DNA from: Trichopria drosophilae
Taxonomy: Eukaryota > Arthropoda > Insecta > Hymenoptera > Diapriidae
NCBI GenBank assembly: GCA_030407085.1
Contig: CM059583.1
Location: 20,992,001-21,056,000 of the forward strand
DNA length: 64,000 nucleotides
Direction: 5' to 3'
Position numbers and translations under genes: made by a program. Shown piece by piece: positions 1-64,000 of this stretch (its first letter is position 1; each line of letters opens with the position of its first letter). The notes beneath the pieces are model-generated. The model did not search any database. It was not told where the DNA came from and saw nothing but the letters and a program-made list of their open reading frames with translations.

Positions 1-1300
1 AGACCTATGTGGAATAGAATCAAATTGAATTATACTACGACCCGGTAATGTAACAGATTTGATTAAAATTAATTCCGTGTATTTAGGTGTGCCTCGTGAT
101 GATGTTACTTTTTTCGAAACGTTAATATAAAATATAATATTTTTATCTAATGAATGTATTTTTGTGCTCGTAATTATTAATCAATAACTATTTTTGACGA
201 ACAAATCACGGTGTTTTGTGATGGATACTTTTAATCTTTCTAGCTAATTTTATCTGATGACAGAAACTCGTCTTCTCAATCAAAAACAAAGTTTACCAGA
301 AAATTTCACAATTTTTTTTACAATGGTAAAGATGGAAAGGTGGGATTGTTTTAAGATTTTTCGAAAAAATGAGGACCAATATGGAAAGATTCCATGCGCC
401 GGAATTTGAACTCCGGACCTTTCGATTGCTGATGCCGATTTCTAGATCTTTAAACAATCAAATCATAATCAGGTAATGTGCTACCTTAGTACTTTTCTGG
501 AAAATGTTTATGCGCTTAAAAGCCATATCCAAGTAGCCCATCCAACAAGTCTGATAATTTAAAATATTTTTCAATGATTAAATTTATACATGTCACTTTT
601 ATCATTTTGAAATAAACTCACGGGAATTTCTTAATATGCCATATATTTCAAGAAATAGAAATACTAAAGAAAAACAAATTTTACACATTTTGTTTACAAA
701 ATTAAATAATTTTTGAGAGAATATGTGATTAACTTGCAGTAATTCGTTGCTTTTCTTTTTAGTCTAAGAGCTTTCAGTTTTTTCTTACTTTGGACGCCAT
801 TTTGATAACCAACATTTTGAATTGCTCAATATGTAATTGTTACAGGCAGAATCGATGTTTTACCGACTGCCATAATATGCCATAACTTTTTATGAGGTAA
901 AAACCACCAAATGTTCAGTGTGATATATAAAAAAAGGACCATTTCCACGCCAGAAAATATCTTATAACCATTTTTCTCATTTAAAATTGGAGTTTAAAGT
1001 TGTGATACATTTTGCGCCCCCCTGTTCATTAATGAGTCAATTTAAAGAAATGAATATTTAATCGGAAACAACCCACTGAAAAAAAATTGTTATTTTAAAG
1101 TAAAAAACATTCTTAGTGATTTAAAATAAAATTGTTCTAGAACATGCCGTTTCAACAAATACTTTATTATATTAAAACAAAAGTTTGTATAACTTAAACG
1201 TGGTTTTTTCATTGTTTTAAAAAAATTCAACAAAATTGTTTTAACAAAATGTTTGGCATAACGGTCATTATACTTAATAAGTTCCTTTTTTTCCTAAAAA
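1..1300. other. A+T-rich stretch without a supported gene
   Basis: No supported gene or spliced exon of the local family was found here. A short open stretch at about 29-130 on the + strand ends in a stop and looks vaguely like the end of a mobile-element ORF, but it runs off the window edge and is too short to name. The rest is A+T-rich DNA with T and A runs. Confidence 0.5.
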
Positions 1301-1304
1301 TCCT

Positions 1305-1505
1305 CTTAATTTAAAATACATAAAAAGCTCAAAACATTGAGCAATACTAAATTCGTTTTCATCTACTCACGATTGATACGTGAATATCGATATATTTAAA
1401 TATGTTTACATTTATTTTCGTATAGTGAATGTAATAGTTGTTTTCCTGTTAAAATTAGAACGACAAACAATTTTGATATATCTTGACTATTCTATCATAT
1501 ACCTA
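1305..1505 (+). repeat. Diverged direct repeat, copy 1 (partner 9545-9765)
   Basis: This stretch matches 9545-9765 by eye. Both copies have a run of 'tcaaaacatt', then 'gattga' with 'tatatttt', then 'gaatgtag/ta', and both end in 'atatcttgactatt' followed by 'atcat'. The second copy lies just upstream of gene A, so copy 1 may be the remnant of duplicated gene-flanking DNA. The copies have diverged clearly and were not aligned by computer. Confidence 0.55.
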
Positions 1506-1507
1506 TA

Positions 1508-1580
1508 CACTGAGAGCACGTTGGGAGAACTACTGCCCTCTGCCCGGTAATGCTGCACTGAGAGCACGTTGGGGGAACAG
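1508..1580 (+). repeat. Two-copy tandem repeat of about 58 bp
   Basis: The segment 'cactgagagcacgttggg' occurs twice in direct orientation at about 1509 and 1557. The 'cactgagag' start resembles the terminal repeat of the transposon inserted upstream of gene E (43886-45021), so this may be a pair of transposon ends. Confidence 0.5.
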
Positions 1581-1596
1581 GAACACAATTTCAACT

Positions 1597-2035
1597 AGCG
1601 AAAACAGCCATTATAACAAAATTCATGAACAATCACTTATCGACTGTACCTTTCTTGAACCTATTTCTCACAAGTATATGTGTATCAGTTCTTTATTTGT
1701 TTTATATTACCTATATTAATAAAGAGTTGAAAACAGATTTAGATAGATAAGAAATATATGAAAGAATATAAACTTACTCAATGATATAACCTTCGTTATA
1801 GAAATGTTAATCTACGGAGGCTGTTCGATGATGGCTTAAGCATTTTACATAAGGGTACATGTGTATCAGTTTCTTTTGTTTTATTTATAATATATATATT
1901 TTCCGTTGTTTACTTTTTAAAAATATAATATAAAACAAACAAATTGATACACATACATTTATGAAAAATATGTTCAAAGCCATTACACTCACAAATGGTT
2001 ATACAGAAAGTTTGTTATAATGGCAGTTTTGGTTG
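1597..2035. repeat. Inverted-repeat (MITE-like) element
   Basis: The left end at about 1598 reads 'gaaaacagccattataac' and the right end near 2010-2030 reads its reverse complement with a few changes. Inside are further repeats of a 'gtgtatcag' plus 'tttgttttat' segment, twice direct (near 1680 and 1860) and once inverted (near 1935). The pattern suggests a palindromic non-autonomous element. No target-site duplication was identified. Confidence 0.4.
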
Positions 2036-2264
2036 GTTGAATGTATACTTCTGAATATATTTCTTATCTATATTAAATGTACATATTGTAAAATAAAAGT
2101 AATATAATTATTAAATATATTATGCTAATATACACATAAGTTTGCACATTTATGTGTATTTTGTTGGAGTAGGAATAATCTACAAAAGAGAAACAGGTAA
2201 TTCATTTATTTTTTTGCTTTATAATGTTATACTCCATTCAAGCTTATTATTTACTAATAATAGT

Positions 2265-2470
2265 TTTCGATACAAGGGTGTAAAAGTATTTTTTGCGAAT
2301 GTGCGGCTTGTGGACCGAGCCGAAGGCGAGGGTCGCATGCACATTCGTCCAGAAAATAGTTTATGCTCATGTGTCGAACAATATTTTTTGTTACAGTGTG
2401 AGAAAAGTGCGTTTGAAAATGTAGACCAATGCGTAAAATCGCACTTTACGCACACTGTATAACAAAAAGA
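2265..2470. repeat. GC-richer repeat fragment
   Basis: This patch is less A+T-rich than its surroundings. It has 'gaccgagccgaaggcgagg' and repeated 'cactttacgc'-type words that recall the repeats at 6700-7070 and 37140-37270. It is probably a fragment of the same dispersed repeat family. The open frames in it run on both strands and show no domain. Confidence 0.3.
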
Positions 2471-3049
2471 ATATTAAGGGTAAAATTTTATGTGGACGAT
2501 CGTGTTTCGATATTTAAGTTTTACGATAGATGTATATATTGTAGATACGATCTTGACAATCCTGAAAAAAAAGCTGTTTCTAATATTCATTTATATCAAT
2601 GTAATTCATTTTAAGTGAATACTAGTAAATGTATTTTGCAATAGTTTACGTCATTCAAGATAAGAATGAACATGTGTAAACACTGGCTCATAAGCGCTAT
2701 ACCTAACCATCCTTCGGGTCAACAGTTTTCCCGCGCTTTGGGTTCGCCTTTCGCCCGACATTTTGGGTGAGCTGCTCACCCAAACTGGATGAGGTCCAGA
2801 GCACAGCGCGTCACGTGCCCTAGAGTAAGAGGATGAAGTGCTGCGCGTCACCTCACTCCACCCAGTGACGATGGTTGCCTATTCGGAAGGCGCGCCGCGA
2901 GAAACTTTCGTTTCAATGATAAGCATCGATGGTTACAAAGAATTTTGTGGAGATTCTCCAACGCACGGGTTAAAAACATATTGCTCACTGCAGCATACGG
3001 AACAGCAGCTGATGAACAAATCTTATCCAACTGTAAAGTAAGATCGTTT

Positions 3050-4993
3050 TCCGGGACTTTTAAGTCGACGATTGGTTATCTGAAGCATCGACCGTAGAAG
3101 AAGCTAACATAAAAATGGAAGCATACGATCTTTGAAAAACAGGTGGGTTTGAATTACGAAAGTGGGTGTCGAATCTTCTGTCATTATGCGATAATGTTGG
3201 CACTGCTAAACATAAAGAATTCGTGGATCAATATGTGACAACGGAAACTCGAGGTCTATGTATTAAGTTGTCTTATTTAAACGATACATTTCATCGCAAT
3301 AGTCTAAAAGATGGTTCTTTGAACTACGAAAATACGAAAAAACGAAACGTGCTATCCAGAATTGCTTCGATTTTGATCTATTAGGTCTATTAGCCCTCGT
3401 GATAGTAGTAGCAAAACCGATAATACAACAATTATGGTTGCTTAAGGTGGGTTGGGATGAATTATTACCATGCGAATCGGCTAACTTTTGAATCTGAATT
3501 AAAGACTTTGAATAATATGATAATCCCTCAAAAACTTAGTGAAACAGAATCACCTGTTAATTTGCAGCGCCATGGATTCACTGATGTAAGTCAATAAGCG
3601 TATGCGTTTATTTACGCTCAGTTTCTGCAAATGGCAAGATTCAAGTTCGATTGGTTGCGTCAAGATCACGAGTTGCTCCCGTTAAAAGCCAATCAATACC
3701 TCGCTTCGAATTATGTGATGCACAATTACTTGCTTATGTTGCTAAGAAATTGAGAGATTGTTTAAATTACAAATTTGATAATGTAATTTTATAGAGTGAT
3801 TCGACAACCGTGCTACATTGGTTAAAAAGTTGCAGTCGCAATTGGACGCCATTTATAGCCAATAGAATTGGCGAAATTCAAGCAATCAGTAATATAGAGA
3901 ATTGGCGATACGCTAGTAGTAACCCAAATCCACCTGATCCTCTATCGCGATGAGTGATGCCTTATGAATTAAAAGCTTTGTCATTATGGTGGAATTGACC
4001 TAACTGGCTAACCTAATGGAAGTGTTCAAAACAGTAGTAAAATCTGAATCCGTTTATAGACAAGGATGGATTCTTTAGAGTTAGAGGTTGAATGAGGCAT
4101 TCTGATATCGTGTATGAGGCAAAACATCCTGCGTTACTGAGGCGTGATCATCCGTTTACGCGTCTGGTGATACGCATATGCTTTCACAATTCTCCTAAAC
4201 GGTCTAAGACATTGCTGGCTGATTTACCTTTCGATCGGGTTAAAGTTAGTTCCAGGATGTTCGAGCACGGCTGCGTAGACTTTACAGCGCCAATGTACGT
4301 TAAGGAAGGTCACAGAAAGAATACGTACAAAGTCAAACGTTATATAGGAATATTTGTCTGTTTTTCAATAAAGGACGTGCATATTGATTTAGTTTCAAGT
4401 TTGTCAACAAAGGTATTTTTAAATGGGTTGAAATGTTTTATTGTACGTAGAGGTCGTCTTACCGATATTTTTTCGGATGACGGGTTAAATTTTGTCGGGG
4501 CCGATCACGAACTTCGGGACTTTACACCATGTTTGAAAAAGAGAGCACGCAACATAAAATTTGTGATCATGTGCCTGGTGAGAAAGTAAAACACTTTATT
4601 ACTCCCGAAGCACCTCATATGTGTGGGTTTTGGGAGGTTGCAGTGAAATCTACCAAACACCATTTAAAACGCTTACCGGAGAAGCATCTCCTAATCGGGA
4701 AAGAGACAATCCTAAATTCAAGACCACTCTCACCAACGTCCGTTGATTCAAATGACTTGATGGCATTAACAGCAGGTCATCTTTTGATCGAATGCCCTAT
4801 AACCGCTTATCATGAACCAAGGCTTTTAGATATTAAATCAACGCATTTATCCCGATGGCAGCATGTTGAACAATTGGTTAACAGCTGGTATTTGTCACTC
4901 TGTTGTTCTTACAGGAAAAAGAAAACTGGACTCCGATTGGATAAACCGAACATTGGAAGGAAGGAAATAAAATACACAAAAAATGAGATTTAG
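3050..4993 (+). pseudogene. Relic of a BEL/Pao LTR retrotransposon pol gene (RT tail, RNase H, integrase)
   Basis: Read in shifting frames, this region gives successive pieces of a BEL/Pao polyprotein. At 3070-3180 there is a Pao-type segment with 'EASTVEEAN' and then 'TGGFELRKWVSN'. At 3600-3960 lies the RNase H region, with 'RLVASRSRVAPVKSQSIPRF', 'SDSTTVLHWL', 'NWTPFIANRIGEI' and 'NWRYASSNPNPPDPLSR'. From 4092 comes the integrase part, with 'VHIDLVSSLST', 'FSDDGLNFVGAD', 'GFWEVAVKSTKHHL', 'NSRPLSPTS' and 'LSRWQHVEQLV'. Many stops and frame changes interrupt it, so it is dead. No LTRs were found on either side. Assignment to BEL/Pao rests on recognised motifs of that superfamily. Confidence 0.85.
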
Positions 4994-5199
4994 TATAAAT
5001 TTATTTAATTTCATAACAATAGAATTCAAGGGAACGTCTTGAATATCAATACACTTGTAATTTTCAAAATCATAAATTGATTGACTGCATTACTGAAGAT
5101 ATTTAAAAAAGTCCATCCCACTCAGATCAAAACTGCTGAGCATCCCACTGCATTAATACAGTGGTTAATTCGAAAAGTTACGAAACCCTAACTTAATTT

Positions 5200-6690
5200 C
5201 TATAATATTATCATACAAGGAACAACTTCATATAAAAAATTCGAAAAATTTTTAGCATGGTTGGATATTATAAAAAAATCTGCTCAGAATTATCGTCGGA
5301 TTGTTAATGAACCTGTTTCGTCTTTTAAGGTCGTTATTATGTTGTTTATTTTTATTATGGGGTTAACTCAAACTAGATCGCAATTGCAATTTAATTTATA
5401 TCTTCCTTGCGGCTTGAAGAAAATTTGGTTCAAACATTTCCATTCAAACCGATTAAAAATATTACAATGGGTTTTAATCATAAATGCGAGACTTGAAATC
5501 ATCGATTGTTTCCTATTATCTGACTCCAATCGAATTTAATGAGTAGTTGCCAGAAGTATCTGAATTGGAACTAACTGGTTTATTTCATATCAAGGTTAAA
5601 TATGATATTCAGTCGATAGGCAACAATTCAATGGGTTTCGGAAGCCGTATGAAGGATCGTTAATGGTATTTAATCACAAAGACTTCTGGCTTAATCAAAT
5701 GCGATTCATCATATTGATTATAATTTCATACTAAATAGTAGGCATTTAATCATAAATACGGGACTCGAAATCACCAATTCCTTCCTATTAACTGATTCCT
5801 ACCGGATTTAATGAGTGGTTAGCCAAAATAATGAAGCAGAATAAATTGGTTGAATATGGGTGGAATAGGAAATTTATTCACACCAAGATAAATGGAAATC
5901 CACATTAGATTTTGACGCTTACAAATGATTAGGAGTTTGGCGACGTCGAAATGAATGGGATTTTATCAGACTCCACGTGGCTAACGGCAGTTGCTTACAA
6001 AATCGCATCGAAACCCATTAATTCTTGAATAGGTATTTTCCAATTAAATTCTATTGTACTTTCGCTTTCAAAGTTTGATTAAATCTCATTGATTCTGAAT
6101 CTAGGAATTTTCCGTCTAATTCCCATTGGATTGTTACATATAAAATCTTTACGAAACCTATTGATGTTGGAAGGACAAATTTTCTCTTTAATTCCTAATG
6201 AACTCTCACTTTCTGATAAAATCTTATTGATTGTGGATTTCGAAATTTCCCGACAAACTCCGATTGGCCAGTTGATTACAAAAACGGACCGAATGCCACT
6301 GATCCTTTCCGGGACTGGGAATTTCACAATTAATTCTCATTGAACTGCTACTCCCAAAATCGGATTGAAATCCATTGCTCCCGGAAGCAGAAATTTCCCC
6401 ATTAAATCCCATTGAATCTCATTTTCAAAACCTAATTAAAGCTCATCGATGCTGTAACTAGGAATTCTCTGATAAAATCCTTTTAAGCAGCTTCTGAATA
6501 ACTCTTATTCATTTTTGACATCCTATACATTCCAATTGAATCTCTTTTATTTTTAATAAGCATTCATGAACTATTCCTGATTGAACTCGGATTGCTGTTT
6601 AAATCTAATTAAATCTCATCAGTTCTGAATAGGATGAATTTTTATTTCTCATTGATCCTATTCAATCGTATTAAATGTGAATGGGTATCA
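5200..6690. repeat. Degenerate quasi-tandem repeat array
   Basis: Short phrases recur many times with changes: 'attaaatctcattga', 'gaattttcc', 'tttaattcc', 'attgaatctcat'. Larger repeats also appear, such as 'tttaatcataaat.cg.gact.gaaatca' near 5472 and 5747. The unit seems to be roughly 70-90 bp in the 6060-6640 part, and longer before it. The small open frames here on both strands follow from the repeat and show no protein family. Confidence 0.5.
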
Positions 6691-6699
6691 AATAATTAT

Positions 6700-7075
6700 T
6701 TTTGTATCAAGGGCGTAAAATGGAGTTGCACGCCTCGACAATAGAACCCGAGAGACGACAAAGCCTCAGATTCACTCATTGTTTTTAGGCGTAAAATATT
6801 TTACGCCTCGATTTGCGGACCTAAATTGTACTTTTCGGTTCAAAGCCGTAAAGTTCTATTTTACGAACCGAGTGAAGATTATGCGTCCAAACGAGGTCGT
6901 AAAATTTCACGGCGGAGAAGCGAACACTATTTTTGATACACTTTTCGCAAAGTAGGCACTTTATCGACTGTTTTTAGTCCGTAAAGTGCGGAGATCAGTC
7001 CGTAAAGTGGCTACTTTATGGACACGGGTATCAAAAATACCAATTTCACGCCTCTGTAGGCCTAAACTTTAGTTT
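6700..7075. repeat. Dispersed repeat rich in 'cgtaaa' words
   Basis: The segment starts with 'tatcaagggcgtaaaat' and ends with 'ggacacgggtatcaaaaa'. The 'gtatcaa' phrase, repeated 'gtaaagt' words and 'gtaaaattt' phrases inside suggest a non-autonomous element with subterminal repeats. The end segment matches, inverted, the repeat at 37140-37270. Confidence 0.45.
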
Positions 7076-7247
7076 TTTGCTCTAATGGGAATTTTTAAGC
7101 AGTGAAATTTTAAAACAATCATCATGATCGTCTTAATTTAAGCTTTTAATAAAGCCAACTTCGTATTTATCGTGAACAGTGCTTAGTGTACGCGTCCCAG
7201 TCCTAAAATGATCTTTTAAGTTTCAAGACAGCAAGAATTTATTTTAA

Positions 7248-9258
7248 CCCATTAACGCTGATAAAGCCTGAAATCATAGCTGGACTTGGAAATAAAGTCA
7301 GATACAGAAAAAATTCTTGTAAAATATGTGAATACCTATTTATTATTTTTCTGGGTGTATTCTACAAAATGCCACGGTCGGATTTCATTTTTGTTGACAT
7401 ACAAAATCAATATGGCTGCTTTATTGTAAAAAAGTGGGGAAAAATCAACAATTTTTTCTGTTTAATAATGTAATTTTGTTACTGAATAAAGTGGCACAAA
7501 ATGGCACAAACTGTTGAAACTTAAAAATTGTGCAGTAGATTATAACGAAAATTCAAAACGACGTCTTTAAATTTGAGGATATTGTAAAAAAAATTTGCAA
7601 TATGTTGGATCAAACGTTGTCACTTCAACTAAACTTAACGAAACTTGGTACGCAGGGTTTTTTTGATTACGAATCCTACCATGATCTTTCAAAATTCAAA
7701 ATGGCGGATCCAATATGAAGGACCAAGATAATAAAATTTTTAGCGAATTTCACGAAGCTTAGTATAAATGAGTTTTTTGGGTCGCTGATTACGAAACTGG
7801 CCATGGTTTTTCAAAATTCAAAACGGCGAATCCAATATAGCGGAAGTGATAAAATTTTTAACAAATTTTATGAAACTCAGTATGTAGAGGTTTTTGAGGT
7901 TGCTGATTACCAATCCCACAATGATTTTTCAAACTATACTTTTGCATAGCTCATTGCAGAAAACCCATCTGTATCACTGAAAATGTCGACTTCGTTATCA
8001 GATCCTTCACTCTCATTACCTGAGACATCTGGATTAGGAATCGTAATTAACTCATCAAACTCATTGAAGTAATTCACTTCCAAATCTGTTGCAATCGGTA
8101 TAACGTTTGAACATTCGCTTTCGCTTTCTCTTTGTTTTCGTTTTGGCATCTATTATAAGTCTCTTATACCTGTACTCTAAAATAGCATACATACATCATG
8201 AAAGTCAAATGTGATTCAACGCATATATGTACCATACAGAAATCCATTTGTATAACGAGAGCAAAAAACGGCATCACGTATCGGTGTAGATGCCACCTAG
8301 CGGTCGCTTTATGTATGGGAGATTCCATGTCAACACTACACATGCTCTCTCCAGCGCAGCACGAATGCCGATGTTCTTTTACTGTAATCAATATAAGTTG
8401 TTACCTACGGCCCAGCCCAACAATTTCTTTTCGGAATTGAATATTACTTGAGTACAGTTTCATTATGAGCCTAATTAAAAAATGAAAAAAAAATACATAA
8501 ATTGGCAAAGTATTGAATATTATTCTTTTCGTGTGAAATTGATTCACCATTATCATTTCAGAAAATGTTGCATAGTAAGCAACTAACAACACCGCTATAA
8601 CCTAAGTAAATATATTAAAACTTAAACATTTCTATCATCTTGATCCGCCATTTTGAATTTTGAAAAACCATGACCAGTTTCGTACTCAGCGACCCGAAAA
8701 CACATTTACAATAAGTTTCGTGAAATTCGCTAAAAATTATATTACCTTGGTCCTCCATATTGGATCCGCCATTTTGAATTTTGAAAAATCATGGGCTGAT
8801 TCATATTCAGCTACCTCAGAATCTCCGACATACGAAGTTTCGTTAAGGTAAGTTGAAGTCATAACGTTTAAACCAACATATTTGAACATTTTTTTTACAA
8901 TATCCTCAATTTTCAAGACGCCATTTTGAATTTTCATTATAATCTACTGCACAATTTTTAAGTTTCAACAGTTTATACCATTTTGGACCACTTTATGCAG
9001 TAATAAAATTACGTTGTCTTAAACAATATTGATTTAAAAAAAAATACTTATTGATTTTTCCGCACTTTTTTACAATAAAGCCTCCATATTGGTTTTATAT
9101 GTCAACAAACATTAAATACGACCGCGGCATTTTGTAGAACGCACGCAAAAACACAATAAAATTGTATTCACATATTTTACAAGAATTTTGTCTGCATCTG
9201 ACATTGTTTCAAAATACAGCTATGATTTCAGGCTTTTTCGGCGATAATGAAAATTTTT
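7248..9258. mobile_element. piggyBac-like element with very long terminal inverted repeats
   Basis: The left end is TTAA (7244-7247) followed by CCC, the piggyBac signature. The left arm (about 7248-7930) and right arm (about 8640-9258) are diverged inverted copies. Matching landmarks are 'cctgaaatcatagctg' and its complement, the 'tttgttgacatacaaaa' segment, 'caatatggctgctttattgt', and repeated 'aaaatggcggatccaatat' segments. The extreme right end has decayed ('cggcgataatg' in place of the expected GGGTTAA). The interior holds a short acidic ORF (7934-8149, -). Two smaller TTAA elements in this window (11890-12376 and 61070-61627) share the internal 'gctgattacgaat' and 'aaaatggcg.atccaatatgg' words. 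Confidence 0.65.
7934..8149 (-). pseudogene. Short acidic ORF inside the piggyBac-like element, possible transposase N-terminus
   Basis: The ORF is 71 codons long. It starts with a basic 'MPKRKQRESESE' stretch and continues with an acidic part containing 'SGNESEGSDNEVDIFSDTDG'. Acid-rich starts of this kind are common in piggyBac transposases, and the ORF lies between the arms of a TTAA/CCC element. No DDD catalytic domain follows, because the right arm begins soon after the end of the element interior. I infer a 5'-terminal remnant of a transposase gene. It could also be a chance ORF. Confidence 0.35.
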
Positions 9259-9544
9259 TCTGTGAACCTCTCAACTCAAAATGTTTTGCTTCTACAAACA
9301 TGCGGGTACTTTTAGAACAGTTTCGAGGTATTTCTTGATTATGTATTTCAACAATTCTATTCTATGAAATGCTTATAGTAGAAGTAAGTTTCAAAAAAAA
9401 AATTCATAGAACACGTAGATATGGCTATCTGGAACAAAGGTCGATTTTTTAACAATATAAGGCTTTATCAATATCATGTATCTCGTCATATTAATGACAT
9501 TCACCTTTTCATATCAAAAACTGTTATAAAACAAAGACAAATCT

Positions 9545-9765
9545 TATAAATTTAAAATCAATAAACACGCAAAAAGATCAAAACATTAAGAAATTCTGCG
9601 CTTTTTTTTATTATACCGATGATTGACATGTAAAGCTCGATATTTTCAAATACTTGCAAAAATATATTTTTATTCATATAATGAATGTAGTATTTGTTTT
9701 TTGTTAAAATCACATTGATAAATTATTACGATTATATCTTGACTATTATATCATGTATCTACCTA
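9545..9765 (+). repeat. Diverged direct repeat, copy 2 (partner 1305-1505)
   Basis: This is the second copy of the segment described at 1305-1505. It ends about 170 bp before the promoter region of gene A, so it could be part of the ancestral gene-flanking duplication unit. Confidence 0.5.
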
Positions 9766-10042
9766 TTTATGGAAAGTGGCACAAGTTCTAGAAAATATAT
9801 GACACATATTCATTAAAGGTACATTCTATTTGATGTAAGGGCAATTAATTGCTGAATTTGATCGTTTAAATTCTTAGTATTCCATATAAAAATACATATT
9901 AATAGATTTCTCCTGCTCGCCAACGTGAGAAGGAGACATAAAAATCGTGTGCACATTAATATAAATGACTGTTGGATCAGAATTGTCTGCAGAAACAGCA
10001 GTCATTAGTTCTTTCTAAACAGTTCTTTAAACCAGATTGAAA

Positions 10043-11395
10043 ATGAAGTTGTTAACTTCATCCTTCAGTTTCTTACTGGTTTTATTAACTTCTGGTAATA
10101 ATTATAATTTTATAATTTTGACATACAAGATTAATTCAACGTTTAATTAGATTCCACAAAGTGTTTATATTTATTAACGTCAGTGATATTTGTTCCAGAT
10201 CATGTTCTTGGTAATTGGAATTATGATGATTATAATGGTGACATTCTGTGTAACGAAGAGAGTCTAGTACCGAAAAAAGAAAGGGATGGTTCTGTTCAGA
10301 GAACATATGAATCTTATCCTCCTCGTAAGTATATAAAACTTTATTCCTTCTAAAGGCTGCGATTAATATAAAGAAATATAAATATTCGATTCTTGTCCAG
10401 GTGGATGTAATTCAACCAGCGACTGTCCAGTAGGTTACTGCAGCATGTTCTCAAAAGATGACAATGCACCAATGAAACTTGCTTGTCAGAAACAAATTAG
10501 AAATAGATCGACGTCAAAGAAATCCTGTCAATGCAATGTTTTAAGAACCCCATCTTATTCATTGTATTCAGACAAATGTTACCCAAAACCAGTTCCAATA
10601 CAATCTACCGACAAAAAAGTTGCATTATCGGCATCCGATCTGAATCCACCTATCAGAATGATGACTCACTTGTATTGGTCAGGATATCCAGGGCCGTCTT
10701 TCGTAGGAAGCGGTATAGTATCCATAACTACTTGAAAATGTTAATTACCTTGACTGATGCATCGCATTATTCTATAAATATTAATTTTTGTTTATCGCTT
10801 TAAGATACACTGATAGCTAAAACAGAAGCTTCAAAATACTCATTTTAATATATTTACTATTCTTGTTTACGTATAGTTTACAGACTGCGATTGTATTTCA
10901 CTTGAATTTAGTCTATTGTATTTATTTTATAGAAACTCAAACGGATGACTCAACTTGCGAAGACCCAGATGATGAATTCGTTTTAAACGAAAATGGTGTA
11001 TTTTTCTCTAGTGACTGGAATCGTAAGTTATTCTATTATCTAATACCGAATATCAAATGTACCGAAATACGTACGTTGTGCACTAAATCGTATTTTCGCG
11101 AAATGTGATTTTATTTGTTTACGTATCGAAAATACACTAAAGTTGCGTTTCAATTACAGAATATCCTTGCGACTCGGTTGCTGATTGCCCAGAGGATTAT
11201 TGTCAAGAAATGAGTGAAAAAATTGCTAATGAATACATCCTGCCTTACGATATAAAATCTGCGAATAAATTACACTTAAGGTGTATGAGAAGATTGAGCA
11301 TGAGTTTTAGATGTACATGTGCGCTTTCAAAAACTGAACCGCAAAAATGTCCAAATAGCCGTCCTGGTATTCGCAGAATCGAAATGGTGTACTAA
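10043..11395 (+). CDS. Gene A: secreted double 8-cysteine-module protein, five exons
   Basis: The spliced CDS is 10043-10094, 10199-10324, 10401-10712, 10933-11022, 11160-11395 (816 nt, 271 aa). All joins are GT-AG and phase 1. The start codon opens a 17-codon hydrophobic signal peptide (MKLLTSSFSFLLVLLTS) that fills exon 1. Exon 2 carries one Cys ('ILCNE') and ends in the conserved 'YESYPP'. Exon 3 carries seven Cys beginning 'CNSTSDCPVGYC', with 'CQCNVLRTPSY' later and a variable tail. Exon 4 has one Cys ('STCED') and 'GVFF'. Exon 5 repeats the 7-Cys order ('CDSVADCPEDYC', 'RCTCALS'). An AATAAA lies at 11490-11495. A weak TATA-like 'cataaaaat' lies about 105 bp upstream of the ATG. The protein is probably extracellular and disulfide-rich. 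Function is unknown; I recognise no named family, although the spacing is loosely like EB or EGF-type modules. Confidence 0.85.
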
Positions 11396-11399
11396 TTGA

Positions 11400-11885
11400 C
11401 TATAAAAACTAATTTTATATGCAATGAAAAGATGGCAGAGAGCAGTTTATTTATTTGATTTATATTATTACTACAGATTATGAATAACAAATAAATGTAT
11501 ATATATATCTGTTTAATATTGCATAGATCGTTATTATAAAATATAAGTATTCATCTACGTTAAATTGAATATATGTATGTTGCTTTTTATTTGTATTTTC
11601 GACTTTTATAACGAATGTATGTATCGGTCTGAAACGGTTTGAAATAAACTTGTTAAAATTAATACAATATCGATATGGTTGAACGTCATGCAGTGATTGT
11701 TAAAATTCATAGACCTAAAACGTCTGCCTTTGGATGTGCTATGAATTAGAAGATGTTCAAAATAAAAAATTGTTATTGACTTAAAGTGGTTTATACCTTT
11801 CTGCGGAAAAAAAGGCTAACTTTGTGCGTACTTTTGACCAAATTTTTCCTGCTCATATACGATGCATCGAAATTGCAAGTAAATA
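11400..11885. other. 3' flank of gene A, no further gene
   Basis: A+T-rich 3' flanking sequence with several AATAAA-like words. No exon or repeat could be supported before the TTAA element at 11890. Confidence 0.5.
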
Positions 11886-11889
11886 TTAA

Positions 11890-12376
11890 CCCCTTCGTTG
11901 GCACAGAAATTTCTCCAAAAAGTGCATAGAATAGCAGGAATTTTTTTTATCGCCATTTCGACTCCAACCCGTACTGAAGAGTTTTCGAGGTCGCTGATTA
12001 CGAATTTGAACTCAAAATTTGCAAATTCAAAATGGCGAATCCAATATGGTGGCCGAAAATGAAAAAAATTACTTGATTGTGATGAAATTTTTTACTGGGG
12101 GTTTTTCGAGGTGGCTGATAGCGAATGGGAATTCGCCATCTTGAATTTAGAAATTTCAAGCTCGAATTCCTAATTAGCAACCCGAAAACCCCTAAGTAAC
12201 AAATTTCGTTACTATCGAGTAAATTTTTTTTTCATTTTCGGCCGCCATATTAGACTTGGATTCCAAATCGGAGCAAGTTAAATACAAAAAAAAAAACGAT
12301 GTGCGCACTATTGCGTCAATGTCACACAGGGCACCTTCCAATTCCGCGCACTATTGCTTCAATGCCAACGAAAGGG
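11890..12376. mobile_element. piggyBac-type MITE (TTAA target)
   Basis: The left border is TTAA (11886-11889) followed by 'CCCCTTCGTTGGCA'. The right border is 'TGCCAACGAAAGGG' followed by TTGA, a one-base-mutated TTAA. The element is 487 bp. Inside are inverted copies of 'ttttcgaggt.gctgat' and 'aaatggcgaatccaatatggtggccgaaaatg'-type segments. It has no coding capacity. Confidence 0.8.
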
Positions 12377-12379
12377 TTG

Positions 12380-13185
12380 ATAAGATATTCGACTGATCAA
12401 TTGTTAATAAATTAACACTTACAGAGGCAGATCATTTTTCCAGTATGATTACTCTCTTAATAATACTCCGATGGGTAGGGTTGAATTTACTTCAGATTTA
12501 GGCATTCTTTTTATCAATTTATTTTCTTTTACATGTCATACCAATACAATCATTACGTAAGTGTTAGGAATATCCGAATTCATCAAAGAAGAAAAATATG
12601 ATCTTCATAAGCTCGAAACTATTTTATATATGTATTAAACTCTAGTCGCGCCTATTCTTAATTATGCGTTTGTAATTTGGTCTGCGTATATATGCAAGTT
12701 GTTTAATTAGCTCGTATATTAGTCCAACACGAGTTAAAATATATATTTTCTAAAACTGCCAAGCTTTTGAATTATATTGATTGAAATTATGAACCAATCA
12801 TGGAAGGTTTTTATTTGATATCAGTTCGGCAACTTCGTTCATTTTTTATGTTCATTTAAAGTTACTCACAGTTGGGCTAAGATATTTCGTCTCTTAAAAG
12901 ATGCGTCACTTTTCTGAAGTTTATCGGTAATATCGAGAATACCATACCACGGAAGATAGTTTAGAACTCTTAATTCGGAAATAGTTTATGCTTTTTGACT
13001 GAGAACAGGCTCCAATAGTGTAATGCGTTTGTTAAATGAGTCCGTACTTGCATAGCACCTTTGTGCTAATCATCATTGTAGCAGAGTATAGCAAGACTCA
13101 CGGCAGTATTAAGTACATTCCTGTTACTAAAAATAGTTTTTGAAGATCCGGCCTTTTCCTTTCCTTGAAGGTTCGGAGTGTTTGT
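12380..13185. other. No supported feature
   Basis: A+T-rich DNA. A few short stretches (for example 12640-12950) could be very old LINE-like coding remnants, but frames are too broken to name. No local-family exon was seen. Confidence 0.4.
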
Positions 13186-13195
13186 AGCTTAGGGT

Positions 13196-13400
13196 ACATG
13201 TCAAAAAACCGAATTTTGAAAATACGAAACATTAAAAAATCGACATTTACAAAGATGACATTGCTGTTTTTCTGAATATAACAGCTTTATGACTCATTGG
13301 CTTTTTGACAATCATCGTTTTTTGAGTGCCGGCTTTTTAAATGTCGATTTTTCAATGTTTCGGATTTTTTAAATTCGGGTTTTTGAGTTGTTCCCGTAGC
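13196..13400. repeat. Inverted-repeat hairpin element
   Basis: The left arm has 'ccgaattttgaaaatacg' then 'aacattaaaaaatcgacatt'. The right arm has 'aatgtcgatttttcaatgtt' then 'cggattttttaaattcgg'. The spacer is about 100 bp. It is probably a small MITE. A similar 'aaccgaca.att...aaa' hairpin-like stretch occurs at 28400-28560. Confidence 0.55.
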
Positions 13401-13679
13401 TTATTCTAGTTTAAGAATTCAATTTCTACCATCGTGCACTGCATATGTTAATAGTTAATGACTTTAAAATTTCAAAAAGCAAGCAAGAACAACATTTTAT
13501 GGAAGTACTAAAAATTAGCTGTAAAAGAGGCCTCAAAAAAGCGTAGAGTAGGATCACTTAGGGTAAGTTCGTGTGAGAGAGGACACTTTCTGGAAAATCA
13601 TTTCTCATACCGCACGTGCTAAACTATCATAGGTACATAGTGTTTATTTGATACCTGAACCATATAAGAATAAGGGTAA

Positions 13680-14036
13680 AGGAAAGGAATTATCCCCCGC
13701 TTTAATGACATTTTTAGCCTATTCGCGGGTCGGCTCTCGGGTGGATTAGTCGGACAGACTTTCAAAGACATTACAAGACAATACTTTTAGACAAACACAA
13801 GGATCACCCACCCAGAGCCAGTCCCCCCATTACTGCGCCCCGTAGAGCGACTTGACCCCTCTGTATCGGATTTGCACGGGGTCTGGGAAAACTACGGAAA
13901 ATCCAGACAGATACAGTCGACGAACTACTTTATCATCAGAGTATACCCTCTGACGGTAAAGCAGCTGTGTCTCCCACTCAGCAATCGGCCTGCTATCTTT
14001 GCCGTAGCGAGCGCAACGCTCGTTTTTTTTTTTATA
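13680..14036 (-). repeat. GC-richer island, probably the 3' part of a non-LTR element or other dispersed repeat
   Basis: The segment is clearly richer in G+C than its surroundings. It contains 'cccacccagagccagtcccc' and 'gcacggggtctgggaaaact', and ends in a small hairpin ('gagcg-caa-cgctc') followed by a run of T. On the minus strand it would read from a poly(A)-like start through 'taaagcgggggataattcc' to 'cctttaccctta', which resembles 3' ends of insect non-LTR elements. No coding frame is visible. The class assignment is a guess. Confidence 0.3.
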
Positions 14037-14039
14037 TTT

Positions 14040-14880
14040 TAACAGTCACCTTCCAAGTCGCGATCCTCAGTCAGGATGCTTTACTTGAAAGAGCGACTGC
14101 GCGTCGCGCCTTATTCACTTTCAGATAGGATTGAGATATATAATTTCATCACATAATCGTTATAAATAGTCATCAAAAAATCGGGAAGAATATGGCAGGT
14201 GAGATGGAACATCAACTTGTGCGTAACCTGAGTATGAACTAAGCGCAATTATATTCATATTACCTTCACCGAGGTCCAAATGCTGTGATCCTTGCATATT
14301 TTTTGCAATTGCTTGATCCTTGTTATTTTTCGGACTTGTCAAGAAATAATTTAAAAAATGTATGTCTGCCCCACCTCACCCGATCAAAAAACTCGAAAAT
14401 AATTTCAGACACAATAGAAAATTGACAACGGGAGTGAATGAATTTTCATTAATGTATAAAACTTTGCAGTTATTAGGGGGAATGCGTACATTAAAGCAAC
14501 TGAATATTGAAGTGTCCCATCACATCCGAACTTACTCTACAAGTCTGCGTGAATGTATGCGTGAGTGTTTCTTATTTTAATTTGGGATTAATCGGGTCTT
14601 TCTTAATTTAACATATTTACTCGATGAGAAAGATGGGGACAAAGCCAATTCTGACAAATGACGAAGTAACGCTACAATATCTTTAGCCAGTCTTGGCCGG
14701 CCATTAAAGAAACGGTTCGGGTGTTATACAATTGGCGTATAGGGAAATTACAGTATTGCCAACAGACATATGTCGCGGTACGGGAATCAATCTGATTGAA
14801 TATTGTGACGAAATATCGTCAATCTACCCCTGACCTGAACATCATAAAAAAAAATTGCATTTCATTTCATTTTAATACGT
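14040..14880. other. No supported gene
   Basis: Short open frames at 14160-14342 (-) and 14362-14580 (+) show no recognisable family, splice context or signal peptide. I treat them as chance frames. Confidence 0.4.
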
Positions 14881-14929
14881 CCATTTTTCATTAATTAATT
14901 CGTTTGGTATCGATAAGTAAATATATTTC

Positions 14930-15430
14930 GTTTGTCCCTTTCTTTCCTATAGCGTTGTCCTTGTTTCCTAATTATATTAAGTAAACATGTAATTTTTATT
15001 CGTGATTGAAGACTGACAATGCGTGTTTTCGTGTTGTCCTCGTCCCTCGGATATGTTGGTCCCTGTCGCACTCGTTGTTGACGTTTCGAGGCGCATACAT
15101 TTAGCGTACAGGGGCCGCATACGTAACGTGTAGTGGTGTGCGTCGCAGTGGGAGAGGAATGCCCCTCTTCCCGCACAAGGGACTTATGTCCTTGTTGGGG
15201 AAGGCGACACTCGTCGCACTCGTGTGGGTTGCCGGTCGGCGTCTCTGTCCCTCCCTCTGCCGCACAACCGTTTCATTAATAAGTTTGTGTGTCTTGTTTC
15301 TCCTATTGCGATGTCCCTTTTGAAAATACCTTTCCTCCTCCCCCCCCCCCCAACCTTCCCCGACTTATCGATACCAACGATTGTATTACGTAATGCAATT
15401 ACAATAGAGAAGGGGTGATTTGGATCCGAA
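14930..15430. repeat. GC-richer island with 'gtccctt' words
   Basis: The patch has repeated phrases such as 'cgtttgtccctttc', 'cgcatac', 'gtcgcactcgt' and 'cccgcacaagggac', and a C run near 15341-15351. Open frames occur on both strands because stop codons are scarce here, not because of coding signal. It may be a fragment of an LTR or another transposon. Confidence 0.25.
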
Positions 15431-16440
15431 GTACGGACGTCAACGAACTTTTGAGACACTCCAATTTTGCGTTCCCGTCCTTGCGCCTCCTTTGCGATTT
15501 TTATTTACATTTTATACTTTTGCGTTTTTAGTTCTTTTTGCGTATTTATTTCTTTGATATTTGTGTTTGCGAATAATTGTGTTAGTGCGTTCCAGATCTG
15601 GCGAATATTTAAGGATTAAATAGATTAGATTAAGTAAGTAGATTGAAATTGCGTATCCATATTTTCCCTTTTCCTTCACCTTTTCTTTTTTTTTTTATCG
15701 TGTTATTTCGGTCATTTTAAAAGTAATCTCACCTTCGCGTCGAATTTCGAACCCCTAATTAGATAGTCCCTTTTGGCGTGTCCCATTTCTTTTATCGTTA
15801 TTTTATTGTTATTTATTATTTGTAATTTTTATTAATATATATTTGTAGTGTTTTATATTTTGTCTTTTACAATTAATTTATTAACCTCTCCATAATACGG
15901 GTTATAATATATTAATCGGCAATATGCCCAATATAATCCAGTTGCCCATATATAATATGTGCCTAGTCCTGGAATGATACTGTGGTGGATCTGATTGCAT
16001 ACGATACCTGCATTACAGCCTACAGAGGTGTGCTAGTGCAATTCCGATCATTGCATGAGAATAGCATTTTGTTGCTCAACGAGAAATTTGCAAATGGCAC
16101 GGTACAGTGCCTGTACAGGTAGAGTTGGTCTAGTACAGTTGGAGAGAAACAGATCCAGGAATGTCATTCGGTGTACGGAGTTTATTTTTAAACTCACATC
16201 CCTATATTGGGCTGCATTGGGTGAGTAATGAATGATAACAACCCAACTTATCATTATTGCATAATTGTGCCAGCGTAGGATACAAACATTACTGGCAGCT
16301 TGAACCAAAAATGTAATGCAGATTTTGGATGTCTATCTCATATTTGTTAGTTACGGATGAATTAAAGAATCCTTTTCAATAATTAATTTATTAGTAAAAA
16401 CGTCGCAACGATATAAACTATGGTGTTAATTAGGAAAATT
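15430..16440. other. No supported feature
   Basis: T-rich DNA with no repeat ends, exons or protein motifs that I can name. The 16048-16308 (-) frame has no supporting feature. Confidence 0.4.
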
Positions 16441-16450
16441 CGTAACTCCA

Positions 16451-16803
16451 GATCGGCTTCGTGGCTCAGGCGGTTAACGCACTGGACTACGAAGTCGTAG
16501 GTCGTGAGTTCGATCCCCGTCTGGTGAACAATTTTTCGATTTCGTTTCCAAGCAGCAGCTCGCTGTTGGTTAGACGAGCCACGTTGTTTGTGTTTACGTT
16601 TCGAAAGTATTGTTTATCTGGCGGAAATCGACTCATGACCGCTGCTGTACTTGGTGTAGGTTTCTGCAGTCCTACATTTCATACACAAATGTGAAGTATG
16701 GCGCCATCTGTCTAAGTCGATCTGCAGCTCTCGCAAAATCATAGTAAAATAATAATAAGCCAACAATTGAGTAAAAAGGGCGATTCCGCCCGTTAATTAA
16801 TTA

Positions 16804-16840
<37 letters not shown>
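16451..16840 (+). mobile_element. tRNA-derived SINE with poly(A) tail
   Basis: The head (16455-16530) looks like a tRNA. It has an A-box-like 'tggctcaggcgg', an anticodon-loop region 'gactacgaagtc' reminiscent of Arg-ACG, and a good B-box, 'gagttcgatcc'. An unrelated body of about 280 bp follows, then 35 A residues at 16806-16840. A short duplication, 'aactcca', flanks the unit (16444-16450 and 16839-16845, overlapping the A tail). These features indicate retroposition rather than a working tRNA gene. I did not confirm a paired acceptor stem. Confidence 0.75.
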
Positions 16841-16843
<3 letters not shown>

Positions 16844-16845
16844 CA

Positions 16846-18130
16846 AATAGAAAAGTAGTAAGAATGCCAACCAACCTGAATTAGTAACGGCAACTGTAAA
16901 ATGTTGCTTTGACTTGTTTACTACTTTTTGTAGTTAGAGCACATTCTGTCGTTGTGCTATGTAACTATTTTTTTCTGCATAGTAGAGATTGTTCAATGCA
17001 GCTAAATGCAATTTGTAGGTGAAGGAACAAGCTTTGAATTTGAATATTACTCATTGGCGAACCAAAATTTGTATACGCGTTTTCTTGAAAAAGACAAAAT
17101 ACGTCCGACTTAAACCCAGTGTCCTCTACATAACAGTTGTACTTATATCTATTTATCTCCAAGGAAAGGTAATATGCCAGTCTCGTATATGCCCGATTGA
17201 TCACACCTTCGCATCTTACTGCTCTAATATGCAAGAGCAGTTTATATTAGGAACCTCCGAAATAAAATTCCAGTTGGAGCATGTACTAGATTCCATGTTC
17301 GGCACATAATCGAGATGTACCCAAATAGATACATGTATGTGTAGACTGCAAATAGTTATCCTACATCTGTCCTGAGGTTCGTTGTGAGGGTTCCTTATAG
17401 TGACTGCACAGGTTGCCTTATTTCGTAGCTCAGTTCACTAGATCTCGAAGGGTGAATGTACTCCCAGTGTAGATTAAATTAAAAAAATAGGGTGAAAATG
17501 TGAGTATCTTATAACGGAGAACGCATTTCATGAATGTGCTTAGGGTATTTCGATTACAGAGAGTAGAGTCTTAATGTGCCTATGAAAGACTCTACGTTAT
17601 ACAATTAATCATCATTGGGAAAAATATTGAGAAAATCATAACACTCGCAGATTTTTTAGACAGATCCAGTAAGGAAATGAAAGGCCCAATGAACTCCTTA
17701 GTACAATTGATGGATTCAGAAAACGTCAACAGTCCGCATCATCAACAAATTCAGAGGTTACGATCAAAGTGACAAGTACAACAGAAAGAGAAATAAACAC
17801 AAGACCCCATTTGGAAAATATTTTGTGGAATTAAGTAAATATTAACATTAGTCAAGGAATTTTATTTTTATTCAAGTAAATAGTGAATATTCTTTCTAAT
17901 AAATGTTTTGTTGCGACTATTCAAAGAAACCATTTGCTTGAAGAGTTTGTACTTTAAGCTACTTCTAACTTTATATATCTCTAACATAATCGATTTACGT
18001 TCATGAATTTAAACAATCCATTCTATTAAATTAAACGCATTTGATCATAATAATATGCGTGTATTTGTCATTCGTTACTAGCAGTAACTGTTTTTCTTTT
18101 GTTTTCTTTACATTCTATGTAAACCATTAG
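16846..18130. other. No supported gene
   Basis: Frames at 16965-17234 (-) and 17019-17309 (+) overlap on opposite strands and have no recognisable domain. No exon of the local gene family was found. The end of this stretch is the 3' flank of gene B. Confidence 0.4.
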
Positions 18131-18143
18131 TTTTTAGGATATC

Positions 18144-20380
18144 TTAGTATATCATTTCCAATTTAAAAATCCCAGGTCGGCTCTTCGGACATTTCTCGTG
18201 TTCAGATTGGATGAGGGCACATGTACATCTCAAACTCATGTTTGATTTTCTCATACACCTTAAATTGAATTTATCTGCAGAATTAAATTTGTCAGTTGCA
18301 ACCTCGTATTCATCAGCAATTTTTGCACCGATTGTTTGGCAGTAATCAGCTGGACAATCATCGACAGTTCGGCAGTAAATAGCTGTAATTGAAAGGTGAA
18401 TTTTAATAACTATAGACTTAATTTGAAATGACCCGGGAAAAAATGGATTATATATAATTATATACAATTTTTGATACAATTAGATCCAATTATATATAAT
18501 TATATATAATTATATATGGATTTTGGCCGTATATAATTATATACAAAGCCGTCAATTATATACAATTATATATGCTAATATATAATTATATATGTTTATA
18601 TCCGATTATATATAATTATATACGGCCAAAATCCATATATAATTATATATAATTATATATAATTGGATCTAATTGTATCAAAAATTGTATATAATTATAT
18701 ATAATCGTATATAAACATATATAATTATATATTATTATATATAATTGCATCTCAATTTATATATAATTATATATAATCCATTTTTTCCCGGGGAGTTATT
18801 CAGTATATCTTACTAGTACATTACCATATAAGGGGAATCCCTTACTGCGCACTTATATCCTAATTATTTTTACGAGTGCACTAAGTAGACATAGCTATGC
18901 GCTATGCGCATAGACATGCGCTAAGTAAGCATTTTAGCACACACTATTACAAAATTGCTTTTCGCTAAATGTCATTACATTATATTTTTTTATTAGATAC
19001 CCCAAAAAAACTTAAATAAAGTCTCATTTGAAGAAATTAGTTCATACTCTAGATACTGTTAGGTATTTGTTGTTGTTTAATAACTTACCACTAAAATCAG
19101 TAGTAAAAAATACACCCTTTTCATTTGGAACGAATTGGTCTGATGGATTGGAGCAAGTGGAGTTACCCATTTCAATTTCTAAAACATACATATAAAATAC
19201 AATTAGCCACATATTGTAAAATGCAATGAAAGGAAAACTGTAAGTAAACTTTAATTAATACGAGAACACCAGATGTATCAAAGTGGTAATTAAAATACCA
19301 CCACTCCGTATTGCGTGAATCATGAAAGGATAAAAATATTGAGGTACGAAAATTATATTTTAAGGTCAAATAACATGTTAATACTCTACCTATTCCTCGG
19401 AAAGAAGGTCCTGGAGATCCTACCCAGTACTCAGATATACTTATTGTTTCGATAGATTTCGGATCGGTTGATGGTAATTCAAATGGTTTTTTGGCGGGAT
19501 CCAATGAAAATGTTTTTGGATAGCATTCGGTAGAGTAAGAAGAATATGATGGGGTTCTCAAAACATAGCATTGACAAGATTTGTTTGATGTGGATTTATC
19601 TCTAATTTGTTTCTGACAAGCAAGCTCCATTGGTGCGTCATCGTGTTTTGCGAATATGCTGCAGTAATCTACTGGACAATCGCTGGTTGATTTACATTCA
19701 CCTGGACAAGAATCGAATAATTATATTTCTTTATAAATTTATTCATAGACTTTAGAAGAAAGTTTTCTACTTACGGGGAGGATAAGATTCATATTTTCTC
19801 TGAACAGAACCATCTTGCTCTTTTTTCTGTACTAGTTTTTCTTCGTTGCATAGGATTTCACCGGTTGTATAGATCAATCCTCCAAGAACCTTCTCTGTAA
19901 TATATATCAAAGTTACTTTACTGGTATATTTTTTCACGGATTTTTCTCGAAACCTCTTTCGTCTTTAAGCATTAGTATCATAATGTTTCGTTTATTTTAG
20001 GGGTAAAAAAGAGTAAACAAATTAAAAGGCCAATGCGTTTAATCCCTCTTCCCGGTACACGCCATTTATATTTTTTTTTTGTTTTAGTCGATTTTAATAG
20101 GAGACATCATGACCGACATCCACGCAGCCACTATTTTATCGTCGATCATGAGTGAACAAATTTAAAAAAAAATATTTTTATACACTTGAATATATGAATT
20201 TTAATGTGAAATATATTTTATATTTTTCATACATTTTTGTGTTTAAAAGAAAATTATTAAAACATGTAACGTGGCATCATTTTCACATCGAATTAAACGT
20301 GTGTCAACATTATAAGATTTAAAAACGGTACCTGCAGTTAATAAAACCAGTATAAAAGTGACTGATGAAATAAACTTCAT
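18144..20380 (-). CDS. Gene B: secreted double 8-cysteine-module protein, five exons
   Basis: The spliced CDS on the minus strand is 20380-20332, 19894-19775, 19701-19390, 19178-19089, 18382-18144 (810 nt, 269 aa), with GT-AG joins in phase 1. Exon 1 encodes the signal peptide (MKFISSVTFILVLLTA). Exon 2 has one Cys in 'ILCNEEKLV' and ends 'YESYPP'. Exon 3 has seven Cys ('CKSTSDCPVDYC', 'CQCYVLRTPSY') and, at 312 nt, is the same length as exon 3 of gene A. Exon 4 has one Cys and 'GVFFTT'. Exon 5 has seven Cys ('CRTVDDCPADYC', 'RCTCALI') and ends 'KLEMIY', close to gene A's 'RIEMVY'. A and B are thus the closest pair apart from F and H. The last intron contains a 361-bp A+T palindrome. Function is unknown. 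Confidence 0.85.
18432..18792. repeat. A+T palindromic element in intron 4 of gene B
   Basis: The ends are 'cccgggaaaaaatgg' and its exact reverse complement. Between them are many 'tatataattatata' words and an inner inverted pair around 'ggattttggccgtatat'. The whole 361 bp could fold into long A/T stems. It is probably a MITE or an expanded AT repeat carrying terminal repeats. It lies inside an intron and does not break an exon. Confidence 0.75.
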
Positions 20381-20450
20381 TTTCAATCCTCTTAAAAAAC
20401 TACTGATCGTTTCACGAGACTGATCTGTGCCGTTTATTTTCTCCTTCTGG

Positions 20451-20458
20451 TGTTGACC
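20451..20458 (-). promoter_or_regulatory. GGTCAACA word upstream of gene B
   Basis: On the minus strand this reads GGTCAACA, about 75 bp before the gene B ATG. The same word lies directly upstream of the TATA box in genes F and H, and one base differs in gene E (43825-43832). Sharing among paralogs may reflect descent or a factor-binding site; it is a weak regulatory call. Confidence 0.3.
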
Positions 20459-20499
20459 AGCTGATTAAGTCTATTGATGTCTTGTTTTAGAACGCTGTA

Positions 20500-21700
20500 C
20501 TAGGAAAGAAGATTATAAATGAATATAGTTTCTTCAGAACAGATGGACGATATATGTTCGTTTTTTTATTTTTGCAAGTGATTAATAAATTAGGAAGGTA
20601 AAAGTCCCAAATATGAAACACTGTCCCAATCTTTGAAACACGTCAATAAATACTAGTATTACATCTTAAGCAAATATCATCTGACCAAAAATAATTATTA
20701 TTTCAAAAATCATAACTTATTATACAATAAAAATATTGAATGTTTAACGTTTTATAAATTCATTTTTGGTATTAATAGATAACTCTATCATAATGTCTGT
20801 TTCATGATTGGGAGATTTACCTTAAAAAGGATCCATAAACTGTGAAATTATGTTTTGTTTTCGGTATGTTTTGTCGAAATACCAACACTGGTTTATCTTT
20901 GAATTTCATGCAAGATATAGTAATACATCCTATAGGCATCACGACAAAACAACACATCAACAAAATAATTATCGGACAAAATATGTCAAATAATTAGGAG
21001 AAAATAATCACATTAAAACTATTTTTATCTTTGTAATATTATTGACATCTCCAAGTAATGTGTGATGTTGATAACTGAGTAAACTATTTTTTTTAATAAT
21101 AACAATTGCTTGCCTTTTTGACTTCGTAAATATTCAAAATTCATAATAATGAAGATGTGTACACGTTTAAATTACACGACTAACTAACATGTGATCGCAT
21201 ACGAAACATATTAAAGGTATATCATTTCACAATATTTACATCATAATATTTGTATCACGATGAGTGCTTAGAATTTTTAATTGATCGTATTCATTACTCA
21301 GTATTATTATAATAATTCATTTTCATTATTTTGTCACGATTACTATTTGTTCGATAATTTTATCGCGATTATGTTTGTAGCGATTATTTTGTGTGATTAT
21401 TTTGTCGTAGAACCGTCCTATGTAATTACTCTCACTAAGAATATGTATTTGGAATTTAATTTATCAGTTCTAGTATCGGTGCATCGAAAAAAAAACAAAA
21501 AATCATCACAAATTAAATATTTTTGTCAACATAAATTCAGAAATAAATCCAAATATTGCAGAAGAGATTATGACTTTGGAGGTAAAAAAGTTGAAAATAA
21601 TCAAAAATATTACTGTATATTGCATCCTAATTTTTCGTATGCCAATTTATATTTATTATCGTTACTTGTATTGTAATAGTATGTAGTATGTACATATATA
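20500..21700. other. No supported gene
   Basis: A+T-rich 5' flank of gene B. The 21281-21676 (+) open frame is long, but its composition is that of A+T-rich spacer; it has no domain I can recognise. Confidence 0.35.
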
Positions 21701-21704
21701 TGTT

Positions 21705-21708
<4 letters not shown>

Positions 21709-21797
<89 letters not shown>
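21709..21797 (+). repeat. (GA)n microsatellite
   Basis: An uninterrupted GA dinucleotide run of about 44 units. It creates a false serine-leucine ORF on the opposite strand. Confidence 0.95.
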
Positions 21798-21798
<1 letters not shown>

Positions 21799-21799
21799 C

Positions 21800-23122
21800 A
21801 TAACAAACAAGTGCGACTGTTAGATCGGCCGCGATGTGTCACGACCAATCAAATTGCACGGACTGTAATTAGAAATTCCCCAGGTGGGCATGATTTTAGT
21901 TCCAGTTGCATCCGCTGGTGGTGTTGGTGACGTTCGTGGCGCTGCGTTCGCACGCATCGGGTCGGAACACAGGGAGCACGTATGGTGTTAAAGAGACGCT
22001 TTGTGACTTCAGAGTGGATTAGATCGTACACGACAGTTTTTGTTATTCCAATTGAAAAATACTCCGTAGTCATCCGTTTTTCCATTCAAGATGTCCTTGG
22101 AGGAGAAGATTTGAGGAAATCAACCAAATCGACATATGTCTGTTGGAAGATTCCTTCGTATCGGATCGCCACGTCAACTGTTCGATTTTTGCGGACCAGC
22201 GTACCGACGCCATCAATTTGTTCGATGCCTTATCACGATTCAGTTCAATCGACAATTTAAAGGATTAAATCCTGGGATACAGCCCAATCTTTTGGTAACG
22301 ACGCTTCTCGATGGAAATGTGGTTGAGGACAACGGATGGTCGACGAAGTTAAAAAACGACGTTCGCTAAATTCAGCTAAGTAAACTATTAAAAGAAATCA
22401 AGAGCTCTCTTCTCTCCTCTCAATTAATTATATTATTTTTGTTTTTTATTTGATATGACGAGAAATGATCGGTCATATGTATATTTTGTTAAATCTATAA
22501 TTACTGAATAATCTCTTATTGTCAATTACGAAAGAATAAGGTTACAGCTTCCCCGATTAAATATGTAAAGATTGGACGATTATGTTGACGCGAAAACGTA
22601 ATAGAATACAGATTAATTTTTATTTGAAAGCAAAAATTCCGTTCGCCGGTATTTTTGGGTAGATTGCGATAATGTTATTTGCAAGTAATTCGAAGACTGT
22701 GAATTGATGATATTACATGTTATTAAGTATTATTTAAGTTAACGAAATAGAGTTGTTGCGAAGCGATGTGACAAAACGGGATTTAGATTAGAAAGATAGC
22801 AAACGACGAATATGTATTTTATGTTTTATGATAACTAATAATTAAACTGAATTATATGATATTAATATGACTTATTTGGGTATTTATTTAACGACACATG
22901 TGTTTAGTATATTATTTGCAGCTAAAAAAAATGAATGCAAGTTAAAGATTTGTTTGCTTTGGTGAAATTATTCTTTGTATCAAATAGTATGAATTTTTGA
23001 AGATGACACATTAACGTGTCATCCAAATAGAATTTATTACAAGTATAATGAACGAAATACATATTTTATTTGGATTTATATCGACGCCTTCTACTCATAA
23101 AATTCTATCTTAAATGATATTC
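21800..23122. other. Mostly featureless; possible coding relic at 22090-22265
   Basis: At 22109-22267 (+) one frame reads 'EINQIDICLLEDSFVSD', then 'ADQRTDAINLFDALSRF' and a stop, with codon use that looks less random than the surroundings. It has no visible start or family. It may be an old element or gene fragment. Nothing else was found. Confidence 0.25.
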
Positions 23123-23126
23123 ATAC

Positions 23127-23917
23127 TGTTACGGACGCTAGGCTACACGTGTAGCAGCGCACGTAGTCAGAAATATTCGCCGTTAATAAATAATAAAGCG
23201 GACACCTGAGATGTCCACAGCGACGTCATCCATCCGGTCAGACCACACGCGCTGGAGACCGTTGGAAATTAGAGATTCGGGTGCACTATTGTTAACCGAA
23301 TTGTTATAATAAATAAAGTGGCATTTGAAGACATCCGCTGTAGATTAGGAGGTCGAATTGGCGAACAACTGACCCGTCGATATCTGCACTTGCAGATATT
23401 CGAGCCGTTTCGGAAATCAGCGAATCGCAAAAAGCATCGATATCTGACACGAAAGCGGCGATTCGCGAAAAACGAGCCTTATCGGACACCGTGGTTGATA
23501 GTGTCTCGTGAACACCCCCGCTACCGAATAATGTGCAAAACCGACCTGACTTGTAACGGATAATTGCATTGTCCAGTCAGAGTCGCCCCGGAGCTAGAAC
23601 AGCTAATCTCGCGATCGGGAACTTGTGAAAACTTAAAGATCTCGGAACTTGGCACGCGGACGCCTTTTTCCAAGCGACTCTGCGTGAACACCTAAGTCGT
23701 CGACACGACTTAGTTTATTCATAACATACTATTCGCGTCCATCACGCTTGTCAAAGAAAACCTCTGCTCTCGGCAAAATATAGAGCTAATAAAAATTCTT
23801 CATACCTAAACCACTTATTCTTTTCACTTGGGGTATCGGTCCCCTTCACGTGTACTCCCAAATCCGAATTATACTGATTTAATAAACACTTGACGTTACG
23901 ATCTCAAATCCGTAACA
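23127..23917 (+). mobile_element. Solo LTR of a retrotransposon
   Basis: The segment starts TGTTACGGA and ends TCCGTAACA, the TG...CA type termini of an LTR, and is 791 bp long. The 4-bp duplication ATAC flanks it (23123-23126 and 23918-23921). A late 'aataaa' sits near the 3' end (about 23880). No internal retrotransposon coding sequence adjoins it, so recombination between two LTRs is the likely origin. Gypsy-type elements make 4-bp duplications, which fits. Confidence 0.8.
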
Positions 23918-23929
23918 ATACTAAACTAC

Positions 23930-24370
23930 GGATGAGAACTCTGACTACGTCTGTAATATGTTTTTTAGGTCGCTGAATCCCAATCCGAAGTCCATTTAAT
24001 TACATCACGTCAGGTTTTGGAGATAGCCTCAAATTATCTAAAACAATCTTATAACTAGACCTTAAAATTATAAAATGACGAATAAGTTGCACTTAGAAGT
24101 CTGTGCCACGTTTCCGTCATGTTTTTGGGATCGCTAAAACCATATATTCGAAGCCTACTCAGCCACATCATTCAAAAAGAATTCTAAAAATCTACCCTAA
24201 AATATGAAAATAAAGAAAAATTCGGTTCTTAAAATAAAGGAAAATTCTAACTTGAAAGCCATACCCTGTTTTCTTTTAGTTTTTCGGGTCGCTGAACCTG
24301 GATCCGAAGTTCATCACATGTATAAGAGGTCTCGACAGCTTGTGCTGTGTAGTTACTCCCTGAATTGTCT
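23930..24370. repeat. Degenerate tandem repeat, unit about 160-170 bp
   Basis: A phrase close to 'tttt.gggtcgctgaa.cc..atccgaagt.cat' recurs at about 23963, 24125 and 24283, and once more near 24710. An inverted relative appears near 25500. Between the phrases are 'cttgaaag.cata' words. This looks like a decayed satellite. Confidence 0.5.
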
Positions 24371-24394
24371 GGAGTAAACGGAAATATCAACTAA

Positions 24395-24522
24395 GCAGTA
24401 CTGAACTTCACTGTACTGGATAGCACTGGAGAATATTGGACTCTGCTGGAATGTACTGTACTGAACAATACTGGAATGTATTGTACTGAACAATACTGGA
24501 ATGTACTGGACAATACTGGAAG
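24395..24522 (+). repeat. Short minisatellite ('gtactgaacaatactggaat')
   Basis: About five imperfect units built from 'tgtactg', 'aacaatactgg' and 'aatgtactg' follow each other. This is a simple local expansion with no coding role. Confidence 0.7.
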
Positions 24523-25012
24523 CTCTTTCGAAAAATTTCTGCTGGAATTGTGCAATTTTAAACGAATAGCAGTATGTCGTAGGAATTGAAAGACCTTAAC
24601 CCCATCACATCGGATTTGTTATATATCCTCAAAAAATCTACAAATCGTCGCCAAAGTATTGAAATAAAAGAAGATTTCCCGCCTGAAAGTCATAGCATGT
24701 ATCCTTTATATTTTTGAGCTCTCTGAAACCGAATTTGAAGCACATTCAACTCCATAACTTCTAGATTTTAATATGATCTTGGTGATATTAATTAACAATG
24801 GTCTGATGTCAAGACTTTTATCTATCTTTATGTATTTTGTCGCGCTGAATTAGGCGGGGAATACATTTTCATTCATCGCCTTGGAAAAAACTCTTGTGTA
24901 ACACATGGGGTGTAAATTTAATGTTACGAGGTATAAAATTCAAAATTATAAATTTATTTTAAAATTTAACCAACCTTCTATTATTTCATAATATGTTTCG
25001 AAACATGTTCCG

Positions 25013-25480
25013 TTGAAAAGGCGTTCTAATATTTGTAACACTTATCCGAGATGGTGTACTAAAGAACTTATTAATTTAATTATTTTAAAAAAGCGTACGC
25101 ATAGTCTCTGGAAAGTTAGTTGCGATTCCGATGATTATATCGCTTTTAAAAAATTGCGTGCCCGTTGTCTACAACTTTCCCGTCAGCTCTATAAAGACTA
25201 CATATCCTCTGTTCAATCCAGCTTGCATTCCAACCTTCGATCATTTTGGTCATATGTCAATAACTTTAAGTTGTCTAAAAATTTACCGACTCATCTTCGC
25301 CATGGTGATAGACCAATTTCCATCCTTTGTACTTTATCGAAGATTTTTGACAAGCTGATGGCGAATTATATTGCCACCCTCATTCAATCTGGTCTTGTTC
25401 ATGAACAGCATGGTTTCATTCGGGGCAAATCGACAATTACCAAATTGTTTTTATTTTTTGAGGTTATGTGAAGAACTTAA
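25013..25480 (+). pseudogene. Truncated non-LTR (jockey-like LINE) reverse transcriptase relic
   Basis: The frame at 25013-25471 reads a LINE linker region: 'PRWCTKELINLIILKKRTHS', then 'SFWSYVNNFKLSKNLPTHL'. It then jumps, by internal deletion, to the start of the reverse transcriptase: 'RPISILCTLSKIFDKLM', then 'EQHGFIRGKSTITKL'. The catalytic YxDD region is missing and the frame stops soon after. The motif order matches jockey-clade elements. It is a dead fragment. Confidence 0.75.
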
Positions 25481-25639
25481 CTTGTTGAGGCTAAATGGAA
25501 TTCGGATATGGTTTCAGCGACCCCAAAAACATCATAAAAATGCCGCAGAGACTTCCAACCGCAAATTATTCTTCATTGTAACATTTTAAGGTCTAATTAT
25601 ATGATTTTTGAGGTTTTTTTTTAGGTTATGTCAAAAACC

Positions 25640-27600
25640 TGACGTGATGGAGTAAAATATTGTATAAAGAGGAGCCGACAATGTATTGTAATATAATCTT
25701 AATTAATTGAATCTAACGTAAATTGTACGGAATCCAAATTTATTAAGAACCTCATCAGTCTTTATCATCAGAATTACAGCTGATAAAAGTCCCAACAAAT
25801 GTTCACTATTATATTTTCCGCTACATATGGGTGCAAATTTTATAATTTTAATTTTGGTGTCTCTACGGATTTTTTGCACATCATTACTGTTAAATAAATA
25901 TAAAATATTTTTTCTCTTAATGAACTGTTCACTATATTAATATAATCTTAAATTATGTATTAAAATCATTTTGAATATAAAATAATAGCTTTAACTGTGC
26001 AATTTTCAACAAAACAGTCTCCATGAGGATTTTCAACATATTATTAGCTAATATAACCCAAGATAATCAAATATTTTGTAAATGAGATTATGACAGATAA
26101 GGCTCAATATTAGTGGAAATAATATATGATATTTTAACAAATTAAAAAGAAAGTTATCGTACTATTTACTCTCCTCTCCTAATTTTGCGTTCATTTGTGT
26201 TTCCTGAAGTTTATTTTCAACTTGTTCTAAATTAAAATGTTAACGTAGTATTGGTTTTCGCTTGACAAGCATGAGTTAGTAGTCGGCGAAATAGGTTAAA
26301 AACTTCGGCTTATAAAACCACGAAATGCACGTTTATAGAAGTATTTTTAGGTAAGAAAACGCGTTTGTAATGCGAAAATGTCATTCGTGTTCCACTACTT
26401 TTCAGCTCATTAATAGTATACTATTTTAATTGAATGTTCCCATTTATTGTTTGTTGTCATTGCGAGTATACTTCGTTAATATTACATTTAAATGAATTAT
26501 ACAGAGTGTCTAAGAACTGGGTTACAATATTTCAGGAGGTGATTCTCTATGATATTTCAAACAAAAAAGTCCTGCACCAAAATTGGATCAGAATCGGGCC
26601 ATTGAAGTTTAGAAAAAGAAATTCCTTTTCTTGCAATGACTCGTTTATTTTAACGCGTTTTTAGTTATTTCAACGAGTAAGAGCTCATTTTTAAGCTTAT
26701 TTTAAGCCTTAAGTAAAAATAACCCTTAGAACATTTCACCTCCGATGAATATTTCTAAAGTTATGGCCTCGGAAACAGAAAAAAAGCCAATTTTTGAGGT
26801 TTTTCACATATTACTAATTTCGCCAGATAGCTAATGAAATGGCGTACAGGAAGTTGTAGAGCTTGAAAAGGCGAAGAATTTGCCCCCTCATACGTCCGTT
26901 TCCGCTAAAAATTGAGTCCCCGTGAACACTTTTAATGTCTTAGAAAAAAAAAATTAAAAGGTATGAAATGCCAGTCCAAAAATAATTTAGAGACTATTTT
27001 TTTAATCAACATTTAAATAGTTGATAAATTGTAGGGAAATTTGTTACAACTTTTCAGGTTTTCTATATTTGATCCCTATCGGTTGATTAGAAATGAAAAA
27101 ATTAATCGAATTCTTAGTTTTTTGTTATCAATTCTTTTGGTGAAACCGGGGAGTCTCACGTGAGGGCCATTAGTTATTAGATAATTTCAACCAAGTTCTC
27201 CAGTTTTCCACAAAAATCTTTTATAAGTTATAACCTGTAAAACTTTAATCCGTTCTTTGTTCGCAACGAACCTAACTCATAGAATTCAACAAATGATGGA
27301 ATTGTACGTTCTAATTTAAATTTGATAACGACGGTGCTCTGATTTTATTAGTTACCATTACTAGCATTTTATAATTAATTGAATTAATTAAATTTAATTT
27401 GTTTTTAATTTGATGATGCATATGCCATAATTTACTAATAACATTATAAGATATTTTTATTATGTAATATTTTAATATTGTTACGATTGTTATGATTAAA
27501 TTACATGACATTGAATTTATAATTAGTATATATTAACACCGATAAAAGTACAATTAAAAGTCAATTATTGTTATGTATTCTTAATCCCTCTCGATTCATA
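25640..27600. other. No supported gene
   Basis: A+T-rich DNA. Near 26495 'ttatacagagtgtctaagaac' resembles the end of common insect DNA-transposon repeats, but no matching second end was found. ORFs at 26434-26664 (+) and 27311-27511 (-) lack domains. Confidence 0.4.
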
Positions 27601-27602
27601 AG

Positions 27603-29168
27603 TAGACTCTGTCCCACATTGATAGGGGCACCTCATTTGTTTTACTATTGTCTTCATTATTTTTACAAACTAAATGATGCTGTTTAAGTGCATTACATAA
27701 TCAAATTAACTAATATTTGCCCTAGTTTAGTAAGCCTAACATGATTAATTTGTATATTTTTATAGTTTAAAAAAAAAACTGTGTCCCATATATTAATAGG
27801 GGCACCTACGTTTTGTTTTAACTTCATGAAAGAACTGAAATTATTAATTGCTGATGTTCTTTTCAGGTTACGTCGTTTTTTAATGCCACTTCCAACGAAG
27901 ACGCAGGTGATTAACTAGTAATGATTTTTACTAATAAAGAGCAAAAGGCGACTTATTCGGTTGTTATGTTGCTAATTTTAACTTCGTTGTTGTATTCTGT
28001 AACACAAAAAATGAATTAGTTAAAATTGACTATGAATTGGCAGTTGTTATTAATGAATTAGTAGTTTTTAGTCTTTATTAGCAAAACTAATGTTTATCAT
28101 ATCCGAGTAAGATAATTACATTTAATTTATGAGAAAATAAAAAAGTAAACATATTTATTATTTCACTCTGAATAATTACTTTGCTAAATTCTAGATGAAA
28201 TTCATTTCATACGCTGATTACCTCGTCTGCCGAAAAGAAATTTAATTTATCTGATCTCGACGAAATACAAAAGTATTAGTGTGATTTTTTAAAAGAACCG
28301 AATTTTTTCTCCATGCCAAACTATTTAGCGAATTTGTTATTTATGATGCTGCTTACAATGGTGCTACAAAACTTGGTTTGTCTTTTGTGGATGGGGGGAG
28401 ATAAACCGACAAATTAAAAAACCGACAATCGAAAAATCAAAACTTAAAAAATTGACTGTCCACTTGTCGATGCGTCTCTTTTATGTGACTTCTTTTTGAC
28501 TACCGGTTTTTTGTCCTCTTGGTTATTTGATTTGGCGGCTTTTCGACCCGCACCGGCTTTTATTACCCATAAAATGAAAATCCCAGGTTATCAGAAAGTA
28601 CTTGAAGAATATCTCAATGCATCCTCTGAATCTGAATTAGTGAAAAGGGTTACTATTTGAAATTAGTAACAAAATTTACTACGTATCGGTCAATTTCTAC
28701 TAATTGAATGTATAACATACTTTTATTAACTCATTTAATTAGTCAAAATTGACTAGCAATTATTAAATTTCATTACTAATTTCAAATAGTTACCTACTTT
28801 TCACTAATTCAAATTTAGAAAGCATGGTATACTGTAAGGGCTCTATATCTTAACAATTTTAATAAATCTATGTCTTCAAAGACAACTATTATATTATTTA
28901 TTACTAATAATTTGTAAATATACTTTGCTTCTAAGAAATCAATTTAGTTTGGAAAAAATGTTTTCTTTAAGTGCCCCTATTAATTTGGGACATCACTTGT
29001 TCACTATAAATGTCAATATATACGAAGGAATAATGTAATGTTTACGAAAGTTTTGCGAATATTCATTATTTCAGTTCTATAATGCACTTAAAAAGTTTCG
29101 TGCAGTTAATACAATAAAATACATAATAAAAAAATGAGATGGCTCTATTAATGTGGGAAAGACAGTAC
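27603..29168. repeat. Nested inverted repeats around 'gtcccaca..aataggggcacc'
   Basis: 'ctgtcccacattgatagggg' at 27609 faces an inverted relative at about 29136-29164 ('ctctattaatgtgggaaaga'). Inside, a second pair at about 27780 ('tgtcccatatattaatagg') and 28973-28995 (its complement) is nested. This looks like one non-autonomous element with subterminal repeats, or two nested copies. Confidence 0.45.
28632..28812. repeat. Inverted-repeat hairpin
   Basis: The left arm is 'gaattagtgaaaagggttac' plus 'tatttgaaattagtaa'. The right arm is the reverse complement near 28766-28812. The spacer is about 100 bp. It lies inside the larger nested element and may be a separate MITE insertion. Confidence 0.65.
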
Positions 29169-29169
29169 A

Positions 29170-31440
29170 CTGCTAAGAGATTTATTTGAAAAAAAGTTAA
29201 ATAAACTATGCCATCAAAAGACATTTATTTTTTAAAATATAGATTATATTTTTCAAAGATACAAATTATGAAATTTTACCTGTAAGTAATAGTATACACA
29301 ATGAAGAAATTAATACTTTCATTTTGAAACAATCAATAAATCAATTTTAATAAAGGAATCAATGTCGATCGGCTCTCCACACTGCAATGATTACATATGT
29401 ATCTGGGAAAAGATCTTTTATATTCGTACTCAGCCTCCCTTCTCTCTTCTCGCATTTGCAAGTCGTTAACATTGTTTTCTAATAATAATTTGGAAGCTGC
29501 TGCTCTAAGAATAGTTCTTGGCGAATCATGCAATACAATTTTTTATCCCATGGAAAGAAGGAATATAAACCATTTTAACCGAACGTATTTTCCAGTACCT
29601 GATTTTACGTCAGAATTTCCGTTTACACATGAAGTCATCTCTGTTTATACTAAACGTTTATTTTTAGTTTTAACAACAAACAAGAGAAACGATATATCTC
29701 TTATAAATTACCTATTACTTGAATTTTCATGAATCAAACAATTATCAGAAACATTAGTTACCATGTACGTTTGTGGTTAAGATTTTCATAAGTTAATATA
29801 AATCTTAATGAAACACTTTATAATAAATAATTTTTGAAAACATAAAAGATATGTACAACTTCGTGTGTTTTGAAGGATAGCTTAAAAACACAGCTTCCTA
29901 ATAACAACATGATCGTTTAATAAACATTTTTTACCGAAAAAACATCCCTATCTTCAAGTGAAAAATCGAATGTCAAAAATTCAATTCTGTGAAAAAAGAT
30001 CTTTTTAATATCTAAAACATCTCCATGTAATATTTTTGGAACAGGGATCAACTTTCGCTACAAATTGCGGAAACCCGCTGCCTACCTTTGTTGTGTTGCT
30101 GTTATTAATTTTTTCCCGTTGTTATTTGATATTGGAGTAACTGCATTGGTCTAACTTTCGGACCATGAATAAAAGTTCTGAAAATAGTTCAGCAATTCAA
30201 CAGCCATGTGTAAATTTATTATTTTATAAGGAATATTATTTCAATGTGGAAGAATTTCAAATTAGAAATTCTAATTTCATTTTTCATTGATTGACAAATT
30301 AAGCAATGTGATGTATGTTCTAAATAAATTTCTTTATTGTTACTATTTGTTGTCTTCCTCTCTTGTTATATGTTTGTTGATGTTTTACACAATTTCGTGC
30401 ATTCATGATAAAAAATAAATAAAATATTTTTCCTTTACTTTTATTTACATGTTTATAAAAAATTAGTTCAGTCTAAATTTAAGTTTTTCACATTTTTTCA
30501 GCATTATCTAAGGTACTTCAGAAAGAAATGGACTTATCTAAAAAATGTATCTTTTTCGATTTTCTATTCAACGGGGATTGTTTTTATAAGTTAGCAGAAA
30601 TTACTTCATTCTTTTGGAGGCATTTTACATTTCTTGTGAAGTGAAGTTGATCTTTTTTCTTCGTCTGAAAGTTGTATCAGTGCAGTTACTCCAAGATCAA
30701 ACAAAAAGTAGAAACAATTAATGCTGTTATTAAACAGCAAACCAAGAAACGGTTTTCTGTAATTTTCGGCAAAATTTTACCTCCTATCCTAAAATATAAA
30801 GTTTGGTAGACAAAGGAATATTAAAAAAACGAATAAATATTTTTATTTAAACAAATTACAGCTTATTTGGGATGTAAAAAGTTTCTTTTAAATTTTATGA
30901 AAAGAAATTCATTTTTTTTTGAAAAAAAAAAACATCAACATAGTTTTTTCAATGTTTCTCGAAAACTTTGAGGTTATGTGACAAATTATGTATATCCAAG
31001 TTGTAGATTTTTTAATGTCTAATATCTCCATACCACAATATACATATACTTCAACTACAGTTTTATATTCCATGAGTATTGACAAAAAAATAAAAAAAAT
31101 TTGTTTCGATTGTTTCCTTAACGAGGATTGTATTTATACGTTAGTACTTTGTGCCGTTAGTTTCAGGGCGCGGGTATGCTTTATTGAAAATTTGGTAAGA
31201 ACACCGTCAATTTTGAACGAATTTGTTCTTACAAAACATTGAAATACGTTTTCTGCTAAAAAAGTTGGAGTAACAGTAGTTCATATAACTGAGTAAATTT
31301 ATTGATGTTTTGTTTTATTGTTAAATAATTTTAATCATTTTACTGTAGATTGGAAAAAAAACTTCGTGTGTTCCGTGTGACTTCGTGTGTTAGTGATCCG
31401 TGTCTGGATCATTAAAAACAGAGTTATAACGAACACATTT
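29170..31440. other. No supported gene; one weak inverted pair
   Basis: 'gatattggagtaactgca' near 30130 is faced by 'tgcagttactccaagatc' near 30677, a possible element about 570 bp long. The ORFs at 29333-29732 overlap on both strands and have no family. Otherwise the stretch is plain A+T-rich DNA up to the gene D AATAAA signal at 31457-31462 (-). Confidence 0.4.
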
Positions 31441-31576
31441 ATAATATCATATTCAATTTATTCGAGTCGGATAATTTAATTACAAAAATTGTACACGACA
31501 TTTTTCTCATCGACTACGTAATACATGGAAATAAATAACTTTTGGATCACTGGTTCACGTGCTAAGTGATTGTGAT

Positions 31577-34500
31577 TCAATCTAAATATTGTATTGTAAT
31601 AACACCTGGTTTATTTTCTGGACATGTCTGATTATCAGCATCCGCAAGTGCACATGTGCATCTCGGTTCGTAATATTCTCGTCTCATACAAAGTAACTTG
31701 TATTTATCAGTAGAGTTGTATTTGTCTGCTTCAACGTTAAATTCATCGACGATTTGTGAACCCATTTTCTGGCAATAATCAGCTGGGCAGTCAGCAACAG
31801 TTTGGCATTCAATGTCTGTAATTGTGATAATGAATAGCTGATTAGTAACTACTAAATATTTATTACTCATACTGTATTTATATTAGTCTTTTTTCAAAAT
31901 GGAATTATATGCATCTCACTTTCAAATTCAAACTTAGGCCTGACCATTAAATTTGAAAGTTATTTTACATTAGTTATATTAATTTTACATTGAAATGTAG
32001 AAATCATTTGCATTTGAAATATATCCAGCAGTATATCATGGTGTCACTAAAAAACACTCTTCGTTGGTTTCTTATTAAAAAAAAAATTTAAATATGTAAT
32101 TAATTAATTTTTAATACCCATGAATATAACGTAAAAAAATATTGTTAGGCACATGTGCGAAAAGTTATGTATGAAAATGTGATTTACACACACGTATCAA
32201 ACATATATCCTTGAACAATATTGTACGTATTTTAGACACTCTATACTACGTTAAGATCCTAATAAATCAATTTTATTTAGTAAAGTTTGGCACTATCTTT
32301 ATGTTCGGTTTCTTTCTGGACAGCACAGTCCTTATTAAGTCCTTATCAAACTTTACTAAATAAAATTGATTGAAGAAGTGGAAAGTTTCTTAAAAACTTC
32401 TTATCGACAGAACTTTCGGCACTCGTAAGGTCCGTATTATATTTTTTCCTATGTAAAAATTTTATTTAAAAACAACAATACCTATAGTGAACAAGCCATA
32501 AAATCTATTCATCATCAATTTAAAGAATTATTCAACGTCATTTATTAATTTATTATTTTAATTAATAATAAATATTATTTCAATATTCAAGAGCAATTCT
32601 CATTGCATTGCTCATCGCTTGAAAAATGAGCTTGAGTGCGTTTCTAAATAAATTTTTGTATAGTTATTCTTTGTTGAATCTATCTCGTTCTAAATGTGAA
32701 GATCTCTTATACAATTTTATAAATTGATGATAAAAAATAAATAAATGTGGTTTAGCTCACGCGAAGCGACATATTAAACAATCGATAACATAGGTAATTT
32801 ACATACAATTTTTTGAAATTTTACAGGTCTAGTTTCTTTGATTTGTCTGAAATTGAAGGGCCGGATTGAATAACGCCTTCCGCGCTCGGGTCAAGCTGAC
32901 GTGCCCCTGAATGTATGCAATCACCGATAGATTTGGAAAAAACATTTGCTATTAAAAAACATTAAAAAATCATGAACTCCTGCAAAACTGTCCGCGAGGA
33001 AGTTGTTGCTAGGGGTTCGAGGTATACTGATACCGATTTGTAGGCATTTTCATTCAGTACGTACAGAGATTTCGATAATTATATAGTAGGTTATGAATTG
33101 CGTCAGCGCGGCTGTGTTTGGGTTCTTAGCCGAGAAAATCTGTAAGCTTCAAATAATGAAAAGTAATGATCAAATTGACTTTTTTATGTCGAAATGAAGA
33201 TTAAGATTACAATGGATACCAAGTGAACCATTACATGAAGATAATTTTTCATTGAATTTATTACAATTATCACAGAAAGTCATTTTTTCACCTCATCGAA
33301 GTGAGAAAATGATTTTGTAAATACATCTAGAAACTTTCAAGAAAAAATGTTCATAAGTTTTATTGCATTAGATATATATATATATATGTATAGAAATGAT
33401 TATCCAATTAATAAAAATCTTATAATCGTAACATTACATATATATCTCTATAGAAATGATTATCCAATTGATAAAAATATTGTAAATAAAGATACACGGA
33501 GAAAAATAATCAACAAAATCAGCCGAAAAATCCGCAGATTCTACCAATTTTATCCTATAGGGACAGCTGTTGGAATTCCGTTAGGGATAGCCGATAATTT
33601 CAGCTAAATTTACTGAAAAAGTCCGCAAATTTAACGGAACAAATCTGCTAATGTTGCGGAAATTTAGAGCTAAGCGCGAATTGAGTAGGGTTAAGGCTAC
33701 ATTAGCGGAATCAAAACAGCTAAAATTGAATATATTTTCGGCAATTCCAGCCGAAAATTTTAGCTGATATGAATCAGCTAATCCAGCGGAGTCATTTTTC
33801 TCCGTGTATACTTAAAATTGAACTAGAATCTTTTATTTTCAATCTACTACTTTCTTGTTAAATTAACAATTTATCATTAGTTTCCTGATTTAAATATAAC
33901 TAATTTCAATTTTACTTGTGCATTTTTTTTAAAGGTACGTGGAACTTGTTAAATTAACCAGAAATATATCCTTTTATATCGGAAAGATATTTTTATTGGC
34001 AACATAAAATTTATGATAAATAACAGCTCTTCTATATTGTTTATATTTTATTTTTTATTTACACAATTAAACGGGCCGTAGAGCCTTTCGACAAGATTTA
34101 GTATATTGATTGCCAAATTTTAAAGTAATAAATAACAAAATAGCAAAATTTTACATACAAGATACCATGAACAATAAAGTAGAGAATACTTACAAAACGT
34201 GCTCAGAAAAAATCACTTAGTATTTACTAAAACGTCTTGTTAAAATTACATTATGAAAAGTGGTAGAATTCATGGTTAATTTAACAAGTTACGCGTAATT
34301 TAAAAAAATACACAAGTAAAATTGAAATTAGTAATATTTAAATCAGGAAACTAAAGATAAATTGTTAATTTAACAACAAAGTAGTAGATTCAAAATAAAA
34401 TATTCTAGTTGAATTAAAAGTATATACCTTTATTTACATGATTTCTATTAATTGGATAATCATTTCTACACCTAATGCAATATACAACTTTTGAAAATTT

Positions 34501-37500
34501 GTTCCTTGTAAGTTTCTAGATGTATTTCCAAAATCATGTTCGTAGTTCGATGAGGTGAAAAAATGACTTTCTGTAATAGTTGTAATAAATTCAATGAAAA
34601 ATTATCTTCATGTAATGGTTAACTTGGTATCCATTGTAATCTTAAGGTTCATTTCGACATAAAAAAGTCAATTTGATCATTACTTTTCATTATTTGAAGC
34701 TTACAGATTTTCTCGGCTAAGAACCCAAACCCAGCCGCGCTGACGCAATTCATAACCTACTATATAATTATCGAAATCTCTGTACGTACTGAATGAAAAT
34801 GCCTACAAATCGGTATCAGTATACCTCGAACCCCTAGCAACAACTTCCTCGCGGACAGTTTTGCAGGAGTTCATGATTTTTTAATGTTTTTTAATAGCAA
34901 ATGTTTTTTCCGGATCTATCGGTGATTGCATACATTCAGGGGCACGTCAGCTTGACCCGAGCGCGGAAGGCGTTATTCAATCCGGCCCTTCAATTTTGCT
35001 GGTGTTTTTTGCATCGAAAAATATATATCTAGGTAAAATTTCAAGTTCTTACCTCTTACAGAAGTCTCTTAATCTTCAATTTAGTAAAATTAGACGTTTT
35101 TAAATTCAATTATAAAAACTCATTTGTGCTCTAATAACCATGATTTTTAGTCGAAAAAGTATTTAAATAGTGCACGAACCAAAATCTCTGAACTTTGATA
35201 CTTTATTTTATTAATTTTATTGGTAAATTCTATGGAAAATAAATTAAAATAAAGTATCTGAATGCATAATTGATTAGAAATTTATCAAGAGTTTGAAGAG
35301 AATTTCCTAGAGTTTTTTCACATTGAAAATTTTGTTTACAGCCGAAATCTTAGTCATGCAAAAATTGCAATCTAAAGCAAAGGATTTCAAAAGTATTAAC
35401 ACTTTCTTTGAATGGCCTGATGATCCGATTATTTAAAAAGTTCTATTTTCAAAAATACTTTGTTGCATGAATAATTTCATATCCTCGGATAAACATAAAG
35501 TGAACCATACTAAAGTTATAAAGTTATTTAATGAATATTTGAAGAAGAATTTGCAAAATAACAAAAGTCTGTATTATTTTATTTGTAAGAATAAACACAA
35601 ATGTATAAATTATAATAAATTTGAAAAATATTTATTATATTTTATAATAATTTTTCTTGAATAAGAAATACTAATTTTGTTAAAATGCACAAAAAATATA
35701 CATGAAAAATAGATTACATAAAATTTAATGTGAAAAAAAATTAAGAAAATTCTCATACTTAAAACTCTTGATAAATTTCCAATCAATTATGATTCTTTAT
35801 TTTCTGATACTTCATTTTATTTTAAATTATTTTTACATTCTGATACTTTATTTTAATTTATTTTCAATAGTATTTACCAAAAAAATAAATAAAAATAAAG
35901 CATCAGAGTGCATAATTGATTGGAAATTTTCCAAGGAATCCAAGTTTAGGTTCAGATTTCTTCTCCGAAGCTGCGCATGCACAAAAACGCGCGAAAACTA
36001 GGACAAATCATTGAAATAATTGAATTTTCACGTTATTTTTAAAACATCAACAAAAACCACTTATTTTTTTATATATAGAAAACACCAGTAAAATTTCAGC
36101 CAAATCAAACCTCGACCGAGAAGTGTTCATTTTGATATAGAATGCCCCAATAACGAAACGTCATAAGTAAAAGTGATTCTGTTAATTATTGGCTACAATC
36201 CTGTACTTTTGTTTCATCGAAATGTTAAATTTAAAAAATTCTTGTCTCACTTAGCACGGGATTTTCTACTTTTTCAATGTTTTACGATGCCACAATTTGC
36301 ATACGCGTATAGAATTATTCGAAATTCCTTTAAACCTGATTAAATTAATTAATTCCTAACTTTAGGTTAATAAATAAAGAAATAAAAAGGTACCATATTA
36401 AATTTAGACAGAATTAATTTGAACTTAGTTAAAACTATATTAGGCGATACTAATTATCCTAATTTTTGTTGAAGAAAGTATACGAAAAAGATTCAAAAAC
36501 ACCTTACGAAACTCTTTGTAAAAACTGTTACTATCTCATATGTTAAAGATATTTCTGAAGGTATTAAAAATATTCTAAAAGAAAAGAACATTAGAATTGT
36601 ACATAAATTAACAAACACCAAGGCGGTATCAAAACATTCAACGATAAGATGATAATTTACATGAAACAGGAAGTTTGTTGAAAACTAGACACAATATTTA
36701 TGACAATATAGAAAACTAGACTGGTTAACGTTAAATAGAGTTAATACTGGTCGTTCATTTCATATGGAAAATTAGTTTATAAAAAACACATTTTCAGTTA
36801 ATGTTAGATTTGAAAAATAAAATTTATCAGAAATGTATTTTTCGCTTGTAATTCTGATATTAATTTGACGACTTGTGGATTTACGCATAAATGTATCGTA
36901 AACTTCTCCAACGATTTTTCACAAGTCTAGTTAGTTCAGTCTTACTATCTTAAGCAGAAAAAAGTGTTCTTACTGAATTATTTTTATTCTTCTTATATTT
37001 TAACAGTTTTTTTAAACAACGAACAAATATGTTCATACAAATTTTTTAACTCAGTTTCAATTTAAATTTGGTCTTGTGAAACGTCTTTCGAAATTGCTGT
37101 GTTTTAATTTTTAGCCATTTTTTTTTTTTACTTCATTATTTTATGTATTTTTTTTGATACACGTGTCCGTAAAGTAGACACTTTACACAAAAATAGTGTT
37201 CGCTCCTCGGCCGTAAAATTTTCGACCTCGTTTGGAAATTGAACTTTACGGCCTAGGATCGAAAAGTACTATTTTCATTTCAAGAATTGAATGAAGAAAA
37301 AAATGTATGTTATTTGTTTTGTTTTTTTATAAATCAATTTTCTTTGACAGAAATATATTCTGATAAGGGCAACAAATAAATAATTGAGACGTTAAAAGAA
37401 GTTACTTTATTGTAGTAGGTCCATATTCTGTACTAAAGAATCTATTTTAGGAAAGTTTCATTCCAAAAAAAGGAAATATTCAATATTTTTTAATTGCTTA

Positions 37501-40249
37501 ACATTTTGAATTTGCGCCTTATTACGATTTATAAAATTTACAACAGTATGTTGCATCCAATTTTAGGAATTTTTAAAACTAGAGTTAATTCGTTATCAGT
37601 TACATAATATATTAACACTATGCCATTTATTCTATAAAAACTTACCATTCATGAAATTAGTGAAAAACACGCCTCTATGTTTTAGCACCAATTGGTCGAT
37701 AAGATTTTCACAGGTGGAGTCGTCCATATAAACGTCTAAAAAATATAAATGATCAATGAAACACTGACGTAATGTTTTGATATCATGTAGGGTTAAAATT
37801 TAGAGTTTAGAGTCTATTTCGATATAAGTTACAATATTTTTGACAAAGCATCTGCATTGAATGTTATTTCAATTTTATAAACTGCTTCTGATAAATCGTG
37901 AATTCTCTTTTAGCCGAATTTCGTTTCACGTAAGACGTCTCTTCCCGTAGAATCGCAAAATGAGCTTTTCTCCTCATCAAACAACAAAAGTGAACTTGCC
38001 TGTAGATGCTAACTAAGTTAATTAACACACAAATGATTGTGTGTACCTCTACCTTTGGATATTCCTAGTTATATTTGCCTTATCGTCATTTTCCAATGAA
38101 TTTTAGCTCACAAAAAGTGAACCACTTAACTGGATGAATATATCGACGTTTAGGAGCCACGTGGATCTATTTCGGTGTAACAATAAATACGTTTCTACAC
38201 CACTGACTGAGTAGAAAAGGTCCTACCATTTTTTTACCCCAATTCAGGTTGATAACAATACACATTCGTCTGTTTTTGAGCTGCTATATGATATTTCTCA
38301 ACTCGAAAGAAGGACTCCTACGAAATGTGTTATTACCAACCTAAATTGTTGTCAAGAAATAGAACCTGTTTTGGCACTACAATGAGATAGAACCATCTTT
38401 ATTACCACACGAAATCAAAACCCTTTTTAATGCCACAGCGAGATATAATAATTTTTATTGCTTCAATGAAATAGAAACTTGTTACTCCCAGCCGGCAAGA
38501 TTATCTAAGATCAACTTCAGTCCAGTACATCATCTGGTCCACAAGGTTGACCAAGTGAGGTCTTGGAACACACTACGAAATTTGCAAATGAAAATTATTT
38601 TACACAGCAGACGGCTTCAAACCTACAATAGGATACGTAACAGACGAACAATACCCTGGCTACTATTTTTAATTTTTTTGTAATATAAAATAAATGTAAT
38701 ATAAATTAAACAGAAGTACCATATCCTTCGAGTCCATTTCCACGTCCTCCACGTGTTCCAGACCAATAGTAATGAATCCGGCTCTTCTCTTCTCCGAACT
38801 TATCTACAAATGCATCAAAGTCGCCATTCTCGCTACTCATCACCTTTTCAAATTCATCTTTGTCCATATTTTGTGGCAGCCTCCAAGCTAGCAAATTGTA
38901 ATCCAGGGCGAGTTTTGGGTAGCATTCGGTAGAGTTCAGAGGATATGTTGGTGTCCTTAAAATGTCGCATTGGCAAGTTTTTATTGGCTTTTTTGGTGGT
39001 AACTTTTCCGAGATATCATAATCTCTGTAGATTGCATGCGGAGATTGTTCCTTACAACTTAGCTCCATCGGTGCATCGTCGTATTTTGAAAATCCATTAC
39101 AGTAATCCACCGGGCAGTCACTGATCGATGAACATTCTCCTGCACAGAAAAAAACGAGCTTTTTATCAGTTTCGATTTGATTAATATGGAAATCAGGATT
39201 TCAGAGATTTACTTTGATTGCTCAGTGCATTTAAAAAATAAGATATTTAGTTGCCGAAGTAGGTGTAAAGAAAATGATACCTAACCTATATTTTTCAAAG
39301 AAATGGGAAAGAGTAACTGATCTTGCCTTATTTTTCTTCCTTCTCTATATTTTTTGACCAGAAGGCATTTATTAATTGCTACAAAATATATCAGCAAAGT
39401 ATTCTCGATATCTGAGGAATATAAGATCCTTAAAAAAAAATGTCATCCAAATTTGCTCTTTCAAAATGCCTTTCGAAATCATTTCGATTTATAAATTTCG
39501 TTATTAATGATCTATTTCCTGATATCAAAGCCAATTTAGTGGGTTTTAAATGTTATTTATTAGACATTGCAGAATACATCATGTTTAGTGAGAACATATT
39601 TGTTTAATGTAAAATATGCAAGAACGGTCTGTACCACAGTAATTACAAACGCATAATTTTCAAGTAAAATAAAATGAAAATAATTATAAAAAACATGAAA
39701 ATATGGAAATACGTACAATAAACAACTATAACGTAGTATAAAATTGGTGGAAATAATTGAATTGTATTTTGTCCGTGAGTCTCTTTGTTAAACTATTGTT
39801 TCCAGCGAATAAAAATTTCTGATGTTATCATAATGACTAAAATCAAATTTTATTTCATTACAGGATAATTGTCATTCATGCAGAAAGTCCATTAAGCGTT
39901 AAAAAAATTGAAATGAAAACTTAATTTTAATTATTACAAATTCTGGATAAGTCAAATTACACTGCATAAATGACACATTATTTACTTACGGTCTGGATAT
40001 GATTCATACGTCTTTTGAAGTGATCCATCTTGATCTTTCGCCAGTACATAAAACTCTTCTCTACAAATGATTTCTCCCAACTGAATTTCTCTACCAAAAA
40101 CGTCTTCTACAAATAAAATAATATTAATAAATATCACTTACGTCAGAATGATTATATTTTACATAACTCTATTAAAATAATAATTTTGAAATATTACCTG
40201 TCGTTATTAACACAATTAGAAATGTTAGTAATGAACCTACTGTCTTCAT
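31577..40249 (-). CDS. Gene D: secreted double 8-cysteine-module protein with a very long last intron
   Basis: The proposed CDS on the minus strand is 40249-40198, 40106-39990, 39139-38720, 37735-37646, 31815-31577 (918 nt, 305 aa). All joins are GT-AG and phase 1. Exon 1 is the signal peptide (MKTVGSLLTFLIVLITT). Exon 2 has one Cys ('IICRE'). Exon 3 (seven Cys, 'CSSISDCPVDYC', 'CQCDILRTPTY') is 420 nt, the longest in the cluster, with 26 residues between Cys 4 and Cys 5. Exon 4 has 'STCEN' and 'GVFFTN'. Exon 5 has seven Cys ('CQTVADCPADYC', 'RCTCALADAD') and is 239 nt, exactly as in gene B. The donor of exon 3 (GTACTT) is weak, and read-through would meet a stop at 38706. Assigning exon 5 rests on its being the only free one, 5.8 kb away. 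It could instead be an orphan exon of a lost copy. AATAAA lies at 31457-31462. Function is unknown. Confidence 0.65.
32265..32371. repeat. Perfect hairpin in intron 4 of gene D
   Basis: 'aatcaattttatttagtaaa' followed by 'gtttg' (from 32265) is the exact reverse complement of the segment ending at 32371. The loop is about 57 bp and contains 'gtccttattaagtccttatc'. It is a small palindromic element or MITE. Confidence 0.7.
32850..34996. mobile_element. Foldback-like element with inverted arms of about 0.75 kb
   Basis: The ends are 'aattgaagggccggattgaa' and its exact complement. The arms (about 32850-33955, which includes a 0.3-kb insertion, and about 34260-34996) match closely over hundreds of bases. 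Landmarks are 'cgcgctcgggtcaagctgac', 'ctgtccgcgaggaagttgtt' and 'gcttcaaataatgaaaagta', each present inverted. The spacer is about 300 bp. There is no coding capacity. It lies in the long last intron of gene D and probably contributed to that intron's growth. Confidence 0.8.
33495..33806. mobile_element. MITE nested in the left foldback arm (CACGGAGAAAAAT ends)
   Basis: The ends are CACGGAGAAAAAT and ATTTTTCTCCGTG. The right foldback arm (near 34415-34430, inverted) shows the uninterrupted site, 'aaaggtatatactt', where the left arm has the insertion flanked by 'ata' and 'tata'. This element of about 310 bp therefore arrived after the arms were formed. It contains inner repeats of 'cagc.gaa' and 'ccgcag/aaatt'. 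Its ends resemble the CACTGAGAGAAAA ends of the element at gene E. Confidence 0.75.
35100..36000. repeat. A+T-rich repeat with direct and inverted copies
   Basis: 'cataattgattagaaattta' with 'tcaagagttt' near 35265 recurs inverted near 35760-35790 and direct, with changes, near 35910. Each copy is next to a 'taaagtatc.gaatg'-type word. This is a local dispersed repeat inside the long intron of gene D. The ORFs at 35467 and 35768 are A+T spacer. Confidence 0.45.
36000..37640. other. Intron DNA of gene D; repeat fragment at about 37150-37270
   Basis: No exon was found. At 37150-37270 'acacgtgtccgtaaagtaga' starts a fragment that matches, in inverted orientation, the repeat end near 6990-7050 ('ctactttatggacacg'). 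The remainder is plain A+T-rich DNA. Confidence 0.4.
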
Positions 40250-40333
40250 GTTTACAGAACAAAACCACTTTCAAAAATTGATCTGTACTGAATGATGTTC
40301 CGGATAACAATGAATACTGATGTCAAAATTAAT

Positions 40334-40342
40334 CTTTTTATA
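40334..40342 (-). promoter_or_regulatory. TATA box of gene D
   Basis: On the minus strand this reads TATAAAAAG, preceded by GG, and starts 94 nt from the ATG. The same distance (92-97 nt) holds in genes F, G and H, and in E once its inserted element is subtracted. A 'catcagt' initiator-like word follows about 20 bases downstream. Confidence 0.7.
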
Positions 40343-40349
40343 CCTTCTA

Positions 40350-43300
40350 TCTGACCCTTTTTGATACAACAACAATATGCATTCTAATTATAAATATTTC
40401 GACAATATTTTATGATATTAAAAAAAGTAAATATAATAGTGGTTTTTGTAGTATCAGTAATAATATTTCCTATAAATTGGCCCAGATTTTGATAACTCTA
40501 AGTTTATCTCCAGCACATCATTTTATACAGTCATAACATTTCAAAAGAAATAAATAAAGTAAACGATGTCATTAGTCAAAATTATACATATTTAAAATCC
40601 AGTAATTCTATAATTATAATTTTTGACTAGTGTTTGAAGGCATTTTTTTCGGAAAGTGTTACAATAATTTACTTTAAGCTAATTAGTTATTGTATTCCTA
40701 AGCACATTTCACTAACTGAGCAAAAGTTTTTCGTTTTTGGCACCTGGAACATTTTTTTTTAAGCACATCCCTTAATGATCGCATTTCCTTTAGTGGCAGC
40801 TAACGTGAAAGAAAAACGTATTGTAGAATGCTACATTACTACAGTAAAAATTGCAATAAACAAGCTCTAATTAATACGAATTTTACCATTTATAATGAAC
40901 CAGAAAGTAAAAACAATTAAAAAAATTTGTGTAAATTTGAAGGTGCATTTAAAACTTTTGTATAGAACATCTAAAAATAATCTTTACAATTTTCAGCGCA
41001 GACATTCTCAAATCATAAAAAAAATAAATAATTTAAATCTGAGCAATTTTTGACGGACAAAATGCAATTTTCTGTTTAATGAAATAAAAATCGTGTCTTT
41101 TAACCTTTTTTTATTTTATTTTTTTTTTAATTCAAAGATGAAACTGTTAACTTTGTTCGTTTAAAAAATAAAGGCATAATTCGTTGATTTTCAAAAAAAT
41201 AAGCGATTGTTAAATAAGATAACATGATACATTCAATAAAAATAAGTCAATTTAAAAAACGTATGCTGCCAAAATGTGAATGTTGCTATTTTGCAATTTT
41301 GTTGAAAAATTATGGCATTCATTAATTAGTTTTAGTGTTAGATAGGAATTTTGTAGGGGAGTGATACAAAGTTCATTTTTTCAGCAATATTCTACATAAT
41401 TCGATTAGTAAATATTAAATATCTATATTTAAATTCTAAGCCACAACATTTATCATTGTATTTTAAGAGCTTTCAAGTATTTGGAAAAAATGTAAAAACT
41501 CGGAAATTAAGAAAAAAATGAAAATATTCGAACTGTTTTAAATATTATTTTGAAATTCAACGATAAAACTGTTGAGTGGGAGATTTATTGTTAATAAAAG
41601 ATGAAAACTCCACTGATTAAGTAAACAAAAAAAAATATACAAAAATGTTTAGGAATCACAGTTTTTTTTTTGGATTAATTAAACATAAATAATGTGATTT
41701 GTCGATGAAATTTGCTTATTTTCATGGATTAGATTTAAATTGTTTGTTCTTTTTTTTATAAATTGGAATTATTTCCGACGTAGTTTGGTGTGTCGATTTT
41801 TTGTTTTCTTTAGATTTTTTCCCTCCTTAATTTTAATATCTAGGGTGAGGCCCATGAACGGGGGATTTTTTGTTTAAGAATTTCAGAAAAGTTGATATTT
41901 ACGATTTAGACGTGAGTGAATGTCTATGTTAAATAAGTCGAGAATCTATTATCCCGAAATGAGAAAAGCAAATACGTCAACTTTAGCTCAGTTTCTCCAG
42001 TTTTTTTTTTAATTTTTGCAACTTAACTTTCCTACTGTTTTCAAGTGTGCTTTATCGATTTCCATAGAAAAAATTGAAAAATAACGATTATTTTCGCAAA
42101 AAAATATGCAAAATAAAATATAAATGCTAGGATTTTTAGGTCTTATTTTATTTTTTCATTTTTTTGCACCATTGAATTATTTTATAACCGCAATGAAATA
42201 CATACATAAAAAGTGATTTCAGTAGAAAAAATCTTAAAAATGTACAAAATAGACAAAAAAATGACGACTATTTTATTTCCCAAAATTTGTGTAGAAACAA
42301 TTGTGTTCTTTCTGGCAATTTTCTCATCTATAGCATAGACCAACGAAATTTATAACCAGAAATCGGACTATACTTTTTCGACGATTCTTGTTGTTCTGAA
42401 TCCGAATCTGGTAAGCAGAATTTTTCCATGAAGACAAGATTTTGAAATATCCTAACCTAGTCGTCCAAAAAACACCGTTTTTGTTGATTTTTAGTAGGTT
42501 ACTGAGGCGGAAAAATGTTTGTTCGCAATTTGGCAAAGTCCATTTATCAGAAACCTGAGTATTCTTTTCTGAAAGTTTTTACCTGCTGAATCCAAATCTG
42601 GCCGTAGAATGGTTCTATTGCTTCAAGATTTTGTCAAAAATTCCAAAAACGAAAATCGTGTCTTAACAAAAACTTCGATAATTCGATGAACAGACATTCG
42701 AATCAGAATTACTAAAAGAGCACTTTAAAGCTGATGAGTAGCACAATAATCTGCAGTTTGTCAAATTGAGAAAAACTATTTTCTTCCGACACAAAAATTC
42801 TAAAATTTAGCAAATACGGTGTTTTTGGAATTTGAGTTTTGGTATCTCTTGACGTGATAGAACAATTCTGCATTTTGTTGGCTTATGTAGGCGATAAAGC
42901 ACACTTAAAAATATAAGAAAAGGCATCTTTCAAAAATTAAAAAAATTCTTTTTAATCGAGAAACTGCGCGGATATTGACGTACCTGCTTTTCTCAATTTA
43001 GGAAAAAAAAGAGTTAAAACCAGCACAGTATTCATACCATACGTATAGTTTTAAATATCCGGGGGTGGTTGCATCACATAAACAGCAATAGATGTATCTA
43101 TTATTCATTGATATGAACTCAATAACCTTTCCGTTTATGATTAATCTATTGTTCGTCCTATAGTGCTGATTATTCAACAAATCATAATAAGATCATTAAT
43201 ACAGAAATAATTGGTCTAGATTTACCATAACGTCGATAAATCATTAAGATTTACAAAATATTACTAACTTACTCATATGTTTTGATTTTGTGATGACGTG

Positions 43301-43820
43301 AGAAGAACTAATGTTTAAACATAAACGGACGTTATTAACGTTAACTTAAATCATTTATAAGGACATATTAATGTTGTTTACATATTTTTATTGTAATTTT
43401 GTTTATATTGATGACAAACCCACTAATCTTATCCGTCTTTTGATGCAATACTGACTTTAAAAAATAGGTGCATTACAAATGTTTCTCCGTTTGACATTAT
43501 TATCATCCATTTAGGAGAATATGTGTGATACTATACATAGAATTTTTTTAAATAAACTAGATCTTTATTTATTTAAATGGCTATTCAACCACCAAATTAC
43601 TTTATCATAAGGTGTATCACAATGAATCTTATCTTGAAGGTCTCCAAAACAAACTCACATTATTAAACACGTTTGACTATACTAGGGTAAAATAAAACTC
43701 GTAAAGTAGAGCAAATTCCACAAACTGTATTAGATGGTTACTTTATTCTATGACGAAAATACTGAATTCAACCATATCAGTTCCTAGTACCGTGACTCAA
43801 AACAGAACATAGGTTTCATT
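40350..43820. other. Gene-free spacer between divergent genes D and E
   Basis: About 3.5 kb of A+T-rich DNA with many A and T runs. The ORFs at 42324-42536 (-) and 42998-43180 (-) have no domain, signal peptide or splice context. No repeat ends were recognised. Genes D and E are transcribed away from each other across it. Confidence 0.45.
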
Positions 43821-43824
43821 AGCT

Positions 43825-43865
43825 AGTCAACAAGAGTGGAAGGGGTTTAGTTTTAGTATAAAAAA
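43825..43865 (+). promoter_or_regulatory. Gene E core promoter (AGTCAACA and TATA), displaced
   Basis: AGTCAACA (43825-43832) is followed by TATAAAAAA (43857-43865). The element at 43886-45021 begins 21 bp after the TATA box. Without it, TATA and ATG would be 95 nt apart, as in the paralogs. The promoter is therefore that of gene E, separated from its transcribed part by an insertion. Confidence 0.7.
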
Positions 43866-43885
43866 GTCTGTTCTAGAACTACCTG

Positions 43886-45021
43886 CACTGAGAGAAAACT
43901 TGTTGGTAACCGCAACTATTTTGTTTAGTGAAAAAATTAAAGTAACCTTGACGATATATTATGGTAAACCTGACATTAATAATGTTATCGGTACTATATG
44001 AATATAGTAAAATATTATCTACATAATATTGTTACAAGGAACATAAAATTACAGTTTCCTTAACATTAAATTTTGTGGTTACATGCATATGAATTAATAT
44101 GGTAAATGTAACATTATATTCCATGTAAATTTTACCATAAATTTTAGTTAAATACGGTCATAACTATTCTTTTAGTCAGCTGCACTGCAATTTATGGTTA
44201 ACGAGATATCGAATGCGAAACTCGAACTGGAAGGATTTTTTGTTTTCTTCTATTCTGCATGCTAGAGAAGGATAGGACGCTTAAAGATATTTCTGACACG
44301 TGTGTGTGTATTGATTCTTTTTGTTTTATAGTAGGTATGTATATAAAAAAAGATGAAAACAAACCAGTGTGGTTCGCAAAAAAAAATAAATTCAACCAAC
44401 AAACACTTAATGTATATAATACATTTGAATTTCGCGGGCAGAATTTTCATAAATTGACGATAGGTGGCTAATCTTTTCTTTTATTTTTACGCAAGCACCA
44501 GTACCATATTTCTATTAGTACATATACCCAGTTGGATTCCTACGTTGCTATATGTTAGGTCGTTGTAATGTATCTGCGTTTTACAAATGCGGTATGTGTA
44601 TGTGTGTTTGAAATGTATGAAGCGAATATACTGTTATATACGTCTGCGTTTATGCGTGTCATGTGTGTAAATAGTGTATTTATTATATAATATCCTTGTT
44701 CATAAAATTCAATAAATGTCCATTGCAGGTATCACAGTCTAAAATATTTCGAAGCAAAATAAGTAATATGTTTTTCTCGTTTTCTTTAATCTAGATTTAA
44801 AAAATAACTATACAATATAGTTAGTTTTACCATATTATACAGTTAGCGTAACATTCATATTAAGTTCACGAAACATAGACTTCTGTTACCTTCACTCTAT
44901 ATTATTGTATGAATAACACAAATTTCGTCAGTAGGTGTTATCATAAAATTTAGTTGTGACTGTATTTCACTCAAATTTAAAGTAAAATTATGGTAATGGG
45001 GACTATAATTTTCTCTCAGTG
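43886..45021. mobile_element. Non-autonomous DNA transposon inserted at the gene E promoter
   Basis: The ends are CACTGAGAGAAAA and TTTTCTCTCAGTG, exact inverted repeats, enclosing 1136 bp. No transposase is visible; the interior ORFs near 44200-44470 run on both strands and lack motifs. Repeated 'gttac/gtaac' and 'attaccat' words fill the interior. It lies where transcription of gene E would be expected to start. No clear target-site duplication was identified, so the class is uncertain. Confidence 0.75.
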
Positions 45022-45086
45022 TGATCATAACAGTCTAAAAGTTCGATCTTACAATTCTTTTAATATTGTTTAAAACAAAATCAAAG

Positions 45087-46603
45087 ATGAAGTTGTTAAT
45101 TTCATACCTCGCTATTTTAGTGGTTTTATTAACTTCAGGTACTCTTCTTAAAGAGGTTGTAAAATAATATGCCGATTAAGAAGGAATTTCCGCTAAAAAA
45201 CGTAAATTAAAAATTTCTGAATCAATTTTTCTAAATTCTGTATGGGTAATTCTACTAAGGGCACTTATAAAATGTCAAAGAAATGAATTAAGAATTGTCC
45301 GAGAGTTATTGGAAATAAATAAAAATCACTTATTTCGAATTATTTCTCGTTAAATTCATAATTAATTTCTTTGGTATTCGTTAATTTGCCATATAATAGT
45401 TATTAGGATTACCAAATAAAAGGCATTTTTAATTTTCGATTTTCAGTGTAAATTCCTACCTTATAGTACCAACACCGGTTGGTATTAAACTATTATTGAT
45501 GCATTACCAAGAATTCAAATTATATTTATCTGATTTATAGAGAGTGCACTTGGGAGAAGAGTCCATCATCTATTAAACACATGTACAGAAAAGTACGTTA
45601 TGCGAAAAGCAGATCAGGAAGGTTCTCTCCAGAGGAAATATGAATCTCATCCTGCTCGTAAGTACATCCACATATGTTTTCTAACCACAATAATTAAATT
45701 TATGAAGAATTAAAAATATATGATTCTTATGCAGGTGAATGTGAATCAACTAGCGACTGTCCGGCTGATTACTGCAATGTTTTTTCGAAATATGATATTG
45801 ATCCAATGGAACTTGCTTGTCAGGAACAAATTAGAGATAAATCAACGTCAAAGAAATCCTGTCAATGTAATGTTTTAAGAACACCATCGTATACTGCATA
45901 TGCAACCCCTTGTTATCCTAACAATTGGAGAGATTCTGAACTTTTAGGACCAGGTAAAATAAATATTTTGTTTATATAATTATATTACACGTGAAATGCT
46001 GGCCTTGTTTAAACACACGGAATTATCTCCTTTATACATTCCGTGTTTTTGTATTGGTTACATTTGACTGGTATTTTTTTGTCGTTATAGTTTAAATAAA
46101 TATATATATTGAAGTACTGTTCTTTGTGTTCTAGAAATTCAAAAGGAGAACTCTACCTGCTTGTATCCAAAAGACGAACTTATAACACTTGAAACGGGTG
46201 TATTTTTCCATTCTGCTGCAGGCGGTAAGTTTTTTATCCCAATCGATTGAAGTTTCTAGAAATGTATTTTTTTGCCGTTTCCTTCAGTTTTGAAACCAAG
46301 TAGTATAGTTTGTATTATTATGTTGTTAAGTACACACTCTAATGCCACTTTTGATATTCAGATCCTCCATGTGACTCTGTCGCTGATTGCCCAGCTCATT
46401 ACTGTAAAAAAATGGGTAAAGAAATTATTCATCAATATAAAGTAAAACCAAAGAATTTTAATTCTGCTGATAAATTCAACGTAAGGTGTATGGAAACATC
46501 ATCTATATTATCTGCAAGATGTACTTGTGCTCTGACACACGCCGACGGCCAAAAATGCCCAAGGACGAAACCTGGTATTTACATACCCATAATATTGTAC
46601 TAA
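45087..46603 (+). CDS. Gene E: secreted double 8-cysteine-module protein, five exons, shortened exon 3
   Basis: The spliced CDS is 45087-45138, 45541-45657, 45735-45953, 46135-46224, 46362-46603 (720 nt, 239 aa), with GT-AG joins in phase 1. Exon 1 is the signal peptide (MKLLISYLAILVVLLTS). Exon 2 has one Cys ('NTCTEK'). Exon 3 keeps all seven Cys ('CESTSDCPADYC', 'CQCNVLRTPSY') but is only 219 nt. It lacks the tail with a 'YWSG'-like end found in A, B and D. Exon 4 has 'STCLY' and 'GVFF'. Exon 5 has seven Cys ('CDSVADCPAHYC', 'RCTCALTHAD'). AATAAA lies at 46635-46640. The reading frame is fully open, yet the promoter is split by a 1.1-kb transposon, so expression is in doubt. Function is unknown. 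Confidence 0.85.
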
Positions 46604-46699
46604 CTAACGCCAATATCGAATTTGTAATGACAACAATAAAGAAAACGTTTTATTTATTCATTTTATATTTTATAATTAATGATTATAATGGATCATAAA

Positions 46700-47540
46700 T
46701 AAAGTATATCATAATTGGACATATGTATTTAATTACACCAAGCGATCGTTAACATTCCAAAACCCAAATCGTAGGATTTATCGAACTGGTGTCTAATAAT
46801 GCTGTGCCGCAGCAACTTCTTGAAACCAAATATTATATATGTCATCCTTACATATTTTGTTTAGCAACTTCATGTTAAAGCAATTTAAAACAAATATTTC
46901 CATTTAAATTCCCGTCAATAAACATCAATTCGACCATTCCTTGGTTATAACAACCTGTCCATACTGCTACGTGCAAATAAAACGGGCCTGTATCCGAAAA
47001 GATAATACAATTTAACATATCCTTATCCAGGCACTGCATAAATTTAACGCAAAATTGGAACTTTCGGTCGTCCATCTAAAATATATATTTTGTCCTTTGT
47101 ACATACAAATTTGACGCGTCTAGTGAGTGTCCACAAAAGTGTCAGTTGGACATAAAACGGAAGTATCATGGACTACAGGTAGTACAAAATCTGGACGCCA
47201 ATGCTACATATTAGTCAGATATGTGGGTGGATTATTTGCGATGCCGCTACTCAAGAGATAAAGATCTATTCTCCATTTCATAACGTACTCTGATCCAACC
47301 AGTCTTTCTATATGCAAGAGAGATATGGTTATATTTTCTTACTCTGTGCACAACACACAAAAATGTTGATCCTCCTCTATTCTTGACCAACCATTATTCG
47401 TGATGCAATGATCATATACACTGAGACAATACAGTAACTGTGTAAAACAATGGTTTCACAGAGTTGCATTTTTACTGTACGAGATAGCTGTTTCGATAAT
47501 CGATTCCTGGAAAGTTTCATTAGGATTAAAGGATATTAGA
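46700..47540. other. No supported gene
   Basis: 3' flank of gene E. The 46875-47075 (-) frame has no family. A 'cactgagaca' word near 47419 resembles a transposon end but no partner was found. Confidence 0.4.
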
Positions 47541-47559
47541 ATTTCCATGTCGTCTGTAT

Positions 47560-48825
47560 ATGTCTGTATTATGTATATATTCGATATTTCCAAGGCATTT
47601 GATGCACTACAACATCACATAATTCTTCGCTGTCTGCGCCAAATTGGATTTGATGATTTGGCTGTTAAATGGATGTACTTACCAGACCATCAAATGTTTG
47701 GATGGAACCGTTGCCAAGAGTCGGAGTACTATCACCGGTGTACCACAAGGATCTAGTTTTGGACCGATACTCTTTAGTATAGTGTTTAATACACTCTGTA
47801 CACGACTTCAAATCTACCTTACTACTCCTATCAGCCAAATGCACGAGACAATAAACTTGCTGAACAATGAAATCCAGGCATTCTACCAATGTGCACTTGA
47901 TTACTCATTGACTCTTAGCCCAATTAAAACTACAGCTATTAGTTTAGACACTAAGCAAAACCTTACAAGAATTGTTAAATAACATTTACCCCTGTTATTA
48001 GTCATCGGCTATCCAGTTCTGTACGTAGACAAGAAACTGAGGGATTTACATCTCTTCAGACTTAACTTCGAATCGACATGTTTTTATGATCAGCTCCAAG
48101 ATTCATTATACTATATATAGACTGCGATTTAGAGGTTCGACGTGGCCTACAAAATTGAACCTTATACTGGTCAATTCCTTAGTCCTCTTGCATATTGATT
48201 ATTCTTGTTTAGTCTATGCTGATGCCTCTGGATAACCCAAAACCAAACTACGTCGATTGCTGAATGCTACATTACGTTTCGTCTTAGTCGGGATCAAAGC
48301 CTCACTACTTTTTGGTCAAAGGTAAATTGGATGTCAATTGAAACTTAGCGAAAGTATTTCCTGGCCAGTCTGACTTATCAAATCCTAAATATGTCGCAAC
48401 CTTCATATACGATAGTCTGCACGTCTTAACTCATCGTCATTTGCTATACCGGCCTGTCGTACCGAGTGCTTCCGGAACTCATTCTGGATTTCGGCTATTT
48501 ATCTTTGGAACACTATTTTGTTAAGCATTCATCAATCGCGTTCGGTAGAAGCCTTTAAATCGGCTTTACTTAATTTTCTGCGTCGCAATAATTAGTTCGC
48601 TACTATTAATTTGCATTTGCGCAATGTATTGTATTTCGATCTTACATTTATAGTTCGCTTGTTCATTATTACATTGTACACTTTTCTAATCTTTAGCTCT
48701 AATTTATTACATGTTCATACTTCTAGTACACTAATCATATATCTAATATTATGTACATTGTTGTCACTTCGTCCACGGACGCTTTTGTCCAGGACAATAA
48801 TAAATTGGTTTCAATTCAATTCTAA
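47560..48825 (+). pseudogene. Non-LTR retrotransposon (jockey/CR1-like) reverse transcriptase relic with C-terminal part
   Basis: In two frames the sequence gives core reverse transcriptase motifs: 'FDISKAFDALQHHIILRCL' (47580), then 'GVPQGSSFGPILFSIVFNTL' (47738). Further on are 'LDYSLTLSPIKTTAISL' and, in another frame near 48440-48570, a tail with 'PSASGTHSGFRLFIFGT' and 'SVEAFKSALLNFLRR'. These are typical of LINE ends. The YxDD box is lost and frames shift repeatedly, so the copy is dead. It ends in 'acaataataaattggtttca' near 48795, typical of LINE 3' ends. Confidence 0.75.
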
Positions 48826-49239
48826 TAAACATCGGTACAGTATTCACTGATATATGTAGTGAAGATTTAAGGAACACAGTTTAGATCCTTGAATAACTTC
48901 GCAGGTGAAGAATTTCAGGCTAATAATAATATTCCACCTGATTTTATTAGTCCACCTGAGCTTATTGTAACATACTGCGATCTATTAAGCAAATAGAAAT
49001 AAATTAAACTACATGATTATTAAGAGAACCTTGAAGACAGATGTTTATCCTAATTAACTGAAAGATTTCGAAGATATCCAATTGTGCTATTTCATTAATC
49101 AAAACACGGAAATAAAATTCCTAGTGAAAAGATGGAAACAGACCCCAACAATTACAATACTCTACAATTTGCTCGTAGCAGACATCTTCAAAGATTTTTT
49201 TAAAAAGTGGTAGGTAAAATATTTAGATTGCTTTAAAAA

Positions 49240-49435
49240 GTTGGCTTAGTTATTTAGCATGAACCAAAGCAATTTTCCATGAATCCAGAAATTCGCCATT
49301 AATTATTATAAAAAGATTAATAACTTGAAGAATATCGGATAAACAGTTGTTCATTCTCAACAAAATATCCTCCGTAATCTCACCAAACCCAGCAGCTTTG
49401 GATTTAAGTTTACTGAATAACGAACTTAGTTTCGA
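49240..49435 (-). pseudogene. Fragment of a second LINE reverse transcriptase
   Basis: On the minus strand one frame reads 'SKLKSKAAGFGEITEDIL', then 'INGEFLDSWKIALVHAK'. These match the 'K-A-G-x-D-x-I' and 'FPxxWKxAxVxP' blocks near the start of LINE reverse transcriptases. Only this short stretch survives. Its orientation is opposite to the relic at 47560-48825, so it is a separate insertion. Confidence 0.6.
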
Positions 49436-50203
49436 TAAGGATATTGTTCGAAAAGAAAAGGCAGAAATCCAAGTAATTTTGTGGGAATGAAGTTTTAAAG
49501 AATTTTGATAAGATGCGGGTTAGAAACTATTGAAGGACACTTTACAACTTTGTAAAAATGCGTTTCGCACCAGGATGCCGTAATGTGCTTTACCCTTGAC
49601 GCAATATTGATTGTATAATTTGAAATCTCAAAAACGAGAATAAAATTAATAATTCAAGTCTCGCAGTATAATAAAACACGGGATTATGCTTTACAGTAAC
49701 GAGGACTTGAAACGCATTTTTACAATAGTTTAAATTAATAGCGCAAGAGGGATACTTATTATATTAATCTAAAATCTAAAAGTTAGTGAGTCTCAAATTT
49801 AACACATTAAGAAGATCTATTATCAAAGCGCCAGACGCATATTCCCATCGCAATTCGTCTGTTACGGTTTTTTCTACTTGTTTATTATTTTTCTACATTT
49901 AATACATGGACCGTCACACCAACTATACGCACATTATGTTAAATACAAACGGTCAAGAATTAAACACTTCAAATGTTGCGTTTTATTTACTATTAAATGT
50001 ATACATAATATTATATTACGATTGTTTTTACAGCAAAGGAGAATTTACTTTATACGATCGCGATGCCATTTCCGAACCGATTTTTTGTGCTGAAAACAAC
50101 GGCGGTTGCAGAATTTTCCTGTCACATCCCAAATTCGAGAAAAATACAGTTGAATGAGTCAAAATGTACGTTTATTACCATATTTCGATTTACTTTATAA
50201 CAA

Positions 50204-50520
50204 AACATATAACCTCACTATTCTCGAAAATGCCGTTAACGCAATCAGCCTCAATGTTCAGTATAAAAACTCCATTGGTTGGGAAAGGAATGACTGCGAT
50301 TGTCAAAAGTAAATTTAATAAATGTTTAGCTACAATAATGCAACTACAGAAATATGACCAAAATTGCACGTTTTGACACATATAACCTCACATTTCTCGA
50401 AAATGCGACGTGGTAGGAAAAATATCTTAGCGCCATCGCTTTTAACATGAAAAATTTGTTTGGAAATAGTACCGCGATTGTCAAAGGAAAAATGAGTGTC
50501 AGACAGTGTTATTTGGAAAG
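50204..50520 (+). repeat. Two-copy diverged tandem repeat of about 175 bp
   Basis: 'acatataacctcac' with 'tctcgaaaatgc' occurs at about 50204 and 50379. In both copies it is followed about 75 bases later by 'gcgattgtcaaa' (about 50297 and 50472). The two copies have diverged by substitutions and short indels. The small ORFs here are artefacts of the repeat. Confidence 0.55.
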
Positions 50521-51479
50521 TACTCAAAATGAAATGAAAAAGAACAGATGCTCAAGTTCAATGGTGAAAATAAAGTTGCTTCTAGTATAAAAACTACATC
50601 TATGCAGGCATTTTACTACTTCCGATCCCTCCGTGCATCAAAATATTTAGCGGGAGAGCCCTTAATAGATTGACATTCATTAGTGTTTAATAAGTGATTC
50701 TTCGTTTATAAAACATCATTAAATCGAATTAGTTTAATCTAATTAATTGAATCTAATGATGTCTGATTTAATAATCAGGATACAGTTCCGAAAGCCGTGT
50801 ACCCGCAATTTTTATTCCCAATACGTATCCCTACGTAATTTTGGGCGCTGATTACGAATATCATATTGAAAATTGGCGATTAGATCATCTTCAAAAGGCA
50901 AATCTACAAAAAACGTAATTTTTCCCGGTTTCTTACATTTATCTTAATAAATGAAAATCTGCCGAAAAAATGTTTACAACACAAAACGGAGAGCATAAAA
51001 TTCTTTACAAAAGAAGGTAATACGTTATATTTTTTCGCAATACCAATCGCAAGGCCATAAACTAAGGTTGTTCACTTACAAGATCAAAAGTTAAAAAGTA
51101 CATCCTTTTTGTTTATTAATATAATTTTATATATAGATTGGTTTACCCAGTGAAGAAAAAGATTTGGTAATCGAGAAATATTCTCCTCCGCAGAATTGCA
51201 CTTTTCTTGATCCTCCAATATTAAATATTGAAATTAGTTACGCAATTAATGAAATCGCTTGGATTAGCGTAAAAGAATTGCTGCCAAATATGAGAAGTTA
51301 GCTGATTGTGTTTCTTATATTGCGAAAACAATGTCTACTCTTTTAAAGAGAGAAAAGCCTCAAGATATAGATTATAACGGATCATAGCGATACGTGTCAT
51401 TTAATCGCCGATACTTCACAAATCTTAACTCGAAAAAGTTTATTTCTAGCAGTTAAATTCTTCCATGAATGAAACTCTA

Positions 51480-52500
51480 ACGATGACTACTATGGACGAC
51501 CAACATGTACCTAAATTAGCTGAACGTTTAAAAATGTCTAAATTAATTTACAAGTCTGTAGAAGTATCGAAAACCAAGAAATCATCTTCCAAATTAGATA
51601 AAAAAAACTTGAAGGGCCCGTGACGATATTCGAACTGATTTTACTTGACATCCAGATAAAATTAATCATTTCTAAATTGATTTCAGATCTTATCAAGAAG
51701 AGTGCAATAACTGAGTTAGAATCAGTCAAAGGTAAATTTTTATGTAGTGTTGTTTTTTCAAAACCTGACACAAGTTTTCGTTTGTTTTTAAATTTAAAAC
51801 GTTGACATGCATTTTTCAAACTGATCACTTCAAGGTTGAAGATTATAAATTAACCTCAAAATTAATACATTTTAATTGTTTATGTCATCTTTAGATGTAC
51901 AAGATGCATATTACCTAATCATAATTGACTAATCTCATGGAAAGTATTTCATATTTTTTATGAATTTTCTTATCATTCGATGTATCGATAGCTCCGCAAA
52001 CATTCACAAAGTTAATGAAACGAATAATTAATTATATGAGACGAAAAAAGGTAATGAAACTAATCGAATATTAGAAAACCTTGGCTTTATTGTATCTTAT
52101 GAGAACATTCAATTATGTATTACTGTCTCATAGAATTACATTGTTAGCTTTTGAAAAATGTAAATAGAACTATATATACACGAGAAGACAATATATATTA
52201 CGAAAAGACATAAGAACTGCAGTTAAATATGAATTAGACAAATTTAGTGCCATTTAAAATTGCGAAAAATTAAATATTTTGTTCAATTTATTGGAATGCT
52301 TGTATCCTGTTGTCCTTCAATAAAATATAGTTGGGTTTATACAAAAAATGTTGAACGTCAGAAATATTTAACTCCTGCAAAAAATGAAAAAGGTTTTTGG
52401 GCAGATGCAGAAACAAATTGTTATAGAACGACGTGTCTTGAATTACCAGCAGCACTTTTTGGTATTATGTGTTTTTTACTAATTATAACAGAAATATAAA
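51480..52500 (+). pseudogene. DIRS-like retrotransposon relic (RT and RNase H region)
   Basis: In successive frames the region gives 'LISDLIKKSAITELESVKGK', 'KPDTSFRLFLNLKR', 'HFKVEDYKLTSKLIHFNCF' and 'SLDVQDAYYLI', which follow the order of DIRS/Ngaro-type reverse transcriptases. At 52260-52499 a further frame reads 'FVQFIGMLVSCCPSIKYSWV' and 'VYTKNVERQKYL', like the RNase H-linked segment of such elements. Stops separate the parts. The corresponding stretch of the second block (61660-62100) is shorter by deletion. Assignment is from remembered motif order. Confidence 0.55.
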
Positions 52501-52989
52501 TATATTATTCAGAAATAATAATACTGCAATAATATGTAATAAATAGAATTTGGGTGTGATTTCCAATTTTAAATAACCTGCAAAACGTTTTTGACAATGA
52601 TATGATCGTCGAAATATATGAGTTTTTGCTTCTTATCAAAAAATCAGTTTGAGGCTAACAATGAATCGCAAAAATGATACCCAGAAACAGAATTTTCATT
52701 GTCAGATAATGATTATTAAAATTATAGTAACACATTTTAGCAAAAAAAAATCCTGATCCGACGTGGAATGCCCCATAAAGGATTTCAAATTTTAAGAAAT
52801 TTTTGTGGAAGAAATACCAGGGTTAAGATTTAAGTATTACAAGATTTTTAGGTTTATGCCTATAAAAAAAATAGTTTTAAATTAAAATGATATTTATTCA
52901 GTATAATAGTTACAGCGTAACGTAATGGATTAAATATCACTCTTTACATTCGTAAATAAATAGACATTATTCGTCAAATATAATTTAAA

Positions 52990-54326
52990 TTACATTCTTA
53001 TAAAACGATTGGGTGGACACCTTTTGATGCCGGACTGGGTATATTTACATACACATTTAGATTGTTGTTTGGATCCTCTGATGCACATTAGGTTGAAGTT
53101 ATGCATAGAGTTGAATTCATTACCTTTTACGGCATATTCCTTGCGAATTGCATTTTTTATTGTCCGGCAATAATTTACTGGACAGTCAGCAACAGTTTGG
53201 CAATTAATACCTGTAATTAAATGGTAATCATTGAACATAATGCAAACAGGATATCAGTCACAAATACTACCAATAACATTAATAAACCGTATTTGAAACA
53301 CGTTTAAGTAACTCCGAATATTTAATCATTTTGTGAAACCTAGAAACTTACTATTGTGTTCAGATGTGAAAAACACGCCTTTGTTTACTATTATTTTGTC
53401 ATCTGGAATTGAGCAGGTTGTATTCTTTTTGTAAGTCACTGAAAGAGATATTCAATCATTTAGGAAAACGATATAAAATTGTGGAAATGAATTACAAGTA
53501 ATTATAAATTATACGTAAAGTTACCTGTTCCACGGATTTCTGTTTTGTTATCTCGAAAAACATAATTCGATGGAGAATTAATTTCAGTATGAATTTTTAC
53601 AATTTTCATTGTCACGTCTCCTTCATTCTCATTTACTGGAGTTTTTGGGAAACATGTCGTGGAAAAGGATGCGAGCGATGCTTTTTTTAAAACGTTACAC
53701 TGGCATGTATGATAATATGAAACTTGCCCGGGATCTCTGAATAACGTAAGAGGTGATTGCTTCATACAAGTCGGTACCATTGGCGCAACATCATGTTGTG
53801 AGAACTAATCACAATAATCAGCAGGACAGTCCTTAGATCTACAATTAACTGTAAATACAAAATAGCTTAAAAACAGATCCTGCCAGTTTTTTTTAGTAAT
53901 TGACTTAAAAATATCCTTGTGATCGCTTTGGGAGCATACAAAGTTTCAAACACAAGAAAGAAGTCACTAAACTAAGAGTATATTATATAAAGGTGTTTAA
54001 CGAATTCAAATAAAATCAGGGTTATTTTAAATCTGTATACAGTTGATGTCAGTAAAAGTAATTAATTGATATCAATAATTATGTACTTACGTGGGGGATA
54101 TGATTCATATTGCCTCTGAATATAACCATCCTCTTCTCCAGCTATGGCATAAATCTTTTCTGTGCAATGCAGTGAGCCAAGTGCATTGTCTACAAATAAT
54201 GGAATTATATTAACAAACTTTCAAACTACTATACTGTTTACAAATACCAATATATTATGATAAATATATCGAACCTGATATTAGCAAAACAATCAGAAAT
54301 GTTGCGGACGAAAATATTACTTTCAT
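52990..54326 (-). pseudogene. Gene F: copy of gene H broken by a nonsense codon in exon 3
   Basis: The exon layout on the minus strand is 54326-54275, 54189-54091, 53848-53525, 53438-53352, 53210-52990 (783 nt, 261 codons counting the terminal stop), with the same exon lengths as gene H and intact GT-AG phase-1 joins. Codon 65, at 53805-53807, is TAG. Gene H has CAG at the same place (63322-63324), so one C-to-T change on the coding strand would explain it. The stop falls just after the third Cys of exon 3, before most of both cysteine modules. Nearby, H's 'DDAPM' is 'DVAPM' here. The rest of the frame stays open, and promoter and AATAAA (52893-52898) remain, so the loss looks recent. It could also be an allele or a sequencing error. 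Signal peptide MKVIFSSATFLIVLLIS. Confidence 0.85.
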
Positions 54327-54414
54327 TTTGAAGTCCTTAATAAGACAATGTTTTTAGAAACCTTTCAACACGGGATGAATCTAGACTACAATGTTTAGAT
54401 CTACAAGAAACATT

Positions 54415-54431
54415 CTTTTATACTGTTGACC
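54415..54431 (-). promoter_or_regulatory. Gene F core promoter (GGTCAACA next to TATAAAAG)
   Basis: On the minus strand GGTCAACA (54431-54424) is followed at once by TATAAAAG (54422-54415), 97 nt before the ATG. The identical pair stands upstream of gene H. It is intact even though the gene carries a stop. Confidence 0.7.
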
Positions 54432-54499
54432 AAAGAGTAGTTATCTTCCCCTTCTCAAAATTAAAAAAAAAAAAGATTTAGATCTGACTCTGATTCAAT

Positions 54500-55240
54500 G
54501 GAAAATTATAGAAAATAAATTGAACAAAAATTTGTGACGTCATTGTGTATTTAAAAGAAAAGTAAATTATTGATACATTCATATTAACTGTTTTTCCCAA
54601 AAAATAACTTGACAATATTTATCTTCGTATTTCTGAATATATTTAACCGTTATTATATTTCCATCAGCAACATTACAGTTGTTCGATATAATTTAAAATT
54701 TGACATATTTTTTTATCTTGTGTTCTTATTTCTGGAATTATTGTAGTTTTACTGACTTCATTAACAATGCGGTTGTTGATTTAATATGAAAAATAATTTA
54801 ATTATTAAAAGCCTGTGAATATATTATAAATATTTTCAAAACATACCCAGTAGTTAACCGGTTTTAATGCGATAGTTATTGATGCTAATGAATCGGAGTC
54901 AGTGTGTAACCAAATACGATGATTCACACGAAATTCGTTTTATTCTGGAAATAATTTAAGAATTAATAATTTTGAATTGTATTGTTATGATAACTATAAT
55001 CGAATCTAATTTTAATATTTTGTTATTTCCGGCTTTCTGCAGATATGTACCAATTTCACAAGCATTTTAGTTTTTCTTGTTGTACATTATAGCAGTATTT
55101 TTATTCATAAATATTTATGCACCCAACCATTCTCATCCACGTGTTACGTCTAGATCTTGTTAGAACATCTAGAGTAAACATTATTTCGGCCTATTTTGGT
55201 GAAAGCACACAAGCCTTTTCCCGGGACTTAACCAGCGAGA
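54500..55240. other. No supported gene
   Basis: 5' flank of gene F, A+T-rich, without recognisable exons, protein motifs or repeat ends. Confidence 0.45.
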
Positions 55241-55248
55241 TATAACTA

Positions 55249-55512
55249 CAGTAGAGTCCCGGTATATTTGCCCGCTCGGTTCCTCGCCTTCCCTTCCCGT
55301 CGCCTTATATTTGTCAAAAGAAGGGGAGCGCCCCTTCTCCCACTCTCCTCAGTCGCGTTAGGTTGGTGACGTCACAGCAGGCCTTTCTTTAGCCCCCAGT
55401 GCTTAAGGTGGGGGAAAAAGAGAGCGGCGACAGACAAATATGACGAGACGGAACTGGGAAAATATGCTCGGACGTCAATATAGCGAGACGCAAATATACC
55501 GGGACTTTACTG
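55249..55512. mobile_element. 264-bp MITE of the Tc1/mariner-pogo type
   Basis: The ends are CAGTAGAGTCCCGGTATATT and, with one difference, its inverse AATATACCGGGACTTTACTG. TA dinucleotides flank both sides (55247-55248 and 55513-55514), the expected target duplication. The interior is GC-richer than the surroundings. No coding capacity. Confidence 0.85.
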
Positions 55513-55514
55513 TA

Positions 55515-57960
55515 TATATTAATGTTGAATGTTAAAAGAAAGGAGACGATTCTCTCAGTTATTTACATTTTTAAGAATTTCGACATATAACTCTGTTATC
55601 TGCTGTCTTTGTATAGAGCAAAAATGTGATATGTCGGATTTTTACGGTAATTTTGGGTGGTTTTTCATTTCTGATGTAATGGGTGATGTTTCTTGCGGTT
55701 CTAATTGGTGAGGAAATGGGGTATTAGTGTGTGATTAGGACATCTAGGTTGAGTGTGTAGTAGATTTTTGTAAAAGTAAGGACATTGGGGAGAAGCATGG
55801 TTCCTTCAGAGATCCGATATATCCTCGATGATTCTAGGTTGAGTTTTGATCTTTAGTGATTCTAACATCTGTTTTTTTAAGTATATTTCTTCCTTGTTTG
55901 GAAGACTTATTCTTCTTCTTTTTTTGTGAAGATATTGGGAGCTCTCGTATTCACATTGGAACCGGCGTACAAACTCCTTTCTTCCCCCTGTTCGACCCAC
56001 TGACAGAAAGTATTACACGAGTTTTGAGGTTGACATTTTGTTTAAGTTTATTTTTGTTAGAAGTTGTAGACCGAAATGAAAATGGGCGATGTCGGTTGTT
56101 GCGCCGACATTTTCAAGAGGCAAGATGCAGTAAATGATCTAAAAATGTGCCGTTCGGTGATTGGTGAAATTTTCAGGGGTAGTTTTCTAACAGGAAGTCA
56201 AGAGTTTCCAATTTTTCCAATGGTTAGAAGATACATTTTCCGTCGCGCGACTCATTTTCAATTTTTTTATTATTGGTTAGGTTACGTCACAGAACCATAA
56301 GTAGATTTTTATGGCTTACAGCACACATTTCTTTTCAATAAACACGTTCTTCTTATAATGCTCAACTTTTCGAATAAAAGTAAAAATGAAATTTAATTAA
56401 CGGAAATAGTTTTTATTTTTTGAGGAATGGATGTGAAATTACTTTTATCAGCAGAAAATAATTCATTGGCTAATTTATGAGTAAGTTTTGCTGGTGCCTT
56501 GACAATTTTTGTCCTTCTTTAACGTACATAAATAGTTTCGTTTAGGAAACGAGTTTTATAACATCCTGTCAGAGTGCTAAGGCAGTATTATGCAGATACA
56601 GTATAAGTTGTAAGTCTAGTAAAACTATGAAAAATGGCATGCTAAGATTATTACACGCACCTACAAACTCAGTTTTTTTTGTAAGTTTATGTAACTAATC
56701 GCTCGTAATTGAAACTAATTTTTATTCAAATTGCAACTTTTTCTATTGACTTGGAAGGTGAAAAACGCATCTTTCAAACTATATTTTGCTTGTTTTGTCG
56801 AAATGAAGACTGACACGGATCCATTTGAAAGTTTTTACAATTTTATTTTTATGTTTGTTAATGTTAACGATTTCAAGATATTATACAATTCTAGAAAATT
56901 CTTTTTAAACCAAAATTTTTGGTTCCGCCTTTAATGAGCTTTTATTGACCGAAATAGGATGAAAATTGTCAACCTTGATTTTAACAGTTGTTGGAGAAAA
57001 ACAACAGTTTAGTTTCTGATTTTTTTCCCGTTTTATAACAATGACCACGTACAGCTCTAACAGAAATTGCAGTCGTTTGGTTTATGATAAAGGTGATGAT
57101 GCCATGTCACTGGAGAAGAAAAAGTACTTCGAACATTGGCAAATTTCAGATTTCCGTTCTTTGAATTTGGATGAACAATCATCACACGTATCGCTTTTCA
57201 ATATCAATAAAAAAATTTGCACCAAAAGTTGCATAAAAAGCAATGTAGTTCTCTATGAGATATTATTTACATAAACTTCCCAAAATACGGATTGGAAGCC
57301 ATAAAATGAGATGGAAAAATCCTATTATCCCATTTTTCATAGTAATACTAGAGTTCTAACTTATGCTGGGCGTGCATAAATGTATTGGTGTTTTTGTTTT
57401 GTGATGCTGTTTAATACAGAATGTTTTTGCATAAGTTTTTGCCCTTTCTGGAAATGAAGACCGACTAAATTTTTAAACTCGTAACTACTATAAATAAATA
57501 ATAACTCATAATGTGTGGCCTTTACATTATTCTTTTAATCAAAGGCTGATTTATAGAAAATAATGAATGACAACTATCGTTTGCGAGAATGGGTCAATTC
57601 TGAAGATTCGAGAAAGCTAATAAAAAAAAGAATTGAATGTTTCTTAGTAAATGTCTGAAACCCTAAACACCTACTATATGATTCATGATATTTTATTTTT
57701 ATAATATTTTTCACGATGATCCGAATTTTGTTTGTATTGACATTCTTACTTTGGAGAATTAGTAGAAAGTGCCGCAATACTTTAAAAATACATTAACGCA
57801 GATAATAGATCTCTTCGTGTTTTTATCATATAATTCTAAAGATCAGTTGGGACAAGTTCTAGAAAAAAGTTTATTCAGAAACAGTATGAGCAACCATACT
57901 TCTGCCACCTTAACACCTACAATTTGAAAACAATTTAATTATATCATTAATTAATAAAGG
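55515..57960. other. No supported gene
   Basis: ORFs at 55529, 55856, 56076, 56731 and 57041 (+), and 55806 and 57574 (-), are short, lack signal peptides or domains, and do not line up with local-family exons. The stretch at 55790-56300 is slightly richer in G+C and could hold an old repeat. Nothing else can be named. Confidence 0.4.
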
Positions 57961-57982
57961 GGGAGATAGTGATGTAGATCGG

Positions 57983-57990
57983 TATAAAAG
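57983..57990 (+). promoter_or_regulatory. TATA box of gene G
   Basis: TATAAAAG preceded by GG, 93 nt before the ATG of gene G, at the spacing shared by the paralogs. No GGTCAACA word is adjacent. Confidence 0.7.
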
Positions 57991-58075
57991 ACTGTTTCAT
58001 TATGAAGATGTCACAGTCTCGAATTTAATTCAAAACACATATATTTTATAATAGTACTGTTACAGTAATTATAAA

Positions 58076-59470
58076 ATGAATACATCAGCTTTCTCAGTGA
58101 CTTTGTTCATCGTTGTACTAATGTCAGGTAATTTATTATATTAAGTATTGTTGTTTGAGAATATTAGAACTCTCGTTATTTCTTACAAAAGAAAAATTGT
58201 GCTAACTAATACTATTGTAACAATTTAGACAACGTCTTTGGCAGATCGACAAATTATATATATCGAGGTCCAACAACCTGGTGTAGTCGAGGGCAGCCAG
58301 TTTTAGTTAAAGAAGAGGAAGGCGCTATTCAGCGACAATACGAATCGTACCCTCCCCGTAAGCATAAAATAATATATATTATATAAAATAATTAATTGGC
58401 ACCCAAAATTATTATAGTGCAGAAACATGTAAATTCTTATTAAAGTTATATTATCAATATTTCATAGTTGGTACATTGGTTCTTATCCATGAACAACTTA
58501 GAAATGGAGCTGGACATGTATTATTATTTCATTAGATTAAATTAACTCGTTGTAATGAGGTTTTATAAACTCCGAATTAACATTAATGACTTATTAAATA
58601 CAGGTGCGTGTCAATCTATTAAGGACTGTCCCGCTAATTACTGTGATGCATTTTCAAAACACGATGATGCGACAATGACATTGACGTGTGCGGAACGATC
58701 GGAACTAGCAAAACACAGACCATCTACCGAAGATATGGACTTTAAGACCTGCCAATGCAAAGTTTTAAACACGCCAAATTACTACTTACATTCGAATAAT
58801 TGTTTCCCAAAAACGTCGCTCAATGTTACCCAAGGAGAAGGACGAATGTACATTGAAAGTACTTACACCAAACATGTGAATGAACCGGAATCAAAATATT
58901 TCGAAAATGGCATCTTTTACAGCGGAAATGGTAATAAATATGGATATCTTATTTACGAAATATTTAAATAAACCAACATCTAAAATGTCCATAAATAAGC
59001 CATAGAAACACTAAAGAAGACGAAGTTTCGATGTGTAACTGTGACATTTCATTGTATTTCTCTTTTAGTGTACAATGAAAGGCACTCCACCTGCTCAAAT
59101 CCTGACGATAAATTAGTAGTAAAAGGTCGTGATTTGTTCTTCACTGTAGGCATGAATGGTAATATCTCTTCAGTATTGTCAATCGTTTTTAAATGTACCA
59201 TAATTGCATGTGATGAGTGATGCTCTGTACTATACTAATCACTTTCCTGTTACAGATATTACGTGTGAAACTATCGCTGACTGTCCATCTGATTATTGTC
59301 AAGACATAAACCACCACATTATCCGTGAATTCAACGTTACAGCTGACAATTTTAAATCTGCGGATAATTTTAATTTACTGTGTTCCAGGCGAACGCAAAA
59401 TAGGTCTCAATGCGTTTGTAAATATATGCAAAATGATCTTCACAAATGTCCCTCATATCGAAATAATTGA
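58076..59470 (+). CDS. Gene G: secreted double 8-cysteine-module protein, five exons
   Basis: The spliced CDS is 58076-58127, 58229-58357, 58604-58930, 59069-59158, 59256-59470 (813 nt, 270 aa), with GT-AG joins in phase 1. Exon 1 is the signal peptide (MNTSAFSVTLFIVVLMS). Exon 2, the longest of its kind at 129 nt, has one Cys ('TWCSR') and ends 'YESYPP'. Exon 3 has seven Cys ('CQSIKDCPANYC', 'CQCKVLNTPNY') with 20 residues between Cys 4 and 5, as in F and H. Exon 4 has 'STCSN' and 'DLFFT' where most paralogs have 'GVFF'. Exon 5 has seven Cys ('CETIADCPSDYC', 'QCVCKYMQND') and a short end. The 'CVCKY' word links G to F and H. It lies between the two duplicated blocks, on the opposite strand. 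AATAAA lies at 59585-59590. Function is unknown. Confidence 0.85.
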
Positions 59471-59831
59471 AAATTATTATTTGCATTATATGTACTTGGA
59501 GAAAAAATATTGTAAACATTTACGAATACAAACAATAGTAAATAATAATTTATTCAGTTCATATATTTTGTAATGAAGCGGAATAATAAATGGTGTATAC
59601 AATTTTAATTTGGTCTTTCATTTTATTAAACCTTTTTTATGATATGAGAAATCTTCAAGACCGCAGGTATGGCATGACTTGAAGGATTTATTTTTATGTT
59701 GGTATAAGGAAACCTCGACCTGGTGACCACCCTCAGCTGTTTCCTAATGCTTTTTCGTTAACTAATAATTTTCTATCGAAGTTTAAGGCAACATCATGAT
59801 CAGACTGATTATTTATATAATAATAATAATA

Positions 59832-59930
59832 ATAAGGGGGCGAGACGGTTACGACGGCTAAGGCGTCCGCCTTATTTCGTAACTTGAACGTCTCCGAAGG
59901 TTGAGGGTTCGATTCCCCATGCAGGAAGTT
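59832..59930 (+). mobile_element. tRNA-derived SINE-like fragment
   Basis: After an 'ataataataataa' run, 'ggggg' leads into a tRNA-like stretch with 'cggctaaggcgtccgcctta', a long arm, and a perfect B-box 'gggttcgattcccc' at about 59907. The layout suggests a tRNA head of the long-variable-arm type. A tail and target duplication were not located, so it may be a truncated SINE or, less likely, a decayed tRNA gene. Confidence 0.45.
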
Positions 59931-61069
59931 TTCTGCTCCTTGAATTGAACTCAGTACCGGCACTGCAATCACCTACTTCATGGTTTGGGGCGTGGTTACA
60001 GTGTAATTTCCCGCTGATCTGGTAGAGATTTTAGTATAAAAACTACATCCGAATCTCGAATTTTTCGGTTCTTAAATGCTTTTTCTATTTTACTATTTCC
60101 GATCTCTCCGTGCATCACGATATTTAGCGGGAGACGCCCTAATAGATTGACATTCATTAGTGTTTAATAAGTGATTCTTCGTTTATAAAACATCATTAGA
60201 TCGAATTAGTTTAATCTAATGAATGTAGTCTAATTAATTGAATGTAATGATGTTTGATTTAGAAATCAGGATATAGTTCCGAAAGCCGTGTAACCCCCCC
60301 CCCCCCAATTTTTATTCCTAATACGTATTCCTACGTAATTTTGGATTCTGAATACGAATATCATATTGAAAATTGGAGATAAGGTCATCTTCAAGGGCAA
60401 ATCTAAAAAAACGCAATTTTCCTGTTTTTTTTACATTTATCTTGATAAATGAAAATCTGACGAAAAAATGTTTCTTACAAAAAATGGAGAGCATAAAATT
60501 CTTTACGAAAGAAGGTAATACATATTATATTTTTTCGCAACACCAATCGCAAGGCCATAAACGAAGGTTGCTCACTTACAAGATTAAAAGTAAAAAAGAA
60601 TATTCTTTTTATTTATTAATATAATTTAGTAAAGACAATTAATTTTCCCCCAATTACAAATACAAATGTGTTGTTTTTCACGTGCAATTCTTTAATTTTT
60701 CATGATAATCTTTAAATTTATAGAGTTTATTACTTGAGAATAGGAAAAAATAATGAAGTGCAGAATATTAATCCGATAGCAAGAATATTAGTATCTCAAA
60801 AGGTAGAAAATTCGAATGCTCAAAATTCTTAAGTTATGTCGACAGGTGAAAAGGACCTAGGAACAATATTTTTAATGTCATTGGGCAAAGACTTACGGAA
60901 AGCAAATATTTAGCACCGTCAGTTGATTCATGTATAGCTACACAAAGATTGATATACCCCGCGAAGAAAAAGAATTGGTAATCGAGAAATATTCTCCTCC
61001 GTGTCATTTAATCGCCGATACTTCTGCATAACTAAATCTTAACTCGAAGAAATTTATTGCATGATTTAA

Positions 61070-61627
61070 CCCTTTCAGTCACGAATTTTTCCAGCCATGG
61101 CATTTTTTTGAAATTTTATATACTTGAGTTTTTGAGGTCGCTGATTACGAATCCGGTGTCAGATTTTCAAAATTCAAAATGGCGGATCCAATATGGCCGA
61201 CCAAAAATTTGAAAGATAATAAATTTGGCTAATATTTGGTATATAGGGGTTTTGGAGGACGCTGATAATTTTTCAAAATTTTTGTCGGCCATATTGGATC
61301 CGCCATTTTGAATTTTGAAAATCTGACACCGGATTCGTAATCAGCGACATCAAAAACTCCGGCATACCAAATTTCAAATAATAATAGCGATTAGTTCTTC
61401 CTGGCATGAATTTCTTTTGAAAATGATGCCTTTTTTTGGTACTAATTTGTTATTAACAATAATTATTTTAAATAATTTTGCAATATTATTTTTTTTAACA
61501 CTTATTGGAGTCTTAGGAAAGCCAGGAACAAAAAAACCGCATCGAAATCGATAACTATCTGTTCATAAACCTTAAAAAATCGATAGCATCTAGGTGGGAC
61601 ACTGGTGTCCGCCTGTGACTGAAAGGG
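61070..61627. mobile_element. piggyBac-type MITE inserted in copy 2 of the duplicated block
   Basis: TTAA (61066-61069) is followed by CCCTTTCAGTCAC, and GTGACTGAAAGGG by TTAA (61628-61631), giving a 558-bp element with exact 13-bp ends. Inside, a large inverted pair contains 'gctgattacgaatccggtgt' and 'caaaatggcggatccaatat'. The other block copy has no such element at the matching place (near 51453, 'cagttaaattc'). It has no coding capacity. Confidence 0.9.
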
Positions 61628-62506
61628 TTAATTACTTAATAACATAATTAAATTTAATAAACATATTCGATGAAAGAAACTCTAACGATGACTACTATGG
61701 ATGACCAACATACTCATAAATTAGCTGAAAGTTTAAAAATGGCTACATTAATTATTGATAAGTCTGTAAAAGTTTCGAAACCCAAGAAATCATCTTCCAA
61801 ATTAGATAAAAAAACTTGAAGTGCCGGTGACGATTTTAGAACTGTATTTACACGACACATAGAAGAAAATAATCATTTCTAAATTGATTTCATATCTTAT
61901 TAAGAAAGGGGCAATAACTGAGTTTGAGTCAGCAAACATTCACAAAATTAATGACACCAATAATTAATTATTTGAGATAAAAAAGGTTTTTCTTCAGTTC
62001 TGTATCTAGATGATTTTTTATTAATAAATAATAATACATATATATGTGATAATACATATGTAATAATACATATTCATTTTTTGTGCTAATTATAACAGAA
62101 ATATAAATATATCATTCAGAAACGATAATACTAAAAAAATATCTAATAAATAGAATGTCGGGTGCGATGTACAGATTTAAATAACCTGCAAAACGTTTTT
62201 AACAATGACCTGAAAGTGGAAATATTTGTGTTTTTGCATTTTATCAAAAGATCAGTTTGATGTTAACAATGAATCGCGAAAGTGACCCCCAGAAACTGAA
62301 TTTCCATTGTCAGATGATGATTATTAAAATTATAATACAAGATTTTGGCAAAAAAATTGCTGATTCGACGTGGAATGAAATAAAAAAATAGTTTTAAATT
62401 AAAATGATATTTATTCAGTATAATAATTACAGCGTGACGCATTGGATTAAATATAACTCTTTGCATTCGTAAATAAATAGACATTATTCGTCGAATATAA
62501 TTTAAA

Positions 62507-63842
62507 TTACATTCTTATAAAACGATTGGGTGGACACCTTCTAATGCCAGACTGGGTATATTTACATACACATTTAGATTGTTGTTTTGATCCTCTCATG
62601 CACATTAGGTTGAAGTTATCCATAGAGTTGAATTCATTAGTTTTTACGGCATATTCCTTGCGAATTGCATTTTTTATTGTCCGGCAATAATTAACTGGAC
62701 AGTCAGCAACAGTTTGGCAATTAATACCTGTAATTAAATGGTAATCAATGAACATAATGCAAACAGGATATCAGTCACAAATACTACCAATAACATTAAT
62801 AAACCGTATTTGAAACACATTTAGGTAACTCCGAATATTTAATCATTTTGTGAAACCTAGAAACTTACTATTGTGTTCAGATGTGAAAAACACGCCTTTG
62901 TTTACTATTATTTTGTCATCTGGAATTGAGCAGGTTGTATTCTTTTTGTAAGTCACTGAAAGAGATATTCAATCATTTAGGAAAACGATATAAAATTGTG
63001 GAAATGAATTACAAGTAACTATAAATTATACGTAAAGTTACCTGTTCCACGGATTTCTGTTTTGTTATCTCGAAAAACATAATTCGATGGAGAATTAATT
63101 TCAGTATGAATTTTTACAATTTGCATTATCACGTCTCCTTTATTCTCATTTACTGGAGTTTTTGGGAAACATTTCGTGGGGAAGGATGCGAGCGATGCTG
63201 TTTTTAAAACGTTACACTGGCATGTATGATAATATGAAACTTGCTCGGGATCTCTGAATAACGTAAGAGGTGATTGCTTCATACAAGTCGGTACCATTGG
63301 CGCATCATCATGTTGTGAGAACTGATCACAATAATCAGCAGGACAGTCCTTAGATCTACAATTAACTGTAAATACAAAATAGCTTAAAAACAGATCCTGC
63401 CAGTTTTTTTTTAGTAATTGATTTAAAAATATCCCTGTGATCGCTTTGGGTGCATACAAAGTTTCAAATGCAAGAAAGAAGTCTCTAAGACTATATTATA
63501 TAAATGTGTTTAACGAATTCAAATAAAATCTGGGTTATTTTAAACCTGTATACAGTTGATGTCAGTAAAAGTAATTAATTGATGTCAATAATTATGTACT
63601 TACGTGGGGGATATGATTCATATTGCCTCTGAATATAACCATCCTCTTCTCCAGCTATTGCATAAATCTTTTCTGTGCAATGCAGTGAGCCAAGTGCATT
63701 GTCTACAAGTAATGGAATCACATTAACAAACATTCAAACTAATTACTGTTTATACGTAAATACCAGTATATTATTATAAATATATCAAACCTGATGTTAA
63801 TAAAACAATCAGAAATGTCGCGGACGAAAATATTGCGTTCAT
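62507..63842 (-). CDS. Gene H: secreted double 8-cysteine-module protein, intact twin of gene F
   Basis: The spliced CDS on the minus strand is 63842-63791, 63702-63604, 63365-63042, 62955-62869, 62727-62507 (783 nt, 260 aa), with GT-AG joins in phase 1. Exon 1 is the signal peptide (MNAIFSSATFLIVLLTS). Exon 2 has one Cys ('LHCTE') and ends 'YESYPP'. Exon 3 has seven Cys ('CRSKDCPADYC', one residue shorter between Cys 1 and 2 than in the others; 'CQCNVLKTAS'). Exon 4 has 'TTCSI' and 'GVFFTS'. Exon 5 has seven Cys ('CQTVADCPVNYC', 'KCVCKYTQSG') and ends 'PPNRFIRM'. AATAAA lies at 62410-62415. The upstream intron frame is open in exon 3's direction but is not coding. Secreted and disulfide-rich; function unknown. 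Confidence 0.85.
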
Positions 63843-63925
63843 TTTGAAGTCCTTAATAAGACAATACAAATAGCTTTTGAACACCGAATGAATTTAGACT
63901 ACTGTTTAGATCTACAAGAAATATT

Positions 63926-63942
63926 CTTTTATACTGTTGACC
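63926..63942 (-). promoter_or_regulatory. Gene H core promoter (GGTCAACA next to TATAAAAG)
   Basis: On the minus strand GGTCAACA (63942-63935) directly precedes TATAAAAG (63933-63926), 92 nt before the ATG. The arrangement is identical to gene F. Confidence 0.7.
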
Positions 63943-64000
63943 AAAGAGTAGTTATCTCCCTTCTCAAACTTTGAAAAGGAAAACATGATTTAGATCTGAC

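Follow-up and report, generated by a model that had tools for sequence, protein, structure and literature searches.

The window analysed here, a stretch of 64,000 nt, carries a cluster of similar cysteine-rich genes, and the question it raises is what kind of protein these genes encode and what that protein may do. A sequence-only reading had described seven five-exon genes of a family without a nameable match and had likened them to fast-evolving secreted effector, venom or defence families. By its sequence, the family is an orphan of secreted type, in which a variable linker connects two related 8-cysteine modules behind a leader.

Six intact genes and a recent pseudogene in the window

Six of the seven proposed genes (A, B, D, E, G and H) are intact and have five exons each (Table 1). 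All 24 of their introns are GT-AG and, from the exon lengths, all are in phase 1, and each of the six proteins (239-305 aa) has exactly 16 cysteines, as had been claimed. The seventh, F, is a recent copy of H with an in-frame TAG in exon 3 (53805-53807); its splice sites and 16 cysteine codons are still present. Because the TAG interrupts exon 3, only six of the seven genes in the window count as intact, and F is the fresh pseudogene mentioned in the sequence-only reading. The homology within the window is not due to chance, since H matches F at 7e-105 (tblastn) and the intact proteins share 34-58% identity (15 pairs). The remnant at 50634-50675, probably of a G-like exon 3, has a tblastn E value of 0.37, weak by itself, and is backed by an inverted match to exon 3 of G (82% over 66 nt; pair I16).

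Table 1. Features of the window
Feature	Position	Strand	Details
Gene A, intact	10043-11395	+	271 aa, 16 Cys; exons 10043-10094, 10199-10324, 10401-10712, 10933-11022, 11160-11395
Module 1, example (gene A exons 2 and 3)	10199-10712	+	cysteines 1-8 and linker
Module 2, example (gene A exons 4 and 5)	10933-11395	+	cysteines 9-16 and tail
Gene B, intact	18144-20380	-	269 aa, 16 Cys; exons 20332-20380, 19775-19894, 19390-19701, 19089-19178, 18144-18382
Gene D, intact	31577-40249	-	305 aa, 16 Cys; last intron 5.8 kb; exons 40198-40249, 39990-40106, 38720-39139, 37646-37735, 31577-31815
Gene E, intact	45087-46603	+	239 aa, 16 Cys; shortest linker of the set (21 aa); exons 45087-45138, 45541-45657, 45735-45953, 46135-46224, 46362-46603
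Segmental duplication, left copy	50610-54472		contains F; repeat families D2, D3, D6, D8, D9, D11-D20
Probable relic of a G-like exon 3	50634-50675	-	
Pseudogene F, recent copy of H	52990-54326	-	five exon-like pieces
TATA-box-like TATAAAAGA, example	57983-57991	+	93 nt upstream of the ATG of G
Gene G, intact	58076-59470	+	270 aa, 16 Cys; exons 58076-58127, 58229-58357, 58604-58930, 59069-59158, 59256-59470
Segmental duplication, right copy	60087-63983		contains H; from repeat comparison
Gene H, intact	62507-63842	-	260 aa, 16 Cys; exons 63791-63842, 63604-63702, 63042-63365, 62869-62955, 62507-62727

In agreement with the earlier claim, checks of open reading frames (117 stop-to-stop frames of at least 70 aa), Pfam (10 of these frames), tRNA genes (none) and Rfam (no match at the gathering score) revealed no unrelated intact gene in the window. 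Two reverse transcriptase fragments in the window, sub-threshold in Pfam, were set aside as outside the gene system.

The cluster, C2, extends past the window on the same contig with four further intact genes, giving 10 intact copies and pseudogene F within 103 kb. Three of the four have 16 cysteines and the fourth, I, has 17, the additional one lying in the signal region. Another contig carries C4, a second cluster with at least six divergent copies; C4a, the only one of these to be modelled, likewise has 16 cysteines, but its exons 3 and 4 form a single exon, unlike those of the C2 genes. A hydrophobic, signal-peptide-like leader is found in all 11 modelled intact proteins; together with the cysteine pattern it supports the proposal of secreted, cysteine-scaffolded proteins. 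The motif TATAWAW lies 83-104 nt upstream of the ATG in 9 of 11 C2 copies.

Two related modules in each protein

The 16 cysteines fall into two related 8-cysteine modules, one encoded by exons 2 and 3 and the other by exons 4 and 5, an arrangement shared by all 10 intact C2 genes. The pattern of a module is about C-x26-C-x5-C-x4-C-x14..27-C-xn-C-x-C-xn-C. Conserved cysteines with variable loops, as had been described, do hold, and the C-x5-C-x4-C and C-x-C elements recur in both halves of the protein. One phase-1 intron lies inside each module of the C2 genes and another between the modules; because phase-1 introns split and separate the modules in this way, an exon pair is a frame-neutral unit that can be duplicated. 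The two-module structure had gone unnoticed in the first reading.

Local comparison of module 1 with module 2 by hhalign gave a score of 37.9 and a probability of 91% over 22 columns, the C-x5-C-x4-C core, and none of 100 controls with cysteines fixed and other columns permuted reached that score (best 26.4). The global comparison (75 columns, six genes) scored 26.0 with a probability of only 36%, where 50 controls had a mean of 3.7 and a best of 6.7; with 11 genes the probability was 92%. In a tree of the modules, one branch with a support of 100/100 parts the 11 first from the 11 second modules, while resolution within each half is poor and the position of C4a unsure. The two-module form predates the split of the copies examined. 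Predicted separately, both modules show a helix and then a hairpin, in models of poor quality (mean pLDDT 58 and 56) built from single exons without the module's first cysteine.

Duplication and selection

Repeat comparison and the gene models bear out tandem duplication in both orientations, as the sequence-only reading had it. Within the window, the two copies of a segmental duplication are 9.48-9.61 kb apart in 12 of 15 listed pieces and 9.8-10.2 kb apart in three, with 20 of the 24 repeat families listed. The copies form a graded series of fresh, recent and old, and the family expanded through tandem and segmental duplication to the 10 intact copies and F of C2 and the C4 copies, at least six in number. 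Between F and H, introns 3 and 4 diverge by 1.2% and 2.1% and the flanks by 13.6% and 25.5%, the latter values, on which the case for gene conversion is based, possibly being raised by indels; gene conversion has perhaps taken part in the growth of the family.

Between recent copies, divergence is lower in the exons taken together than outside them, although exon 1, which encodes the signal, is more diverged than most introns (11.5% in F/H, 17.3% in G/G2). Whole-gene dN/dS (NG86) is 0.17-0.56 in the 15 pairs of intact window genes and is below 1 in six further pairs too. Positive selection on whole genes was considered and is unsupported by these values. Linker omega is 0.48-1.14 in five of six pairs and 0.16 in G/G2; purifying selection acts on the modules, whereas the linker often evolves almost neutrally. 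The description as fast-evolving effectors is borne out only in part, and whole-gene values below 1 do not demonstrate an arms race.

Searches for relatives

For the cluster proteins no family in Pfam or NCBIfam exceeded its cut-off. This is in keeping with a family lacking a nameable match, and a result named beforehand as contrary to it, a hit in some well-known family, did not turn up in the libraries searched. A collection of 5.8 billion proteins, whose insect share is uncertain, returned 1231 candidates in one search and 2205 in another, and in neither did any reach E <=1; the second query contained six of the 11 intact proteins that were modelled. PDB sequences gave no match to the full alignment, and Foldseek gave 46 matches at E <=10 and none at 0.001. 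Several hits were judged to be chance: three PDB sequences for H alone (E 1 or worse) and two for exon 5 (E 0.29 and 1.5), NCBIfam families at E 0.028 and 0.34 and PHROGs at a best E of 0.016 (one member each), a Pfam reovirus family at E 0.024 in one member, and DUF6488 at E 0.27 in protein E. On viral contigs, peptide patterns matched 21 stretches, none of which codes for a relative; a viral link seems less probable on this evidence. The family is not described in the literature covered (titles and starts of abstracts, with subscription papers and supplements outside the scope), and four core peptide strings were found in no paper. Rhamnogalacturonan lyase (PF14683, PF06045), a gall-wasp trait according to passages of PMC6855507, had no match, but positive controls were likewise silent, and this absence carries no weight. 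The genome is probably hymenopteran, an assignment based on a single family associated with that order, PF12278, which exceeds its cut-off at two loci.

Possible function

Our preferred reading, to which we assign a probability of about 40%, is that the proteins are secreted two-headed disulfide scaffolds, glandular effectors acting on the proteins of another organism. The predicted models suggest that disulfides would hold each module in a fold of a helix and a beta-hairpin, and that the pair of modules would make a stable two-headed extracellular binding protein. The TATA-box promoters may drive bulk production in the venom gland, the larval salivary gland or a similar secretory tissue, the protein may act on proteins of another organism, and separate copies may cover different targets or dosage; these are the weakest steps. 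A venom, defence or effector class is what we infer from sequence.

Endogenous immune or barrier proteins, whose ligands in haemolymph or gut would be microbial surfaces or proteases, would also be of secreted type, disulfide-rich, multi-copy and under purifying selection in their modules, and insect immune genes often stand in tandem arrays. We consider such a role unlikely, as no antimicrobial or lectin family passed a Pfam cut-off and the upstream scan of 10 copies (300 nt; 158 nt for H) found a single kappa-B-like site. The odds also seem low for structural or reproductive secretions cross-linked by disulfides (chorion, cocoon, glue or seminal fluid). Secretion and 16 cysteines would suit them, and chorion-type clusters are also tandem, in both orientations and with TATA promoters, but low-complexity stretches are absent (lowest 20-mer entropy 2.95-3.11 bits in 11 proteins), the cysteine spacing is strict and the module models, though poor, are globular. 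Repeated disulfide-rich modules could instead make two-headed protease inhibitors, one protease per module, like multi-domain Kazal, Kunitz and TIL proteins, and passages of PMC7930282 report cysteine-rich protease inhibitors in parasitoid venoms; since the Pfam matches listed at E <=10 include no family of inhibitors, we think this decidedly improbable. That most copies are decaying and only one or two functional, as the stop codon in F and the probable relic exon might suggest, is very hard to reconcile with 10 of 11 modelled C2 copies being intact and whole-gene dN/dS being below 1 in all pairs given above.

With its clear modular anatomy, graded copies and second array, this family allows direct tests of module swaps, of gene conversion and of specialisation on targets. 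Many secreted wasp proteins are unannotated; in the gall wasp Diplolepis rosae, for example, most contigs upregulated in venom glands are without annotation (passages of PMC6667641). A broader proposal, which we hold as a tentative and somewhat doubtful one, is that of a domain and effector superfamily of Hymenoptera not described before, in which an 8-cysteine, two-exon, phase-1 cassette was duplicated within and between genes to give two-headed ligands against another organism, in at least two chromosomal arrays differing in age within one genome. Should the module prove new, the annotation of Hymenoptera genomes would gain a domain.

Comparison with known systems

Late nodulin (PF07127) is the top Pfam match of all six window proteins, on the C-x5-DCP-x2-YC core, but stays below threshold, with a best score of 19.9 bits (protein D) against a gathering cut-off of 30.4 and about 20 residues aligned; in the wider set A4 four of six members match it (best E 0.00093). 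Late nodulins and nodule-specific cysteine-rich peptides of plants are short and single-module, whereas the wasp proteins are two-module animal proteins of 239-305 aa. CS-alpha-beta defensins carry a C-x3-C pair in their helix and a C-x-C pair in their last strand; C-x-C occurs in 22 of 22 modules, but the second pair is always spaced as C-x4-C or C-x5-C and in no module as C-x3-C. The adhesive region of Toxoplasma MIC1 (2jh7) is a weak match of a low-confidence model, the exon-3 model gave 0 of 83 chains, and MIC1 is absent among the PDB sequence matches.

Parasitoid wasp venoms, according to passages of PMC7930282, contain cysteine-rich secreted proteins including Kunitz, pacifastin and Kazal protease inhibitors, with which the family shares being secreted, cysteine-rich and from Hymenoptera; no Pfam match to Kunitz, Kazal, TIL, pacifastin or WAP is listed at E <=10. 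The TGM (TGF-beta mimic) family of Heligmosomoides polygyrus is described in passages of PMC10516467 as ten secreted members with tandem disulfide domains, two exons per domain, the domains being CCP/Sushi with 4 or 6 cysteines. No CCP/Sushi match is listed by Pfam at E <=10, where HMMER filters remove most matches above about 0.1, and C4a, with exons 3 and 4 in one, departs from the layout. All 10 intact C2 genes do have tandem domains of two exons each, a likeness of organisation only.

Gene structure and extent of the array on contig C2

The window covers positions 20,992,001-21,056,000 of contig C2 (210.9 Mb; whole assembly 936 Mb, 509 contigs). Six intact paralogous cysteine-rich genes (A, B, D, E, G and H) were modelled there from the sequence, with five exons apiece. 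All 24 introns are GT-AG and in phase 1, and each protein (239-305 aa) has a hydrophobic leader and 16 cysteines. Exon 4 of gene D was located by motif scan; the last intron of this gene spans 5.8 kb. The sequence-only reading had counted seven such genes, which holds for these six but not for F, a pseudogene copy of H with an in-frame TAG in exon 3. In F the splice sites are preserved, as are the 16 cysteine codons, and intact copies adjoin it; a probable relic of exon 3 was also located. The last intron of gene D contains an inverted repeat (498-nt arms, 97% complementary), probably a foldback transposable element, and that of gene B a palindromic AT-rich repeat block.

A genome search with protein B returned 39 matches; 38 fall within 20.966-21.070 Mb of C2, and the last, a weak one (E 0.7), is on contig C4. 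Four intact five-exon models beyond the window (K, M, G2 and I) have the scaffold of the window genes, with a less usual donor (GTTAGT) after exon 2 of M. The cluster earlier placed in about 54 kb is thus present but extends past the window, bringing the predicted C2 array to 10 intact genes plus F over 103 kb. By eye, a 360-aa open frame between gene M and the window resembles a mariner-type transposase and a 437-aa frame next to gene K a non-LTR reverse transcriptase. An ORF past the right end of the cluster resembles an insulin-/relaxin-like peptide precursor, with a leader, dibasic sites and a CC-x3-C end.

Of 10 scanned C2 copies, 8 have TATAWAW 83-104 nt upstream of the ATG (-91 in H); including I (-94) makes it 9 of 11, B and E being without it. 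A random 60-nt stretch of the window would contain the motif with a probability of 0.096, and further matches are present elsewhere in the scanned 300 nt.

Coordinates of the genes and other features
Feature	Position	Strand
Gene K	C2 20966730-20970000	-
Gene M	C2 20977651-20978973	-
Gene G2	C2 21059206-21060600	+
Gene I	C2 21067663-21069593	-
Gene D, exon 4	window 37646-37735	
F, in-frame TAG	window 53805-53807	
Probable relic of exon 3	window 50634-50675	
Inverted repeat, gene D	window 32850-33347 / 34499-34996	
Palindromic block, gene B	window 18441-18790	
Transposase-like frame	L041:6561-7640	+
Reverse transcriptase-like frame	L039:2123-3433	+
Insulin-/relaxin-like ORF	L050:8503-8937 (about C2:21,084,503-21,084,937)	+
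Six C4 exon matches	C4 25,243,757 to 25,272,574	-
Gene C4a	C4 25271970-25273157	
Divergent C4 copy	L044:302-625	-
PF12278 loci	C4:112,178,682-112,225,113	
Kunitz-domain exon matches	C1:170,218,138-170,231,519	single

Two related modules in each protein

Exon 2 encodes cysteine 1 and exon 3 cysteines 2-8; likewise, exon 4 encodes cysteine 9 and exon 5 cysteines 10-16. Across the six window genes, the first half has cysteine spacings of 26, 4-5, 4, 14, 13-26, 1 and 14, and the second half spacings of 23-24, 5, 4, 26-27, 9-10, 1 and 9. In a local profile comparison of the halves from these genes, the 22 columns of the C-x5-C-x4-C core aligned with a score of 37.9 and a probability of 91%. None of 100 controls with non-cysteine columns permuted and cysteines fixed in position reached that score (mean 12.9, best 26.4). 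The global comparison over 75 columns scored 26.0 (probability 36%; 50 controls, mean 3.7, best 6.7). With 11 genes the local match covered 46 columns (96%) and the global match 75 columns (92%). Intron positions provide an additional, independent similarity, and since the introns are in phase 1 each exon pair is frame-neutral. The 16 cysteines described earlier are therefore confirmed, but as two related 8-cysteine modules (exons 2+3 and 4+5, joined by a linker) rather than a single unit.

We built a tree of 22 modules from the 10 intact C2 genes and C4a, a gene modelled on C4, excluding F and removing beforehand the one extra cysteine of I, located in its signal region. One branch, with support of 100/100, parts all first modules from all second modules, indicating that the internal duplication predates the gene duplications among these copies. 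Within each half resolution was poor (12 of 19 inner branches open), with long branches for both C4a modules and the second module of I.

Copies on other contigs

Searching with an exon from C4 yielded 14 matches. Six, all free of stops, are on C4 and represent a second array; the others are weak, seven on C2 (best E 0.023) and one on contig C6 (E 0.21). C4a has four exons, a single one taking the place of exons 3 and 4; its product has 16 cysteines and 25-29% identity to five aligned C2 proteins. The remaining five C4 copies are known as exon matches only. A divergent C4 copy in stretch L044 has exons 3 and 4 as one frame, and its linker contains a basic stretch, RIRR, that may be a processing site. 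C4 also carries two separate loci over cut-off, about 46 kb apart, for PF12278, a sex-determination family typical of Hymenoptera that had no matches in 14 control genomes; the genome is therefore probably hymenopteran. On contig C1, 11 of 14 Kunitz-domain exon matches are clustered.

Selection and duplication history

All 15 window pairs gave dN/dS of 0.17-0.56 (NG86), values made uncertain by many dS above 1; G/G2 gave 0.44 (NG86) and 0.61 (ML). When six pairs with less saturation were split by region, selection on the modules was evident (0.14-0.42 in module 1, 0.33-0.70 in module 2), with 0.16-1.14 in the linker and 0.05 to 1.38 in the signal region, where G/G2 and B/E exceed 1. The N-terminal stretch and tail are of insufficient length for a verdict, and isolated values of 7.2 and 6.5 in them come from few synonymous sites. 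Pairwise and region-wise dN/dS among the C2 copies demonstrated no positive selection; it may act in the signal and linker.

A segment holding F (50.6-54.5 kb) is duplicated in one holding H (60.1-64.0 kb), with 12 of 15 listed pieces at a distance of 9.48-9.61 kb. Since G lies between F and H, and G2 beyond H, a two-gene unit of opposite orientations appears to have been copied. F and H differ by 3.3% in exons (26/783) and 10.7% outside them (96/899), by 1.2% and 2.1% in introns 3 and 4, and by 13.6% and 25.5% in the flanks. G and G2 follow the same trend (exons 5.4%, non-exon 13.0%, intron 4 0%). Exon 1 runs opposite to it (11.5% in F/H, 17.3% in G/G2). This divergence is consistent with purifying selection that spares the signal exon, together with gene conversion, the latter weakened by flank indels.

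Family assignment and likely role

The earlier view that the family cannot be named was borne out by searches of sequence libraries and literature listings. The sole recurrent Pfam match, the late nodulin domain, covers about 20 residues around DCP-x2-YC, and membership was rejected because its best score (19.9 bits) is below the cut-off of 30.4 and only a common motif is matched. NCBIfam and PHROGs gave isolated weak matches only, and a protein collection search found no relatives; insect proteomes may well contain some, catalogued as uncharacterized proteins. Cysteine-rich secreted proteins in tandem arrays are a known kind, and the duplicated 8-cysteine exon-pair module is new as far as tested.

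The predicted anatomy suits a stable extracellular protein with two heads, the fold and disulfides being presumed. Such a protein would be secreted by a gland, the putative tissue, delivered to another organism and bind a target there. The alternatives are a role in immunity, a structural or reproductive one, and protease inhibition. This anatomy and a parallel in gene organisation lead us to favor a secreted binding protein, probably gland-delivered to another organism, at a probability of roughly 0.4. The parallel comes from a parasitic nematode, whose TGM family has ten secreted copies with two exons encoding each disulfide domain (PMC10516467). Although the TGM domains themselves are unlike those of the wasp family, the use of two exons per disulfide domain in both makes TGM the nearest organisational parallel found.
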